Under the pieces are notes generated by a model that saw nothing but the letters and a program-made list of their open reading frames with translations, was not told the DNA's origin and made no database searches. The position numbers were made by a program, and so were the translations under genes. A DNA stretch of 43,598 bases, taken from positions 1-43,598 of the forward strand of contig JAFZMO010000086.1 of NCBI GenBank assembly GCA_017551165.1, read 5' to 3'. Shown in pieces: positions 1 to 43,598 of this stretch (positions are counted from its first letter, which is position 1; the number at the start of each line of letters is the position of its first letter). The stretch is from Lachnospiraceae bacterium (GTDB taxonomy: Bacteria > Bacillota > Clostridia > Lachnospirales > Lachnospiraceae).

Positions 1-426
1 CTTCGCGCTAAGGTTAACTGCTACGGCGCTGACTCCGTTCCGGAAGGCGTTGCGATCATGTGGAAGGAAAATGTCGACGTTTCCATCACCGGTAACTCGA
101 CCAACCCGACCCGTTTCCAGCATCCGGTTGCAGGTACCTACAAGAAGGAGCGCACCGAGGCAGGTAAGAAGTACTTCTCCGTAGCATCGGGCGGCGGTAC
201 CGGACGTACCCTTCACCCGGACAACATGGCAGCAGGTCCTGCTTCCTACGGTTTCACCGATACGCTTGGTCGTATGCACAGTGACGCTCAGTTCGCAGGC
301 TCCTCTTCCGTTCCGGCTCACGTAGAGATGATGGGTCTGATCGGTATGGGCAACAACCCGATGGTTGGTGCAACGGTTGCTGTTGCAGTTGCAATTGAGG
401 AAGCTGCTACCGCAGGTAACTTCTGA
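1..426 (+). CDS. GGGtGRT family protein, 3' part (5' end outside window)
   Basis: The frame is open from base 1 and stops at 424-426, giving about 141 residues of the C-terminal part. The diagnostic run GGGTGRT, followed by LHPDNMAAGPASYG, matches the protein family named after this motif, whose function is not known to me. The segment is glycine- and alanine-rich, with no visible membrane helix or signal. An internal ATG at 58 is not a credible start because coding continues upstream without a ribosome-binding site. Codon use (AAC, GGT, GTT) looks like that of a well-expressed gene, and a strong intrinsic terminator follows 25 bases after the stop, so this is probably the last gene of its transcript. 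I am sure of the family and unsure of any role. Confidence 0.85.
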   Translation, partial: LRAKVNCYGADSVPEGVAIMWKENVDVSITGNSTNPTRFQHPVAGTYKKERTEAGKKYFSVASGGGTGRTLHPDNMAAGPASYGFTDTLGRMHSDAQFAGSSSVPAHVEMMGLIGMGNNPMVGATVAVAVAIEEAATAGNF

Positions 427-450
427 TCCATTGAGTTGATGCAATAAAAC

Positions 451-482
451 GGAGCGCCGGCACAATGCCGACGCTCCTTTTT
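451..482 (+). terminator. Intrinsic terminator after the GGGtGRT gene
   Basis: The arms GGAGCGCCGGCA and TGCCGACGCTCC pair over 12 positions with one C/A mismatch around a CAA loop, and run into five T residues. It ends plus-strand transcription before the convergent minus-strand gene at 531. Confidence 0.9.
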
Positions 483-530
483 CATACTCAAAACAGTTTC
501 CTTTTGATATTCTTTCGCGATACGAAACTT

Positions 531-965
531 TCATTCCCGGGATTCTCTCACAGTACTCTCATTTTCCGAGCCACGGCGCCTGTGATCGACGATCACGATC
601 ACAATCCCCACTATGAAACATGCGATACTTGCGGTCGCGACGATAATTGCCAGAAGAAATAATGCGATAATGTCAGAAAAATCCGCCGAAAAATATGCGT
701 TGACCAAGATCATTGCCACTGTGAACAAGTCTAAGCCGCACGATACACCAAGCATTGTCGTGGATCTTTTATTGTGAAAAGCAAACCACATGCCGAAGAT
801 AAATGCGATCATCGATATCGCAAACAGCAAAAGCGCAAGATATCCCATCCAATCTGCACTTTTACCGCCCTGATATTCATCATAAACCCAAAGAAGAACG
901 ATGCCGGCAAAGATGAATACTGCGGTCAGGATAAACGCTGTCACCGCTTTTTTCTTCTCACCCAT
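531..965 (-). CDS. Small four-helix membrane protein, unknown function
   Basis: 144 residues. Four hydrophobic segments lie at about residues 8-29, 40-63, 69-90 and 96-127, and the tail is charged (HRRRGSENESTVRESRE). I do not recognise a family. The start at 965 is supported by GAGGAA seven bases upstream. The gene is convergent with the GGGtGRT gene and lies downstream of the beta-helix gene at 1019, separated by 53 bases in which I see no convincing promoter. A copy of the CATTTTCCG word lies in its 3' end at 560-568, coding for Ser-Glu-Asn. It could be an accessory to a transporter or a stress-linked membrane protein; nothing in the sequence decides this. Confidence 0.7.
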   Translation of the reverse strand: MGEKKKAVTAFILTAVFIFAGIVLLWVYDEYQGGKSADWMGYLALLLFAISMIAFIFGMWFAFHNKRSTTMLGVSCGLDLFTVAMILVNAYFSADFSDIIALFLLAIIVATASIACFIVGIVIVIVDHRRRGSENESTVRESRE

Positions 966-1018
966 AACAATTCCTCAATACACGGCTTCAAACCTGTACC
1001 CGTATCGTTACAAAAGAA

Positions 1019-1690
1019 TCAGTCTTCCCACTTCGAAACGATGTTATTCTGCGCCTTGAAGATGCTGTTGGACGGTACAACGCCGCGAACCGAGCTCAAC
1101 GGATATACGTTGGAGTCGTGGCCGATGATCGTACCGGGATTCAAAACGGAACCGCATCCTACTTCAACACGGTCGCCGAGAACCGCTCCGACCTTCTTAC
1201 GGCCGGTCTCGATGCGATCGCCCTCATTGTTGATCACGACAAGCTTCTTGTCGGACTTCACATTCGAGGTGAGCGATGCAGCACCCATGTGAGCCTTGAA
1301 GCCGAGGATGGAGTCGCCTACATAGTTATAGTGCGGTACCTGAACCTTATCAAACAGAATAACGTTCTTAAGCTCCGTCGAGTTACCTACGACTGCGCCG
1401 TCACCGACAAGTGCGTTGCCACGTACGAATGCACACTGGCGAACCTCGGTGCCCTTACCGATGATACAAGGGCCGGTGATAGAAGCAGTCTTCGCTACCT
1501 TCGCGTCCTTCGCGATCCAAACATCCTCTGCCGGATGATCATACTCGTCAAGGGAGAGCGTTGCACCGATCGCAAGGATCGTGTCCTTGATCTTGTCAAG
1601 AGCCTCCCAAGGGTAGGTGCAGCCCTCGAGCATCTCGCGTGCAAGGGTCGGATACGGTGCCTCAAACAAAGCTTTGATCGTAATGTCCAT
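1019..1690 (-). CDS. Left-handed beta-helix (hexapeptide-repeat) protein, GlmU/GlgC C-terminal-like
   Basis: 223 residues from the ATG at 1690, which has GGAGG eight bases upstream; a longer frame reaching 1726 lacks a ribosome-binding site. From about residue 55 the protein shows imperfect hexapeptide repeats (IAKDAKVAKTASITGPCIIGKG, ALVGDGAVVGNSTEL, KVGAVLGDRVEVGCGSVLNPGTIIG), the pattern of a left-handed parallel beta-helix. The helix resembles the C-terminal half of GlmU-type UDP-N-acetylglucosamine pyrophosphorylases, but the N-terminal nucleotidyltransferase domain is absent and only about 50 helical residues precede the repeats. Such stand-alone proteins are often labelled sugar-phosphate nucleotidyl- or acyltransferases; the substrate is not inferable. 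The gene lies downstream of serS, behind a hairpin that probably terminates serS. Confidence 0.75.
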   Translation of the reverse strand: MDITIKALFEAPYPTLAREMLEGCTYPWEALDKIKDTILAIGATLSLDEYDHPAEDVWIAKDAKVAKTASITGPCIIGKGTEVRQCAFVRGNALVGDGAVVGNSTELKNVILFDKVQVPHYNYVGDSILGFKAHMGAASLTSNVKSDKKLVVINNEGDRIETGRKKVGAVLGDRVEVGCGSVLNPGTIIGHDSNVYPLSSVRGVVPSNSIFKAQNNIVSKWED

Positions 1691-1754
1691 AGTAATTATC
1701 CTCCGTTGTGTTTTGTGCGCCTGCATCGTTCAACGAACGTTGCAATTCGGCGCT

Positions 1755-1790
1755 TTATAAAACGCGCGCTACAGAAAGCTCTGCAGCGCG
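1755..1790 (-). terminator. Probable terminator after serS
   Basis: On the minus strand CGCGCT-G-CAG and CTG-T-AGCGCG form a stem around AGCTTT, followed by CGTTTTATAA. The T tract is modest, so readthrough into the beta-helix gene is possible. Confidence 0.6.
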
Positions 1791-1803
1791 GCGAATTCAT
1801 ATA

Positions 1804-3087
1804 TTACTCCGTGATCTTCTCCTGACCACCCATGTAAGGACGCAATGCCTCAGGAATACGAATGGAACCATCCGCCTGAAGGTTGTTCTCAAGGAACGCG
1901 ATCAGCATGCGCGGAGGTGCAACCACGGTATTGTTCAAGGTGTGCGCAAAATACTTGTTGCCGTTCTCGCCGACAACGCGGATCTTCAAGCGTCTTGCCT
2001 GTGCGTCACCGAGGTTCGAGCAGCTGCCCACCTCAAAGTACTTTTTCTGACGAGGAGACCATGCCTCAACGTCACAGCTCTTCACCTTGAGGTCTGCAAG
2101 GTCGCCCGAGCAGCACTCAAGCGTACGAACCGGAATGTCGAGCGTGCGGAAGAAATCAACTGTGTTCTTCCACAGTTTCTCATACCACATCATGCTGTCC
2201 TCAGGCTTGCAGACAACGATCATCTCCTGCTTCTCGAACTGATGGATGCGGTATACGCCGCGCTCCTCGATGCCGTGCGCGCCCTTCTCCTTGCGGAAGC
2301 AAGGCGAATAGCTCGTGAGCGTGTAAGGAAGCTCCGACTCCTGAAGGATCTGGTCGATGAAGCTGCCGATCATCGAGTGCTCGCTGGTACCGATCAGGTA
2401 CAGGTCCTCGCCCTCGATCTTGTACATCATGCTGTCCATCTCGGCGAAGCTCATAACACCCGTGACAACGTCACTGCGGATCATGAACGGCGGTACATAG
2501 TACGTGAAACCGCGACCGATCATAAAGTCACGCGCATAGGAAAGCACTGCGCTGTGAAGCCTTGCGATATCGCCCTTGAGGTAGTAGAAACCGTTGCCGG
2601 CAACGCGTCTTGCAGCGTCGAGGTCGATGCCGTGCAGACGCTCCATGATCTCGGTGTGATACGGGATCTCGAAATCCGGAACAACGGGCTCGCCGAAGCG
2701 CTCATTTTCCACATTTTCCGAATCGTCCTTGCCGATCGGCACGGAAGCGTCGATGATGTTCGGGATGACCATCATGCGCTTGCGGATCTCCTCCGCGTAC
2801 TCGGTCTCCTTCACCTCAAGCTCTGCAAGGTGCTCCGAGAACTCGTTCACCTGCTTCTTGAGTGCTTCCGCCTCCTCGCGCTGTCCCTTCGCCATCAGGC
2901 CGCCGATCTGCTTGCTGATGGTGTTGCGCTTGCTGCGAAGATCGTCCGCTTCCTGCTTGGCAGCACGGCTCTTCGCGTCCAGTTCGATCACTTCGTCGAC
3001 AAGGGGAAGCTTCTGATCCTGGAATTTGTTTCTGATGTTCTGCTTTACGATCTCGGGATTCTCCCGAACAAACTTAAGATCCAGCAT
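1804..3087 (-). CDS. serS: Seryl-tRNA synthetase
   Basis: 427 residues, normal length. It charges tRNA-Ser in the cytoplasm. The N-terminal tRNA-binding arm is a long coiled coil (about residues 30-110, rich in E, K, R). The class II catalytic core follows, with motif 2 around SPCFRKEKGAHGIEERGVYRIHQFEKQEM and motif 3 around NNTVVAPPRMLIAFLENN. The motif 2 loop (KEKGAHGIEERG) and the stretch DVEAWSPRQKKYFEVGSCSNLGDAQARRLKIR differ from the common bacterial form (usually SEAGSAGRDTRG and DLEVWLPGQ), suggesting the divergent SerRS type seen in some Clostridia. The start is preceded by AGAAGG. The 52-base gap to the upstream gene holds no T-box. Two GGAAAAT words overlap residues Glu-Asn-Val-Glu-Asn. 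Confidence 0.95.
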   Translation of the reverse strand: MLDLKFVRENPEIVKQNIRNKFQDQKLPLVDEVIELDAKSRAAKQEADDLRSKRNTISKQIGGLMAKGQREEAEALKKQVNEFSEHLAELEVKETEYAEEIRKRMMVIPNIIDASVPIGKDDSENVENERFGEPVVPDFEIPYHTEIMERLHGIDLDAARRVAGNGFYYLKGDIARLHSAVLSYARDFMIGRGFTYYVPPFMIRSDVVTGVMSFAEMDSMMYKIEGEDLYLIGTSEHSMIGSFIDQILQESELPYTLTSYSPCFRKEKGAHGIEERGVYRIHQFEKQEMIVVCKPEDSMMWYEKLWKNTVDFFRTLDIPVRTLECCSGDLADLKVKSCDVEAWSPRQKKYFEVGSCSNLGDAQARRLKIRVVGENGNKYFAHTLNNTVVAPPRMLIAFLENNLQADGSIRIPEALRPYMGGQEKITE

Positions 3088-3139
3088 GGTATGCCTTCTT
3101 TCCTGCGCTCTCGCGCGTTATTTCATTATGTTGCCGCGC

Positions 3140-4189
3140 TTACTGCAGCGGCGTCTGCGTTCCGCCCATGACGCCCTCGTACTTGCTCAACAGCTCGTCG
3201 ATGTCCTCCTGTGTGTTCAGCACCTGACTGAATGCGAAGGAGTACTTCTTGCCCTTGGACTCCATATAACGGTACGCGATCATGAACGTCGTCTCGTCGA
3301 AGTTCGTGAGGTACTTCTCGTTGATGCGGCGGATCGCCTGGTCGATCGTGAGATCGCCGTCGCTGCATACGTCGGAAAATACGGTGTTGAACGCATCGTA
3401 CACAATGCGCTCCTGCATCGCGAAGTCCGAGGAGATGTTCTGCTGCTGGAATGCATACAGATACACCTTCAACCACGGGTTCATCGATGCGTACCACGCG
3501 TATACCGTGTCATACTTCTGATTCATATAACAGATCTCACGCGCCCATCCGGACGAGAGATACGAGGCATCGACGATGCGCTTGATCTCGCGGTCGGTGA
3601 GGTAGAGATTGTATTTGTCACTGAACTTCTTGACGATCTTCGTGCGCTTCTTCTCCGCAGACGGAAGTCCGTAGGAGTTCGGCTTCTGATTGTTGTAGAT
3701 GCCGGAGTAATTGATCGCGTTGTTGTAGGCGTTCGTCATGTTGCGCGCCTGATCCTGGTATGACGGCGCGTTCGTGCCTGCCTGCGGTCTGGTCATGTAG
3801 CCCGTCATGTAAGGCTGACCCGCAACTCCGCCCGGGCGGGAATAGTTGGTCGCAGCATTCGGGTTCATTCCGGTGCGATAGTTATTCACGCTGCTTCCCA
3901 GAGGGGAATAGCCCGAAGCACCGCCGGTGTTCGCGCCGCGATACACATTGTTCTGTCGGTTGCTGTACATATTCCTGTTTTTACTCTCTATCTCGTCTTT
4001 CTTTGAACTCTGCGCAACGATCCAAAGGATCAGCGCAATTGGCAAAAGCCCGGTCGCCGCAAGGAAGATAACCGCAAGTAATTTGCCGCCGCCACCGCTT
4101 TGATTGCGTCTGCGGTTGTTTACGTTACCTTTCTTCAGCACCGCGGACAATATCATAAAGAAAATGATAATTCCAAATACCGATGACAT
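3140..4189 (-). CDS. Membrane-anchored protein with long low-complexity linker, unknown function
   Basis: 349 residues from the ATG at 4189 (GGAGG five bases upstream; an ATG four codons earlier lacks one). It has a short N-terminal hydrophobic segment (about residues 4-17), a basic stretch with GGGG, a second membrane segment (about 38-59, LLAVIFLAATGLLPIALILWIVA), then about 110 residues rich in Asn, Gly, Tyr, Ser and Pro. The C-terminal 150 residues are a charged, apparently helical domain (KYNLYLTDREIKRIVDAS...). I do not recognise the family. Its own promoter lies at 4233-4261, and serS follows 52 bases downstream, so the two are probably co-transcribed. The linker resembles cell-surface or division-site spacers, but that is only an analogy. 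Confidence 0.7.
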   Translation of the reverse strand: MSSVFGIIIFFMILSAVLKKGNVNNRRRNQSGGGGKLLAVIFLAATGLLPIALILWIVAQSSKKDEIESKNRNMYSNRQNNVYRGANTGGASGYSPLGSSVNNYRTGMNPNAATNYSRPGGVAGQPYMTGYMTRPQAGTNAPSYQDQARNMTNAYNNAINYSGIYNNQKPNSYGLPSAEKKRTKIVKKFSDKYNLYLTDREIKRIVDASYLSSGWAREICYMNQKYDTVYAWYASMNPWLKVYLYAFQQQNISSDFAMQERIVYDAFNTVFSDVCSDGDLTIDQAIRRINEKYLTNFDETTFMIAYRYMESKGKKYSFAFSQVLNTQEDIDELLSKYEGVMGGTQTPLQ

Positions 4190-4232
4190 TAAAACCTCCA
4201 CACAGCATAATGCCGAGAAAAATCTTCAAATT

Positions 4233-4261
4233 ATTATACTATAACTCGCGCCGTTTCGCAA
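4233..4261 (-). promoter_or_regulatory. Sigma-A promoter upstream of the 349-residue gene and serS
   Basis: On the minus strand TTGCGA, 17 bases, TATAAT. The -10 is at 4233-4238 and the -35 at 4256-4261, leaving a leader of about 35 bases. Confidence 0.8.
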
Positions 4262-4303
4262 CATTCGCGCGCAAATTCCGTTCGGGAACCTCCATGAACA
4301 TGT

Positions 4304-5080
4304 TCAGTCGTTATTTCCCTCCACAAGTTCGCGGTACGACATCGTGCCGCCGAACAGATCGAGTGCGCTTCCCACCGTATAGTCCAGCCGTCCCTTGCTG
4401 AGCTCGCGGAACGTCTCGATCGCCGCCCACGTGTGCAGTCCGCCCGCGTACGTCACAGGGTTTCCGTCATAGTCCGCGATCATCGACACAAGGTCCGCCT
4501 CCATGCCGTTGCGTTTGCCCTCGGAGTCCACGCCGTGGATGAGGAATTCCGCGCAGAACGGCTCCAGCATCTTGAGAAGCTCCGGTGTCACCGCAAGCTT
4601 CGTAAAATGTTGCCACCGGTCCGTCACGACCACATAACTGTCGTACTGCCTGCGGCAGCTGAGGTCGATCACGATATGCTCTCGTCCGACCGTGTCCGCG
4701 AGCTTGAACAGCCGGTCGGTACAAAACTCTCCGTCCTTGAACAAATACGTTGTTACGATGACATGTGAAGCACCCTTCTCGAGGAACATGGGGGCATTTT
4801 TCGCGGTGACACCACCGCCGATCTGAAGACCGCCGGGATACGCCGCGAGCGCCTGAAGTCCCTGCTCGAGCGTCTGTTCATAGTACGGAGTGTCCTTCTT
4901 GTTGAGGAGGATCACATGACCGCCCGTAAGGCCGTCCCTGCGATACATGTCGGCATAGTAAGCGGCCGTCCGGTCCGAGACAAAATTCTCGTCCGCACGG
5001 TTGCCGGCGTCCTGCAGGCTTCCACCCACGATCTGCTTGACTCGTCCGTTGTGAATGTCGATGCAAGGTCTGAATTTCAT
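4304..5080 (-). CDS. hisA: Phosphoribosylformimino-AICAR-P isomerase, eukaryotic-type HisA
   Basis: 258 residues. The fourth step of histidine synthesis: it isomerises ProFAR to PRFAR. The N-terminus MKFRPCIDIHNGRVKQIVGGSL, the phosphate loops LQIGGGVTAKNA and VTYAGGLHTWAAIE, and the insert around RRQYDSYVVVTDRWQHFT match the fungal/plant HIS6-like form rather than the usual bacterial HisA. The TIM-barrel acid Asp in CIDIHNG is present. No other his gene is nearby: it is the last gene of the nnr - corC-like - rlmH operon, 20 bases after rlmH, with its own strong GGGGAG ribosome-binding site. Either the pathway is scattered in this organism or a second, standard HisA exists elsewhere. Confidence 0.88.
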   Translation of the reverse strand: MKFRPCIDIHNGRVKQIVGGSLQDAGNRADENFVSDRTAAYYADMYRRDGLTGGHVILLNKKDTPYYEQTLEQGLQALAAYPGGLQIGGGVTAKNAPMFLEKGASHVIVTTYLFKDGEFCTDRLFKLADTVGREHIVIDLSCRRQYDSYVVVTDRWQHFTKLAVTPELLKMLEPFCAEFLIHGVDSEGKRNGMEADLVSMIADYDGNPVTYAGGLHTWAAIETFRELSKGRLDYTVGSALDLFGGTMSYRELVEGNND

Positions 5081-5100
5081 GGTCTCCCCTAACTTTCACT

Positions 5101-5580
5101 CTACTTGTGATACGGCTCCCCCGAACGGATCCGGAACGCCCGGTAGATCTGCTCGAGAAGGATCACGCGCATCAACTGATGCGGGAACGTCATTTTCGAA
5201 AAACTGAGCTTGTAATCGCAGGCAGCGAGCACGTCCTTCGACAGTCCGAGCGAACCTCCGATCACGAACCGGATGTTGCTCTCGCCTCCCACAAACAGCT
5301 CCTCAAACTTGTTTGCGAACTCGACGGAGGAAAGGCTCTTTCCGTCGATCGCAAGCGCGATATTGTAGGCGTCTGACTTCCACACCTTAAGAAGCCGCTC
5401 TCCTTCGATCTGCAGGATCTTCTGCTCCTCGGCCGCCGAGGCGCCGTCCGGCGTCTTCTCGTCCGCGACCTCGAAGATCTGCAGGTCCGCATATTTCGAT
5501 AATCTCTTGGAATACTCCGCGATCGCGTCCTTTAGGTACGACTCGCGCACCTTGCCGACGCAAAGGATGGTTATCTTCAT
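5101..5580 (-). CDS. rlmH: 23S rRNA (pseudouridine1915-N3)-methyltransferase RlmH
   Basis: 159 residues, exactly the usual size. It methylates pseudouridine 1915 in helix 69 of 23S rRNA in assembled 70S ribosomes, using S-adenosylmethionine. The SPOUT-fold signatures are visible: FVIGGSLGLSKDV for the cofactor knot, then KMTFPHQLMRVILLEQIYRAFRI, and the conserved C-terminal GEPYHK. The start at 5580 follows the corC-like stop by three bases, so the two are probably translationally coupled. It is mid-operon between the corC-like gene and hisA. Confidence 0.96.
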   Translation of the reverse strand: MKITILCVGKVRESYLKDAIAEYSKRLSKYADLQIFEVADEKTPDGASAAEEQKILQIEGERLLKVWKSDAYNIALAIDGKSLSSVEFANKFEELFVGGESNIRFVIGGSLGLSKDVLAACDYKLSFSKMTFPHQLMRVILLEQIYRAFRIRSGEPYHK

Positions 5581-5583
5581 GGA

Positions 5584-6456
5584 TCATTCCTCATCATCCG
5601 ACGACTCGTTATCCGACTGCGGCTCCGCACGGTGCACAGCAACGCTTGCGATACAGCGGTTCTCGCAGCTCAGGATTCGGAAAATCCAGTCCCGGTAGCG
5701 GATCTCGCCCTGCTCATCGTCCTCGGGGATGTGTCCGAGGCACGAGACCAGAATACCGTTCAGCGTCTCGAAATTCTCCTCGTCCTCCTCGCGGATCTCA
5801 ATGTCGATCAGCTCCTTGAGCTCCTCGATCGGAATGCTGCCGGACACGATCAGCTCGTCGCCGGACTGTCTCGCCTCATCGTCCTCCACGTCGTACTCGT
5901 CAAGGATGTCGCCGACGATCTCCTCGAGGATGTCCTCCATCGCGACGATGCCTGCCGTCTGACCGTACTCGTCGATCACGATCGCCATGTGGATCTTCTT
6001 GGACTGCATCTCGCCGAACAAAGCGTCGATCGGCATCGTCTCGGGCACGTTGAAGGGCTCGCGCGCCACCTTCGTGAGCGGGCTCTTCGGATCTCCCTCG
6101 AGATACTCGATGATCACGTCCTTTAGGTACAGGATACCGACGATATCGTCGAGATTTTCCTTGTAGAGCGGATATCTCGAGTAGTTCGAGTGCAGCATGC
6201 AATGAAGCACGTGCTCGAGCGTGTCCTCTGTGGAAAATGCTTCGATCTTCACGCGGTTGGTCATGATGTCCTTGGCCTGCGTCTCGGAAAATTCCATGAT
6301 ATTGGAGATCATCTCCGCCTCATCTTCCTCGATCGCTCCCTGATCCTTGTAATCGTTGACCAGCGTCAAGATTTCTTCGTCACAGTCGTCTTCGTTTCTT
6401 CTTCCCCACCAGTTGCGCAGCAATCTGGCGAGGCCTCGTTTGCCGGGTTCCCCCAT
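5584..6456 (-). CDS. CorC/HlyC-family CBS-domain protein (no DUF21 membrane domain)
   Basis: 290 residues. It has two CBS domains (about residues 60-120 and 125-185, with DIMTNRVKIEAFSTEDT and RYPLYKENLDDIVGILYLKD) followed by a CorC_HlyC domain (about 200-285, with LNGILVSCLGHIPEDDEQGEIRYRDWIFRIL). The membrane-spanning DUF21 region of full-length family members is absent, so it is the short cytosolic CorC-like form, linked in the family to magnesium/cobalt efflux control; that role is inferred. The tail is acidic (NESSDDEE). The ribosome-binding site AAGGAACGG is somewhat distant. It overlaps no neighbour and sits 33 bases after nnr. Three GGAAAAT words fall within the gene. Confidence 0.85.
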   Translation of the reverse strand: MGEPGKRGLARLLRNWWGRRNEDDCDEEILTLVNDYKDQGAIEEDEAEMISNIMEFSETQAKDIMTNRVKIEAFSTEDTLEHVLHCMLHSNYSRYPLYKENLDDIVGILYLKDVIIEYLEGDPKSPLTKVAREPFNVPETMPIDALFGEMQSKKIHMAIVIDEYGQTAGIVAMEDILEEIVGDILDEYDVEDDEARQSGDELIVSGSIPIEELKELIDIEIREEDEENFETLNGILVSCLGHIPEDDEQGEIRYRDWIFRILSCENRCIASVAVHRAEPQSDNESSDDEE

Positions 6457-6489
6457 GTTTTCTTATTTCCGTTCCTTTCTCATACGCGC

Positions 6490-8175
6490 TTATTCCGCTG
6501 TTCCTGCCCTTTGGATCGCATCCGGGATCGCATCGATGATGTCTCCCGCCTTCATACTAGCACGGCCGAACAATTCTGCCGCTATATCGCCGGCCAGCCC
6601 GTGCAGGGCAACCGCCTGCGATGCACACTGGTCCAGTCTCCGATACCCGCTGCAGGCGTCGATCGCTATCGCACCGCAGATCCCTGCGAGCACATCGCCG
6701 CTTCCCGCGGTTCCCATACCGTCGTTGCCGGTCTCATTGAAATAGGCAGCCTGATTCCCAACAACGATCGTGGTCGCATCCTTCATCACAAGGACACAGT
6801 CCCTGCGATCCCGATACTTCTCCGCCTCGCGCCAGCGATTCACTACCGTGAGCCGGTTAACCGTCGGACCGGAAATGTCCGTGTTGAGAAGTCTCGCTAA
6901 CTCCATCGGATGCGGCGTTAAGATGCACTGTTCTCCGATGAGCTCGAGGAGCTCATCGATCCTCGCGAACACTTCCGTCTCCCGAAGCTGCGATGCAAGA
7001 AGATTGATCGCATCCGCATCGAGAACGTGAACCATCGGCTTTAATTTCAAAACACTGCACAACAATTCAAAAGCCACGCGGTCCTTGCCAAGCCCCGGCC
7101 CCACGACTGCTACATTGTATCCCGAAGCCTGACTCTGCGGATCCGCAAGCCAATCCTCGCGTGTGCACTGGATTGCCTCCGGAAGCTCGTGCAGCAGCTC
7201 CGTGAGAACCTTCTGTGTGCTTACCACCTTCACCATGCCCGCTCCGCTCCGGAAGCACGCTTTCGCAGCGAGAATTGCCGCGCCGGGCGTAGCGTCCGAG
7301 CCTGCGATGATCAGGACCTTGCCGAACGTTCCCTTGTGACCGGACGGCTCGCGCCGTTTCATTTTCCAAGGGGTCGACATGACACAGCCGTATGCGTTCT
7401 GAAGCACGTTTGCAGGGATCCCGATGTCGGCCAGGATCCGCTTTCCGCAGTACTCGCGGCCCGGATAGAACACCTGCCCTGTCTTCACGCCGATAAAAGT
7501 CACCGTTATGTCGGCGCGCACCGCTTCCCCGCAGACCTCGCCGGTCAGTGCATCGATCCCGGAAGGGATATCGACGGACACGACTTTCGCGTGTTCATGG
7601 CCATGCATCACTGCGGTTTTGGTATATGCGTTGAGGGACTCGATCGTGTTCCGGATCACCCCGGTCACGTTGCGGTTTAAGCCGATGCCGAACAATCCGT
7701 CAACGATGTAATCAAACTGTCTCCACTCGATCTGCGGCGATAAGGTCGCTATCTTGATCGTTCCGAGCTTCTCGTCATACTGCCGCGCGATCGTGTATTC
7801 CACCAGCCAGTTGCGCTGGTCATTATAGGCGTTGTAATCCGAATCCATACGGTTTCCCTGGGGACGCTGTCTTCCGGAAAATACTCCCATGCCGTTGTCA
7901 AACTCGTACACCGTGATGTTGTACCCTCTCCGTACCAGCAAGCGGCCCGTCGCCAGCGCATCGGCGCCGTTGTTGCCTCTTCCCGCGAGGATCGCAACCT
8001 GCATATCCCCGGGTGCTCTCTCGCCCGCGTCCTCGCAGACGGCGTTCGCTACCGCAAGCGCTGCATTCTCCATCAAAAGCACCTGCGGAATGGATGAGAT
8101 ACGCATCGCCTCCGACTCCGCATCGCGAATCAATTTCGGTGTATAGATCAAACTGTTTTCACGGTCTTGACTCAT
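6490..8175 (-). CDS. nnr: Bifunctional NAD(P)H-hydrate epimerase / ADP-dependent NAD(P)H-hydrate dehydratase
   Basis: 561 residues from the ATG at 8175 (GGAGG five bases upstream); a frame extending to 8217 has no better site. It repairs damaged NADH/NADPH hydrates. The N-terminal YjeF-like epimerase domain (about residues 1-235) shows ILAGRGNNGADALATGRLL and DGLFGIGLNR. The C-terminal ribokinase-like dehydratase domain (about 255-555) shows GTFGKVLIIAGSDATPGAAILAAKACFRSGAGMVKV and the nucleotide-binding NDGMGTAGSGDVLAGICGAI. A roughly 35-residue insert (SGRQRPQGNRMDSDYNAYNDQR...) lies in the epimerase half. It is the first gene of the operon to hisA, with a good promoter at 8234-8263. Confidence 0.95.
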   Translation of the reverse strand: MSQDRENSLIYTPKLIRDAESEAMRISSIPQVLLMENAALAVANAVCEDAGERAPGDMQVAILAGRGNNGADALATGRLLVRRGYNITVYEFDNGMGVFSGRQRPQGNRMDSDYNAYNDQRNWLVEYTIARQYDEKLGTIKIATLSPQIEWRQFDYIVDGLFGIGLNRNVTGVIRNTIESLNAYTKTAVMHGHEHAKVVSVDIPSGIDALTGEVCGEAVRADITVTFIGVKTGQVFYPGREYCGKRILADIGIPANVLQNAYGCVMSTPWKMKRREPSGHKGTFGKVLIIAGSDATPGAAILAAKACFRSGAGMVKVVSTQKVLTELLHELPEAIQCTREDWLADPQSQASGYNVAVVGPGLGKDRVAFELLCSVLKLKPMVHVLDADAINLLASQLRETEVFARIDELLELIGEQCILTPHPMELARLLNTDISGPTVNRLTVVNRWREAEKYRDRRDCVLVMKDATTIVVGNQAAYFNETGNDGMGTAGSGDVLAGICGAIAIDACSGYRRLDQCASQAVALHGLAGDIAAELFGRASMKAGDIIDAIPDAIQRAGTAE

Positions 8176-8233
8176 GAAATCCTCCGTATAAGGCGTATTT
8201 TTATCGCCTCCGAACAATTCCGCACACGTAGTA

Positions 8234-8263
8234 ATTATACTTCAACCGCCGTCTTCTTGTCAA
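8234..8263 (-). promoter_or_regulatory. Sigma-A promoter of the nnr - corC-like - rlmH - hisA operon
   Basis: On the minus strand TTGACA, 18 bases, TATAAT. The -35 is at 8258-8263 and the -10 at 8234-8239. It is back to back with the ABC-F promoter. Confidence 0.85.
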
Positions 8264-8273
8264 TGTAAACGGC

Positions 8274-8302
8274 TTGCATTTTCCGCGGTTTCATTGTATA
8301 GT
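8274..8302 (+). promoter_or_regulatory. Sigma-A promoter of the ABC-F gene, overlapping a CATTTTCCG word
   Basis: TTGCAT at 8274-8279, 17 bases, TATAGT at 8297-8302. The word CATTTTCCG (8277-8285) covers the end of the -35 and the start of the spacer. The leader is only about 24 bases, leaving no room for an attenuator. Confidence 0.8.
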
Positions 8303-8332
8303 TATGGCATTGTCTTACGCGTGAGGTTTCCC

Positions 8333-10306
8333 ATGATACTTACAGTTTCCAACATCGATAAAGCGTTCGGCGAAAACGTGGTTCTGTCCGGCGTCTCCTT
8401 CCTTGTGAACGAACACGAGAAGGTGGCGCTGATCGGTCGTAACGGCGCCGGCAAATCGACTCTCTTCAAGATCATCATGGGCGAACTTTCGGCTGACGCA
8501 GGTACCGTGACGCTCGCCAAGGACGCGCGCATCGGCTATCTCTCGCAGCATCAGGATCTCACCGGTGACGCCACCGTCTATGAGGAAGTCAACGCGGTGA
8601 AAGCTCACGTCTGGGACCTGGAAGCGCGCATGCGTACTCTCGAGGAAAATATGAAACACGCCGAGGGCGATGCTCTCGACGCGATGTACCGCGAGTACGC
8701 TTCCGTCTCACAGGAGTTTGAGCGCCTTGACGGCTATGCCGCACACTCCGAAGTCATCGGCGTACTGCGCGGTCTCGGCTTCGACGAGTCCTCCTGGGAC
8801 AAGCGCACCAATGTTCTCTCCGGAGGCCAGAAGACGCGCGTTGCTCTCGCGAAGCTACTTCTGGAGGCACCGGACATCATCCTCCTCGATGAGCCTACGA
8901 ACCACCTCGACCTGAACAGTGTCGCGTGGCTTGAGACATTTCTCGCAAACTACAAAGGGGCCGTGCTGATCGTATCGCATGACCGCTATTTTCTAAATAA
9001 GATCGTCACTCACGTGGTGGAGATCGACCACAACAAGTCGATGGATTTCCCCGGCAACTATGATGCCTTCGCCGAGAAGAAGGCAATGGTCCGCGAGGCA
9101 CAGCGCCGCGCGTACGAGAAGCAACAGGCGGAGATCCACCATCAGGAGGAGGTCATCGCCAAGCTTCGCTCTTTCGGCCGTGAGAAACAGATCAAGCGCG
9201 CCGAGAGCCGCGTGAAGATGCTCGACAAGATGGAGCGCCTCGACAGACCGGTCGAGGAGGAACGCGGCATGACGATCAAGCTGTCACCCCGCTTCACGAG
9301 CGGCAACGACGTATTGACTCTCACCGGCCTTGCGAAGAGTTACGACACTCAAACGCTGTTCACGAACATTTCCCTTTTGGTCAAACGCGGCGAGAAGGTT
9401 GCTCTGCTCGGTGACAACGGAACCGGCAAGACAACGCTTCTCAAGATCATCCGCGGTCTCGTCACTCCGGATGCCGGCGAGGTCCGCTACGGCGCCCGCG
9501 TGAACGTCGGCTACTACGATCAGGAGCAGCACAACTTCACGGAGACCAACACGCTCTTCCAGGAGATCTCCGACGCCTATCCGTCGATGACGAACACCGA
9601 GGTCCGCAACACGCTGGCAGCTTTCTGCTTCACCGGCGATGATGTGTTCGCGCCCGTCTCCACCCTAAGCGGCGGTGAGCGCGGCCGTCTCTCGCTTGCC
9701 AAGTTGATGCTCAGCGAGGCAAACTTCCTTCTTCTCGACGAGCCGACCAACCACCTGGATATTCTCGGCCGCGAGATCCTCGAGGACGCCATTCGCGCCT
9801 ACGAAGGTACCGTTTTCTACGTCTCGCACGACCGTTATTTCGTAAACCGCACAGCGACCAGAGTTCTGGAGCTCACCCGCGGCGCGATTCTCTCCTACGA
9901 GGGCAACTACGACGATTATCTCGCATTCAAGGAGCGCAAGGAGGCCGCCGTGTTCGGCGCACCGGTTTCCGGCGGGAACAACAGCTACGCCACCTCAATA
10001 CTCACTCCTGTCGGCAACGCTGTCGCCAAGTCGTCTGCGCCTTCCGCCGCTTCAACGGAAAATAAATCCGACTGGCTCGAACAGAAGGAACTGCAGGCAC
10101 AGCAGCGCAAGCTGAAAAACCGAATCTCCTCTCTGGAAACCGAGATTGAAAAGCTGGAGACACGCATCGCGGAGATTGATGAACTCATGGTATCTCCTGA
10201 GATCTGTACGAACTCACTCAGACTCAACGAGCTCACGACAGAGCGAAATGAAGCTGAGGAGAAACTGCTGGAAGCGATGACCGAGTGGGAAGAGATCACC
10301 GGCTAG
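8333..10306 (+). CDS. ABC-F family ribosome-associated ATPase
   Basis: 657 residues from the ATG at 8333 (GAGGT upstream); an upstream TTG frame runs through the promoter and is rejected. It has two ABC cassettes in one soluble chain and no membrane segment. Cassette 1: Walker A GRNGAGKST at 35-43, signature LSGGQKTR at 162-169, Walker B IILLDE at 182-187. Cassette 2: Walker A GDNGTGKTT, signature LSGGERGR, Walker B FLLLDE. A charged helical linker of about 80 residues (EAQRRAYEKQQAEIHHQEEVIAKLRS...) joins them, and a C-terminal coiled coil (about 590-650) follows a Ser/Ala-rich hinge. This layout fits YkpA/Uup/YfmR-like translation factors acting at the ribosomal E site. Without a leader attenuator, a drug-inducible resistance protein is less likely. 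Confidence 0.9.
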   Translation: MILTVSNIDKAFGENVVLSGVSFLVNEHEKVALIGRNGAGKSTLFKIIMGELSADAGTVTLAKDARIGYLSQHQDLTGDATVYEEVNAVKAHVWDLEARMRTLEENMKHAEGDALDAMYREYASVSQEFERLDGYAAHSEVIGVLRGLGFDESSWDKRTNVLSGGQKTRVALAKLLLEAPDIILLDEPTNHLDLNSVAWLETFLANYKGAVLIVSHDRYFLNKIVTHVVEIDHNKSMDFPGNYDAFAEKKAMVREAQRRAYEKQQAEIHHQEEVIAKLRSFGREKQIKRAESRVKMLDKMERLDRPVEEERGMTIKLSPRFTSGNDVLTLTGLAKSYDTQTLFTNISLLVKRGEKVALLGDNGTGKTTLLKIIRGLVTPDAGEVRYGARVNVGYYDQEQHNFTETNTLFQEISDAYPSMTNTEVRNTLAAFCFTGDDVFAPVSTLSGGERGRLSLAKLMLSEANFLLLDEPTNHLDILGREILEDAIRAYEGTVFYVSHDRYFVNRTATRVLELTRGAILSYEGNYDDYLAFKERKEAAVFGAPVSGGNNSYATSILTPVGNAVAKSSAPSAASTENKSDWLEQKELQAQQRKLKNRISSLETEIEKLETRIAEIDELMVSPEICTNSLRLNELTTERNEAEEKLLEAMTEWEEITG

Positions 10307-10343
10307 AATGCTTGCCTGAGTGATCATAAATGAATTCAACAAC

Positions 10344-10387
10344 AAAAAGCGGCGATGCACTCTTCGGAATGCATCGCCCTGTTATTT
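10344..10387. terminator. Bidirectional terminator between the ABC-F gene and gntR
   Basis: GGCGATGCA and TGCATCGCC form a perfect 9-bp stem capped by a TTCG loop. AAAAAG on the left gives a CTTTTT tail on the minus strand for gntR; the plus-strand tail GTTATTT is weaker. Confidence 0.8.
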
Positions 10388-10426
10388 CACAACTGTTCTG
10401 TTCACAAGAAACTCTCTTGTCTTCGA

Positions 10427-11098
10427 TCAGACAAGCTTGTGGTTATTTATGTTATAAATCGTCTGAATGATGTGCTCGTGCGCCAATTTCTCTGCATTGT
10501 CGGCGTCGCGGTTTCGGATCGCTTCGAGGATCGCGCTGTGCTCCGCGTTGGAGTTCTCAGCTCTCGCCGGGTCGGACAGCGTTATTTTCCGAATGCTGTG
10601 CACATATTGATGGTAATCGCGAAGCAGATGGCCGAGAATACGGCTGCCGCTCGCTGCGTACAGCAGCTCGTGGAACTTCGTGTCAAGCTCTACGATCTGC
10701 TCAAAATGCTTCTTCTTTACGTGGAACTCCGAGAGGTAAATGACCTCCTCGATCGCGTCGATCTGCTCCTGCGTGATGTTCTCACACGCCCAGCGTGCGC
10801 ACAGGCCTTCGAGGTAGGAACGGATCATGTAGATGTCATGGGCGTCCTTGCTGCTGATTCCTGCTACGTATGCTCCCTTGTTCGGGATGATCTTCACGAG
10901 ACCTTCGAGTTCGAGCTGACGAAGTGCCTCGCGCACGGGCGTTCTCGAAACGCCGAGCTCCTGCCCGATCGTGATCTCCTTGAGCTCCTCGTTCTCCGTG
11001 TATTTGCCGGAAAGTATGTCCTCGCGGATCTTGGTGAACACCATGCCGCGCAACGAATACTTGTCCGTTGACTCCTGACTGAATACCTTATCGTCCAT
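10427..11098 (-). CDS. GntR-family transcriptional regulator, FadR/FCD subfamily
   Basis: 223 residues from the ATG at 11098; the frame extends to 11221 but that part contains the promoter. The N-terminal winged helix (about residues 10-75, with VFTKIREDILSGKYTENEELKE, IGQELGVSRTPVREALRQLELEGLVKIIPNKGAYVAG) is classic GntR. The C-terminal helical FCD domain (about 85-215) carries the Asp and His residues that normally bind a metal and small carboxylate effector (DTKFHELLYAASG, HSAILEAI, AHEHI). The effector is unknown. It is transcribed alone and its terminator is shared with the ABC-F gene. A GTATAC palindrome overlaps its -10 box, so autorepression is likely. The adjacent D-2-hydroxyacid dehydrogenase could be a metabolic partner, but that is a guess. 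Confidence 0.92.
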   Translation of the reverse strand: MDDKVFSQESTDKYSLRGMVFTKIREDILSGKYTENEELKEITIGQELGVSRTPVREALRQLELEGLVKIIPNKGAYVAGISSKDAHDIYMIRSYLEGLCARWACENITQEQIDAIEEVIYLSEFHVKKKHFEQIVELDTKFHELLYAASGSRILGHLLRDYHQYVHSIRKITLSDPARAENSNAEHSAILEAIRNRDADNAEKLAHEHIIQTIYNINNHKLV

Positions 11099-11123
11099 TC
11101 CTGCCAACCGGCTCCTCTCTTCG

Positions 11124-11131
11124 TGTATACA
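11124..11131. promoter_or_regulatory. TGTATACA palindrome in the gntR leader (possible operator)
   Basis: An 8-bp perfect palindrome identical to the one overlapping the -10 box at 11189-11196, 65 bases away. Short GTATAC-centred palindromes are typical targets of FCD-type GntR proteins. Confidence 0.5.
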
Positions 11132-11133
11132 TT

Positions 11134-11149
11134 TTCCGACCGGTCGGAA
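11134..11149. repeat. 16-bp perfect palindrome in the gntR leader
   Basis: TTCCGACCGGTCGGAA reads identically on both strands. It sits in the untranslated leader between promoter and start codon, next to a CATTTTCCG word (11130-11138). It could be a protein-binding site rather than a hairpin, as it has no loop. Confidence 0.7.
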
Positions 11150-11186
11150 CGCATCCCGCTCCGCACCGATACTTTGCACATGTACT

Positions 11187-11214
11187 ATTGTATACACTTC
11201 ACTCAAAATGTCAA
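11187..11214 (-). promoter_or_regulatory. gntR promoter with operator TGTATACA over the -10
   Basis: On the minus strand TTGACA (11209-11214), 16 bases, TACAAT (11187-11192). The palindrome TGTATACA at 11189-11196 covers the -10, so a bound dimer would block RNA polymerase. The -35 directly abuts the 27-bp repeat starting at 11215. Confidence 0.75.
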
Positions 11215-11241
11215 GTGACACGGAGACGGTTCTTTTGTCAC
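11215..11241. repeat. 27-bp repeat, copy A (left inverted copy)
   Basis: It begins GTGACA, ends TGTCAC and has the core GACGGTTCT. It matches copy B (12242-12268) in opposite orientation at 24 of 27 positions. The core resembles a short palindromic repeat I recall as widespread in Clostridia (GGGGACGGTTCT...TGTCAC type) and often linked to IS200-like/REP transposases; I could not check this. It starts seven bases after the lipoprotein stop. Confidence 0.8.
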
Positions 11242-11248
11242 GTTTCGC

Positions 11249-12217
11249 CTATTCCGTTTCAAGTTCCCCTCTCCTGAGCTTATCGCCGTCCTCGTAATAG
11301 TACTTAACCTCCTGTGTTATGTACTCCGGCTCCTTTCCTTCCTCCGTAAAATCCGGTAGGCGATCCTTGGTGATGGAAACGTAGTCTCTCCGAACGGGAA
11401 CATCTTTAAAAAACCTGCTTTGATCATAAGCGAACGTCCATTTCCAGCGGCGGTCCTGATTATAGATCTTGAAGCCGTTTTGGAAAATTTCATTGTTGTT
11501 GAGGTACCACAGCAGGCACAAAGCCGGCGTTGTCTGCTCTTCCGTCGGCTCGTACAGAAGGATCCGGAAATTCTCAAGCATATTCATGTCCATCATGACA
11601 ACTTCAAAACCGCCGATACGGAAATCACCTTTTGTCAGAAGATAACTGCTGTCCCCCTCCAGCGCCTGTGCCGCCTCGTAAGGGTACATGTTCTCAAGCC
11701 AGCCTTCATCGTGACGGATCTTTATATTCACGTTCCCATTTAAATTCTCCGACCAATTCAGATAGGATGCGTTGTATTTCCATGCGAAACTGTTCACTTT
11801 GCTTTCGGATTGCTCATCTGCGGAACCGCGGAACAATTGATACATTGCCCACTCCCGCATGTGCTCCTTTATCTCATCACTTTTTTCATTGATAAAAAAC
11901 TGTCCGCTGTCCGCAAAATACACAAAATTGTATGTGACCTCTCCGCGCTTGATCGTTCCGCGAAACTCGTCTCCCAGTGCCCTTGTACTGAACTCACTGG
12001 GCTCCGACGGCATTTTCAAATCACTGACCACGGCCTCCGGATCATTTTCCGGGATCCACTTCTCGATAAACGCATTATACTTCGCAGTGTACTCGCTCCA
12101 CAGCTCCTTTTCCTTCACAACGACCGATTCCGGCTTGTTCTTGCAGCTGACGAGCATCATGCATGCCGCGATGCAAAACATAAGAACGAGCTTGCGATAC
12201 AACCTTCTCCTGTTCAT
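11249..12217 (-). CDS. Predicted lipoprotein, unknown function
   Basis: 322 residues from the ATG at 12217, preceded by GGGGGA. The N-terminus MNRRRLYRKLVLMFCIAACMMLVSC is a lipoprotein signal: positive n-region, hydrophobic core, lipobox LVSC with the modified Cys at about residue 25. The mature part is hydrophilic and rich in Glu, Tyr, Trp and Asn, with no repeat or recognised domain. It should be anchored on the outer face of the membrane. It follows the hydroxyacid dehydrogenase by 47 bases and may be co-transcribed with it. The gene is exactly bounded by two inverted 27-bp repeats (11215-11241, 12242-12268), which suggests it arrived as a unit. Mobility is inference; no transposase is present. 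Confidence 0.8.
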   Translation of the reverse strand: MNRRRLYRKLVLMFCIAACMMLVSCKNKPESVVVKEKELWSEYTAKYNAFIEKWIPENDPEAVVSDLKMPSEPSEFSTRALGDEFRGTIKRGEVTYNFVYFADSGQFFINEKSDEIKEHMREWAMYQLFRGSADEQSESKVNSFAWKYNASYLNWSENLNGNVNIKIRHDEGWLENMYPYEAAQALEGDSSYLLTKGDFRIGGFEVVMMDMNMLENFRILLYEPTEEQTTPALCLLWYLNNNEIFQNGFKIYNQDRRWKWTFAYDQSRFFKDVPVRRDYVSITKDRLPDFTEEGKEPEYITQEVKYYYEDGDKLRRGELETE

Positions 12218-12241
12218 AGTATCCCCCGATTTTCCAAACAT

Positions 12242-12268
12242 GTGACAACAGAACCGTCCCCCTGTCAC
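12242..12268. repeat. 27-bp repeat, copy B (right inverted copy)
   Basis: It begins GTGACA, ends TGTCAC and has the core GAACCGTCCCCC; it is the reverse complement of copy A with three differences. It overlaps the end of the hydroxyacid dehydrogenase gene: the TGA stop (12265-12267) is part of the repeat's own terminal GTGACA on the minus strand. Confidence 0.8.
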
Positions 12269-13233
12269 CTCACGACATTGCGGCTTTCTCCCGCGAGAAA
12301 TGCGCGTACGTTCGCTACGGTTTCGTCGACGCAGCGGCTGCGCGCCTCCACAGTGGCCCAGGCGATGTGCGGCGTGATCACGAGCTTCGTGGAGTCCTGA
12401 ATTGCAAGCAACGGGTTCTTCGGATCCATTGGCTCCTTCACAAGCACGTCGAGTCCGGCGCCGCCGATCTCGTCATTTTGCAACGCCCATGCGAGCGCAT
12501 CCTCGTCCACGATCGGTCCGCGACCGAGGTTGAGCAAGATCGCGTCCTTCTTCATCGCGGTAAGCTGCTCACGGCTGATCAGTTTCTCCGTCGCCGGAGT
12601 CAGTGGGCAATGGATGGAGACGATGTCGGATTCCGCAAGAAGCTCCGTAAGGCTTCTCTCCGGAAAACGGTCCGTGTGGTGTGCGCCGCTTGTGCTGTAG
12701 TACACAACCTTGCACCCGAACGCCTCGGCGATCTCACCGACCTTCGCGCCGATCGCGCCGAGCCCGATGATGCCCCACGTCTTGCCCGCAAGCTCATGGA
12801 ACGGCTTCGTAAAATGGCTGAACACATCGTTGACGGCGTATGCGCCGCTCTTCACGAACGAATCGTAGTACGCAAGCTTCTCGTACACATAGAACAACAG
12901 CGCAAACGTATGCTGTACCACGCTGTCCGTCGAGTACCCCTTCACGTTGCACACAGTGATGCCACGCGCGTTCGTGTACGCAAAATCAACATTGTTCGTG
13001 CCCGTTGCGGTCAGGCAGATCAGCTTCAGGTTCTTCGCGCCGTCAAGCGTCTGCGCGTTCATCGTGATCTTGTTTACTATGATGATATCCGCATCCTTGA
13101 TGCGCTCCGCGTTGGCTTCGGGGTCCGAAAGCGGATAGCAAACCACCTCACCGAACTCCTCCAATCCATCCAGTGTCACATCCGAACCAAGCGTATTCCG
13201 CTCCATGACAACGATCTTCAATCGCTCTTCCAT
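12265..13233 (-). CDS. D-2-hydroxyacid dehydrogenase (NAD-dependent), HprA-like
   Basis: 322 residues, usual length. It reduces a 2-keto acid or oxidises a D-2-hydroxy acid; close relatives act on hydroxypyruvate/glycerate. The Rossmann motif is KTWGIIGLGAIGAKVGEIAEAFGCKVVYYST. The catalytic set is visible as Arg in LTATGTNNVD..ARGITV context, Glu in the KEPMDPKNPLL region, and His in VITPHIAWAT; the LNLGRGPIVDEDALAWAL segment is typical. The start has GAGGGG upstream. It is the second gene after the zinc-ribbon gene (32-base gap). Its stop codon lies inside a 27-bp repeat, so the last residues (ESRNVVR) may have been altered by that insertion. Confidence 0.9.
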   Translation of the reverse strand: MEERLKIVVMERNTLGSDVTLDGLEEFGEVVCYPLSDPEANAERIKDADIIIVNKITMNAQTLDGAKNLKLICLTATGTNNVDFAYTNARGITVCNVKGYSTDSVVQHTFALLFYVYEKLAYYDSFVKSGAYAVNDVFSHFTKPFHELAGKTWGIIGLGAIGAKVGEIAEAFGCKVVYYSTSGAHHTDRFPERSLTELLAESDIVSIHCPLTPATEKLISREQLTAMKKDAILLNLGRGPIVDEDALAWALQNDEIGGAGLDVLVKEPMDPKNPLLAIQDSTKLVITPHIAWATVEARSRCVDETVANVRAFLAGESRNVVR

Positions 13234-13265
13234 ATTGCCCCTCTTTTCTCACCGAAGAGAGCATC

Positions 13266-14708
13266 CTACACATAGATGCATATTTTGATCCAATAACCAT
13301 CGATCTCTTTCTTCGGTTCCGTCTCTTTCACCTTCTGCGGGAACTCCGAATTTAAATTCGTAAACCAGGCGATCCGTGCTACCCTTGTGTAGTTCTCCGT
13401 TATCTTGAAATCCTCTTTCGACTCTAGGAATTTCGCTGCGGAATCGCTCAGACCGATCGTCCCCATAACCTCGGTGAATCGCGCAAGATCCTCGTCTTTA
13501 AATACCGTCTCACGCGCAGGGATCTCGATATCCGAATACCCAAGCTCATTCCATGTGCCGCCGATGCAGTCGAACGCCTTAAAGTAATACGCTTTATATG
13601 TTTTCCCGTAGTGGTATGTGATCTTTCTGTAAATACCGATCACCGTTTTTCCGTCAAACTCGCGGAACAGGACCTCCGCGTCGCCTTCGTTGCCGATCGC
13701 AATCTCCCGGTAGATCAGCCTCTCGGAGATCTTCCGTACGCCTTCCGCATCCGAGCGAAACAACTCCGCCATCAGACCGGTCTCATGGTACGACGGATCC
13801 GCTTCGAAGGGTTTCTTGAAGCTGCGCAAAAGCAAAGCCTCGATCCACGTCCTGTCCGTATCGTCATTGGCCTTGGGCTGCGTGAATCGTCCCAGCCTGT
13901 ATGAGATGATCCCCTCGGTCATGCTGCTCTCGCTGTAGCTGAAGCTTTCCGGCCCGTCGGAAATGTAATGCACCTCGTAAACTGTGGGTTCGCATTTGCC
14001 GTACTGCGGGAACACCGTATTGTTGAGGTAATCTTGCAGTCTCTTCGCATAATTCGGAAAATGTTTATCGTACTCCCCGTAGAAAAGCGCATCCCAGCTT
14101 ACTCTCGCAACACCGAAGCCGTCCGGCCATGCCATATAGCCACCGGCACTGATCTTTCTTCCGTTACCGTCCCGAAAGCTGAAAGAAAAGCTGTCTCCGT
14201 CCATCACGCCCTCTGCATGACCGTTAAAGCCATCCCAGTCGTCAGCATTACTTGCGTTTAGGATCATCTCCAGATGATCCGCGAATTCGTTGCTCACTTC
14301 AAACACCGGGGCATCCTTAAGATCGACTCCGCTCAGGCGAACCTGTGCGTACGTCTTCGTCTTATCATCGTTCTTCCAAGCACGGTATGTCACGCCGGAG
14401 CGGAACATCATGCCGCTGGTGGAATACTCAAAGCTCCAGACGGAGTTTATTTTCCTCATCGCCTCATCGAACCCTACCGTCACCTTGCCGTTCATGATGT
14501 CTTGCATCCCCAACATCCCCAACATTCCGAACGGGGGTACGCCGGGAAACTCCGGCGACTGCGAAGGCGTCGGAACGGTGTCAGATGTTACACGCCGGTC
14601 CATCTCCTTCGGATCTTCATTCGAAACGTTCCCCTCGAGCCGGCTGCCGCACTCCGGGCAAAACTTCGAGGTTCCTTCAAGCTTATAGCCGCATGTTAAA
14701 CAATACAT
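13266..14708 (-). CDS. Zinc-ribbon domain protein of unknown function
   Basis: 480 residues. The N-terminus MYCLTCGYKLEGTSKFCPECGSRLEG is a CxxC...CxxC zinc ribbon. A Pro/Ser-rich hinge (about 30-60) is followed by a long region without recognised domain, rich in Trp, Tyr and Phe in beta-strand-like patterns (SVWSFEYSTSGMMFRSGVTYRAWKNDDKTKTYAQVRLSG). No membrane helix is visible, so it is probably cytosolic. It appears to be the first gene of a unit with the hydroxyacid dehydrogenase and the lipoprotein, with a promoter at 14744-14772. Many Clostridia carry such ribbon-plus-unknown proteins; I can give no function. Confidence 0.75.
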   Translation of the reverse strand: MYCLTCGYKLEGTSKFCPECGSRLEGNVSNEDPKEMDRRVTSDTVPTPSQSPEFPGVPPFGMLGMLGMQDIMNGKVTVGFDEAMRKINSVWSFEYSTSGMMFRSGVTYRAWKNDDKTKTYAQVRLSGVDLKDAPVFEVSNEFADHLEMILNASNADDWDGFNGHAEGVMDGDSFSFSFRDGNGRKISAGGYMAWPDGFGVARVSWDALFYGEYDKHFPNYAKRLQDYLNNTVFPQYGKCEPTVYEVHYISDGPESFSYSESSMTEGIISYRLGRFTQPKANDDTDRTWIEALLLRSFKKPFEADPSYHETGLMAELFRSDAEGVRKISERLIYREIAIGNEGDAEVLFREFDGKTVIGIYRKITYHYGKTYKAYYFKAFDCIGGTWNELGYSDIEIPARETVFKDEDLARFTEVMGTIGLSDSAAKFLESKEDFKITENYTRVARIAWFTNLNSEFPQKVKETEPKKEIDGYWIKICIYV

Positions 14709-14743
14709 AGTTTTCCTCTCTTCTCACGAACGTATTTTGATAT

Positions 14744-14772
14744 AGTTTACCACAAAACATATTCCGCGTAAA
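14744..14772 (-). promoter_or_regulatory. Probable promoter of the zinc-ribbon gene
   Basis: On the minus strand TTTACG (14767-14772), 17 bases, TAAACT (14744-14749). It is weaker than its neighbours. Confidence 0.5.
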
Positions 14773-14775
14773 CCG

Positions 14776-14804
14776 TTGCAATCCTCGTTGGCGTGGAGTA
14801 TACT
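14776..14804 (+). promoter_or_regulatory. Sigma-A promoter of luxS
   Basis: TTGCAA (14776-14781), 17 bases, TATACT (14799-14804), with the leader running to the ATG at 14851. It is back to back with the zinc-ribbon promoter. I see no SAM riboswitch in the short leader. Confidence 0.75.
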
Positions 14805-14850
14805 GTAAGGCGCTGAAACGATGCCAAAACTACCGCTCCAGGGAGGTATT

Positions 14851-15333
14851 ATGAAAACGATTGCCAGTTTCACCGTAGACCACACGAAGCTTCTGCCGGG
14901 CGTATATGTGTCCCGCAAGGACACCGCCGGCGACACCGTCGTTACCACATTTGATATCCGTATGACCGCTCCGAACAGAGAGCCTGTGATGAACACCGCG
15001 GAGATCCACACGATCGAGCATCTCGGTGCGACCTTCCTTCGCAATCATGCGGAATGGGCTGACAAGATTCTCTACTTCGGGCCGATGGGCTGCCGCACCG
15101 GCTTCTATCTTCTGCTCGCAGGCGATCACACGTCCCTTGAGATCCTTCCGCTGATGCGCGAGTGCTTCGCCTTCATCGCGGACTACACCGGCGAGATCCC
15201 GGGCGCTGCTCCCGAGCAGTGCGGCAACTATCTCGACCAGAATCTTCCGATGGCAAAATTCCTTGCAGGCAAGTTCTACGAGAATGTCCTTATGAAGTTC
15301 TCCGAGGAACACTATACCTACACGAATCTTTGA
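14851..15333 (+). CDS. luxS: S-ribosylhomocysteine lyase LuxS
   Basis: 160 residues from the ATG at 14851 (GGAGG upstream; the frame's earlier ATG at 14821 lacks one). It splits S-ribosylhomocysteine into homocysteine and DPD, the precursor of autoinducer-2, in the activated methyl cycle. The metal ligands are His53 and His57 in HTIEH and Cys124 in EQCGNYLDQN; the catalytic Cys81 lies in GPMGCRTGFY. All key residues are present. It is monocistronic: own promoter, and a terminator 45 bases after the stop. The pfs gene that makes its substrate is not in the window. Confidence 0.98.
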   Translation: MKTIASFTVDHTKLLPGVYVSRKDTAGDTVVTTFDIRMTAPNREPVMNTAEIHTIEHLGATFLRNHAEWADKILYFGPMGCRTGFYLLLAGDHTSLEILPLMRECFAFIADYTGEIPGAAPEQCGNYLDQNLPMAKFLAGKFYENVLMKFSEEHYTYTNL

Positions 15334-15378
15334 TCCGGTGATCGTATTCTTCCGACATACAATGCGGAAAATGAAAAC

Positions 15379-15417
15379 AGGCGCAACCACTCAATTGTGG
15401 ATGCGCCTTATTGTTTT
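15379..15417. terminator. Bidirectional terminator between luxS and leuS
   Basis: AGGCGCA-A-CCAC and GTGG-A-TGCGCCT pair around TCAATT, followed by TATTGTTTT on the plus strand and by CTGTTTTC on the minus strand. A CGGAAAATG word sits directly upstream at 15365-15373. Confidence 0.85.
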
Positions 15418-15435
15418 GCTTATGTTGCTGTTTGA

Positions 15436-17871
15436 TCACGGCTTTACAACGATCGTAAATATCTTGCCCTTGACGTAGATCTTCTTCACGATGGTTCCGG
15501 TCAGGAACTTCGCCGCGTCGGACTCCTGTACCTTGGCAAGCACGCTGTCCTCATCGTCTTCCATCGTTACGTTGACCTTGCCGCGGACCTTACCGTTGAC
15601 CTGAACGGCGATCTCGATCGTGTCTTCCTTGGTCTTGCCCTCCTCGAACGACGGCCAGGGCTCGTAAGCGATCGTGCCCTTGTGTCCGAGCTCGCTCCAC
15701 AGCTCCTCACCGATGTGAGGGCAGATGCAGGCAAGCATCTTCACAAGGCCTTCCGCGTACTCCTTCGTGCAGCGGCCTTCCTTGTAGCAGGCGTTCACGA
15801 AGATCATCATCTGGCTGATCGCAGTGTTGAATGCGAGCTTCTCGAAGTCGCTCGTCACCTTCTTCACCGTCTGGTGATATACACGCTCGAGAGACGGAAC
15901 TGCCTCGTCAGTGATATTTTCCGGATTCGTGATAAATGTCCACACGCGGTTTAAGAACTTGCGTGCGCCCTCAACGCCGGAGTTGCTCCACGGCTTGCTG
16001 ACTTCGAGCGGTCCCATGAACATCAGATACAGGCGAAGCGTGTCTGCGCCGTAGTCGCGAACGATGTCGCTCGGGTTTACGACGAACTCAGGGAAACGCT
16101 TGCCCATCTTGATGCCGTTTGCGCCGAGGATCATACCCTGGTGAACAAGCTTCTTGAACGGCTCCTCGGTCGGTGCAATTCCCTTGTCATACAGAAAATG
16201 GTTCCAGATGCGGCTGTACATCAGATGTCCTACCGCGTGCTCCGGTCCGCCGATATAGAGGTCAACCGGCATCCAGTGCTTCAGAAGTTCAGGATCCGCC
16301 AGCTGCTTGTCGTTGTCGGGATCGATATAGCGAAGGAAGTACCAGCTCGATCCTGCGGAACCGGGCATGGTCGACGTCTCTCTCTTGCCCTTGATGCCGT
16401 TGTGATCGTACTGCTTCCACTCGGTTGCATTTTCAAGAGGCGCCTGTCCGTTCTTGCCCTTGTAATCATCAAGCTCAGGCAGAACAAGCGGCAGCTCGTC
16501 ATCGTCGAGAACATGGATACCGCCGTCCTCGGTGTGTACTACCGGAACCGGCTCGCCCCAGTATCTCTGACGCGCGAAGATCCACTCGCGGAAATGATAG
16601 TTGACGGTTCTCTTGCCGACTCCCATCTTCTCCAGCTTCGCGGTGATGGCTTCCTTGGCCTCCTCCACGGTGAGTCCCGTGAACTCCTGCGAATTGATCA
16701 GACGATAGCCCTTGCCGAGATAGTCGCCCTTCTCAAACGCATGCTCGCTGACATCGACATGGCCGAGCTTCTCGTCGCCGTCGATGACCTGCAGCATATC
16801 GATATTGTGCGCGATCGCGTACTCGAAGTCACGCTGATCGTGAGACGGAACCGCCATGACGGCACCGGTACCGTAGCTGGCAAGTACGAAGTCGCCGATG
16901 AACATACGAACTTCTCTGCCGTTTACGGGGTTGATACACGTAACGCCCTTGAGCTCACATCCGGACTTTGTCTTGTTGAGCTCCGTGCGGTCCATATCAT
17001 TTTTCTTCAAGGTCTCCGCGATGTACGCCTCAACCTCCTCGCGGTTCTCGACACGGTCAAGAAGCGTCTTGACAATGTCTCCGTCGGGTGCGAGCACCAT
17101 GAACGTGATACCGTAAATAGTCTCGATACAGGTCGTGAAGATGGAGAAATCTCCGCCTCCGACGATGTCGAACTTCACCTCGACACCGGTCGATTTGCCG
17201 ATCCAGTTCTGCTGCATCAGCTTCGTTGACTCCGGCCAGTCAAGGTTCTCAAGACCCTTCAGAAGAACCTCGGCGAACGCGGGCTGATCGATGACCCACT
17301 GCTTCATATTCTTGCGGACAACCGGGTAGCCGCCGCGCTCGGACTTGCCGTCGATGACCTCGTCGTTCGAGAGCACTGTGCCGAGCTCCTCGCACCAGTT
17401 CACCGGCATGTCGATGTATTTTGCATAGCCTGCGAGATAGAGCTGCTTGAAGATCCACTGCGTCCACTTATAGTACTTCGGATCCGAGGTCGCCACCATC
17501 TTCGACCAGTCGTAGTCGAAGCCGAGCTCCTTCAGCTGCTTGCCGAAGGTCTTGATGTTCTCCTGCGTGAAGCCGTTCGGATGATGTCCCGTCGTCACGG
17601 CATACTGTTCCGCCGGCAGACCGAACGAGTCATAGCCCATCGGATGAAGCACGTTGTAGCCCTGCATGCGCTTCATTCTCGCCATGATGTCGGTCGCGGT
17701 GTACCCTTCGGGATGGCCTGCGTGAAGACCTACGCCTGACGGATACGGGAACATGTCGAGCACATAGTACTTCGGCTTGCTGAAATCCCACACATCGGTG
17801 TGGAACGTATCGTGCTCCTCCCAGTATTTTTGCCATTTCGGTTCGATTTTTCCGGGTTCGTAATTCTTCAT
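15436..17871 (-). CDS. leuS: Leucyl-tRNA synthetase
   Basis: 811 residues, normal for bacterial LeuRS. It charges tRNA-Leu in the cytoplasm. The class I HIGH motif is HAGH in PYPSGVGLHAGHPEGYTATDIMARMKRM; the editing domain (CP1) occupies the middle (DFVLASYGTGAVMAVPSHDQRDFEYA). The KMSKS loop is atypical: GIKMGKRFPEFVVNPSDIV, i.e. KMGKR. The C-terminal anticodon-binding domain ends VNGKVRGKVNV...VKKIYVKGKIFTIVVKP. A good promoter lies at 17959-17987. The roughly 80-base leader has a short palindrome but no T-box, which is notable because aminoacyl-tRNA synthetase genes of Firmicutes often have one. Confidence 0.97.
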   Translation of the reverse strand: MKNYEPGKIEPKWQKYWEEHDTFHTDVWDFSKPKYYVLDMFPYPSGVGLHAGHPEGYTATDIMARMKRMQGYNVLHPMGYDSFGLPAEQYAVTTGHHPNGFTQENIKTFGKQLKELGFDYDWSKMVATSDPKYYKWTQWIFKQLYLAGYAKYIDMPVNWCEELGTVLSNDEVIDGKSERGGYPVVRKNMKQWVIDQPAFAEVLLKGLENLDWPESTKLMQQNWIGKSTGVEVKFDIVGGGDFSIFTTCIETIYGITFMVLAPDGDIVKTLLDRVENREEVEAYIAETLKKNDMDRTELNKTKSGCELKGVTCINPVNGREVRMFIGDFVLASYGTGAVMAVPSHDQRDFEYAIAHNIDMLQVIDGDEKLGHVDVSEHAFEKGDYLGKGYRLINSQEFTGLTVEEAKEAITAKLEKMGVGKRTVNYHFREWIFARQRYWGEPVPVVHTEDGGIHVLDDDELPLVLPELDDYKGKNGQAPLENATEWKQYDHNGIKGKRETSTMPGSAGSSWYFLRYIDPDNDKQLADPELLKHWMPVDLYIGGPEHAVGHLMYSRIWNHFLYDKGIAPTEEPFKKLVHQGMILGANGIKMGKRFPEFVVNPSDIVRDYGADTLRLYLMFMGPLEVSKPWSNSGVEGARKFLNRVWTFITNPENITDEAVPSLERVYHQTVKKVTSDFEKLAFNTAISQMMIFVNACYKEGRCTKEYAEGLVKMLACICPHIGEELWSELGHKGTIAYEPWPSFEEGKTKEDTIEIAVQVNGKVRGKVNVTMEDDEDSVLAKVQESDAAKFLTGTIVKKIYVKGKIFTIVVKP

Positions 17872-17927
17872 ACGGCTCCTTCCGCCGCGCCTTCCCTGCG
17901 CGTCTTATCTCGATATCTTTCGTCAAT

Positions 17928-17944
17928 CCGAGTATATTACTCGG
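17928..17944. repeat. Inverted repeat in the leuS leader
   Basis: CCGAGTA - TAT - TACTCGG, perfect 7-bp arms, about 10-25 bases downstream of the predicted start of transcription and touching a CGGAAAAT word (17942-17949). It could be an operator or a short leader hairpin. Confidence 0.6.
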
Positions 17945-17958
17945 AAAATATAGCACAT

Positions 17959-17987
17959 AATGTATCACCACGGACTGCGAATGTCAA
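17959..17987 (-). promoter_or_regulatory. Sigma-A promoter of leuS
   Basis: On the minus strand TTGACA (17982-17987), 17 bases, TACATT (17959-17964), placed in the 72 bases after the pyrF stop at 18020. Confidence 0.8.
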
Positions 17988-18019
17988 TACTTTCGGTGTT
18001 TCGATTCGCATTTTCCGCA

Positions 18020-18949
18020 TTAACGTCCGAACACAGCCCCGTTGATGTCCTCGATCATGTCGATGACCGCCTGTCGGGATGCATCCGCAAAATTCTCCGG
18101 TGCAAACTTGTCCGCATACTTCGCCTGCTTGTACGCTGCGATGATGCCTCTCGAGGAGTTCACGATCGCGCCGAGGCCGTCTGCATTAAAGTACGGCTTC
18201 AGTCCTTCCGCCGTGCCGCCCTGTGCGCCGTAACCGGGCACGAGGATGTATGCCTTGGGCATGATCTTGCGAAGCGTCTTGCCCATCTCGGGGTACGTTG
18301 CGCCGACCACGCAGCCGACGTTGCTGTAGGCGCCGTCCATGCTCGACTCGCCCCACTCCGCAACCTTCTCGCCGACCCACTCGTACAGCGGGCGTCCGTC
18401 GATCAGGCGATCCTGGAACTCACCGCTCGAGGGGTTCGAGGTCTTGACAAGAAGGAAGATACCGCGGTCGCACTCGTTGCAGACATCAAGGAACGGCTTC
18501 ACACCGTCCGAGCCGAGATACGGGTTCACGGTCGCAAAATCCTCATCAAACGGAACGTACGTATTCCCTCCGACAGCGACCTTACCCAGGTGTGCCGTCG
18601 CATACGCCGCCGACGTCGAGCCGATGTCGCCGCGCTTCACGTCGCCGATCACGAGAAGTCCCTTACTGTGGCAGTAATCCACGGTCTTGCGGAACGCGAT
18701 CAGTCCCGGGATTCCGAACTGCTCATACATTGCGATCTGCGGCTTCGCGCAGGGAATGAGATCGTACGTTGCATCTACGATCGCCTTGTTGTACTGCCAC
18801 ACTGCCTCAGCAGCACCCTCGAGCGTCTCACCGAACTGCTCGTAGGCGGCCTTTTTAATGTGCTCGGGGATGTACGAGAGCATCGGGTCGAGACCTACCA
18901 CGATGGGTGCGTTGGTCTTCTGGATTTTGTCAATAAGCTTGCTGATCAT
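18020..18949 (-). CDS. pyrF: Orotidine 5'-phosphate decarboxylase, type 2
   Basis: 309 residues, the longer subfamily 2 form. It decarboxylates OMP to UMP, the last step of pyrimidine synthesis. The catalytic Lys/Asp set is in LLVIGDVKRGDIGSTSAAYA; the phosphate loop is in ILVPGYGAQGGTAEGL; the N-terminal VGLDPMLSYIP gives the substrate Asp. The start has AAGGAGG eight bases upstream. pyrC lies 51 bases upstream on the same strand, so the two form a small pyr unit. The gap holds a GC-rich hairpin (CCCGGG-CTTT-CCCGG, about 18967-18982) directly before the pyrF ribosome-binding site that could affect its translation; no PyrR-binding leader is evident here. Confidence 0.96.
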   Translation of the reverse strand: MISKLIDKIQKTNAPIVVGLDPMLSYIPEHIKKAAYEQFGETLEGAAEAVWQYNKAIVDATYDLIPCAKPQIAMYEQFGIPGLIAFRKTVDYCHSKGLLVIGDVKRGDIGSTSAAYATAHLGKVAVGGNTYVPFDEDFATVNPYLGSDGVKPFLDVCNECDRGIFLLVKTSNPSSGEFQDRLIDGRPLYEWVGEKVAEWGESSMDGAYSNVGCVVGATYPEMGKTLRKIMPKAYILVPGYGAQGGTAEGLKPYFNADGLGAIVNSSRGIIAAYKQAKYADKFAPENFADASRQAVIDMIEDINGAVFGR

Positions 18950-19000
18950 AAAAATCCTCCTTCTGTCCGGGAAAGCCCGGGAGTATTTTTCGTAAAATGA

Positions 19001-20260
19001 TTAATACACACGCTCGCCGTCGACAAACGTCGCCAGCACCTTGCCGTATACGCGCTTGCCGTCAAACGGGGTGTTCTTGCCCTTCGAGCGGAAGTACGAC
19101 TTGTCGATCGTGCATTCCTCACCTGTCACGACCGCGATGTCAGCAGGCGCTCCGACCGAGAGCGTGCCGCCCTTGTGTCCCGCGATCCTCGAGGGGTTCG
19201 TGCTCATCATCCGCACGAGCGTCGGCATGTCGATGTAACCGCCCTTCACAAGCGTTGTGTACGAGAGCGCAAATGCGGTCTCGGAACCGACGATGCCAAA
19301 CGGTGCCTTCGCAAATCCGCGGCTCTTCTCCTCCGTCGTGTGCGGTGCATGGTCCGTCGAGATGCAGTCAAACACGCCGTCGCGGATCGCCTTACGAAGC
19401 GCTTCCATATCCTTGCGGCTACGAAGCGGCGGGTTCATCTTATAGTTTGCGTCATCCTCCGGGATCTCGTCATCGCACATCGCAAAATGGTGCGGGCAGA
19501 CCTCGCCGGATACCGGATAGCCCTCGTCCTTGGCCGCCTTCAATAACTTCGCTGCAAACGCCGTCGAGACGTGACACAGATGCACGTGGCAACCGGTCTC
19601 TCCCGCAAGGATCAGGTCTCTCGCCGTGATGACGTCCTCCACCGCGTTCGTGATCCCGGGAAGTCCGAGCTTCTCGGAGGCTATACCTGCGTTGATCACG
19701 CCGCCGGCCACCAGGTTTTTGTCCTCGCAGTGCGCGAACATCGGTAGTCCGAGTTTCGCAGCGATCTGCAACGCCTCGCGGTACAGCGTGATGTCCATCA
19801 CGGACTTGCCGTCCTCGGACATCGCAAGCGCGCCTGCCTTCTGTGCAGCTGCAAGGTCCGCAAGCTCCTTGCCCTCCTGTCCGATCGTCACCGCTGTGAT
19901 CGGCAACAACTTCACATAACACTCGCTCTTCGCTCTCGCAAGCAACGTCTCGATCTTCTCCGCGCTGTCCGTCGCAGGCGACGTGTTGGGCATCGGTGCA
20001 ACCGCCGTATAGCCGCCGGCCGCAGCTGCAGCCGTGCCGCTTGCAAGCGTCTCCTTCGCAGTCTGACCGGGGTCGCGCAGATGCACGTGCAGGTCGACAA
20101 ACCCGGGCACAACGTACGAGCCTCGGCAATCGAGCTCCGCGCTGCCGTCCGCGGGCAGGCTGTCACCGACCGCCTTGATCACACCATCGGCGAACGCAAC
20201 GTCCGCGATCCTGTCGATCCCGTTTGCCGGATCGATCACATGTCCGTTTCGCAGTATCAT
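19001..20260 (-). CDS. pyrC: Dihydroorotase
   Basis: 419 residues, class I type. It closes carbamoyl aspartate to dihydroorotate. The metal-binding HxH is in FVDLHVHLRDPGQTAKETL; further landmarks are ANYKMNPPLRSRKD, the DCISTDHAPHTTEEK metal/catalytic Asp loop and the start GAGVIDPANGIDR-like strand (HVIDPANGIDRIADV). The start at 20260 has GGGAGGAG upstream. It is first of the pyrC-pyrF pair; its leader faces the thiT promoter. I found no convincing core promoter for it, though TTGTCA near 20300 on the minus strand could serve as a -35. Other pyr genes are not in the window. Confidence 0.96.
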   Translation of the reverse strand: MILRNGHVIDPANGIDRIADVAFADGVIKAVGDSLPADGSAELDCRGSYVVPGFVDLHVHLRDPGQTAKETLASGTAAAAAGGYTAVAPMPNTSPATDSAEKIETLLARAKSECYVKLLPITAVTIGQEGKELADLAAAQKAGALAMSEDGKSVMDITLYREALQIAAKLGLPMFAHCEDKNLVAGGVINAGIASEKLGLPGITNAVEDVITARDLILAGETGCHVHLCHVSTAFAAKLLKAAKDEGYPVSGEVCPHHFAMCDDEIPEDDANYKMNPPLRSRKDMEALRKAIRDGVFDCISTDHAPHTTEEKSRGFAKAPFGIVGSETAFALSYTTLVKGGYIDMPTLVRMMSTNPSRIAGHKGGTLSVGAPADIAVVTGEECTIDKSYFRSKGKNTPFDGKRVYGKVLATFVDGERVY

Positions 20261-20294
20261 AGAACTCCTCCCTCATTTTTCAAAAAATTGGGTA

Positions 20295-20323
20295 TTGACA
20301 AACCCTGTGCGCTTGGATATAGT
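20295..20323 (+). promoter_or_regulatory. Sigma-A promoter of the TPP riboswitch - thiT transcript
   Basis: TTGACA (20295-20300), 17 bases, TATAGT (20318-20323); transcription should start at about 20330, just before the aptamer. Confidence 0.9.
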
Positions 20324-20333
20324 TACATCCGTA

Positions 20334-20419
20334 ATTCGCTAGGGGTGCTTTGCTGAGATGAACTTTGTTCAATCCCTCATTACTTGATCCGGACAATACC
20401 GGCGTAAGGAAGCGTGAAA
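20334..20419 (+). promoter_or_regulatory. TPP riboswitch (THI element) aptamer
   Basis: The conserved TPP aptamer landmarks are present in order: AGGGGTGC at 20341-20348, CTGAGA at 20353-20358, then CTTGATCCGGACAATACCGGCGTAAGGAA (20383-20411). The P1 ends ATTCGCT and AGCG(T)GAAT-like close the structure. Thiamine pyrophosphate binding should lower thiT expression. Confidence 0.93.
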
Positions 20420-20429
20420 CTTCATCAAG

Positions 20430-20484
20430 CCTGCGTTATGCAGGAGCCAACCCCTCCGGTACAATATTTTATTACACCAGGAGG
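20430..20484 (+). promoter_or_regulatory. Riboswitch expression platform sequestering the thiT ribosome-binding site
   Basis: CCTCCGGT (20453-20460) can pair with ACCAGGAGG (20476-20484), hiding the GGAGG of thiT, with one bulged A. The competing pairs CCTGC/GCAGG (20430-20444) and GGAG/CTCC (20443-20446 with 20454-20457) would free it. No T-run terminator is present, so control looks translational. Confidence 0.7.
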
Positions 20485-20491
20485 TTTTTTT

Positions 20492-21235
20492 ATGCCCACA
20501 TTGTTATTGCAGTTCGTAAAATGGTCCGAAAATGACGGTGCGTACGTCCTTCAGAAGGCCGGCTATTTTGCACTCGCGGTTCTCGCGCTCGTGCTCGTCG
20601 TCGCAGCAGCTTCGATCGTCTCCCGCAAGGAGCGCACCAGCGAGCTTCGCACCGTTCGTCTTGTAGTTTCCGCAGTATCTCTCGCGCTCGCGGTTGTCGC
20701 TTCCATCCTCAAGGTATGGTCGCTTCCGTGGGGCGGTTCCGTCACACTGTTCAGCATGTTCTTCGTATGCTTCGTAGGCTTTCTGTACGGCCCCGTAACC
20801 GGTCTCACCGCAGCGTTTGCGTTCAGTCTTCTGCAGTTCCTGCTCTCGGGCGGATCCTACATTCTCTCGATCCCGCAGGTGCTTCTCGACTACATCTTCG
20901 CCTTCACGGCGCTCGGCCTGTCCGGCTTCTTCTTTAAGCGCAAGGGCGGCCTGATCATCGGTTACATCGTAGGCTGTGTCGGCCGCGGAGTGTTCGCTTC
21001 GCTCGCCGGTTACATGTTCTGGATGGACTACATGCCCGAAAGCTTCCCGAAGTCGATCTCGTTCCTGTACCCGATCGCTTACAACTTCAGTTACATCGGC
21101 ATCGAGATGGTTCTCACGCTCATCGTGCTCTCCATTCCCGCTGTCCGCAAGACGATCAACCGCATCTCGTTCGAGGCGACGCAGAACCGCAGAGGTGCTG
21201 TTCCCGCCAAGACCGAGGCAAAGCCTGCCGAGTAA
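20492..21235 (+). CDS. thiT: Thiamine transporter S-component ThiT (ECF type)
   Basis: 247 residues from the ATG at 20492, seven bases after GGAGG. It is the substrate-binding membrane subunit for thiamine uptake, working with a shared ECF energising module encoded elsewhere. The family hallmark LPWGGSVTLFSMFFVCFVGFLYGPVTGL is at about residues 76-104, and membrane helices follow to about 225. Compared with typical ThiT (about 190-200 residues) there is an extra N-terminal helix (about 17-45) and a charged C-terminal tail ending KTEAKPAE. Control by the TPP riboswitch and the neighbouring convergent thiN make the assignment firm. Its terminator lies inside the 3' end of thiN. Confidence 0.93.
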   Translation: MPTLLLQFVKWSENDGAYVLQKAGYFALAVLALVLVVAAASIVSRKERTSELRTVRLVVSAVSLALAVVASILKVWSLPWGGSVTLFSMFFVCFVGFLYGPVTGLTAAFAFSLLQFLLSGGSYILSIPQVLLDYIFAFTALGLSGFFFKRKGGLIIGYIVGCVGRGVFASLAGYMFWMDYMPESFPKSISFLYPIAYNFSYIGIEMVLTLIVLSIPAVRKTINRISFEATQNRRGAVPAKTEAKPAE

Positions 21236-21258
21236 TTTCGGCCGTAAACTCCGAATTC

Positions 21259-21951
21259 TTATTCGGAAAATGATATGTCATCCGGAAGGAACTCTCCCAC
21301 CAAAAGGAGGGTTCCTTTTTTTGCGCTCACCGTCGTTTCCTCCGCTGTGAAGGAGTTGCTCACGCCGAGCGCAAAATCCTCGGTCAATGCTCCGTCAGTC
21401 AGTTCGTATTTGCCGCCGCGGATCGTCACGCCTTCAGCGCCCTCGCCGGTTGCAAACACGCTGAAGGTTTTGCCCTTCACACCGCGAATCGTAGCAGTCC
21501 CTGCAAATACTGTCGAGCACATCGAAGGGCTTATCAGAAATCCGTGTCCGCCCTTCTTCGCAATGTGAAGAAGAAGCGACAGATTGGCGATTGTGTGGTC
21601 CATTCTTCCGCCGGTCCCGCCGTAGATGACGAACTCGCAGTATCCTCTCGTAAAACCCTCCGCAACCGCGATCCCGGTGTCGGTGTCATCCTTCTCTACA
21701 GGGTAACGAAGAACCTCCGTCGTCTTTCCGTCTACGTCTTTACGAGAAAGAAGGAATTCTTCGATCCGATTGTGTTGTTCCGGCAACGAATCGAAATCTC
21801 CGAGGATCACATCGGGCTTCACAAACGAAAGCTCCTCTGCTATCCACGTCAGTCCGCCGTCCGCCGCGATCACAAGATCGCCGTCCTGCGGTATTCGAAT
21901 CCGATCCGCGGGAATGCGCTCACCCGCGCCGATGATCATGCAAACTCCCAT
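21259..21951 (-). CDS. thiN: Thiamine pyrophosphokinase
   Basis: 230 residues. It transfers pyrophosphate from ATP to thiamine, making the TPP that the adjacent riboswitch senses. The N-terminal Rossmann-like domain has DLVIAADGGLTWIAEE and PDVILGDFDSLPE; DDTDTGIAVAEGF and YGGTGGRMDHTIANLSLL complete the active site. The C-terminal beta domain binds thiamine. It starts 11 bases after recJ, so it is the second gene of a recJ-thiN unit, and is convergent with thiT with only 23 bases between stops. The last 20 codons contain the plus-strand terminator of thiT (21286-21322), so that coding stretch carries two functions. Confidence 0.94.
   Translation of the reverse strand: MGVCMIIGAGERIPADRIRIPQDGDLVIAADGGLTWIAEELSFVKPDVILGDFDSLPEQHNRIEEFLLSRKDVDGKTTEVLRYPVEKDDTDTGIAVAEGFTRGYCEFVIYGGTGGRMDHTIANLSLLLHIAKKGGHGFLISPSMCSTVFAGTATIRGVKGKTFSVFATGEGAEGVTIRGGKYELTDGALTEDFALGVSNSFTAEETTVSAKKGTLLLVGEFLPDDISFSE
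21286..21322 (+). terminator. thiT terminator embedded in the 3' coding end of thiN
   Basis: AAGGAAC-T-CTCC and GGAG-G-GTTCCTT pair around CACCAAAA, followed by seven T. It lies about 50 bases after the thiT stop and inside the convergent thiN gene, where it encodes KKGTLLLVGEFL on the other strand. Confidence 0.85.
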
Positions 21952-21962
21952 ATGTTCCCCCT

Positions 21963-23711
21963 CTACGGAAACCGATACCCTTCCAAGCGGATCTCAACGC
22001 TGCTTCGCCCATTGTACGTGTTGATCTTCGGCGAATACAGTATCGTTACTGTCATGCGCTTCCCTCGACCGATCGTAAGCGCTGCGCCCTTACCGTACGC
22101 TTGCTCGAGGTCCGCCATGAAATCGTCCGCCAGGTCAAACGAAACGCCGCGCACCGTCGTTCCCGACGCATCCCGCAGCTGCAACGCAAGCACCTTGCCG
22201 CTCGCTCCGACTCTTCCCGCGCTTACGATCTCCGCGTTTCGGAGTGCAAAGCACGGCTGTCGGTTTCCCTTGCCAAACGGTCCTAACAACTCCAGTTCCT
22301 CAACGAGCGTTGTGCTCAGCTCCGAGAACGGCACCTCAAGGTCGATCTTGCGCTCTCTGCGAAGGGACGCCCCCTGCGCCTTAAACTCCTCCGCCATCGC
22401 CGCGCGGAACTCATCGAGCTTCACGGGTTCGATGGAGAGGCCTGCCGCCATCGGATGTCCGCCGTACTTGACGAACAGATCCGAATGCCGGTTCATCGCG
22501 TCGATCATGGAAAATGTCTCCGTGCTCCGTCCGGATCCCTTCAACAGATTGCTTTCTCCGGCCGCATCCGTAAGAAGGAACGTCGGGCGGTTCCATGCTT
22601 CGCGGATCTTGCCGCACACGATGCCGGCGATACTCTCATGGCATCCGGGCAGGTGAAGCACGATCACGGTCTCGTCGGGGTTCTCGGCAATTCTCTCATC
22701 GACGATGCGGAGTGCTTCCTTCGCGTAGAAGTCCGACTGCTCTCTGCGGCGAAGATTGACTTCAACCATTCGGCTTGCGTACTCCTGACGGAGCGATTCG
22801 TCTGCACTCAGCAACAGTTCCACGCCGTAGTCTGCCGTGTCGAGTCGTCCGAGAGCGTTGATGCACGGTCCGAGTACAAATCCGAAATGGTATGCGCTGG
22901 CAGGCTCGGTGAGACCGTTCGCGATGAACAATGCACGAAGGCCTGCGTTCCATCGCTCGACCGGCTTCAACAAACCTTTTTGTATAATATCGCGCGCGTA
23001 ACCGTTCATGTCCATGACATCGCAGATCGTTGCGATCGCAAGTATCTCGATCATACGCTCGCAGTAGCCCGTCATGCCCTCTGAGGCGAGCAGTGCGTCC
23101 GCGAGAAGTCCCGCCACAACGGCTCCGCACAGGTTTTCATAGCGGTAAACTCCCTGTTCGGTCTTCGGATCGACCGTGCAGTCGGTCAACGGCAGAGTTT
23201 CCTGAGGATCGTGGTGGTCTGTGACGACGATGCGTAAGCCCAGCTCCTTTGCAAGAGCACACTGCTTCACGGCGGCGATGCCGTTGTCCACCGTGACGAT
23301 CATGCGTACATTTTCCGAGAGAGCCTGACGCACCATCTCCTCCGAGATGCCGTAGCCGTCCGCAACGCGGTCCGGAATGCGGTAGTCAACCTCCGCCCCG
23401 AGCATGCGAAGCGCGGTCACCATCAGGTACGTGGCGGTCACACCGTCCACATCATAGTCGCCGATCACACGGAATTTGCCGCCCTCTGCGATAGCCTCCC
23501 GCATCACGCGCACGAAGTCATCCGTGCCCGTCAGTCTCGGCCAACGGTCCTCCTCACTGCCGTAGAGATACGCGCCGACTTCCTCCTCGGTACGGTACCC
23601 GCGGCTCCACAGGATGCGCGCACAAATGTTGGTGATGCCGAATCTCTGCATCAAAAAGGATACGTCGCCGGAACGCCAGGTCCCCGTCCAGTCTTCCTCG
23701 TACCGCCTCAT
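21963..23711 (-). CDS. recJ: Single-stranded-DNA-specific exonuclease RecJ
   Basis: 582 residues from the ATG at 23711 (GGAGG six bases upstream; a TTG six codons earlier overlaps that site). It is a 5'-3' single-strand exonuclease for recombination and repair. DHH-family motifs: GDYDVDG at 84-90, TDHHD at 164-168, then DHHA1 with KYGGHPMAAGLSIE and a C-terminal OB-like domain (EELELLGPFGKGNRQPCFALRNAEI). It follows secDF, as in many Clostridia, but a terminator separates them, and the next gene is thiN rather than the apt/relA I would expect. Confidence 0.95.
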   Translation of the reverse strand: MRRYEEDWTGTWRSGDVSFLMQRFGITNICARILWSRGYRTEEEVGAYLYGSEEDRWPRLTGTDDFVRVMREAIAEGGKFRVIGDYDVDGVTATYLMVTALRMLGAEVDYRIPDRVADGYGISEEMVRQALSENVRMIVTVDNGIAAVKQCALAKELGLRIVVTDHHDPQETLPLTDCTVDPKTEQGVYRYENLCGAVVAGLLADALLASEGMTGYCERMIEILAIATICDVMDMNGYARDIIQKGLLKPVERWNAGLRALFIANGLTEPASAYHFGFVLGPCINALGRLDTADYGVELLLSADESLRQEYASRMVEVNLRRREQSDFYAKEALRIVDERIAENPDETVIVLHLPGCHESIAGIVCGKIREAWNRPTFLLTDAAGESNLLKGSGRSTETFSMIDAMNRHSDLFVKYGGHPMAAGLSIEPVKLDEFRAAMAEEFKAQGASLRRERKIDLEVPFSELSTTLVEELELLGPFGKGNRQPCFALRNAEIVSAGRVGASGKVLALQLRDASGTTVRGVSFDLADDFMADLEQAYGKGAALTIGRGKRMTVTILYSPKINTYNGRSSVEIRLEGYRFP

Positions 23712-23736
23712 GCTCTGCCTCCTGCTCAATCTTAGG

Positions 23737-23770
23737 AAAAATCCTGCCGAACGCTTCTGTCCGGCAGGAT
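23737..23770 (-). terminator. Terminator after secDF
   Basis: On the minus strand ATCCTGCCG and CGGCAGGAT form a perfect 9-bp stem with a 12-base loop, followed by TTTTTCC. It lies between the secDF stop and the recJ start. Confidence 0.85.
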
Positions 23771-23787
23771 GATTTCATACAAACTCT

Positions 23788-26034
23788 TTAGGCGTGCTCT
23801 TTCGCCATCTTTCTGGTCTTAAAGAAGTACCACAGCGTTCCTGCGATGCATACGGAAGAATAACCGCCGCACAGGATACCGACTGCCATCGGGATCGCAA
23901 AGATGCGAACCGACTCCACGCCGAGGATGATCAACATGACAACCGTGATCAGCGTCGTGATCGAAGTGTGAATGCTTCGCGTGAACGTCTCGCTGATGCT
24001 TCGGTTGACGACATCGGCCAGCTCCTCTTTCTTCTTCATGCTCTTCAGGTTCTCACGCAGACGGTCGAAGATAACGATGGTCGCGTTGATACTGTAACCG
24101 ACGATCGTCAGCATGCAGGCGATGAAGCTCGTGTCAACCGTGAGCCATACGACTGCGTACAGGCACAGCACAACGAGGATATCGTGTACCAGTGCAAGTA
24201 CCGAGCTGGCTGCGAAAGCCATGTTCGAGAAGCGGATCAGAATGTAGATCAGCATGCATACCGTTGCGATGATCACGGCAACGATCGCGTTGGTCTTCAT
24301 CTCACCGGAGATCGTACCGCTGATGGTCTCGGTCTCGATGTCGGACTCACTCATATAGTACTTGTTCATCAGCTCCAGCTTGAGCTTGTTGACCGTCTCC
24401 TCATCGAGGGACTTCATCTTGAGCACGAGCGTCTCCTTGCCCTCTACCGCGTTGACCGTAGCGTTCTCACCGATCTTCTCGGATACGAAGCTCTCGATCT
24501 CGGAGTTCGAAGGTGCCGTTCCGGGGAACGTAACCTCTACCGAGGTACCGCCGACGAAATCAAGACCGTAGTTGAGGATATTGTCCTTGCTAACCTTGTT
24601 GACGATCAGCATCACGACGCAGAGCAGGATCACGGAACCGGAGATGATCACGTACTTCTTCCAGTTCTGTACGATGCGCATCACGCGAGGCTTCTTCGCA
24701 ACGCCGTATGCGCCGACCTTGTCAATGCCTACAAAATTGAATGCCTTCATGATCAGGTACGTCACGACGAATGCGGTGAACATCGACACAAGGATACCGA
24801 TGCCGAGCGTCGTGGCGAATCCCTTGATCACGCCGCTTCCGCGGAAGTACAGCACGATCGCTGCGATGAGCGTTGTCACGTTACCGTCAACAATAGCGCT
24901 GACAGCCTTGCGGAAACCTACCTTAACGGAAGCGCGAACCGTCTTGCCGGTTGCAAGCTCCTCTCGTATTCGTGTAAATATGATGACGTTTGCGTCGACC
25001 GCCATACCGATTGACAATATAATACCTGCGATACCGGGCAGCGTCAGCGTGACGTTGAACGTCAGCAGCATCAGAAGCATCAGTCCTACATAGATGATCA
25101 AGCTGAAGCTTGCTGCAAGACCGGACACGCGGTAGAACACGATCATGTAGATGCACACAAGCACGAAGCCGATCGCACCGGCAATCATGCTGGTCTTGAG
25201 TGCGCGGCTGCCGAGCGTAGCGCCTACTACGTTCGAGCGGAGAGATTCAATCTCGATCGGCAGTGCACCGATACGGATGATCGTTGCGAGGTTTCTCGCC
25301 TCATCCATCGTCTTGGATCCGGTGATCGTCGCGGTTCCCGCGGAGATCTTCTGACGTACGGCCGGTGCGCTGTACACGGTGTTGTCGTAAATGATCGCGA
25401 TCGTGTTCTGCATCGAACCGTAGGAGTACTGCATACATTTTTCGGTAGCAGCCTCAAACTTCTTCGTTCCCTCATCCTTGAGCGTCAGAACAACCTCGTA
25501 CGTAACCGCCTTGGTCGTCTGATCCTCTGCCGCACGCGGGTCCGCATTGGCGATATCGGTACCGTCGATGACTACGTCGCCTGCTGCGATGATCTCCTCC
25601 ATCGAGCGCGCAAGCACATACTTGCCGTCCGAGCCGAGCTGGATGTTCGCTACACCGTCGGCGTTCGTCGCGTAGATGAAGTAAATGTTACCGGCGTTGC
25701 CGAGCGTGGAGAACACCTTCTCCGCGTTGTCCTCGCCGGGGATATCCACATTGATACGGCGTCCGCCCTCAAGATAGACGCGCGCCTCGGAGCTCAGAGA
25801 GGTAGCTCTCTTCTCCAGCTTGGTCTGAAGGTCCTCCAACTCCTGGGACGTCGGGTTCTCCTTCACTGTCTGATAAGTAACGCTGACACCGCCCGCGAGA
25901 TCCAGACCGAGGCGGACATCCTTCGCACCGGGAACATTGTCATTCACAGTCCCGAAGTATCCCCACAGGGCGATTCCCGCAATGATCAGGGCAAGCCCGA
26001 CCAGCATCAGCAATCCTTTTGTCTTTTCCTTCAT
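23788..26034 (-). CDS. secDF: Protein translocase subunit SecDF (fused)
   Basis: 748 residues from the ATG at 26034 (AGGAAGG upstream); the frame beyond it has no ribosome-binding site. An RND-type partner of SecYEG that uses the proton gradient to help export. The SecD half (about 1-440) has an N-terminal helix, the conserved DVRLGLDLAGGVSVTYQ, a large extracellular domain and five helices with GMAVDANVIIFTRIREEL. The SecF half (about 450-748) has LNYGLDFVGGTSVEVTF, then five helices with TIVGYSINATIVIFDRLRENL. Both halves are complete. The fused form is common in Bacillota. It is the sole gene of its transcript given the terminator after it. Confidence 0.96.
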   Translation of the reverse strand: MKEKTKGLLMLVGLALIIAGIALWGYFGTVNDNVPGAKDVRLGLDLAGGVSVTYQTVKENPTSQELEDLQTKLEKRATSLSSEARVYLEGGRRINVDIPGEDNAEKVFSTLGNAGNIYFIYATNADGVANIQLGSDGKYVLARSMEEIIAAGDVVIDGTDIANADPRAAEDQTTKAVTYEVVLTLKDEGTKKFEAATEKCMQYSYGSMQNTIAIIYDNTVYSAPAVRQKISAGTATITGSKTMDEARNLATIIRIGALPIEIESLRSNVVGATLGSRALKTSMIAGAIGFVLVCIYMIVFYRVSGLAASFSLIIYVGLMLLMLLTFNVTLTLPGIAGIILSIGMAVDANVIIFTRIREELATGKTVRASVKVGFRKAVSAIVDGNVTTLIAAIVLYFRGSGVIKGFATTLGIGILVSMFTAFVVTYLIMKAFNFVGIDKVGAYGVAKKPRVMRIVQNWKKYVIISGSVILLCVVMLIVNKVSKDNILNYGLDFVGGTSVEVTFPGTAPSNSEIESFVSEKIGENATVNAVEGKETLVLKMKSLDEETVNKLKLELMNKYYMSESDIETETISGTISGEMKTNAIVAVIIATVCMLIYILIRFSNMAFAASSVLALVHDILVVLCLYAVVWLTVDTSFIACMLTIVGYSINATIVIFDRLRENLKSMKKKEELADVVNRSISETFTRSIHTSITTLITVVMLIILGVESVRIFAIPMAVGILCGGYSSVCIAGTLWYFFKTRKMAKEHA

Positions 26035-26094
26035 AATCAACCTTCCTTGCAAGATCAGATTTGTACACGCTCGCGCGCGCACACACTAAACAGC

Positions 26095-26123
26095 AGTATA
26101 TCACAACTTTCGCAAATTGGAAA
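26095..26123 (-). promoter_or_regulatory. Possible secDF promoter
   Basis: On the minus strand TTTCCA (26118-26123), 17 bases, TATACT (26095-26100). The -10 is good, the -35 poor, and the spacer lies under one arm of the inverted repeat at 26108-26146. Confidence 0.5.
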
Positions 26124-26146
26124 CAGAAAGTGTATCATTTGCGAAA
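26108..26146. repeat. 10-bp inverted repeat between secDF and degV
   Basis: TTTCGCAAAT (26108-26117) and ATTTGCGAAA (26137-26146) are perfect inverted arms separated by 19 bases. One arm lies in the spacer of the secDF promoter and the other 15 bases upstream of the degV -35, which suits a shared operator. Confidence 0.75.
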
Positions 26147-26161
26147 AAACCTAAAATCCTG

Positions 26162-26190
26162 TTGCGTTTACCCCCCGACTGTGATAATAT
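26162..26190 (+). promoter_or_regulatory. Sigma-A promoter of degV
   Basis: TTGCGT (26162-26167), 17 bases including a run of six C, TAATAT (26185-26190). Confidence 0.75.
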
Positions 26191-26192
26191 AC

Positions 26193-26255
26193 TGATGTAG
26201 TTTTTAATTCTACATCACGCAACATTTGATTTCACGACTATTTGTTCGTGAAGTC
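26193..26255 (+). promoter_or_regulatory. Two leader hairpins upstream of degV
   Basis: Hairpin 1: TGATGTAG (26193-26200) with CTACATCA (26210-26217), 9-base loop, right at the expected transcript start. Hairpin 2: GATTTCACGA (about 26229-26237) with TCGTGAAGTC (about 26246-26254), 8-base loop, one G-U pair. Neither has a T tract or includes the degV GGAGG, so they may stabilise the transcript or mark a binding site. Confidence 0.6.
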
Positions 26256-26294
26256 ACATGCCATAATATACAAATCATTCGGAGGCCTTTTTCT

Positions 26295-27164
26295 ATGAGC
26301 GATTATGTCATTGTCACTGATTCCACGTGCGATCTTCCGTACTCCTTTGTCAACGAACACGGTGTTGTCATTCAGCCATTGGAGTACACGGACGGCAAGG
26401 AAACCTTTGAGGACGGTCCCTCGACCGATCTGAAGAAATTCTACGAAAATATGCGTGAGGGCATTCAGTACATGACCAACGCCTCCAACCCGGAAGGCAT
26501 CACAAAGACGTACCGTTCGATCCTCGAGCAGGGCAAGGACATCCTGCACCTCGGTTTCTCGTCCGGTCTGAGCAGCTCGTTCAACAACTCCTGCATCGTT
26601 GCCGACGATCTCCGCTCCGAGTATCCGGACCGCAAGATCATCACGATCGACTCTCTCGCCGCTTCGATGGGCCAGGGTCTCCTCGTGTACTATGCATGCA
26701 AGAAGAAAGAGGAAGGCGCTACGATCGACGAGCTTGCCGACTGGCTCCGCGAGAACGTTCTTCACGCCTGCCATCAGTTCACGGTCGACGACCTGAAGTA
26801 CCTGATGCGCGGCGGACGTGTCAGCAAAGTATCCTGGCTGCTCGGAACACTCATCAACATCAAGCCCGTCCTTCACGTCGACGACGAGGGTCATCTCATC
26901 CCGGTTGCGAAGGTTCGCGGCCGCAAGAAGTCTCTCACCACTCTCGTGGACAACATGGAGCAGACGATGGGCAGCATGAAGGACCAAAACGAGATCATCC
27001 TGATATCCCACTGTGACTGCTACGAGGACGCAAAGTTTGTCGGCGATCTGATCACCGAGCGCTTCGGCTTCACGAACATCGTTTACAACTACATCAACAC
27101 CGTCATCGGTTCCCACAGCGGTCCCGGAACGGTTGCCCTGTTCTTCCTCGGCGACAAGCGCTGA
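26295..27164 (+). CDS. DegV family fatty-acid-binding protein
   Basis: 289 residues from the ATG at 26295 with GGAGG at 26281; the frame opens at 26226 but that is leader. DegV (FakB-like) proteins bind a fatty acid and, in Firmicutes with FakA, present it for phosphorylation. Visible signatures: DYVIVTDSTCDLPYSFV at the N-terminus, GFSSGLSSSFNNSCIVADDL for the lipid headgroup Thr/Ser site, ITIDSLAASMGQGLLVYYA, and MRGGRVSKVSWLLGTLINIKPVLHVDDEGHL. Full length. It is monocistronic with its own promoter and terminator, divergent from secDF. Which fatty acid it carries cannot be told. Confidence 0.93.
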   Translation: MSDYVIVTDSTCDLPYSFVNEHGVVIQPLEYTDGKETFEDGPSTDLKKFYENMREGIQYMTNASNPEGITKTYRSILEQGKDILHLGFSSGLSSSFNNSCIVADDLRSEYPDRKIITIDSLAASMGQGLLVYYACKKKEEGATIDELADWLRENVLHACHQFTVDDLKYLMRGGRVSKVSWLLGTLINIKPVLHVDDEGHLIPVAKVRGRKKSLTTLVDNMEQTMGSMKDQNEIILISHCDCYEDAKFVGDLITERFGFTNIVYNYINTVIGSHSGPGTVALFFLGDKR

Positions 27165-27208
27165 TCGCGCCGCCTGTGAAGCACATTTTCCGAATACCGA
27201 AGACACAA

Positions 27209-27245
27209 AAAGAGCGCCCGCAACAGCAACAGGCGCTCTTTGTTT
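27209..27245. terminator. Bidirectional terminator between degV and the gene at 27268
   Basis: AAAGAGCGCC and GGCGCTCTTT form a perfect 10-bp stem with a 13-base loop; a T tract follows on the plus strand (TTTGTTT) and the A-rich left side gives one on the minus strand. CATTTTCCG sits just upstream at 27184-27192. Confidence 0.85.
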
Positions 27246-27267
27246 ATGTCATTATCGCTCCGAAATC

Positions 27268-27849
27268 CTATGCCCAGGGATCCTGTGCAGCGGGCGTGCG
27301 GATGTCCGCAAGAAGTCCGTAGAAGGAATCGGAAAATACGAACCACTCGCCGGTCGACGGCTTCGTGCGAAGCGTGAGCGGTCTCGGGCTGTCAGCACCG
27401 CCGGACTGAAGGAATACGCGAAGGTAGCCCTCGTTGAAGTTGTCACGGCTGTAAGGGTTCTCCGATACTACGATCGAGTACGGAGACGTAGGCATGTAGT
27501 TGTTCTGAGGCGTTGCACCTACAAAGTACGAACGCGGCTTGTAGTCCTTGTTATCGCGGAAACGATCCTTGATGAACGCGATATCGTTCGGGGTGAGCGA
27601 ATCCGGTCCCTTCAGGAAGTTCATCATCGCGATGGAAGTATTCTGATCGGTCGGGAAGATGCAAAGTGCGCAAACGCAAAGTGCAGCTACCGCGTAAGGG
27701 CTCTTCAGATCCGCATACGGAAGTGCCTTCATCTCCTCAAGGGAGGTCGGAATATCCGCAAACGTGATCGTCTGCGTCGTATTCTGCGGAGTCGTTGCAT
27801 TGCCGAGAGCATCCGATACCGTCTTCTTCAGATTGTCAAAAAATCCCAT
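27268..27849 (-). CDS. Protein of unknown function (possibly DUF6935 family)
   Basis: 193 residues from the ATG at 27849, with AAAGGAG 12 bases upstream. The N-terminus MGFFDNLKKTVSDALG is amphipathic and could touch the membrane. The middle TFADIPTSLEEMKALPYADLKSPYAVAALCVCALCIFPTDQNTSIAMMNFLKGPDSLTPNDIAFIKDRF, followed by YFVGATPQNNYMPTSPYSIVV, resembles from memory a family listed as DUF6935; I cannot verify the number. The C-terminal VFLQSGGADSPRPLTLRTKPSTGEWFVFSD looks like a beta domain. It is downstream of the MinD-like gene by 81 bases and may share its transcript. No function is proposed. Confidence 0.75.
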   Translation of the reverse strand: MGFFDNLKKTVSDALGNATTPQNTTQTITFADIPTSLEEMKALPYADLKSPYAVAALCVCALCIFPTDQNTSIAMMNFLKGPDSLTPNDIAFIKDRFRDNKDYKPRSYFVGATPQNNYMPTSPYSIVVSENPYSRDNFNEGYLRVFLQSGGADSPRPLTLRTKPSTGEWFVFSDSFYGLLADIRTPAAQDPWA

Positions 27850-27930
27850 GTGTCTAGTTTTCTCCTTTCCTCGTATCTTTCCGATACGAGCAAATTGTAC
27901 CACAAACGCGCTCTGTTTTCAATCATTTTC

Positions 27931-28998
27931 CTACTGGCGTTGACGGAGCATTTCCCACTCTCGGACCTCTGCCGGCATGATCCTTCGGCGCATCATCCGC
28001 TCGGCGATCAATACACAATCCCCCTCTGCGTCGGGATACTCCCTCTGCATCAGCCACTCGCCGATATAACGGATGCTGCGGATCGTCTCAACCTCGTGCG
28101 CTCCGGAGTTCCCTTCCATATACACGACACGTGATATCTCCTCATCGTCGAACCGTTTGATCATGTCGTTCTTCCACCTGCGGTAGTCCGATACCGGCGT
28201 GCCCGAAGGCCCTGCTGATGAGCAGTATTCCGCAGCGTCCTCGGCGACTGTCGGAGACAAACGCCACAGGTTTCCGCACACCTCATTGTAACAGTCGAGG
28301 TAATCCAGTCCCCGCCCCTCCTCCAAATACTTGCGCAGGATCCTCGTCATCGGCAGATAACAGCACCGCATCGTATGCTTCGGCGCATAGGTGCGAAGGA
28401 GCTTGAGAAGCGCCTCCGGTGAGCCCTGCGTTCCGTAGAACACGAAGAAACATTTTCCGACCATCGAGCGATACATATCGTAGAACTCCATAAACGCATC
28501 CTTCGTAGCCGGCAGACACACGACAACGATCTTCGCCCGATCGAGCATCGTCACCGTCGTGTCGTTGTTGTTCGGCTCGAGATTGAGGAACACATCGTCG
28601 TACTGTTCCTCCAGAAAATCCAACTGCTGATCCAGCACCTCACTCATCACATACCGATATGCTTCCCCGTGCAGGCTCTGGTTCATCGGCATAAACCAAA
28701 GCCCGTTTTGATCCGCGCGGATCACCGAACCGTACTGACAGCTGCGCCCCATTTCATAGCAGATCTGCCGCACGAACAATTCCCCTGCCCGGTAACTTAC
28801 CTCGCTCTCCCGTTTTGTGGACTTCTTGAGTACATCATACCGACTCCCCAACAAGTGAAACCCCAGATTGCGCACATGCACATAATTCTCTACGCAGGCG
28901 ATACTGCAGGGGAACTGCCGGCAGCACATGCCGGCGACCAGCGCAAGAATTTCCGGCGTCTCCTCTCGATAATGAGGCGACCAAAAAGCCGTTACCAT
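27931..28998 (-). CDS. Degenerate MinD/ParA-like protein lacking the Walker A motif
   Basis: 355 residues from the ATG at 28998 (GGAGG eight bases upstream; a TTG eight codons earlier overlaps the site). MVTAFWSPHYREETPEILALVAGMCC has the place and hydrophobic strand of a ParA/MinD deviant Walker A (normally SPKGGSGKTT) but no glycine-rich loop and no lysine. YDDVFLNLEPNNNDTTVTMLDRAKIVVVCLPATKDAFMEFYD then resembles the ParA Walker B strand and switch segment, and CFFVFYGTQGSPEAL the next strand. I infer a pseudo-ATPase of the TadZ/CpaE/MinD type. The last 100 residues are charged and helical. The promoter is at 29059-29087. No pilus or partition genes are near. Family placement rests on pattern alone. 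Confidence 0.5.
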   Translation of the reverse strand: MVTAFWSPHYREETPEILALVAGMCCRQFPCSIACVENYVHVRNLGFHLLGSRYDVLKKSTKRESEVSYRAGELFVRQICYEMGRSCQYGSVIRADQNGLWFMPMNQSLHGEAYRYVMSEVLDQQLDFLEEQYDDVFLNLEPNNNDTTVTMLDRAKIVVVCLPATKDAFMEFYDMYRSMVGKCFFVFYGTQGSPEALLKLLRTYAPKHTMRCCYLPMTRILRKYLEEGRGLDYLDCYNEVCGNLWRLSPTVAEDAAEYCSSAGPSGTPVSDYRRWKNDMIKRFDDEEISRVVYMEGNSGAHEVETIRSIRYIGEWLMQREYPDAEGDCVLIAERMMRRRIMPAEVREWEMLRQRQ

Positions 28999-29058
28999 CC
29001 CGTCATCCTCCTTCTTCCTCAATTACCGGCCACGCGCGTTTTCGCCGGTGTAGGTAAG

Positions 29059-29087
29059 ATTATAGAGTCGGAAAATGACCTGTGCAA
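29059..29087 (-). promoter_or_regulatory. Sigma-A promoter of the MinD-like gene, with CGGAAAATG in its spacer
   Basis: On the minus strand TTGCAC (29082-29087), 17 bases, TATAAT (29059-29064). The word CGGAAAATG (29069-29077 on the plus strand) fills the middle of the spacer. Confidence 0.8.
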
Positions 29088-29331
29088 GTGCTCTCCTGTA
29101 GACCATGAAACGACGGCACAAAGCCGCACTTGTCGAACATAACGAAAGCGGCATACTCCGGGAACACATTTGCCAAAAACGATACTTTCGGCAGATATGA
29201 ACGGAGTATGCCGTTGTTCAATGCATACAATATTTGTCTGACAATTTCGTCAAAATGCATATATTGTCAGTTATCTCATATTATTGCAGAAATGAAAGAT
29301 ATTCTTACATTCTGCATGCATTTTCCATCGA
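29088..29331. other. AT-rich non-coding stretch with nested inverted repeats
   Basis: Between the CYTH gene stop and the promoter of the MinD-like gene. It holds CGGCATACTCCG (29149-29160) and its perfect complement CGGAGTATGCCG (29202-29213), CTGACAAT/ATTGTCAG (29238-29245, 29263-29270), a CGAAAG/CTTTCG pair (29143-29148, 29185-29190) that would cross the first stem, and three ATGCAT palindromes (29221, 29255, 29316). It is clearly more AT-rich than its surroundings. It could be a structured RNA or a regulatory region. A 66-codon frame inside it has no ribosome-binding site. Confidence 0.5.
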
Positions 29332-29829
29332 TTATTCCATCAGAGGCTCCAGAGAAGTGAGTGTTGCAAGGCGTACGTTCCGGTATCTCTTGTCCTCCGA
29401 AACATCCTTGCCGAACCACTCCGGAACCTTAGCAGATTCCGCCTCCTCATACGACGAAAACTCGATCTCTGCGGTCGCCAGTCCCTCCAGCACGCCGTGG
29501 TAGAGATCAAGCTCGATCGTGTACTTTCCGTACGGAATGCGGTATCGTGTCTTGCGAAGCATCGGCGTCTCGCAATGCTTCGAGAGTCGCGTAAAGAGAT
29601 CCTCGTCGATCTCCTCCTCGATCTCGATGCGCACAAGCGCCTCCTCTCTCGCGCTCCCGAGGTCCTTCGGCTTCTTCTTGAGCGTCAGGATGTATTTGTC
29701 GTCGTCTCTTCGGATGCGCACCGTTGCGCCATGTCCGCTGGCCAGATACCCCTGCTCGAGCTCGCTGTGCGGATATTGCTCGAGATTGTCCGGCATCTCC
29801 CGCACCAGGAATTTGCGTTCGATTTCCAT
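29332..29829 (-). CDS. CYTH-domain protein (triphosphate tunnel metalloenzyme family)
   Basis: 165 residues from the ATG at 29829, with AAGGAG about ten bases upstream. The N-terminal MEIERKFLV is the ExExK signature of CYTH proteins, whose members hydrolyse inorganic triphosphate or other triphosphates in a tunnel of basic and acidic residues. Supporting charged strands: ATVRIRRDDDKYILTLKKK, EALVRIEIEEEI, KTRYRIPYGKYTIELDLYHGVLEGLATAEIEF. The length fits stand-alone bacterial members. Inorganic triphosphatase is the commonest activity; adenylate cyclase is less likely. A TATACT (29853-29858, minus strand) is a likely -10, with no good -35. It is divergent from the GNAT gene. Confidence 0.88.
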   Translation of the reverse strand: MEIERKFLVREMPDNLEQYPHSELEQGYLASGHGATVRIRRDDDKYILTLKKKPKDLGSAREEALVRIEIEEEIDEDLFTRLSKHCETPMLRKTRYRIPYGKYTIELDLYHGVLEGLATAEIEFSSYEEAESAKVPEWFGKDVSEDKRYRNVRLATLTSLEPLME

Positions 29830-29919
29830 TGCGATTCCACTCCTTCGATGGTAGTATAAATGTGTTCGCTGCCTTCTTGCAGCGCGTTTCTTTAACATCA
29901 ATCAACTGTGAGGTCTTGT

Positions 29920-30849
29920 ATGAATTCGATCCTGTTTCTTCTTCGCCAAATGACCGACGAGCTTGCTTCGGTGGCAGAATCGCTCACCGCGGCGGGAATT
30001 CGCGTGCATACCGAATTCACGGATGGCCTTACTGTTTCCGATATTGTTTCTTCGATCGCGGAAACTGCCGATCCGGTTCTGTCCGATGAAACGCTAGTCG
30101 TCACGGACTCCGAAGACGTCTCCAAACAACTGACACCCAGAGGCTGCGCTGTTGTCGGCTACGAGCACGATAGCATACATCTCTCGACATCCGAGATCAT
30201 CGATTCCCTAGAGGCGCTCACGCCGGAATACTGCAAGGAAGTGTTCCTCTCGATCACCGGCCGCGGTGCCGTGTACGAGAGCGACACGGTCATACTGTAT
30301 CCTCTGAGCGAGGAAGAGTTTGTGACCGCCTACGAGCACTTCAAGCGTGCCCCCTACATGCTCACCGAAGATCAGCATGACTATCGGGAATCCGACGTCC
30401 GCGCTCTGTATCAAAACCGCCGTCTTCTGTCGCAGTTCCGAGGCAATTACGGCTCCTACCGCGCAGAGCATAACGGAGTAACAATCGGGTACGGAAGTGT
30501 GTTTGAAGATACGCTTGCTTCAGGACAAATCGTCACGACGATCGATTTTCTGATCCTGCCGCAGTTCCGCGGTAATCACCTCGGACATGAGCTTGTCGAA
30601 GCAATTCTTGCGACCGCAAGGCGGGACGATCCGAAACTTCCGGTCTATGCGCTCGTACATCCGAACAACGCCGCCTGTATCGCGCTGCTTGCGTCGTGCG
30701 GATTTACGCTTTCACATGATCTCATGCCGGCGGATGCACTGCAAGGAACGCCTTCAGCTCCGCAACGCCGAGATCCCGGTTGCGCGCCGACACCGCATGC
30801 ATCCCAAGGGCCTGTGCCGCTTGTATATTGTCATCCCGGTCGTCGATGA
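29920..30849 (+). CDS. GNAT acetyltransferase with N-terminal HAD-like segment and an overlapping tail
   Basis: 309 residues from the ATG at 29920 (GAGGT upstream). The C-terminal half (about 125-270) is an acetyl-CoA-dependent GNAT fold: TTIDFLILPQFRGNHLGHELVEAILATA is the acetyl-CoA loop, and VYALVHPNNAACIALLASCGF the late strand. The N-terminal 120 residues (LLRQMTDELASVAESL...ETLVVTDSEDVSKQLTPRGCAVVGYEHDSI) look like a degenerate HAD-type domain; I recall such fusions in Clostridia. The GNAT fold should end near residue 270, but the frame runs on for about 40 residues (SAPQRRDPGCAPTPHASQGP...) that are antisense to the end of the WYL-HAD gene. The 128-bp overlap suggests a lost stop. The substrate is unknown. 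Confidence 0.82.
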   Translation: MNSILFLLRQMTDELASVAESLTAAGIRVHTEFTDGLTVSDIVSSIAETADPVLSDETLVVTDSEDVSKQLTPRGCAVVGYEHDSIHLSTSEIIDSLEALTPEYCKEVFLSITGRGAVYESDTVILYPLSEEEFVTAYEHFKRAPYMLTEDQHDYRESDVRALYQNRRLLSQFRGNYGSYRAEHNGVTIGYGSVFEDTLASGQIVTTIDFLILPQFRGNHLGHELVEAILATARRDDPKLPVYALVHPNNAACIALLASCGFTLSHDLMPADALQGTPSAPQRRDPGCAPTPHASQGPVPLVYCHPGRR

Positions 30850-32335
30850 ACACACACTCCCCGGCCTTCAAGCCGAATTTGTCGAGAAACAGCTCATAAA
30901 AGTCCGCGTTTGGCTTGAAACGAACCTCGCGGCCGGACACGATGTAGCCGTCCATCAACCGCAAAAAAGGCATCGACTTGCTCTCGTGAAGAGCAAACAG
31001 TTCCTTCGGATAGTTTGTGAGCGCATACACGCGATAACCCTGTTCCTTCAGGGAGACAAGCAATTCCTCCGTGTCCGGGAACGGCTCAATGAGCTGTTCA
31101 ACCTTCGCAAAATACCTTCGCACCGCATCGGCGTAACGAGGGTCTTTTTTTGACCAGATCGCGATCGCGTCCTCCTGCGAGAGAACGCCCTCGTCCATCT
31201 TCTGCCACTCCGCCTTCAGCATCACGTTATCCATAATGAATTTGATCTCATCGGGCGTGAATCCGTTGTCCCTCATGTACTCCTCCGGGCGCAGCCGGAT
31301 CAGCACGCCGCCGAGGTCAAACACGACCGCCTTGATCGGACAGCGATCGTGGTCGTTGATCATACTCATACACATCATCTCCATCTCATCGATACAATGT
31401 TGCGGGCTCAGAAGCCGCACAGAATTGCCGAGCGCAAGAAGCCACCCGAAGAAGAACCGGTTCGGCACTACGGAAAATGACAGCTCCAGCCCGTTCTCTT
31501 TCTTCATCACCGTGATATCCCTGCCGATCTTGTCGACAAATGTTCCGAGCATCTCCGCAGGGCAGCTCACGCGGACGCGCTCCTGCACGCCGTCAAACAT
31601 CTCAAACCTCGCCTGTGCGTACAGGTCCGGTCTCGTCTTCTCCGCAGCCTCGCGGCCCTCGCGGGGCACCTCCGAGAGCGTCACATCGCGCATCTTGTCC
31701 ACGCGGTACGTTCGCATGCTCTTCCTCGCGCCGTCGTACGCACCGAGGTAATAATTCTCATTGTTGTATACAAGCCACCACGGGCTGATCCCCGTGCGCA
31801 CCTTCTGTTCGCGGGGCACAAGCTGAAGCTTTGTATCCCACTGCAGATACGTAAACGCGATCTGTCGGTTTTCCCGGATCGCCGTCTGGATCGCATCGAC
31901 ATTCGAGTAGCCGTCATCGTCATCCTCCAGCGCATGCTTTCGAATGTACACACTTCGGTTCAGCTCACGCCTCTCCTTGGCACTCACCATTCGCTCAAGC
32001 TTGCGGATCAGCTCCTGTGAGCGCTTCTCCGTGACAAACTTCGAAGCGGCGATGACGTCCGCCAAGATCTTGATGTCCGCGAGCGTCAGCATCCGGTCAT
32101 CGGCATAGTAGTACACCTGCGCATCGCGTCGGTATTTCCTGATCGTCATGTACTCGCCGAACTCGTTGATCGCATTGATGTCTCGGTAAATACTCTTCCT
32201 CTCCGCGGCGATCCCGTACTCATCGAGCCTGTCGATCAACTCGGGCATCGTGATCCCGTCGTCGCGCGAGGTGCACTCCGACAGGATCTTCATGATGTAG
32301 CACAGCTTCAGTTTTTGGTTGTCCGAACGGCTCAT
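30722..32335 (-). CDS. Fusion: HTH-WYL transcriptional regulator plus HAD-superfamily hydrolase
   Basis: 537 residues in one open frame. Residues 1-75 form a DeoR-like winged helix (LCYIMKILSECTSRDDGITMPELIDRLDEYGIAAERKSIYRDINAIN); 155-220 a WYL domain (AFTYLQW...PWWLVYNNENYYLGAYDGARKSMRTYRVDKM); about 250-315 a WCX-type extension. After a short linker (MEMMCMSMINDHDRCP), 334-537 is a HAD subfamily IA hydrolase with nucleophile Asp340 in VVFDLGGVL, a Thr in YALTNYPKEL, Lys in RFKPNADFYE and the acidic CVFIDDRDDN. GGAG nine bases before the codon for Met323 could also start a separate HAD product. WYL domains bind ligands or nucleic acid; the HAD might act on that ligand. Downstream of the membrane-protein gene, after a terminator. 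Confidence 0.88.
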   Translation of the reverse strand: MSRSDNQKLKLCYIMKILSECTSRDDGITMPELIDRLDEYGIAAERKSIYRDINAINEFGEYMTIRKYRRDAQVYYYADDRMLTLADIKILADVIAASKFVTEKRSQELIRKLERMVSAKERRELNRSVYIRKHALEDDDDGYSNVDAIQTAIRENRQIAFTYLQWDTKLQLVPREQKVRTGISPWWLVYNNENYYLGAYDGARKSMRTYRVDKMRDVTLSEVPREGREAAEKTRPDLYAQARFEMFDGVQERVRVSCPAEMLGTFVDKIGRDITVMKKENGLELSFSVVPNRFFFGWLLALGNSVRLLSPQHCIDEMEMMCMSMINDHDRCPIKAVVFDLGGVLIRLRPEEYMRDNGFTPDEIKFIMDNVMLKAEWQKMDEGVLSQEDAIAIWSKKDPRYADAVRRYFAKVEQLIEPFPDTEELLVSLKEQGYRVYALTNYPKELFALHESKSMPFLRLMDGYIVSGREVRFKPNADFYELFLDKFGLKAGECVFIDDRDDNIQAAQALGMHAVSARNRDLGVAELKAFLAVHPPA

Positions 32336-32361
32336 ACGCTCCCCCGTGTGCTTATTACAGT

Positions 32362-32393
32362 CTCAAAGAAAGGCTGCACGTTACCATGCAGCC
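32362..32393 (-). terminator. Terminator after the 278-residue membrane protein gene
   Basis: On the minus strand GGCTGCA and TGCAGCC form a 7-bp stem around TGGTAACG, then TTTCTTT. Confidence 0.75.
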
Positions 32394-32419
32394 CTCTTGC
32401 CGATTTCATTGTATCCGTA

Positions 32420-33256
32420 TCAATTGTTCTGCGGCAGCTGAACGCCCTTCATACTGTCACGTAGCTCGTTGTACGCGAGAATACAGAAGACAAGGCCGAT
32501 CATGCTGGCAACAAGGCCGAGCGCCATGCACACCCACTTCTGCTTCTGGTACGAGCGATAAGCTACGTATCCGCCGAGAAATGCTGCAATCACCTGGAAC
32601 ACAAACCATTCCGAAAGCAGGATTCCGAGACCTGCGAACAACAGCGAGAAGATCGCGAGCATACTCTCCAGTCCGAGATCCTCCTGCTCATGCTTCATGA
32701 GCTCTACATCCAACAGGACGCTTGCGTCCTTCTTCATCTCCTCGACGCTGACCTTCTTGTGAACGTCGCTGATGACCTCCTCGAGCCAGTTGCTGAACTC
32801 ACCCTTGAGGCTCTTGTGGATCATGTCAAGTTCCATCGGATCATCGATCGGAAGAATATCCTTGACCATCAGCACAAAGCGCATGTTCGTCTCGAGCGGA
32901 TCGTCCTCCTCCGACTTCTCGGTGAGGCTTCCGAACGATACATGCATGTCATGCTCACCGTCCTCCGGCCACATGAAGTACTTCTCCACGATAGCCTTCA
33001 GGCGCTCCGAGAGCGACTGCAGATACAGTTTGACGTTATCTTTCTTCATCTCCGCATTCAGATCATGGAAGGTAAGCACCTCTCCGTTCCACATGGCAGC
33101 CATATGGATCTGAACCGCGTTCTTGCGCTGTGACATCGGGCTCACGACAAGCTCCAGCGTGTCTTCGCCGATGATGCACTGCTCGTGAGGCCACGCCGTT
33201 CCGAAAAACATGTCCCGAGGCATCACGCACTGTCCCATCACAACTTTCACACTCAT
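32420..33256 (-). CDS. Protein with two C-terminal membrane helices, unknown function
   Basis: 278 residues from the ATG at 33256 (GAGGAG seven bases upstream). The first 190 residues are soluble and acidic, with an N-terminal beta-rich part (MSVKVVMGQCVMPRDMFFGTAWPHEQCIIGEDTLELVVS) and a helical, possibly coiled-coil stretch with DVHKKVSVEEMKKDASVLLDVELMKHEQEDLG. Membrane segments follow at about 196-235 (MLAIFSLLFAGLGILLSEWFVFQVIAAFLGGYVAY) and 243-262 (VCMALGLVASMIGLVFCILAY). I do not recognise the family. It has its own promoter and terminator and is divergent from acn. Confidence 0.7.
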   Translation of the reverse strand: MSVKVVMGQCVMPRDMFFGTAWPHEQCIIGEDTLELVVSPMSQRKNAVQIHMAAMWNGEVLTFHDLNAEMKKDNVKLYLQSLSERLKAIVEKYFMWPEDGEHDMHVSFGSLTEKSEEDDPLETNMRFVLMVKDILPIDDPMELDMIHKSLKGEFSNWLEEVISDVHKKVSVEEMKKDASVLLDVELMKHEQEDLGLESMLAIFSLLFAGLGILLSEWFVFQVIAAFLGGYVAYRSYQKQKWVCMALGLVASMIGLVFCILAYNELRDSMKGVQLPQNN

Positions 33257-33319
33257 AAACACTCTCCTCTGCCGGCACCGTATCGTATCGGTCTGTAGCC
33301 GGTCTGCGTATATATGTCT

Positions 33320-33348
33320 ATTTTATCTTGTAACACGTCAAAAAGCAA
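33320..33348 (-). promoter_or_regulatory. Probable promoter of the 278-residue membrane protein gene
   Basis: On the minus strand TTGCTT (33343-33348), 17 bases, TAAAAT (33320-33325). The spacing is good and the -35 is a partial match. Confidence 0.55.
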
Positions 33349-33439
33349 GCAAAAAAAGCACAAGTAACGAGTTTTCAACGATCATTTTCCGAAGCGAAAG
33401 CATCCCACTGCCGCAGGTGTATCCGGATGCGGAAAACAG

Positions 33440-33468
33440 TTGACAGCAAACGCGGATTTTATTACAAT
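33440..33468 (+). promoter_or_regulatory. Sigma-A promoter of the acn-icd operon
   Basis: TTGACA (33440-33445), 17 bases, TACAAT (33463-33468), leaving a leader of about 45 bases before the ATG at 33521. I see no clear palindromic operator; CATTTTCCG is at 33385-33393. Confidence 0.88.
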
Positions 33469-33520
33469 AGATTCCGTATGCGCGTGTACGTGTACACAAG
33501 TTTTCCAAAGGAGAGTTTCT

Positions 33521-35776
33521 ATGAGCAATACCTGTGTTACTCTGCATGACGGCGGTATCTTCCTCGTGAACGGCGTTCCCGCACAGAGCGCTTCCGTTGA
33601 CGCCGGTGAAGCCCGCAAGCAGACCATTGCCTACAACATTCTGTCCGCCCACAACACGTCGGGCGATGACTCCAAACTTCGCATTAAGTTCGACGCGATG
33701 GTGTCCCATGACATCACCTACGTCGGCATCATACAGACGGCGCGCGCCAGCGGGCTCACCGAGTTCCCGCTTCCCTACGCCATGACCAACTGCCACAACT
33801 CCCTCTGCGCTGTCGGCGGCACGATCAACGAGGACGACCACGTCTTCGGTCTCTCCGCAGCCAAGAAGTTCGGCGGTATCTATGTCCCTGCCAACCAGAG
33901 TGTCATCCACTCCTACGCCCGTGAGGAGCTGACCGCCTGCGGCAACATGATCCTCGGTTCCGATTCGCACACCCGTTACGGTGCGCTCGGCACGATGGGC
34001 GTCGGCGAGGGCGGCCCTGAGCTTGTAAAGCAGCTTCTCAACAACACCTGGGACCTCAACATGCCCGAGGTAGTCCTTGTCTATGTGACCGGCACACCGA
34101 AGCGCGGTATCGGTCCTCACGACATCGCTCTCGCGCTCGTCAAGGAGACGTTCGCGAACGGTTTCGTCAAGAACTGTGTTCTCGAGTTCACGGGGCCCGG
34201 CCTTGCAAACCTTCCGATCGACTTCCGCAACGGCATCGACGTCATGACGACCGAGACGACCTGCCTCTCCTCCATCTGGGAGACCGACGAGATCACGAAG
34301 GGTCACTACGTAGCTCACGAGCGCGCTGATAAATACAAGAAACTTGCCCCCGGCGCATGCGCATATTACGACCGTTTCATCACGATCGACCTCGACAAGG
34401 CCGAGTCGATGATCGCTCTTCCGTTCCATCCCTCCAACGCTTACACGATCCATGAGTTCGTCGAGAACGCGGACGAGATCCTCGCAGGCGTTGAGGCTGA
34501 GGCTGCTGCCAAGTTCAAGGGACATCACTATGATCTCCGCAGCAAGGTTCGCGACGGCAAGGTCTATGCGGACCAGGGCGTGATCGCCGGCTGCTCCGGC
34601 GGTCTGTTCGACAACATCGACGAGGCTGCCGCCATTTTGGAAAATAACTCCTGCGGTAACGGGTATTTTTCGCTCAACGTCTATCCGACGAGCGTTCCCG
34701 TAAGCCTGGAGCTCACGAAGATCGGTGCAACCGCATCGCTTCTCAAGGCCGGCGCGATCATCAAGCCTTCCTTCTGCGGACCCTGCTTCGGCGCCGGAGA
34801 CGTTCCTGCCAACGACGGTCTCTCGATCCGCCACACGACGCGCAACTTCCCGAACCGCGAGGGCTCGAAGCCTTCGGACGGCCAGCTGTGCGGCGTCGCG
34901 CTCATGGATGCGAGAAGCATCGCAGCTACGGCTGCCAACGGCGGTGTGATCACTGCTGCGACCGACATCGAGTATAAGGTACCCAAGCACGAGTACCATT
35001 TTGACAAGACGGTTTATACAAACCGCATCTACTACGGCTTCGGCAAGGCGGACAAGGACGCGGAGCTCATTCTCGGACCGAACATCACCGACTGGCCGAA
35101 GATGGAGGCACTCACCGACAACATGCTCGTGGAGCTTGCCGCAGTGATCCGTGATCCGGTCACGACGACCGACGAGCTGATTCCGTCCGGCGAGACGAGC
35201 TCGTACCGCAGCAATCCGCTCCGTCTCTCGGAGTTCGCACTCTCCCGCCGCGTTCCCGAGTACGTTGGCCGCAGCAAGGCCATCCACGCACTCGACCTCG
35301 CAAGACAGGCCGGCGAGGCACCCGAGAAGCTTGTGAACGCGCTCTCGCACTTCGGCGATGCATCCGCGCTTCTTGCGAACACGCAGTTCGGTTCCTGTGT
35401 CTTCGCAAACCGTCCCGGCGACGGCTCGGCGCGCGAGCAGGCGGCATCCTGCCAGAAGGTGCTCGGCGGTTACGCCAATATTTGCTATGAGTACGCGACC
35501 AAGCGCTACAGAAGCAACTGCATCAACTGGGGTATCCTTCCCTTCACACTTCCGGAGGGCGCTGAGTTCCCGTACGAGGAAGGCGACTTCGTCTTTATCC
35601 CGGATGTGCGCGCAAAGATTGCTGCAGGCGATGTTGATTTCCCGGCGAAGGTTCTCAAGAAGGACGGCTCCGTCGCAGACATCACGCTGCAGATCCGCGG
35701 TCTTACCGACGAGGAGAAAACGATCATCCTCGACGGCTGCCTGATCAACTACTACGCGGAGCAGAACAAGCGCTGA
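33521..35776 (+). CDS. acn: Aconitate hydratase
   Basis: 751 residues from the ATG at 33521 (AAAGGAGA upstream); the frame's earlier part covers the promoter. It isomerises citrate to isocitrate using a 4Fe-4S cluster. Cluster cysteines are expected in VIAGCSGGLFDN and in PSFCGPCFGAGDVPANDGLSIRHTTRNFPNREG, the second being the family hallmark; LGSDSHTRYGALGTMGVGEGG is the other conserved block. The C-terminal swivel domain includes GSCVFANRPGDGSAREQAASCQKVLGG and YRSNCINWGILPF. The length suits the mitochondrial-like bacterial type. It is followed 48 bases later by icd, forming a two-gene operon for 2-oxoglutarate and glutamate supply. A GAA-AAT codon pair at 34639 breaks the usual GAG/AAC preference. 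Confidence 0.93.
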   Translation: MSNTCVTLHDGGIFLVNGVPAQSASVDAGEARKQTIAYNILSAHNTSGDDSKLRIKFDAMVSHDITYVGIIQTARASGLTEFPLPYAMTNCHNSLCAVGGTINEDDHVFGLSAAKKFGGIYVPANQSVIHSYAREELTACGNMILGSDSHTRYGALGTMGVGEGGPELVKQLLNNTWDLNMPEVVLVYVTGTPKRGIGPHDIALALVKETFANGFVKNCVLEFTGPGLANLPIDFRNGIDVMTTETTCLSSIWETDEITKGHYVAHERADKYKKLAPGACAYYDRFITIDLDKAESMIALPFHPSNAYTIHEFVENADEILAGVEAEAAAKFKGHHYDLRSKVRDGKVYADQGVIAGCSGGLFDNIDEAAAILENNSCGNGYFSLNVYPTSVPVSLELTKIGATASLLKAGAIIKPSFCGPCFGAGDVPANDGLSIRHTTRNFPNREGSKPSDGQLCGVALMDARSIAATAANGGVITAATDIEYKVPKHEYHFDKTVYTNRIYYGFGKADKDAELILGPNITDWPKMEALTDNMLVELAAVIRDPVTTTDELIPSGETSSYRSNPLRLSEFALSRRVPEYVGRSKAIHALDLARQAGEAPEKLVNALSHFGDASALLANTQFGSCVFANRPGDGSAREQAASCQKVLGGYANICYEYATKRYRSNCINWGILPFTLPEGAEFPYEEGDFVFIPDVRAKIAAGDVDFPAKVLKKDGSVADITLQIRGLTDEEKTIILDGCLINYYAEQNKR

Positions 35777-35824
35777 TCACACCGCGACCATACTGTGAAA
35801 CATACATTTTCGGAGGAACAATCC

Positions 35825-37039
35825 ATGAACAAGATTCAGATGACCACCCCCCTCGTCGAGATGGACGGCGACGAGATGACCCGAATTCTTTGGAAAATGA
35901 TCAAGGACGAGCTGATCCTTCCCTTCGTTGACCTGAAGTCGGAATACTATGACCTCGGTCTCGTAAAGCGCGAGGAAACCAAGGATCAGATCACGCTTGA
36001 CGCAAGCTACGCCGCCAAGAAGTACGGTGTTGCCGTCAAGTGCGCAACGATCACGCCGAACGCACAGCGCGTCACTGAGTACAACCTCTCCCAGATGTGG
36101 AAGAGCCCGAACGGCACGATCCGCGCGATCCTCGACGGCACGGTATTCCGCGCACCGATCATGATCGACTCGATCAAGCCCAACGTTCGCTCCTGGGAGA
36201 AGCCCATCACGATCGCGCGTCACGCCTACGGTGACGTGTACAAGAACACTGAATTCCGCATCCCCGGCAAGGGCAAGGCAGAGCTTGTGTTCACCGGTGA
36301 GGACGGAACCGAGATGCGCGAGACGATCTACGATTTCGAGTGCCCCGGCGTTCTTCAGGGAATGTACAACAAGGATACCTCGATCGAGTCGTTTGCACGC
36401 AGCTGCTTTGAGTATGCGCTCTCGGTAAAGCAGGATCTGTGGTTCTCCACGAAGGACACGATCAGCAAGAAGTACGACCACCGCTTCAAGGATATTTTCC
36501 AGGAGATTTACGACAACGAGTACAAGGAGAAGTTTGAGGTTGCAGGCATCACCTACTTCTACACTCTGATCGACGACGCCGTAGCACGCGTCATCCGCTC
36601 CAAGGGCGGTTTCATCTGGGCTTGCAAGAACTACGACGGTGACGTTATGAGCGATATGGTCAGTACGGCGTTCGGTTCTCTCGCAATGATGACGAGCGTT
36701 CTCGTAAGTCCCGACGGCAACTTCGAGTACGAGGCTGCTCACGGCACCGTAACACGTCACTACTATCGCTACCTTAAGGGAGAGGAAACCTCGACCAACC
36801 CCGTAGCAACGATCTTCGCATGGTCCGGTGCATTCCGCAAGCGCGGTGAGAAGGACGGCCTTGCCGATCTCGTACGCTACGCAGACTGCCTTGAGGCAGC
36901 AGTTCTCAAGACCTTGAACGACGGCATCATGACCAAAGACCTCGCAGGTCTCGTATCCGAGGGCTACACCGCGAAAGCTGTGAACTCCGCGGATTTCATC
37001 TCAGCGATCCGCGAGAGACTCGAGTCGATGCTTGGCTGA
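35825..37039 (+). CDS. icd: NADP-dependent isocitrate dehydrogenase (eukaryotic-like type)
   Basis: 404 residues from the ATG at 35825, with GGAGGA upstream. It converts isocitrate to 2-oxoglutarate and CO2 with NADPH formation. The pattern [32 protein letters not shown], the substrate loop [19 protein letters not shown], the metal Asp in [44 protein letters not shown] and the cofactor loop [31 protein letters not shown] are those of the dimeric subfamily shared with mitochondria, not E. coli Icd. Second gene of the acn-icd operon; a strong terminator follows 20 bases after the stop. No citrate synthase gene is in the window. Confidence 0.96.
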
Positions 37040-37057
37040 TCCGAATCACATGAATAC

Positions 37058-37093
37058 AAAAACCTGCCGGACGATTTGTACGGCAGGTTTTTT
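37058..37093. terminator. Bidirectional terminator between icd and the ABC operon
   Basis: AAACCTGCCG and CGGCAGGTTT form a perfect stem around GACGATTTGTA, with six T on the plus strand and an A tract giving T residues on the minus strand. Confidence 0.9.
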
Positions 37094-37125
37094 ATGTTAT
37101 CAAATTGGAGAAATCGGTCTCCGGA

Positions 37126-40100
37126 TCAGATATCGTACTTCGCCAGAATCTGACTCGGCGTCTTTCGAAGCAATAAGAACACAGGGATCATACCGCACAC
37201 GATCGAAACCGTGTATAGGAAGACAAGCACGATCACCGCCATCCACGCAGGATAATACAGGTATTCTCCGACCATACTTCCCTTTGTGGAAAGATACCAG
37301 ATCACAAGGCTTCCGCAGATGTAACCGATTATAACACTCAGTGTTGCGATCACACCGGTCTCCACGACGAAACGGAACAGAACATTTTTCTTGGTCACAC
37401 CGATCGCACGGTAGATACCGATCTCTTTCGTTCGGTTCAAAAACGTTGAGCGCATGATGAAATACATGCAAATACACATCAGACCAAGCATGATACCTCC
37501 GACCGCAAGCATACGTACTGCTGTTTTCCAGATACCTTCCGTAGCTTCCCGGTAACGATCATCCGGCGTGTAGATCGCGGAATACACATATCCGTCATTG
37601 CCATACGTGCCACGTTCCTTACCCGGCGCCTCGAGTCCGACCAGCACCCTCTTCAACGCATTTTCCGTCGCCTCAATATTGTTCGAATGTACTGTGTAAT
37701 ACAGCTTCTCAGCAGTATTGTACATGTTAAACAAAGTCCCTTGTTTTGCTCCGTTTATGGTATCCCCGGGATAGGTAACCATCTCCGTTGATTCGAACGG
37801 TTCGTACCGTCCGGTTCTTCCATAATGAACTGACTCATCAGCAGAAAGGCACAAGCTCGTTTTTCCCATCCAGTTTGCACCTGTGATGAAATCCTCACGG
37901 CTCATCACAACAACCTTATTGTACTTGTCAAGCATACCGATCGGGTAAATCTCTACGTCATCCTTCTTATCTTTGTCAATGTTTCCGTATTCATCCTCGT
38001 AAAACGTTCCCCATTCGTCGTAATAGCCTCCGTAGTGGATTTCGATGTGCTCAGCGCGAAGATGCTCGTTACATTCAAAGATCTTCGAATACGTCTCATT
38101 GATAATCGTCTCGTCGAATGCCATTCCCAACGGCAACTCGAAATCGATGATCTTCTTTACAAGGAGTTTCATTCCGTTGTAGTAAATGTAATCCCCCTCC
38201 TTGACGCCTTCCCTGTCCTTGCGTTCCATTTCCAGCTGCTCTTGCTGTAGACTGCGATAGTAATCATCCAAAGGATCATTATTACTATCATCGATCGGGT
38301 ACTCCGGCGTATCCGTCAAGACCGGCACCGGATCATCCGGGTTGTCCCCATTCTCAGGGTTGTCCTGCCCATCGGGATTTTCCTGACTCTCAGGGTTGTC
38401 ACGATTCTCGGGATCGCTCTGATCCTCCGGATCATCCCCTTGTTGCGAATTTAAATAATCCTCATAACTTTCCGCATAGTTATCATACGGCTTATAACCC
38501 TCGGGGTAGTCCATTTCCACGAAATACTTGCGCAGCAGCACACACTCTCCGGGTCCGACATCAAAGTATCCGTCAAGGTCATCGGAAACGTTCGGCAGAA
38601 TATCTCGCATTTCCACCTGCAGCACGGCTCTCGTGTAATCGTTGACATATGCGGAAATCTCCTTGGTATCCACGATACCGACCACCTTCAACTTTTGCTT
38701 TGTACTGCCGATATTGACTTGAAGCCCGATAAAATCCGAATAGTCGTCGAAGTAATTGAACGGGGGATCCTTAAGGATCAGTTTCACAACAGCCTTGGAA
38801 ATGAGCACATCTCCATCCGCCAGTTCTCCGGTACCCGCGATCACCTCAAGTCCTTTCGCCAACTTTTCAGGGAGCAGCGTCACATTTTCCGAGATAAAAT
38901 TATTCGGCTCCAGCCCCTCGTCGTAGTACCCTGTGGATTCAAATCTGGCGAGACCGAAACGAAGGGAAAGGTCGCTGCAACTCCCACGCAAAATATTTCC
39001 GATACCGATGTCATCGATCCCGTTTGCCGGGTCATTCATCAACTCAATGAGCTGATCACGGATATCCTCCGTCAGTGCGCTGACCAGGAAAGTCTCGTTG
39101 TTATACGTTTTTTTTGCCTTGAGAAGATTGCCGATACCGGTTCCGAACAGCGCAAAGAAAAACACGATCGCGGCTCCGAACAAGGCAAGGCACACGCGCA
39201 GACGTTTTTTGCCCTTGGACTGCATCATCATCTTGAAATTATCGCGGTAACCGCTGATCACAGACGACTTTAAACTGAACCTCTTTCCGTAATTGCTGCC
39301 CTCGAACGGAGGAAGCTTACTCATATCCACGCTGGCTTCCTTGCGGCGCTGCTCCTCGTTCTCCTGAAACTTGCCCTCGCGGATATGCACCTCACTGCTC
39401 TCATCGATGACAGAAACCTTAGGAGTGTTCAATTGTAAGAAGAATCTTCCGTTCTGGTTGATCACCGTGATCCTGATCGGTGTCTCCGGCGCATCGCCGT
39501 AGTACGTCACCTCGGTATTGCCGTCATTTTGCACATGCTGATCCAGCTCTCCGAGGAAAATGTCATTCTTGTTTCTCGCAACGTATCCGTTGGCGGAATC
39601 ATTCTTGCGGACTTCGACAACCTGACCGTCCTTGAGCTCGATCACCATGTCGCAGTAGTAATCGACAAGGTTCGCCTCGTGCGTTACGATCAGCACAAGG
39701 TGATCCTTCGACATCTCCTTCAGGATATCCATGACGAGGATCGTGTTGGCCTCATCAAGGTTACCGGTAGGCTCGTCCGCAAGGATTACCGGAGGATTCT
39801 TGACGATGGCGCGGGCGATCGCCACACGCTGCTGCTGACCTCCGGACAACGTGTCCGGAAGACGCTTCGCATAATTCTCCATGCCCACGTTCGCGAGAGC
39901 AGCCTTTACTCGCTCCTCAATAACCGACTCGTCCTTCATGCCGCACAGGCGAAGGGACGCCGCCACATTTTCGTATACGGACTCTCTCTTATTCAGATTG
40001 TAATTTTGGAAAATAAACCCGATGTCCCGGTTTCGAACAACAGCGTTCTCGCCGTCCTTCACCGTCATCTGACCGCCGTTGATCTCCACGAAACCGTTCG

Positions 40101-40275
40101 CCACGGAGTCGAGGCCTCCGATCACGTTTAACAGTGTCGTCTTACCACAGCCGCTCGGTCCGAAGATGGCGCACATTCCGGAGTCCGGCAGTTCCAGCGT
40201 GACATCGTTGATCACGTGGATCTCATTTTGCTTATTGCGGTTGTAATACTTATGTAAATGCTTCAGTTCTATCAT
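37126..40275 (-). CDS. MacB/FtsX-type ABC transporter, ATPase-permease fusion with acidic repeat
   Basis: 1049 residues. N-terminal ATPase: Walker A GPSGCGKT at 39-46, signature LSGGQQQR at 143-150, Walker B VILADE at 163-168, switch His199. A cytosolic spacer leads to helix 1 (about 361-383), a large extracellular domain of roughly 530 residues, then three helices (about 921-942, 969-994, 1010-1036) and the terminal [13 protein letters not shown]. This is the MacB topology: mechanotransmission rather than substrate passage through the membrane. The extracellular part contains an acidic Asn/Asp-Pro-rich repeat ([29 protein letters not shown], about 643-672). Its ATG overlaps the upstream gene's stop (ATGA). 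The substrate (peptide, lipid or antimicrobial) is unknown. Confidence 0.9.
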
Positions 40276-42686
40276 ATCTCTTCACCCCCACGCAACGACT
40301 TCTTTACGCTGACACCGAACAGGTTGCGGATCTGTTTTCTGGTGACGCGGTACAGAAGCAATATCATACCCACATAGATCATGACGTAATGCAGCGGTTG
40401 AAGATACACAAGCTGCGCGTTCCACTTCGGAGTGTGATATACCTTGTACGCCACGATCGGCATGATGATAAACGCAGGCACCTGAGACAGGAACATGCGC
40501 ACATAAATACCGATTCGGATCACGCGAACGGGAATACCCATGGATCGCATGATCGCCATATCTTCCTTGAATGCGGCTACCGTGCGGTGTGTGCACAGGT
40601 TGATGAAAAAGCCGAGGAATACGACAAATATGAACCAGATCACACCGACAATAAGGCTCTGAACCACCACCATCAGGATCTCAACAAAGCTGGGACGGAA
40701 CGTCTCGTCCGTCGTCAGTGCCACATAGCCGTTGTCATTGAGTTCTTTGGCTACCTTTCTCGCCTGGCGATCGCTCTCAAACATCAGCGAGGCTTGAGCG
40801 TATTTGCCTGCCATCACTTCGTTAAACATTTTCTTGACAACATTCACGCCGAGATACAACGGGATCACGTGACTCTCGGTGAAAGTTGATTCATATGCGA
40901 CAGGGTTATCATCGATGATGATATCGTCTCTTGAGAACTTCGTGACACAATATTCCTCTATCATTTCTGCGAGGAAACCGATCTTTCGGTCTCTTGCGTA
41001 TGTCGCATCTGCAATAACATAAAGTTCTATGGAGTGCGTCTTCTTCAACGCATCGTTAAACTTAGCATGACCGAACACGATCTTATCCGGATCGATGTCT
41101 TTTCGGATACTGGTCGTATATCGATAGGTGTCATAGAATTCTCCGCCGGCAAACTCCTTCAGTTCAGCGCCGTCCCCGTAGAATTTACTCATCTCCAGGC
41201 CGGCTCCGACACCGGTATTCATATCGGCGTTAAACGTATACAGGAGCGTCGCATACCGGAAGCCTTCCTCCGTGAACAATGCGACAGGTATTTTCTCGGT
41301 ATTTGCATAATACTTGATTCCGACGATCTTGAAATAATCACCGAAGAACGGCAACACGGTCTCTTCGATCTTGTACTCACCGTACTGCGGCTTGTAATAC
41401 AGCGGCAGATACAAAAACACTTCGTCCAACGCTTCCGGATACCTTCCGAGATCCGGCCTGCCGAAATCCTTGTCATACATGATGGTGTATTGACCATTGC
41501 TCGGAGTATCATAGGGCAGTTTCATTCTGGTAAGACCGTAGTTCCCCTGGATCTTGCAGTCCAACAGATAATCATAGTGCATCGAGCCCTTTGCCTTATA
41601 CTTTTCCTCAAGTCCCTGAAGCTCCGAGTCAGAGATCGCAGTTCCGTCCTTGTGTACGAGGATCAGTCGGCCTTCCTCCTCACGGAACAGTTTGTATTTC
41701 TTAAACAGATCCGTGAACCGTCCGCAGACCGCTGTCGCAAAGAACAGTCCGAACACGGCAAGGAGCATCAAGAAGCAAAGAAATATGCTGAGTCTCGGCT
41801 TGGAGAAAAACATCGAACGGCCAAGCAAAAAGCCGTTGGACACATCCTTGACTTTCTCCTCGACAACCACCTTCGCTGCGGATTCCGAAGCCTTCTTCTC
41901 AGCGGTTTCCGTCGACTCTGCCATCTCATCGGCGTTCGTGGGCTCTGCTTCCGCAACTGTCTCTGCCTTAGTATTTTCCGAAGATGCCTCCGCTTCCGCC
42001 TCAGCTTTCTTCAACTGACGATCCGCCTCAATCGCACCGTCAAACACGCGCACGTGACGCGTGGCGACATCCTCGACCTGATCAAAGCTGTGCGTTACCA
42101 TGATGAGCAACTTGCCCTTCGAGATCTCCTTCATCAGCTTGATGATGTCCTTGGATGTCTCGGAATCCAGGTTACCGGTCGGCTCGTCCGCAAGGATGAT
42201 CGGACTGTCCTTAGCGAGGGCGCGCGCGATAACCGTACGCTGCTTCTGACCGCCGGACAACTGACTTCCCTTGTGCTTCATATGCGCCTTCAGGCCGACT
42301 CGCTCGATCAGTTCGATCGCACGGCGGCGACGCTTGCCCGGGTCCGGGATCGACATGAGTGCCAGCTCCACATTTTGCAAAACCGTGAAACTGTCGATAA
42401 TGTTATAGTCCTGGAAGATAAAGGAAATGTACTTCTCACGGTAGGTTTCCCAATCGGGCTGCTGATAATGCGAGGTCGGTTGCTCCTCGATATACATCTC
42501 GCCTTCTTCATAGGTGTCCATACCGCTCAGGACGTTGAGTAACGTGGATTTGCCGGAGCCGGACGCGCCGGTGATCGCGACAAATTCGTCCTTGTCAAAG
42601 GACAGATTGACACCGCGGATACCTACGGTCACGTTTCCCTCGGACACGTAGATCTTCCCGATGTTTTGTAATCGCAACAGTGCCAT
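40272..42686 (-). CDS. ABC transporter, ATPase-permease fusion
   Basis: 804 residues, with GGAGG ten bases upstream of the start. ATPase: Walker A GASGSGKST at 40-48, signature LSGGQKQR at 143-150, Walker B IILADE at 163-168, switch His199. A charged, Glu/Ala-rich linker follows (about 226-276, KKAEAEAEASSENTKAETVAEAEP). Helix 1 is at about 299-320, then an extracellular domain of about 330 residues, and three C-terminal helices (VVQSLIVGVIWFIFVVFLGFFIN, then FLSQVPAFIIMPIVAYKVY, HYVMIYVGMILLLYRV) ending [10 protein letters not shown]. It probably pairs with the 1049-residue protein: the ATGA overlap couples their translation. Its ending differs from the ILAKYDI ending shared by its two neighbours. 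Confidence 0.9.
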   Translation of the reverse strand: MALLRLQNIGKIYVSEGNVTVGIRGVNLSFDKDEFVAITGASGSGKSTLLNVLSGMDTYEEGEMYIEEQPTSHYQQPDWETYREKYISFIFQDYNIIDSFTVLQNVELALMSIPDPGKRRRRAIELIERVGLKAHMKHKGSQLSGGQKQRTVIARALAKDSPIILADEPTGNLDSETSKDIIKLMKEISKGKLLIMVTHSFDQVEDVATRHVRVFDGAIEADRQLKKAEAEAEASSENTKAETVAEAEPTNADEMAESTETAEKKASESAAKVVVEEKVKDVSNGFLLGRSMFFSKPRLSIFLCFLMLLAVFGLFFATAVCGRFTDLFKKYKLFREEEGRLILVHKDGTAISDSELQGLEEKYKAKGSMHYDYLLDCKIQGNYGLTRMKLPYDTPSNGQYTIMYDKDFGRPDLGRYPEALDEVFLYLPLYYKPQYGEYKIEETVLPFFGDYFKIVGIKYYANTEKIPVALFTEEGFRYATLLYTFNADMNTGVGAGLEMSKFYGDGAELKEFAGGEFYDTYRYTTSIRKDIDPDKIVFGHAKFNDALKKTHSIELYVIADATYARDRKIGFLAEMIEEYCVTKFSRDDIIIDDNPVAYESTFTESHVIPLYLGVNVVKKMFNEVMAGKYAQASLMFESDRQARKVAKELNDNGYVALTTDETFRPSFVEILMVVVQSLIVGVIWFIFVVFLGFFINLCTHRTVAAFKEDMAIMRSMGIPVRVIRIGIYVRMFLSQVPAFIIMPIVAYKVYHTPKWNAQLVYLQPLHYVMIYVGMILLLYRVTRKQIRNLFGVSVKKSLRGGEEI

Positions 42687-42721
42687 AATGCCTGTTCCTC
42701 CCCCTTGTGTTTCTATATCCT

Positions 42722-42796
42722 CCGCCGGAATCGGCGGTCGGTACCTCTGTGATTCTTGCTTGCCGCTACAGCGGTTGTTCCGCTACAGCGGTTGTT
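42722..42796. repeat. Intercistronic hairpins, including a 17-bp tandem duplication
   Basis: CCGCCG-GAAT-CGGCGG (42722-42737) is a strong perfect hairpin. The unit CCGCTACAGCGGTTGTT occurs twice in perfect tandem (42763-42779, 42780-42796), each containing a CCGC-TACA-GCGG mini-hairpin. They lie between the partial permease gene and the 804-residue gene, with no T tract, so they may tune processing or stability of the operon transcript. Confidence 0.8.
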
Positions 42797-42809
42797 GTTC
42801 TTCCTCCCG

Positions 42810-43598
42810 TCAGATATCATACTTCGCGAGAATATCGCTCGGCGTCTTTCGCAGCAGCGTGATGACCGGGAGAACGCCGCACACGACTCCGCTGATCAAC
42901 AAAAATGCGAACAGCGAGATCGCCATCCATAACGGATACCCGAACATCATCACGTATGAGGACGCCTTGTTCGAGATCCATGTGACAAATATACTCATGA
43001 GCAGGAATCCGATCCCCGCGCTCATTAATACGACCACGCAGGACTCCACAGCAAACCGGAAGATCACATTTTTCTTCGATGTTCCGATAGCTCGATAGAT
43101 GCCGATCTCGCGGATGCGGTTCATCACGGACGCACGCATGACAAGATACATGCAGACGCAGGTGAACGCTAAGAACAATCCGAGCACGATCAACTGCAGG
43201 ACCATCTGATCCTTGATCTCCCTAAACCGCTCGTTGAACAGATCGTTGGGCGTGATCACGCCGCTTGCGACCTCCACACCATTATCCCGCTTCACGTTGA
43301 TATCCGAAAAATGAGCCTTCAGATATTCGAGCGTCTTATCCGGGTCCGTCGAATGAAGCCGGTAGTACTTCCTCACATCGCGGTCGTTCTGCCACGGCAG
43401 TTCCGTCACATCCTTCTTCTCCGCATCGTACGCCGAAGCACTTCTGGTATTGGCTTGCGTGATCCACACGCTCGTCTGCGCGATCCTTGTGCTTCCCTCC
43501 TTGAAATCCTCGGTGTTTACAACGATGTACCGCTCCGTGTTCCAGTATCTCTCGCCGGTGTATTCATACGTGCCGCAGATTCTCGGGAAAGCCTCCGC
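42810..43598 (-). CDS. FtsX/MacB-type ABC permease, C-terminal part (5' end outside window)
   Basis: The frame is open to the window edge, so about 262 C-terminal residues are visible; a GTG at 43469 is internal, since coding continues upstream (AEAFPRICGTYEYTGERYWNTERYIVVNTEDF...). The extracellular end is followed by three helices: QLIVLGLFLAFTCVCMYLVMRA, VVVLMSAGIGFLLMSIFVTWI and PLWMAISLFAFLLISGVVCGVLPVITLL, ending RKTPSDILAKYDI. It is closely similar to the C-terminus of the 1049-residue protein ([29 protein letters not shown] against [29 protein letters not shown]), indicating duplication. Whether an ATPase is fused at the missing N-terminus is unknown. It is the upstream member of the three-gene ABC operon. 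Confidence 0.88.
   Translation of the reverse strand, partial: AEAFPRICGTYEYTGERYWNTERYIVVNTEDFKEGSTRIAQTSVWITQANTRSASAYDAEKKDVTELPWQNDRDVRKYYRLHSTDPDKTLEYLKAHFSDINVKRDNGVEVASGVITPNDLFNERFREIKDQMVLQLIVLGLFLAFTCVCMYLVMRASVMNRIREIGIYRAIGTSKKNVIFRFAVESCVVVLMSAGIGFLLMSIFVTWISNKASSYVMMFGYPLWMAISLFAFLLISGVVCGVLPVITLLRKTPSDILAKYDI

Follow-up and report, generated by a model that had tools for sequence, protein, structure and literature searches.

Strong sequence preference in DNA uptake is ascribed to two bacterial families, both of them Gram-negative (PMC7811141). The DNA uptake sequence (DUS) of the Neisseriaceae, whose receptor is ComP, is a non-palindromic word of about 10 bases that occurs in great excess and varies as dialects around a short fixed core, following phylogeny (PMC3630211). 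The uptake signal sequence (USS) of the Pasteurellaceae has a strict core and a weak AT-rich flank, and its spacing in H. influenzae is given as about 1,000 bp (PMC7811141). In cyanobacteria, the word HIP1 recurs across the genome and has been linked to orphan methyltransferases (PMC4390886). The 9-base word SEQ1, written here as CGGAAAATG, recurs throughout a stretch of 43,598 nucleotides (the window) from a clostridial host. The window is contig 59 of genome G000, which comprises 2.54 Mb in 160 contigs with a completeness of 91 and a contamination of 7.7. This genome is that of an uncultured Lachnospiraceae of ruminants: the leucyl-tRNA synthetase (LeuRS) encoded at 15436-17871 of the window has matches of 89-97% in five named records of the family, four of which, going by their titles, come from rumen or omasum.

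The first-pass annotation of this DNA had counted by hand 17 copies of CGGAAAATG, 27 of the 8-mer CGGAAAAT and about 44 of the 7-mer GGAAAAT, split about evenly between the strands. Our recount returned 17, 27 and 45, with plus/minus splits of 5/12, 12/15 and 21/24, respectively; 0.52 copies of CGGAAAATG are expected in the window, and the maximum in 100 shuffles was 2. As placed by our own simple gene caller, 11 of the 17 copies lie in genes and 6 are intergenic. Eight genic copies are on the minus strand, at 560..568, 2712..2720 (in gene 1804-3087, serS by reading of its translation), 11130..11138, 12043..12051, 23309..23317, 28451..28459, 37659..37667, and 38883..38891; the other three, at 14055..14063, 21264..21272 (at the 3' end of its gene), and 31471..31479, are on the plus strand within genes of the opposite strand. 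The intergenic copies fall between divergent genes at 8277..8285 and 33383..33391 (both minus), between convergent genes at 15365..15373 (plus) and 27184..27192 (minus), and between tandem genes at 18009..18017 (minus) and 29069..29077 (plus).

Genome-wide, CGGAAAATG occurs 808 times (382 plus, 426 minus), compared with 4 copies of the reversed word (2 on each strand). In 348,455 bases of G000, made up of the window and 20 further stretches, 110 copies were observed against 7.3 expected from an order-3 Markov model, and GGAAAAT, GGAAAATG, and CGGAAAATG rank first in the 7-, 8-, and 9-mer lists with z scores of 32-40. The best letter-unrelated 7-mer among those listed, CTTGCCG, reaches a z score of only 9.5 vs 32.5 for GGAAAAT, and each of the listed 8- and 9-mers overlaps either the word itself or a variant that differs from it by a single base. 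The palindrome TTTTCGAAAA, which partly overlaps the word, is also in excess (22 vs 0.9). The annotation had cautioned that a genome-wide count near expectation, or an equal excess of many other A-rich words, would reduce the observation to composition; the excess instead goes well beyond composition and is massive, as it is for words of the DUS and USS type.

In G000 the word's profile reads as a T-rich stretch followed by C, G, a tolerant base, AAAAT, and then G or A. AAAT is its strictest part, and the second G is tolerant. Single-base changes of CGGAAAATG were counted in 866 kb from ten genomes: when the T or any of the final three A's is replaced, counts fall to background level or beneath it, whereas a 1.4-3.4-fold excess remains for the first G or first A, and a 4-11-fold excess for the C and for the second and last G. 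The flanks had been described as unrelated, which is not entirely right: there is a weak T-rich stretch upstream, and G is avoided downstream. One-base variants at the four strict AAAT positions total 117, compared with 146-194 expected depending on the model. Mutated relics are thus not piling up at these positions, and we rejected a reading of the copies as decaying relics; under a pure drift-and-drive model, more such variants might have been foreseen. One DUS dialect gains 21% more copies if one mismatch is allowed (PMC3630211).

Comparison with related genomes, as the annotation had proposed, showed the word to be enriched in most of the genus and to change between its species. CGGAAAATG is enriched in 18 of 21 congeners, with 212-1060 copies each, and the reversed word occurs 0-22 times per strand in the 21. 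The word-poor species are G006, G017, and G015, with 63, 73, and 96 copies, respectively. The form CGGCAAATG has 445 copies in G013, 431 in G007, and 354 in G016, compared with 116 in G000 and with 41 in both G006 and G017, and AAATGCGG has 1015 in G012 vs 95-285 in the other 21 genus genomes. G015 is partly above background for both (276 vs 70 reversed for AAATGCGG, 143 vs 41 for CGGCAAATG). When profiles were fitted to stretches of the genomes, ten of these gave CGGAAAATG, while G007, G013, G018, G004, and G008 gave forms of CGGMAAATG or GGMAAATG, G016 gave GGAAAATGC, G001 YGGMAAATGYSA, and G012 KGmAAATGCGG; the profiles of G003, G008, G013, G016, and G020 are rough (18-37 kb each), and G021 lay outside the profile set. 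Because the fits were seeded with GGMAAATG, some motif was returned in every genome. In word-poor G006, G017, and G015 they found 13, 18, and 6 sites, compared with 0-3 in permuted controls, and the densities of 0.16-0.23 per kb are the lowest of all, the next lowest being G004 at 0.29 per kb.

A LeuRS tree, to which dialect labels were added by hand, places the CGGAAAATG species in one group that includes the mixed-dialect G007 (support 85/99), G008, G013, G016, and G018 together (97/97), and G001 with G021 in a third group (94/96). The three word-poor species form a separate clade with very distant LeuRS (100/100). By the program's rule, two of these forks count as firm, the one at 97/97 and the one at 100/100. 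The LeuRS of G017, G006, and G015 (L127, L128, and L129) are only 47-49% identical to that of G000, which suggests either replacement or a deep split; because LeuRS may have been replaced there, the depth of this clade is unsure. On these sequences the dialects appear largely to track phylogeny around a fixed AAAT core, as uptake words do, with G007 as the exception and with moderate tree support.

Placement was analyzed in 13 genomes out of the 22 of the genus, each selected for having one clear word (i.e., all but G004, G008, G013, G016, G018, G021, and word-poor G006, G015, and G017), with loci under 3 kb skipped. Of 456 copies, 331 lie in 1,033 kb of genes and 111 in about 112 kb of intergenic DNA, and 14 at edges were set aside; the densities are 0.32 and 0.99 per kb, respectively, or roughly threefold higher between genes. 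Corrected for composition, the excess is higher between genes in 12 of the 13 genomes and lower in G012, a bias shared with uptake words. Copies within genes show no orientation to them (174 with the gene vs 157 against). Intergenic density is 1.46 per kb between divergent, 1.0 between convergent, and 0.9 between tandem genes, so neither promoters nor terminators dominate. A terminator role was not adopted either, since intergenic copies are shifted only slightly toward upstream stop codons: of 51 copies, 14 lie no more than 40 bp from a stop and 9 no more than 40 bp from a start, with no clear terminator position. Among pairs less than 40 bp apart in the 13 genomes, 14 are inverted and 1 is direct; G002 and G007 share the locus of one inverted pair, which leaves 13 inverted pairs that are independent. 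Within 45 bp of 100 non-genic copies from ten genomes, TTTTCC (inverted) was found 32 times and GGAAAA (direct) 12 times, with about 5.6 expected of each; the numbers around 213 genic copies are 16 and 3, with about 12 expected of each. Loose copies in G000 (365 in 372 kb) have a mean gap of 980 bp and a CV of 0.86; the annotation had put the 7-mer at about one per kb.

Individual copies turn over. Among 53 copies of G000 words that could be aligned in ten congeners, and which are not independent, 8 are unchanged, and identity is 0.63 in the word vs 0.67 beside it; only 3 of 14 control 9-mers had aligned copies, 7 in all, too few to judge. With so few unchanged, copies are not kept one by one, though density is. 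In ten genomes, 37 windows of 2 kb with GC more than 5 points below that of the genome hold 14 copies (0.14-0.21 per kb), compared with 0.37-0.40 per kb in the other 380 windows. The word is about half as dense in low-GC DNA, which is no more than a proxy for recent acquisition; uptake words are rarer in recently acquired DNA.

The annotation had also pointed to competence genes as a check. G000 carries genes for PilB and PilT at L248 and for ComEA at L249 (names from family matches), and its ComEC gene lies on the ComEA contig. ComEA and T2SSE-family ATPases are present in all 22 genus genomes, a full-length PilB-type match in 17, and ComEC in 20, the two exceptions (G020 and G021) being fragmentary. 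Pilin motifs were matched in 17 of the 22 genomes, with exactly five in 15 of these 17; none was matched in G000, whose contig ends inside pilT, or in G010, G013, G020, and G021. By gene matches the genus thus has the type IV pilus and ComEA/ComEC machinery of an uptake system. Word-poor G006, G015, and G017, however, each have matches to T2SSE-family ATPases, pilins, ComEA, and ComEC, so the presence of these genes does not discriminate, and we rejected presence or absence of ComEC, ComEA, PilB-type ATPases or pilins as the cause of word abundance. Genes of competence type, ComEA among them, are present, but without a link to abundance. The main ComEA matches share 38-60% identity with the G000 protein (77% for one 66-residue fragment), and for the main LeuRS matches of word-bearing species the figure is 80-97%. 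Secreted proteins often evolve fast, and we would not take this divergence as coevolution with the dialects. Eleven of the 22 ComEA proteins were readable, none from a word-poor species, and these show an ordinary arrangement of SLBB and helix-hairpin-helix domains (named by reading) with no added domain. Two ComEC matches are split, which may reflect decay or assembly error: the G016 match (contig 57, 53707-54488) falls into two pieces that contain stop codons, and the G015 match (contig 63, 24535-25331) into two that contain none. A second type IV pilus-like locus lies in G012 (L243:133-7452), with pilins, a prepilin peptidase, PilM/N/O-like proteins, PilB, and PilC by reading, and this genome has 14 pilin motif matches vs 5 in 15 congeners.

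Beyond the genus, GGMAAATG is at least eightfold more frequent than its reversed pattern in 5 of 248 genomes (G253, G184, G134, G278, and G118), at ratios of 8-19 vs about 1-5 elsewhere in the family, both judged by eye. Stretches of G134, G253, G278, and G184 contain only weak words, and those of seven other genera (G022-G025, G033, G034, and G036) contain no comparable word. Other words are over-represented in places. The HIP1 word GCGATCGC occurs 12 times vs 1.1 expected in 60 kb of G025 (L058-L060) and 8 times vs 1.3 in 20 kb of G278 (L253). A second repeated word, CCTCAGCCTT, occurs 11 times vs 0.1 in 53 kb of G005 (L075, L076, L225) and 8 times vs 0.2 in 100 kb of G011 (L045-L048, L226), both of which also have an excess of CCTCGGCCTT. 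GTGGTACTA / TAGTACCAC is over-represented in G001 (8 vs 0.2; L041-L044, L230, L240-L242) and G004 (7 vs 0.1; L073, L074, L107, L232).

That some sequence-reading protein drives the word is, in our judgment, very likely. There is hardly any chance that composition, codon usage, or a ribosome-binding or start artefact produces it: AGGAAAATG does resemble, by reading, a Shine-Dalgarno sequence with a start codon, and this may partly explain milder excesses elsewhere (e.g., 10 vs 1.3 copies of AGGAAAATG in G134), but the word stands 15-fold above an order-3 Markov expectation with its reversal almost missing, and it is nearly equal on both gene strands and present in all three frames. The dismissal of a KOPS-like signal for lack of strand skew was well founded. 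Among 44 loci of ten genomes (at least 9 kb, GC skew above 0.02), we assigned leading and lagging strands by GC skew and counted 168 leading vs 119 lagging copies (raw p 0.0045), a ratio of 1.41 where composition alone gives 1.26-1.37 under order 2-4 models and 1.82 under order 1. Strand composition accounts for the raw excess, and a polar signal of the KOPS kind, which would show strong strand skew, was rejected; the occurrence in both orientations without polarity is as in uptake words. The same ratio bears on a Chi site for the AddAB helicase-nuclease, at which the cell would protect its own broken DNA and promote its recombination. Chi words differ between species, and a short non-palindromic word with hundreds of copies, in genes as well, would suit one. 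Chi sites are oriented and enriched on the leading strand, and the lack of bias beyond composition, the preferences on both flanks, and the intergenic enrichment and inverted over direct neighbours, which are unexpected of a word read on one strand, make this reading improbable.

We consider it similarly unlikely that the word is the target of an orphan DNA methyltransferase: HIP1 would be the precedent (PMC4390886), but it is a poor analogue of a non-palindromic word that has degenerate flanks and changes by single bases from one sister species to the next. Rather doubtful, though with more in its favor, is a set of binding sites for a chromosome-organising or nucleoid protein, Noc-like or some other abundant DNA-binding protein, whose specificity drifts. 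A non-polar word with degenerate flanks and an A-tract core suits a bound duplex, the spacing is a bit more even than random (CV 0.86), and in two pairs two overlapping inverted copies form ATTTTCCGGAAAAT, two symmetric bases off the B. subtilis Noc site. However, with 331 of 456 copies genic and only 15 close pairs, most copies are lone non-palindromic words, and a half site of the Noc type is at odds with the AAATGCGG dialect; we know of no nucleoid protein that enriches a 9-mer 15-fold genome-wide. The G000 profile resembles the right half of the CodY box, but a CodY-type site was rejected because the tolerant position is wrong and the G012 dialect does not fit. AAATGTGA, embedded in YGGMAAATGYSA of G001, resembles a CRP site.

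On the best explanation of these sequences, CGGAAAATG would be one local form of a DNA recognition word that runs through the genus, its AAAT core staying fixed while the flanks evolve. By analogy, it is quite possible, and our tentative preference, that this word serves self-recognition in uptake and that its reader is the type IV pilus/ComEA machinery. A surface receptor of that machinery, either a minor type IV pilin or ComEA, would prefer duplex DNA bearing the word, and fragments taken up would recombine into the chromosome. The preference would thereby spread copies until gene function limits further gain, and as the taste of the receptor drifts, the word of the genome would drift with it, giving dialects. 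The drift, non-polarity, core, dialects by clade, intergenic bias, inverted neighbours, spacing near 1 kb, and low-GC dilution all resemble the behavior of uptake words. To our knowledge nothing else combines these features. Against uptake stand the machinery genes of the word-poor species, the missing pilin match in G000, the ordinary ComEA domains, the turnover of single copies, and the restriction of described uptake words to two Gram-negative families. The annotation's preference for an uptake-like or protein-binding word is in part supported by non-polarity, intergenic placement, inverted neighbours, the 980-bp gap, and dialects, but uptake itself is putative and the genes are non-discriminating. 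Methylation-based uptake preference is reportedly found in Campylobacter. Among the papers listed by our literature search, none deals with such words for the Lachnospiraceae or the Clostridia, and none of the papers searched contains CGGAAAATG as a whole word.

More speculatively still, this may be a clostridial uptake code that arose separately from those of the Neisseriaceae and Pasteurellaceae. At least four dialects within the genus would then hinder gene exchange in the ruminant gut, and milder signs of kindred words would extend to further genera of the Lachnospiraceae. The rumen, with its wealth of free DNA, would suit such a system. If so, frequent natural transformation in ruminant Lachnospiraceae would be implied, and several dialects with a word-poor sister clade would offer a natural experiment on the coevolution of DNA receptors and genomes. 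Should the protein that reads the word prove to be something other than an uptake receptor, a drifting genome-wide word would still give a direct handle on a new DNA-binding system.

Set beside the known systems, CGGAAAATG resembles HIP1 in being a genome-wide repeat whose abundance varies between species. HIP1 is palindromic and methyltransferase-linked, however, whereas the word here is non-palindromic and its flanks drift. Like the USS, it has a strict core with a weak AT-rich flank and loose copies about 1 kb apart (PMC7811141), but it occurs in another phylum, its T-rich side lies upstream rather than downstream, and the CGGAAAATG dialect is without GCGG. The G012 dialect AAATGCGGT is one base off the Hin-USS AAGTGCGGT (PMC12616744), a resemblance that is likely due to chance. 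The likeness to the DUS extends to length, non-palindromy, great excess, and dialects, and the five Neisseriaceae genomes without an obvious word recall the word-poor clade here (PMC3630211). The 808 copies in G000 are fewer than the 2245-5918 of the DUS dialects compared here (PMC3630211). Where the DUS dialects share the core CTG and are read by ComP, those described here share AAAT, in a clostridial host whose receptor is a candidate only.
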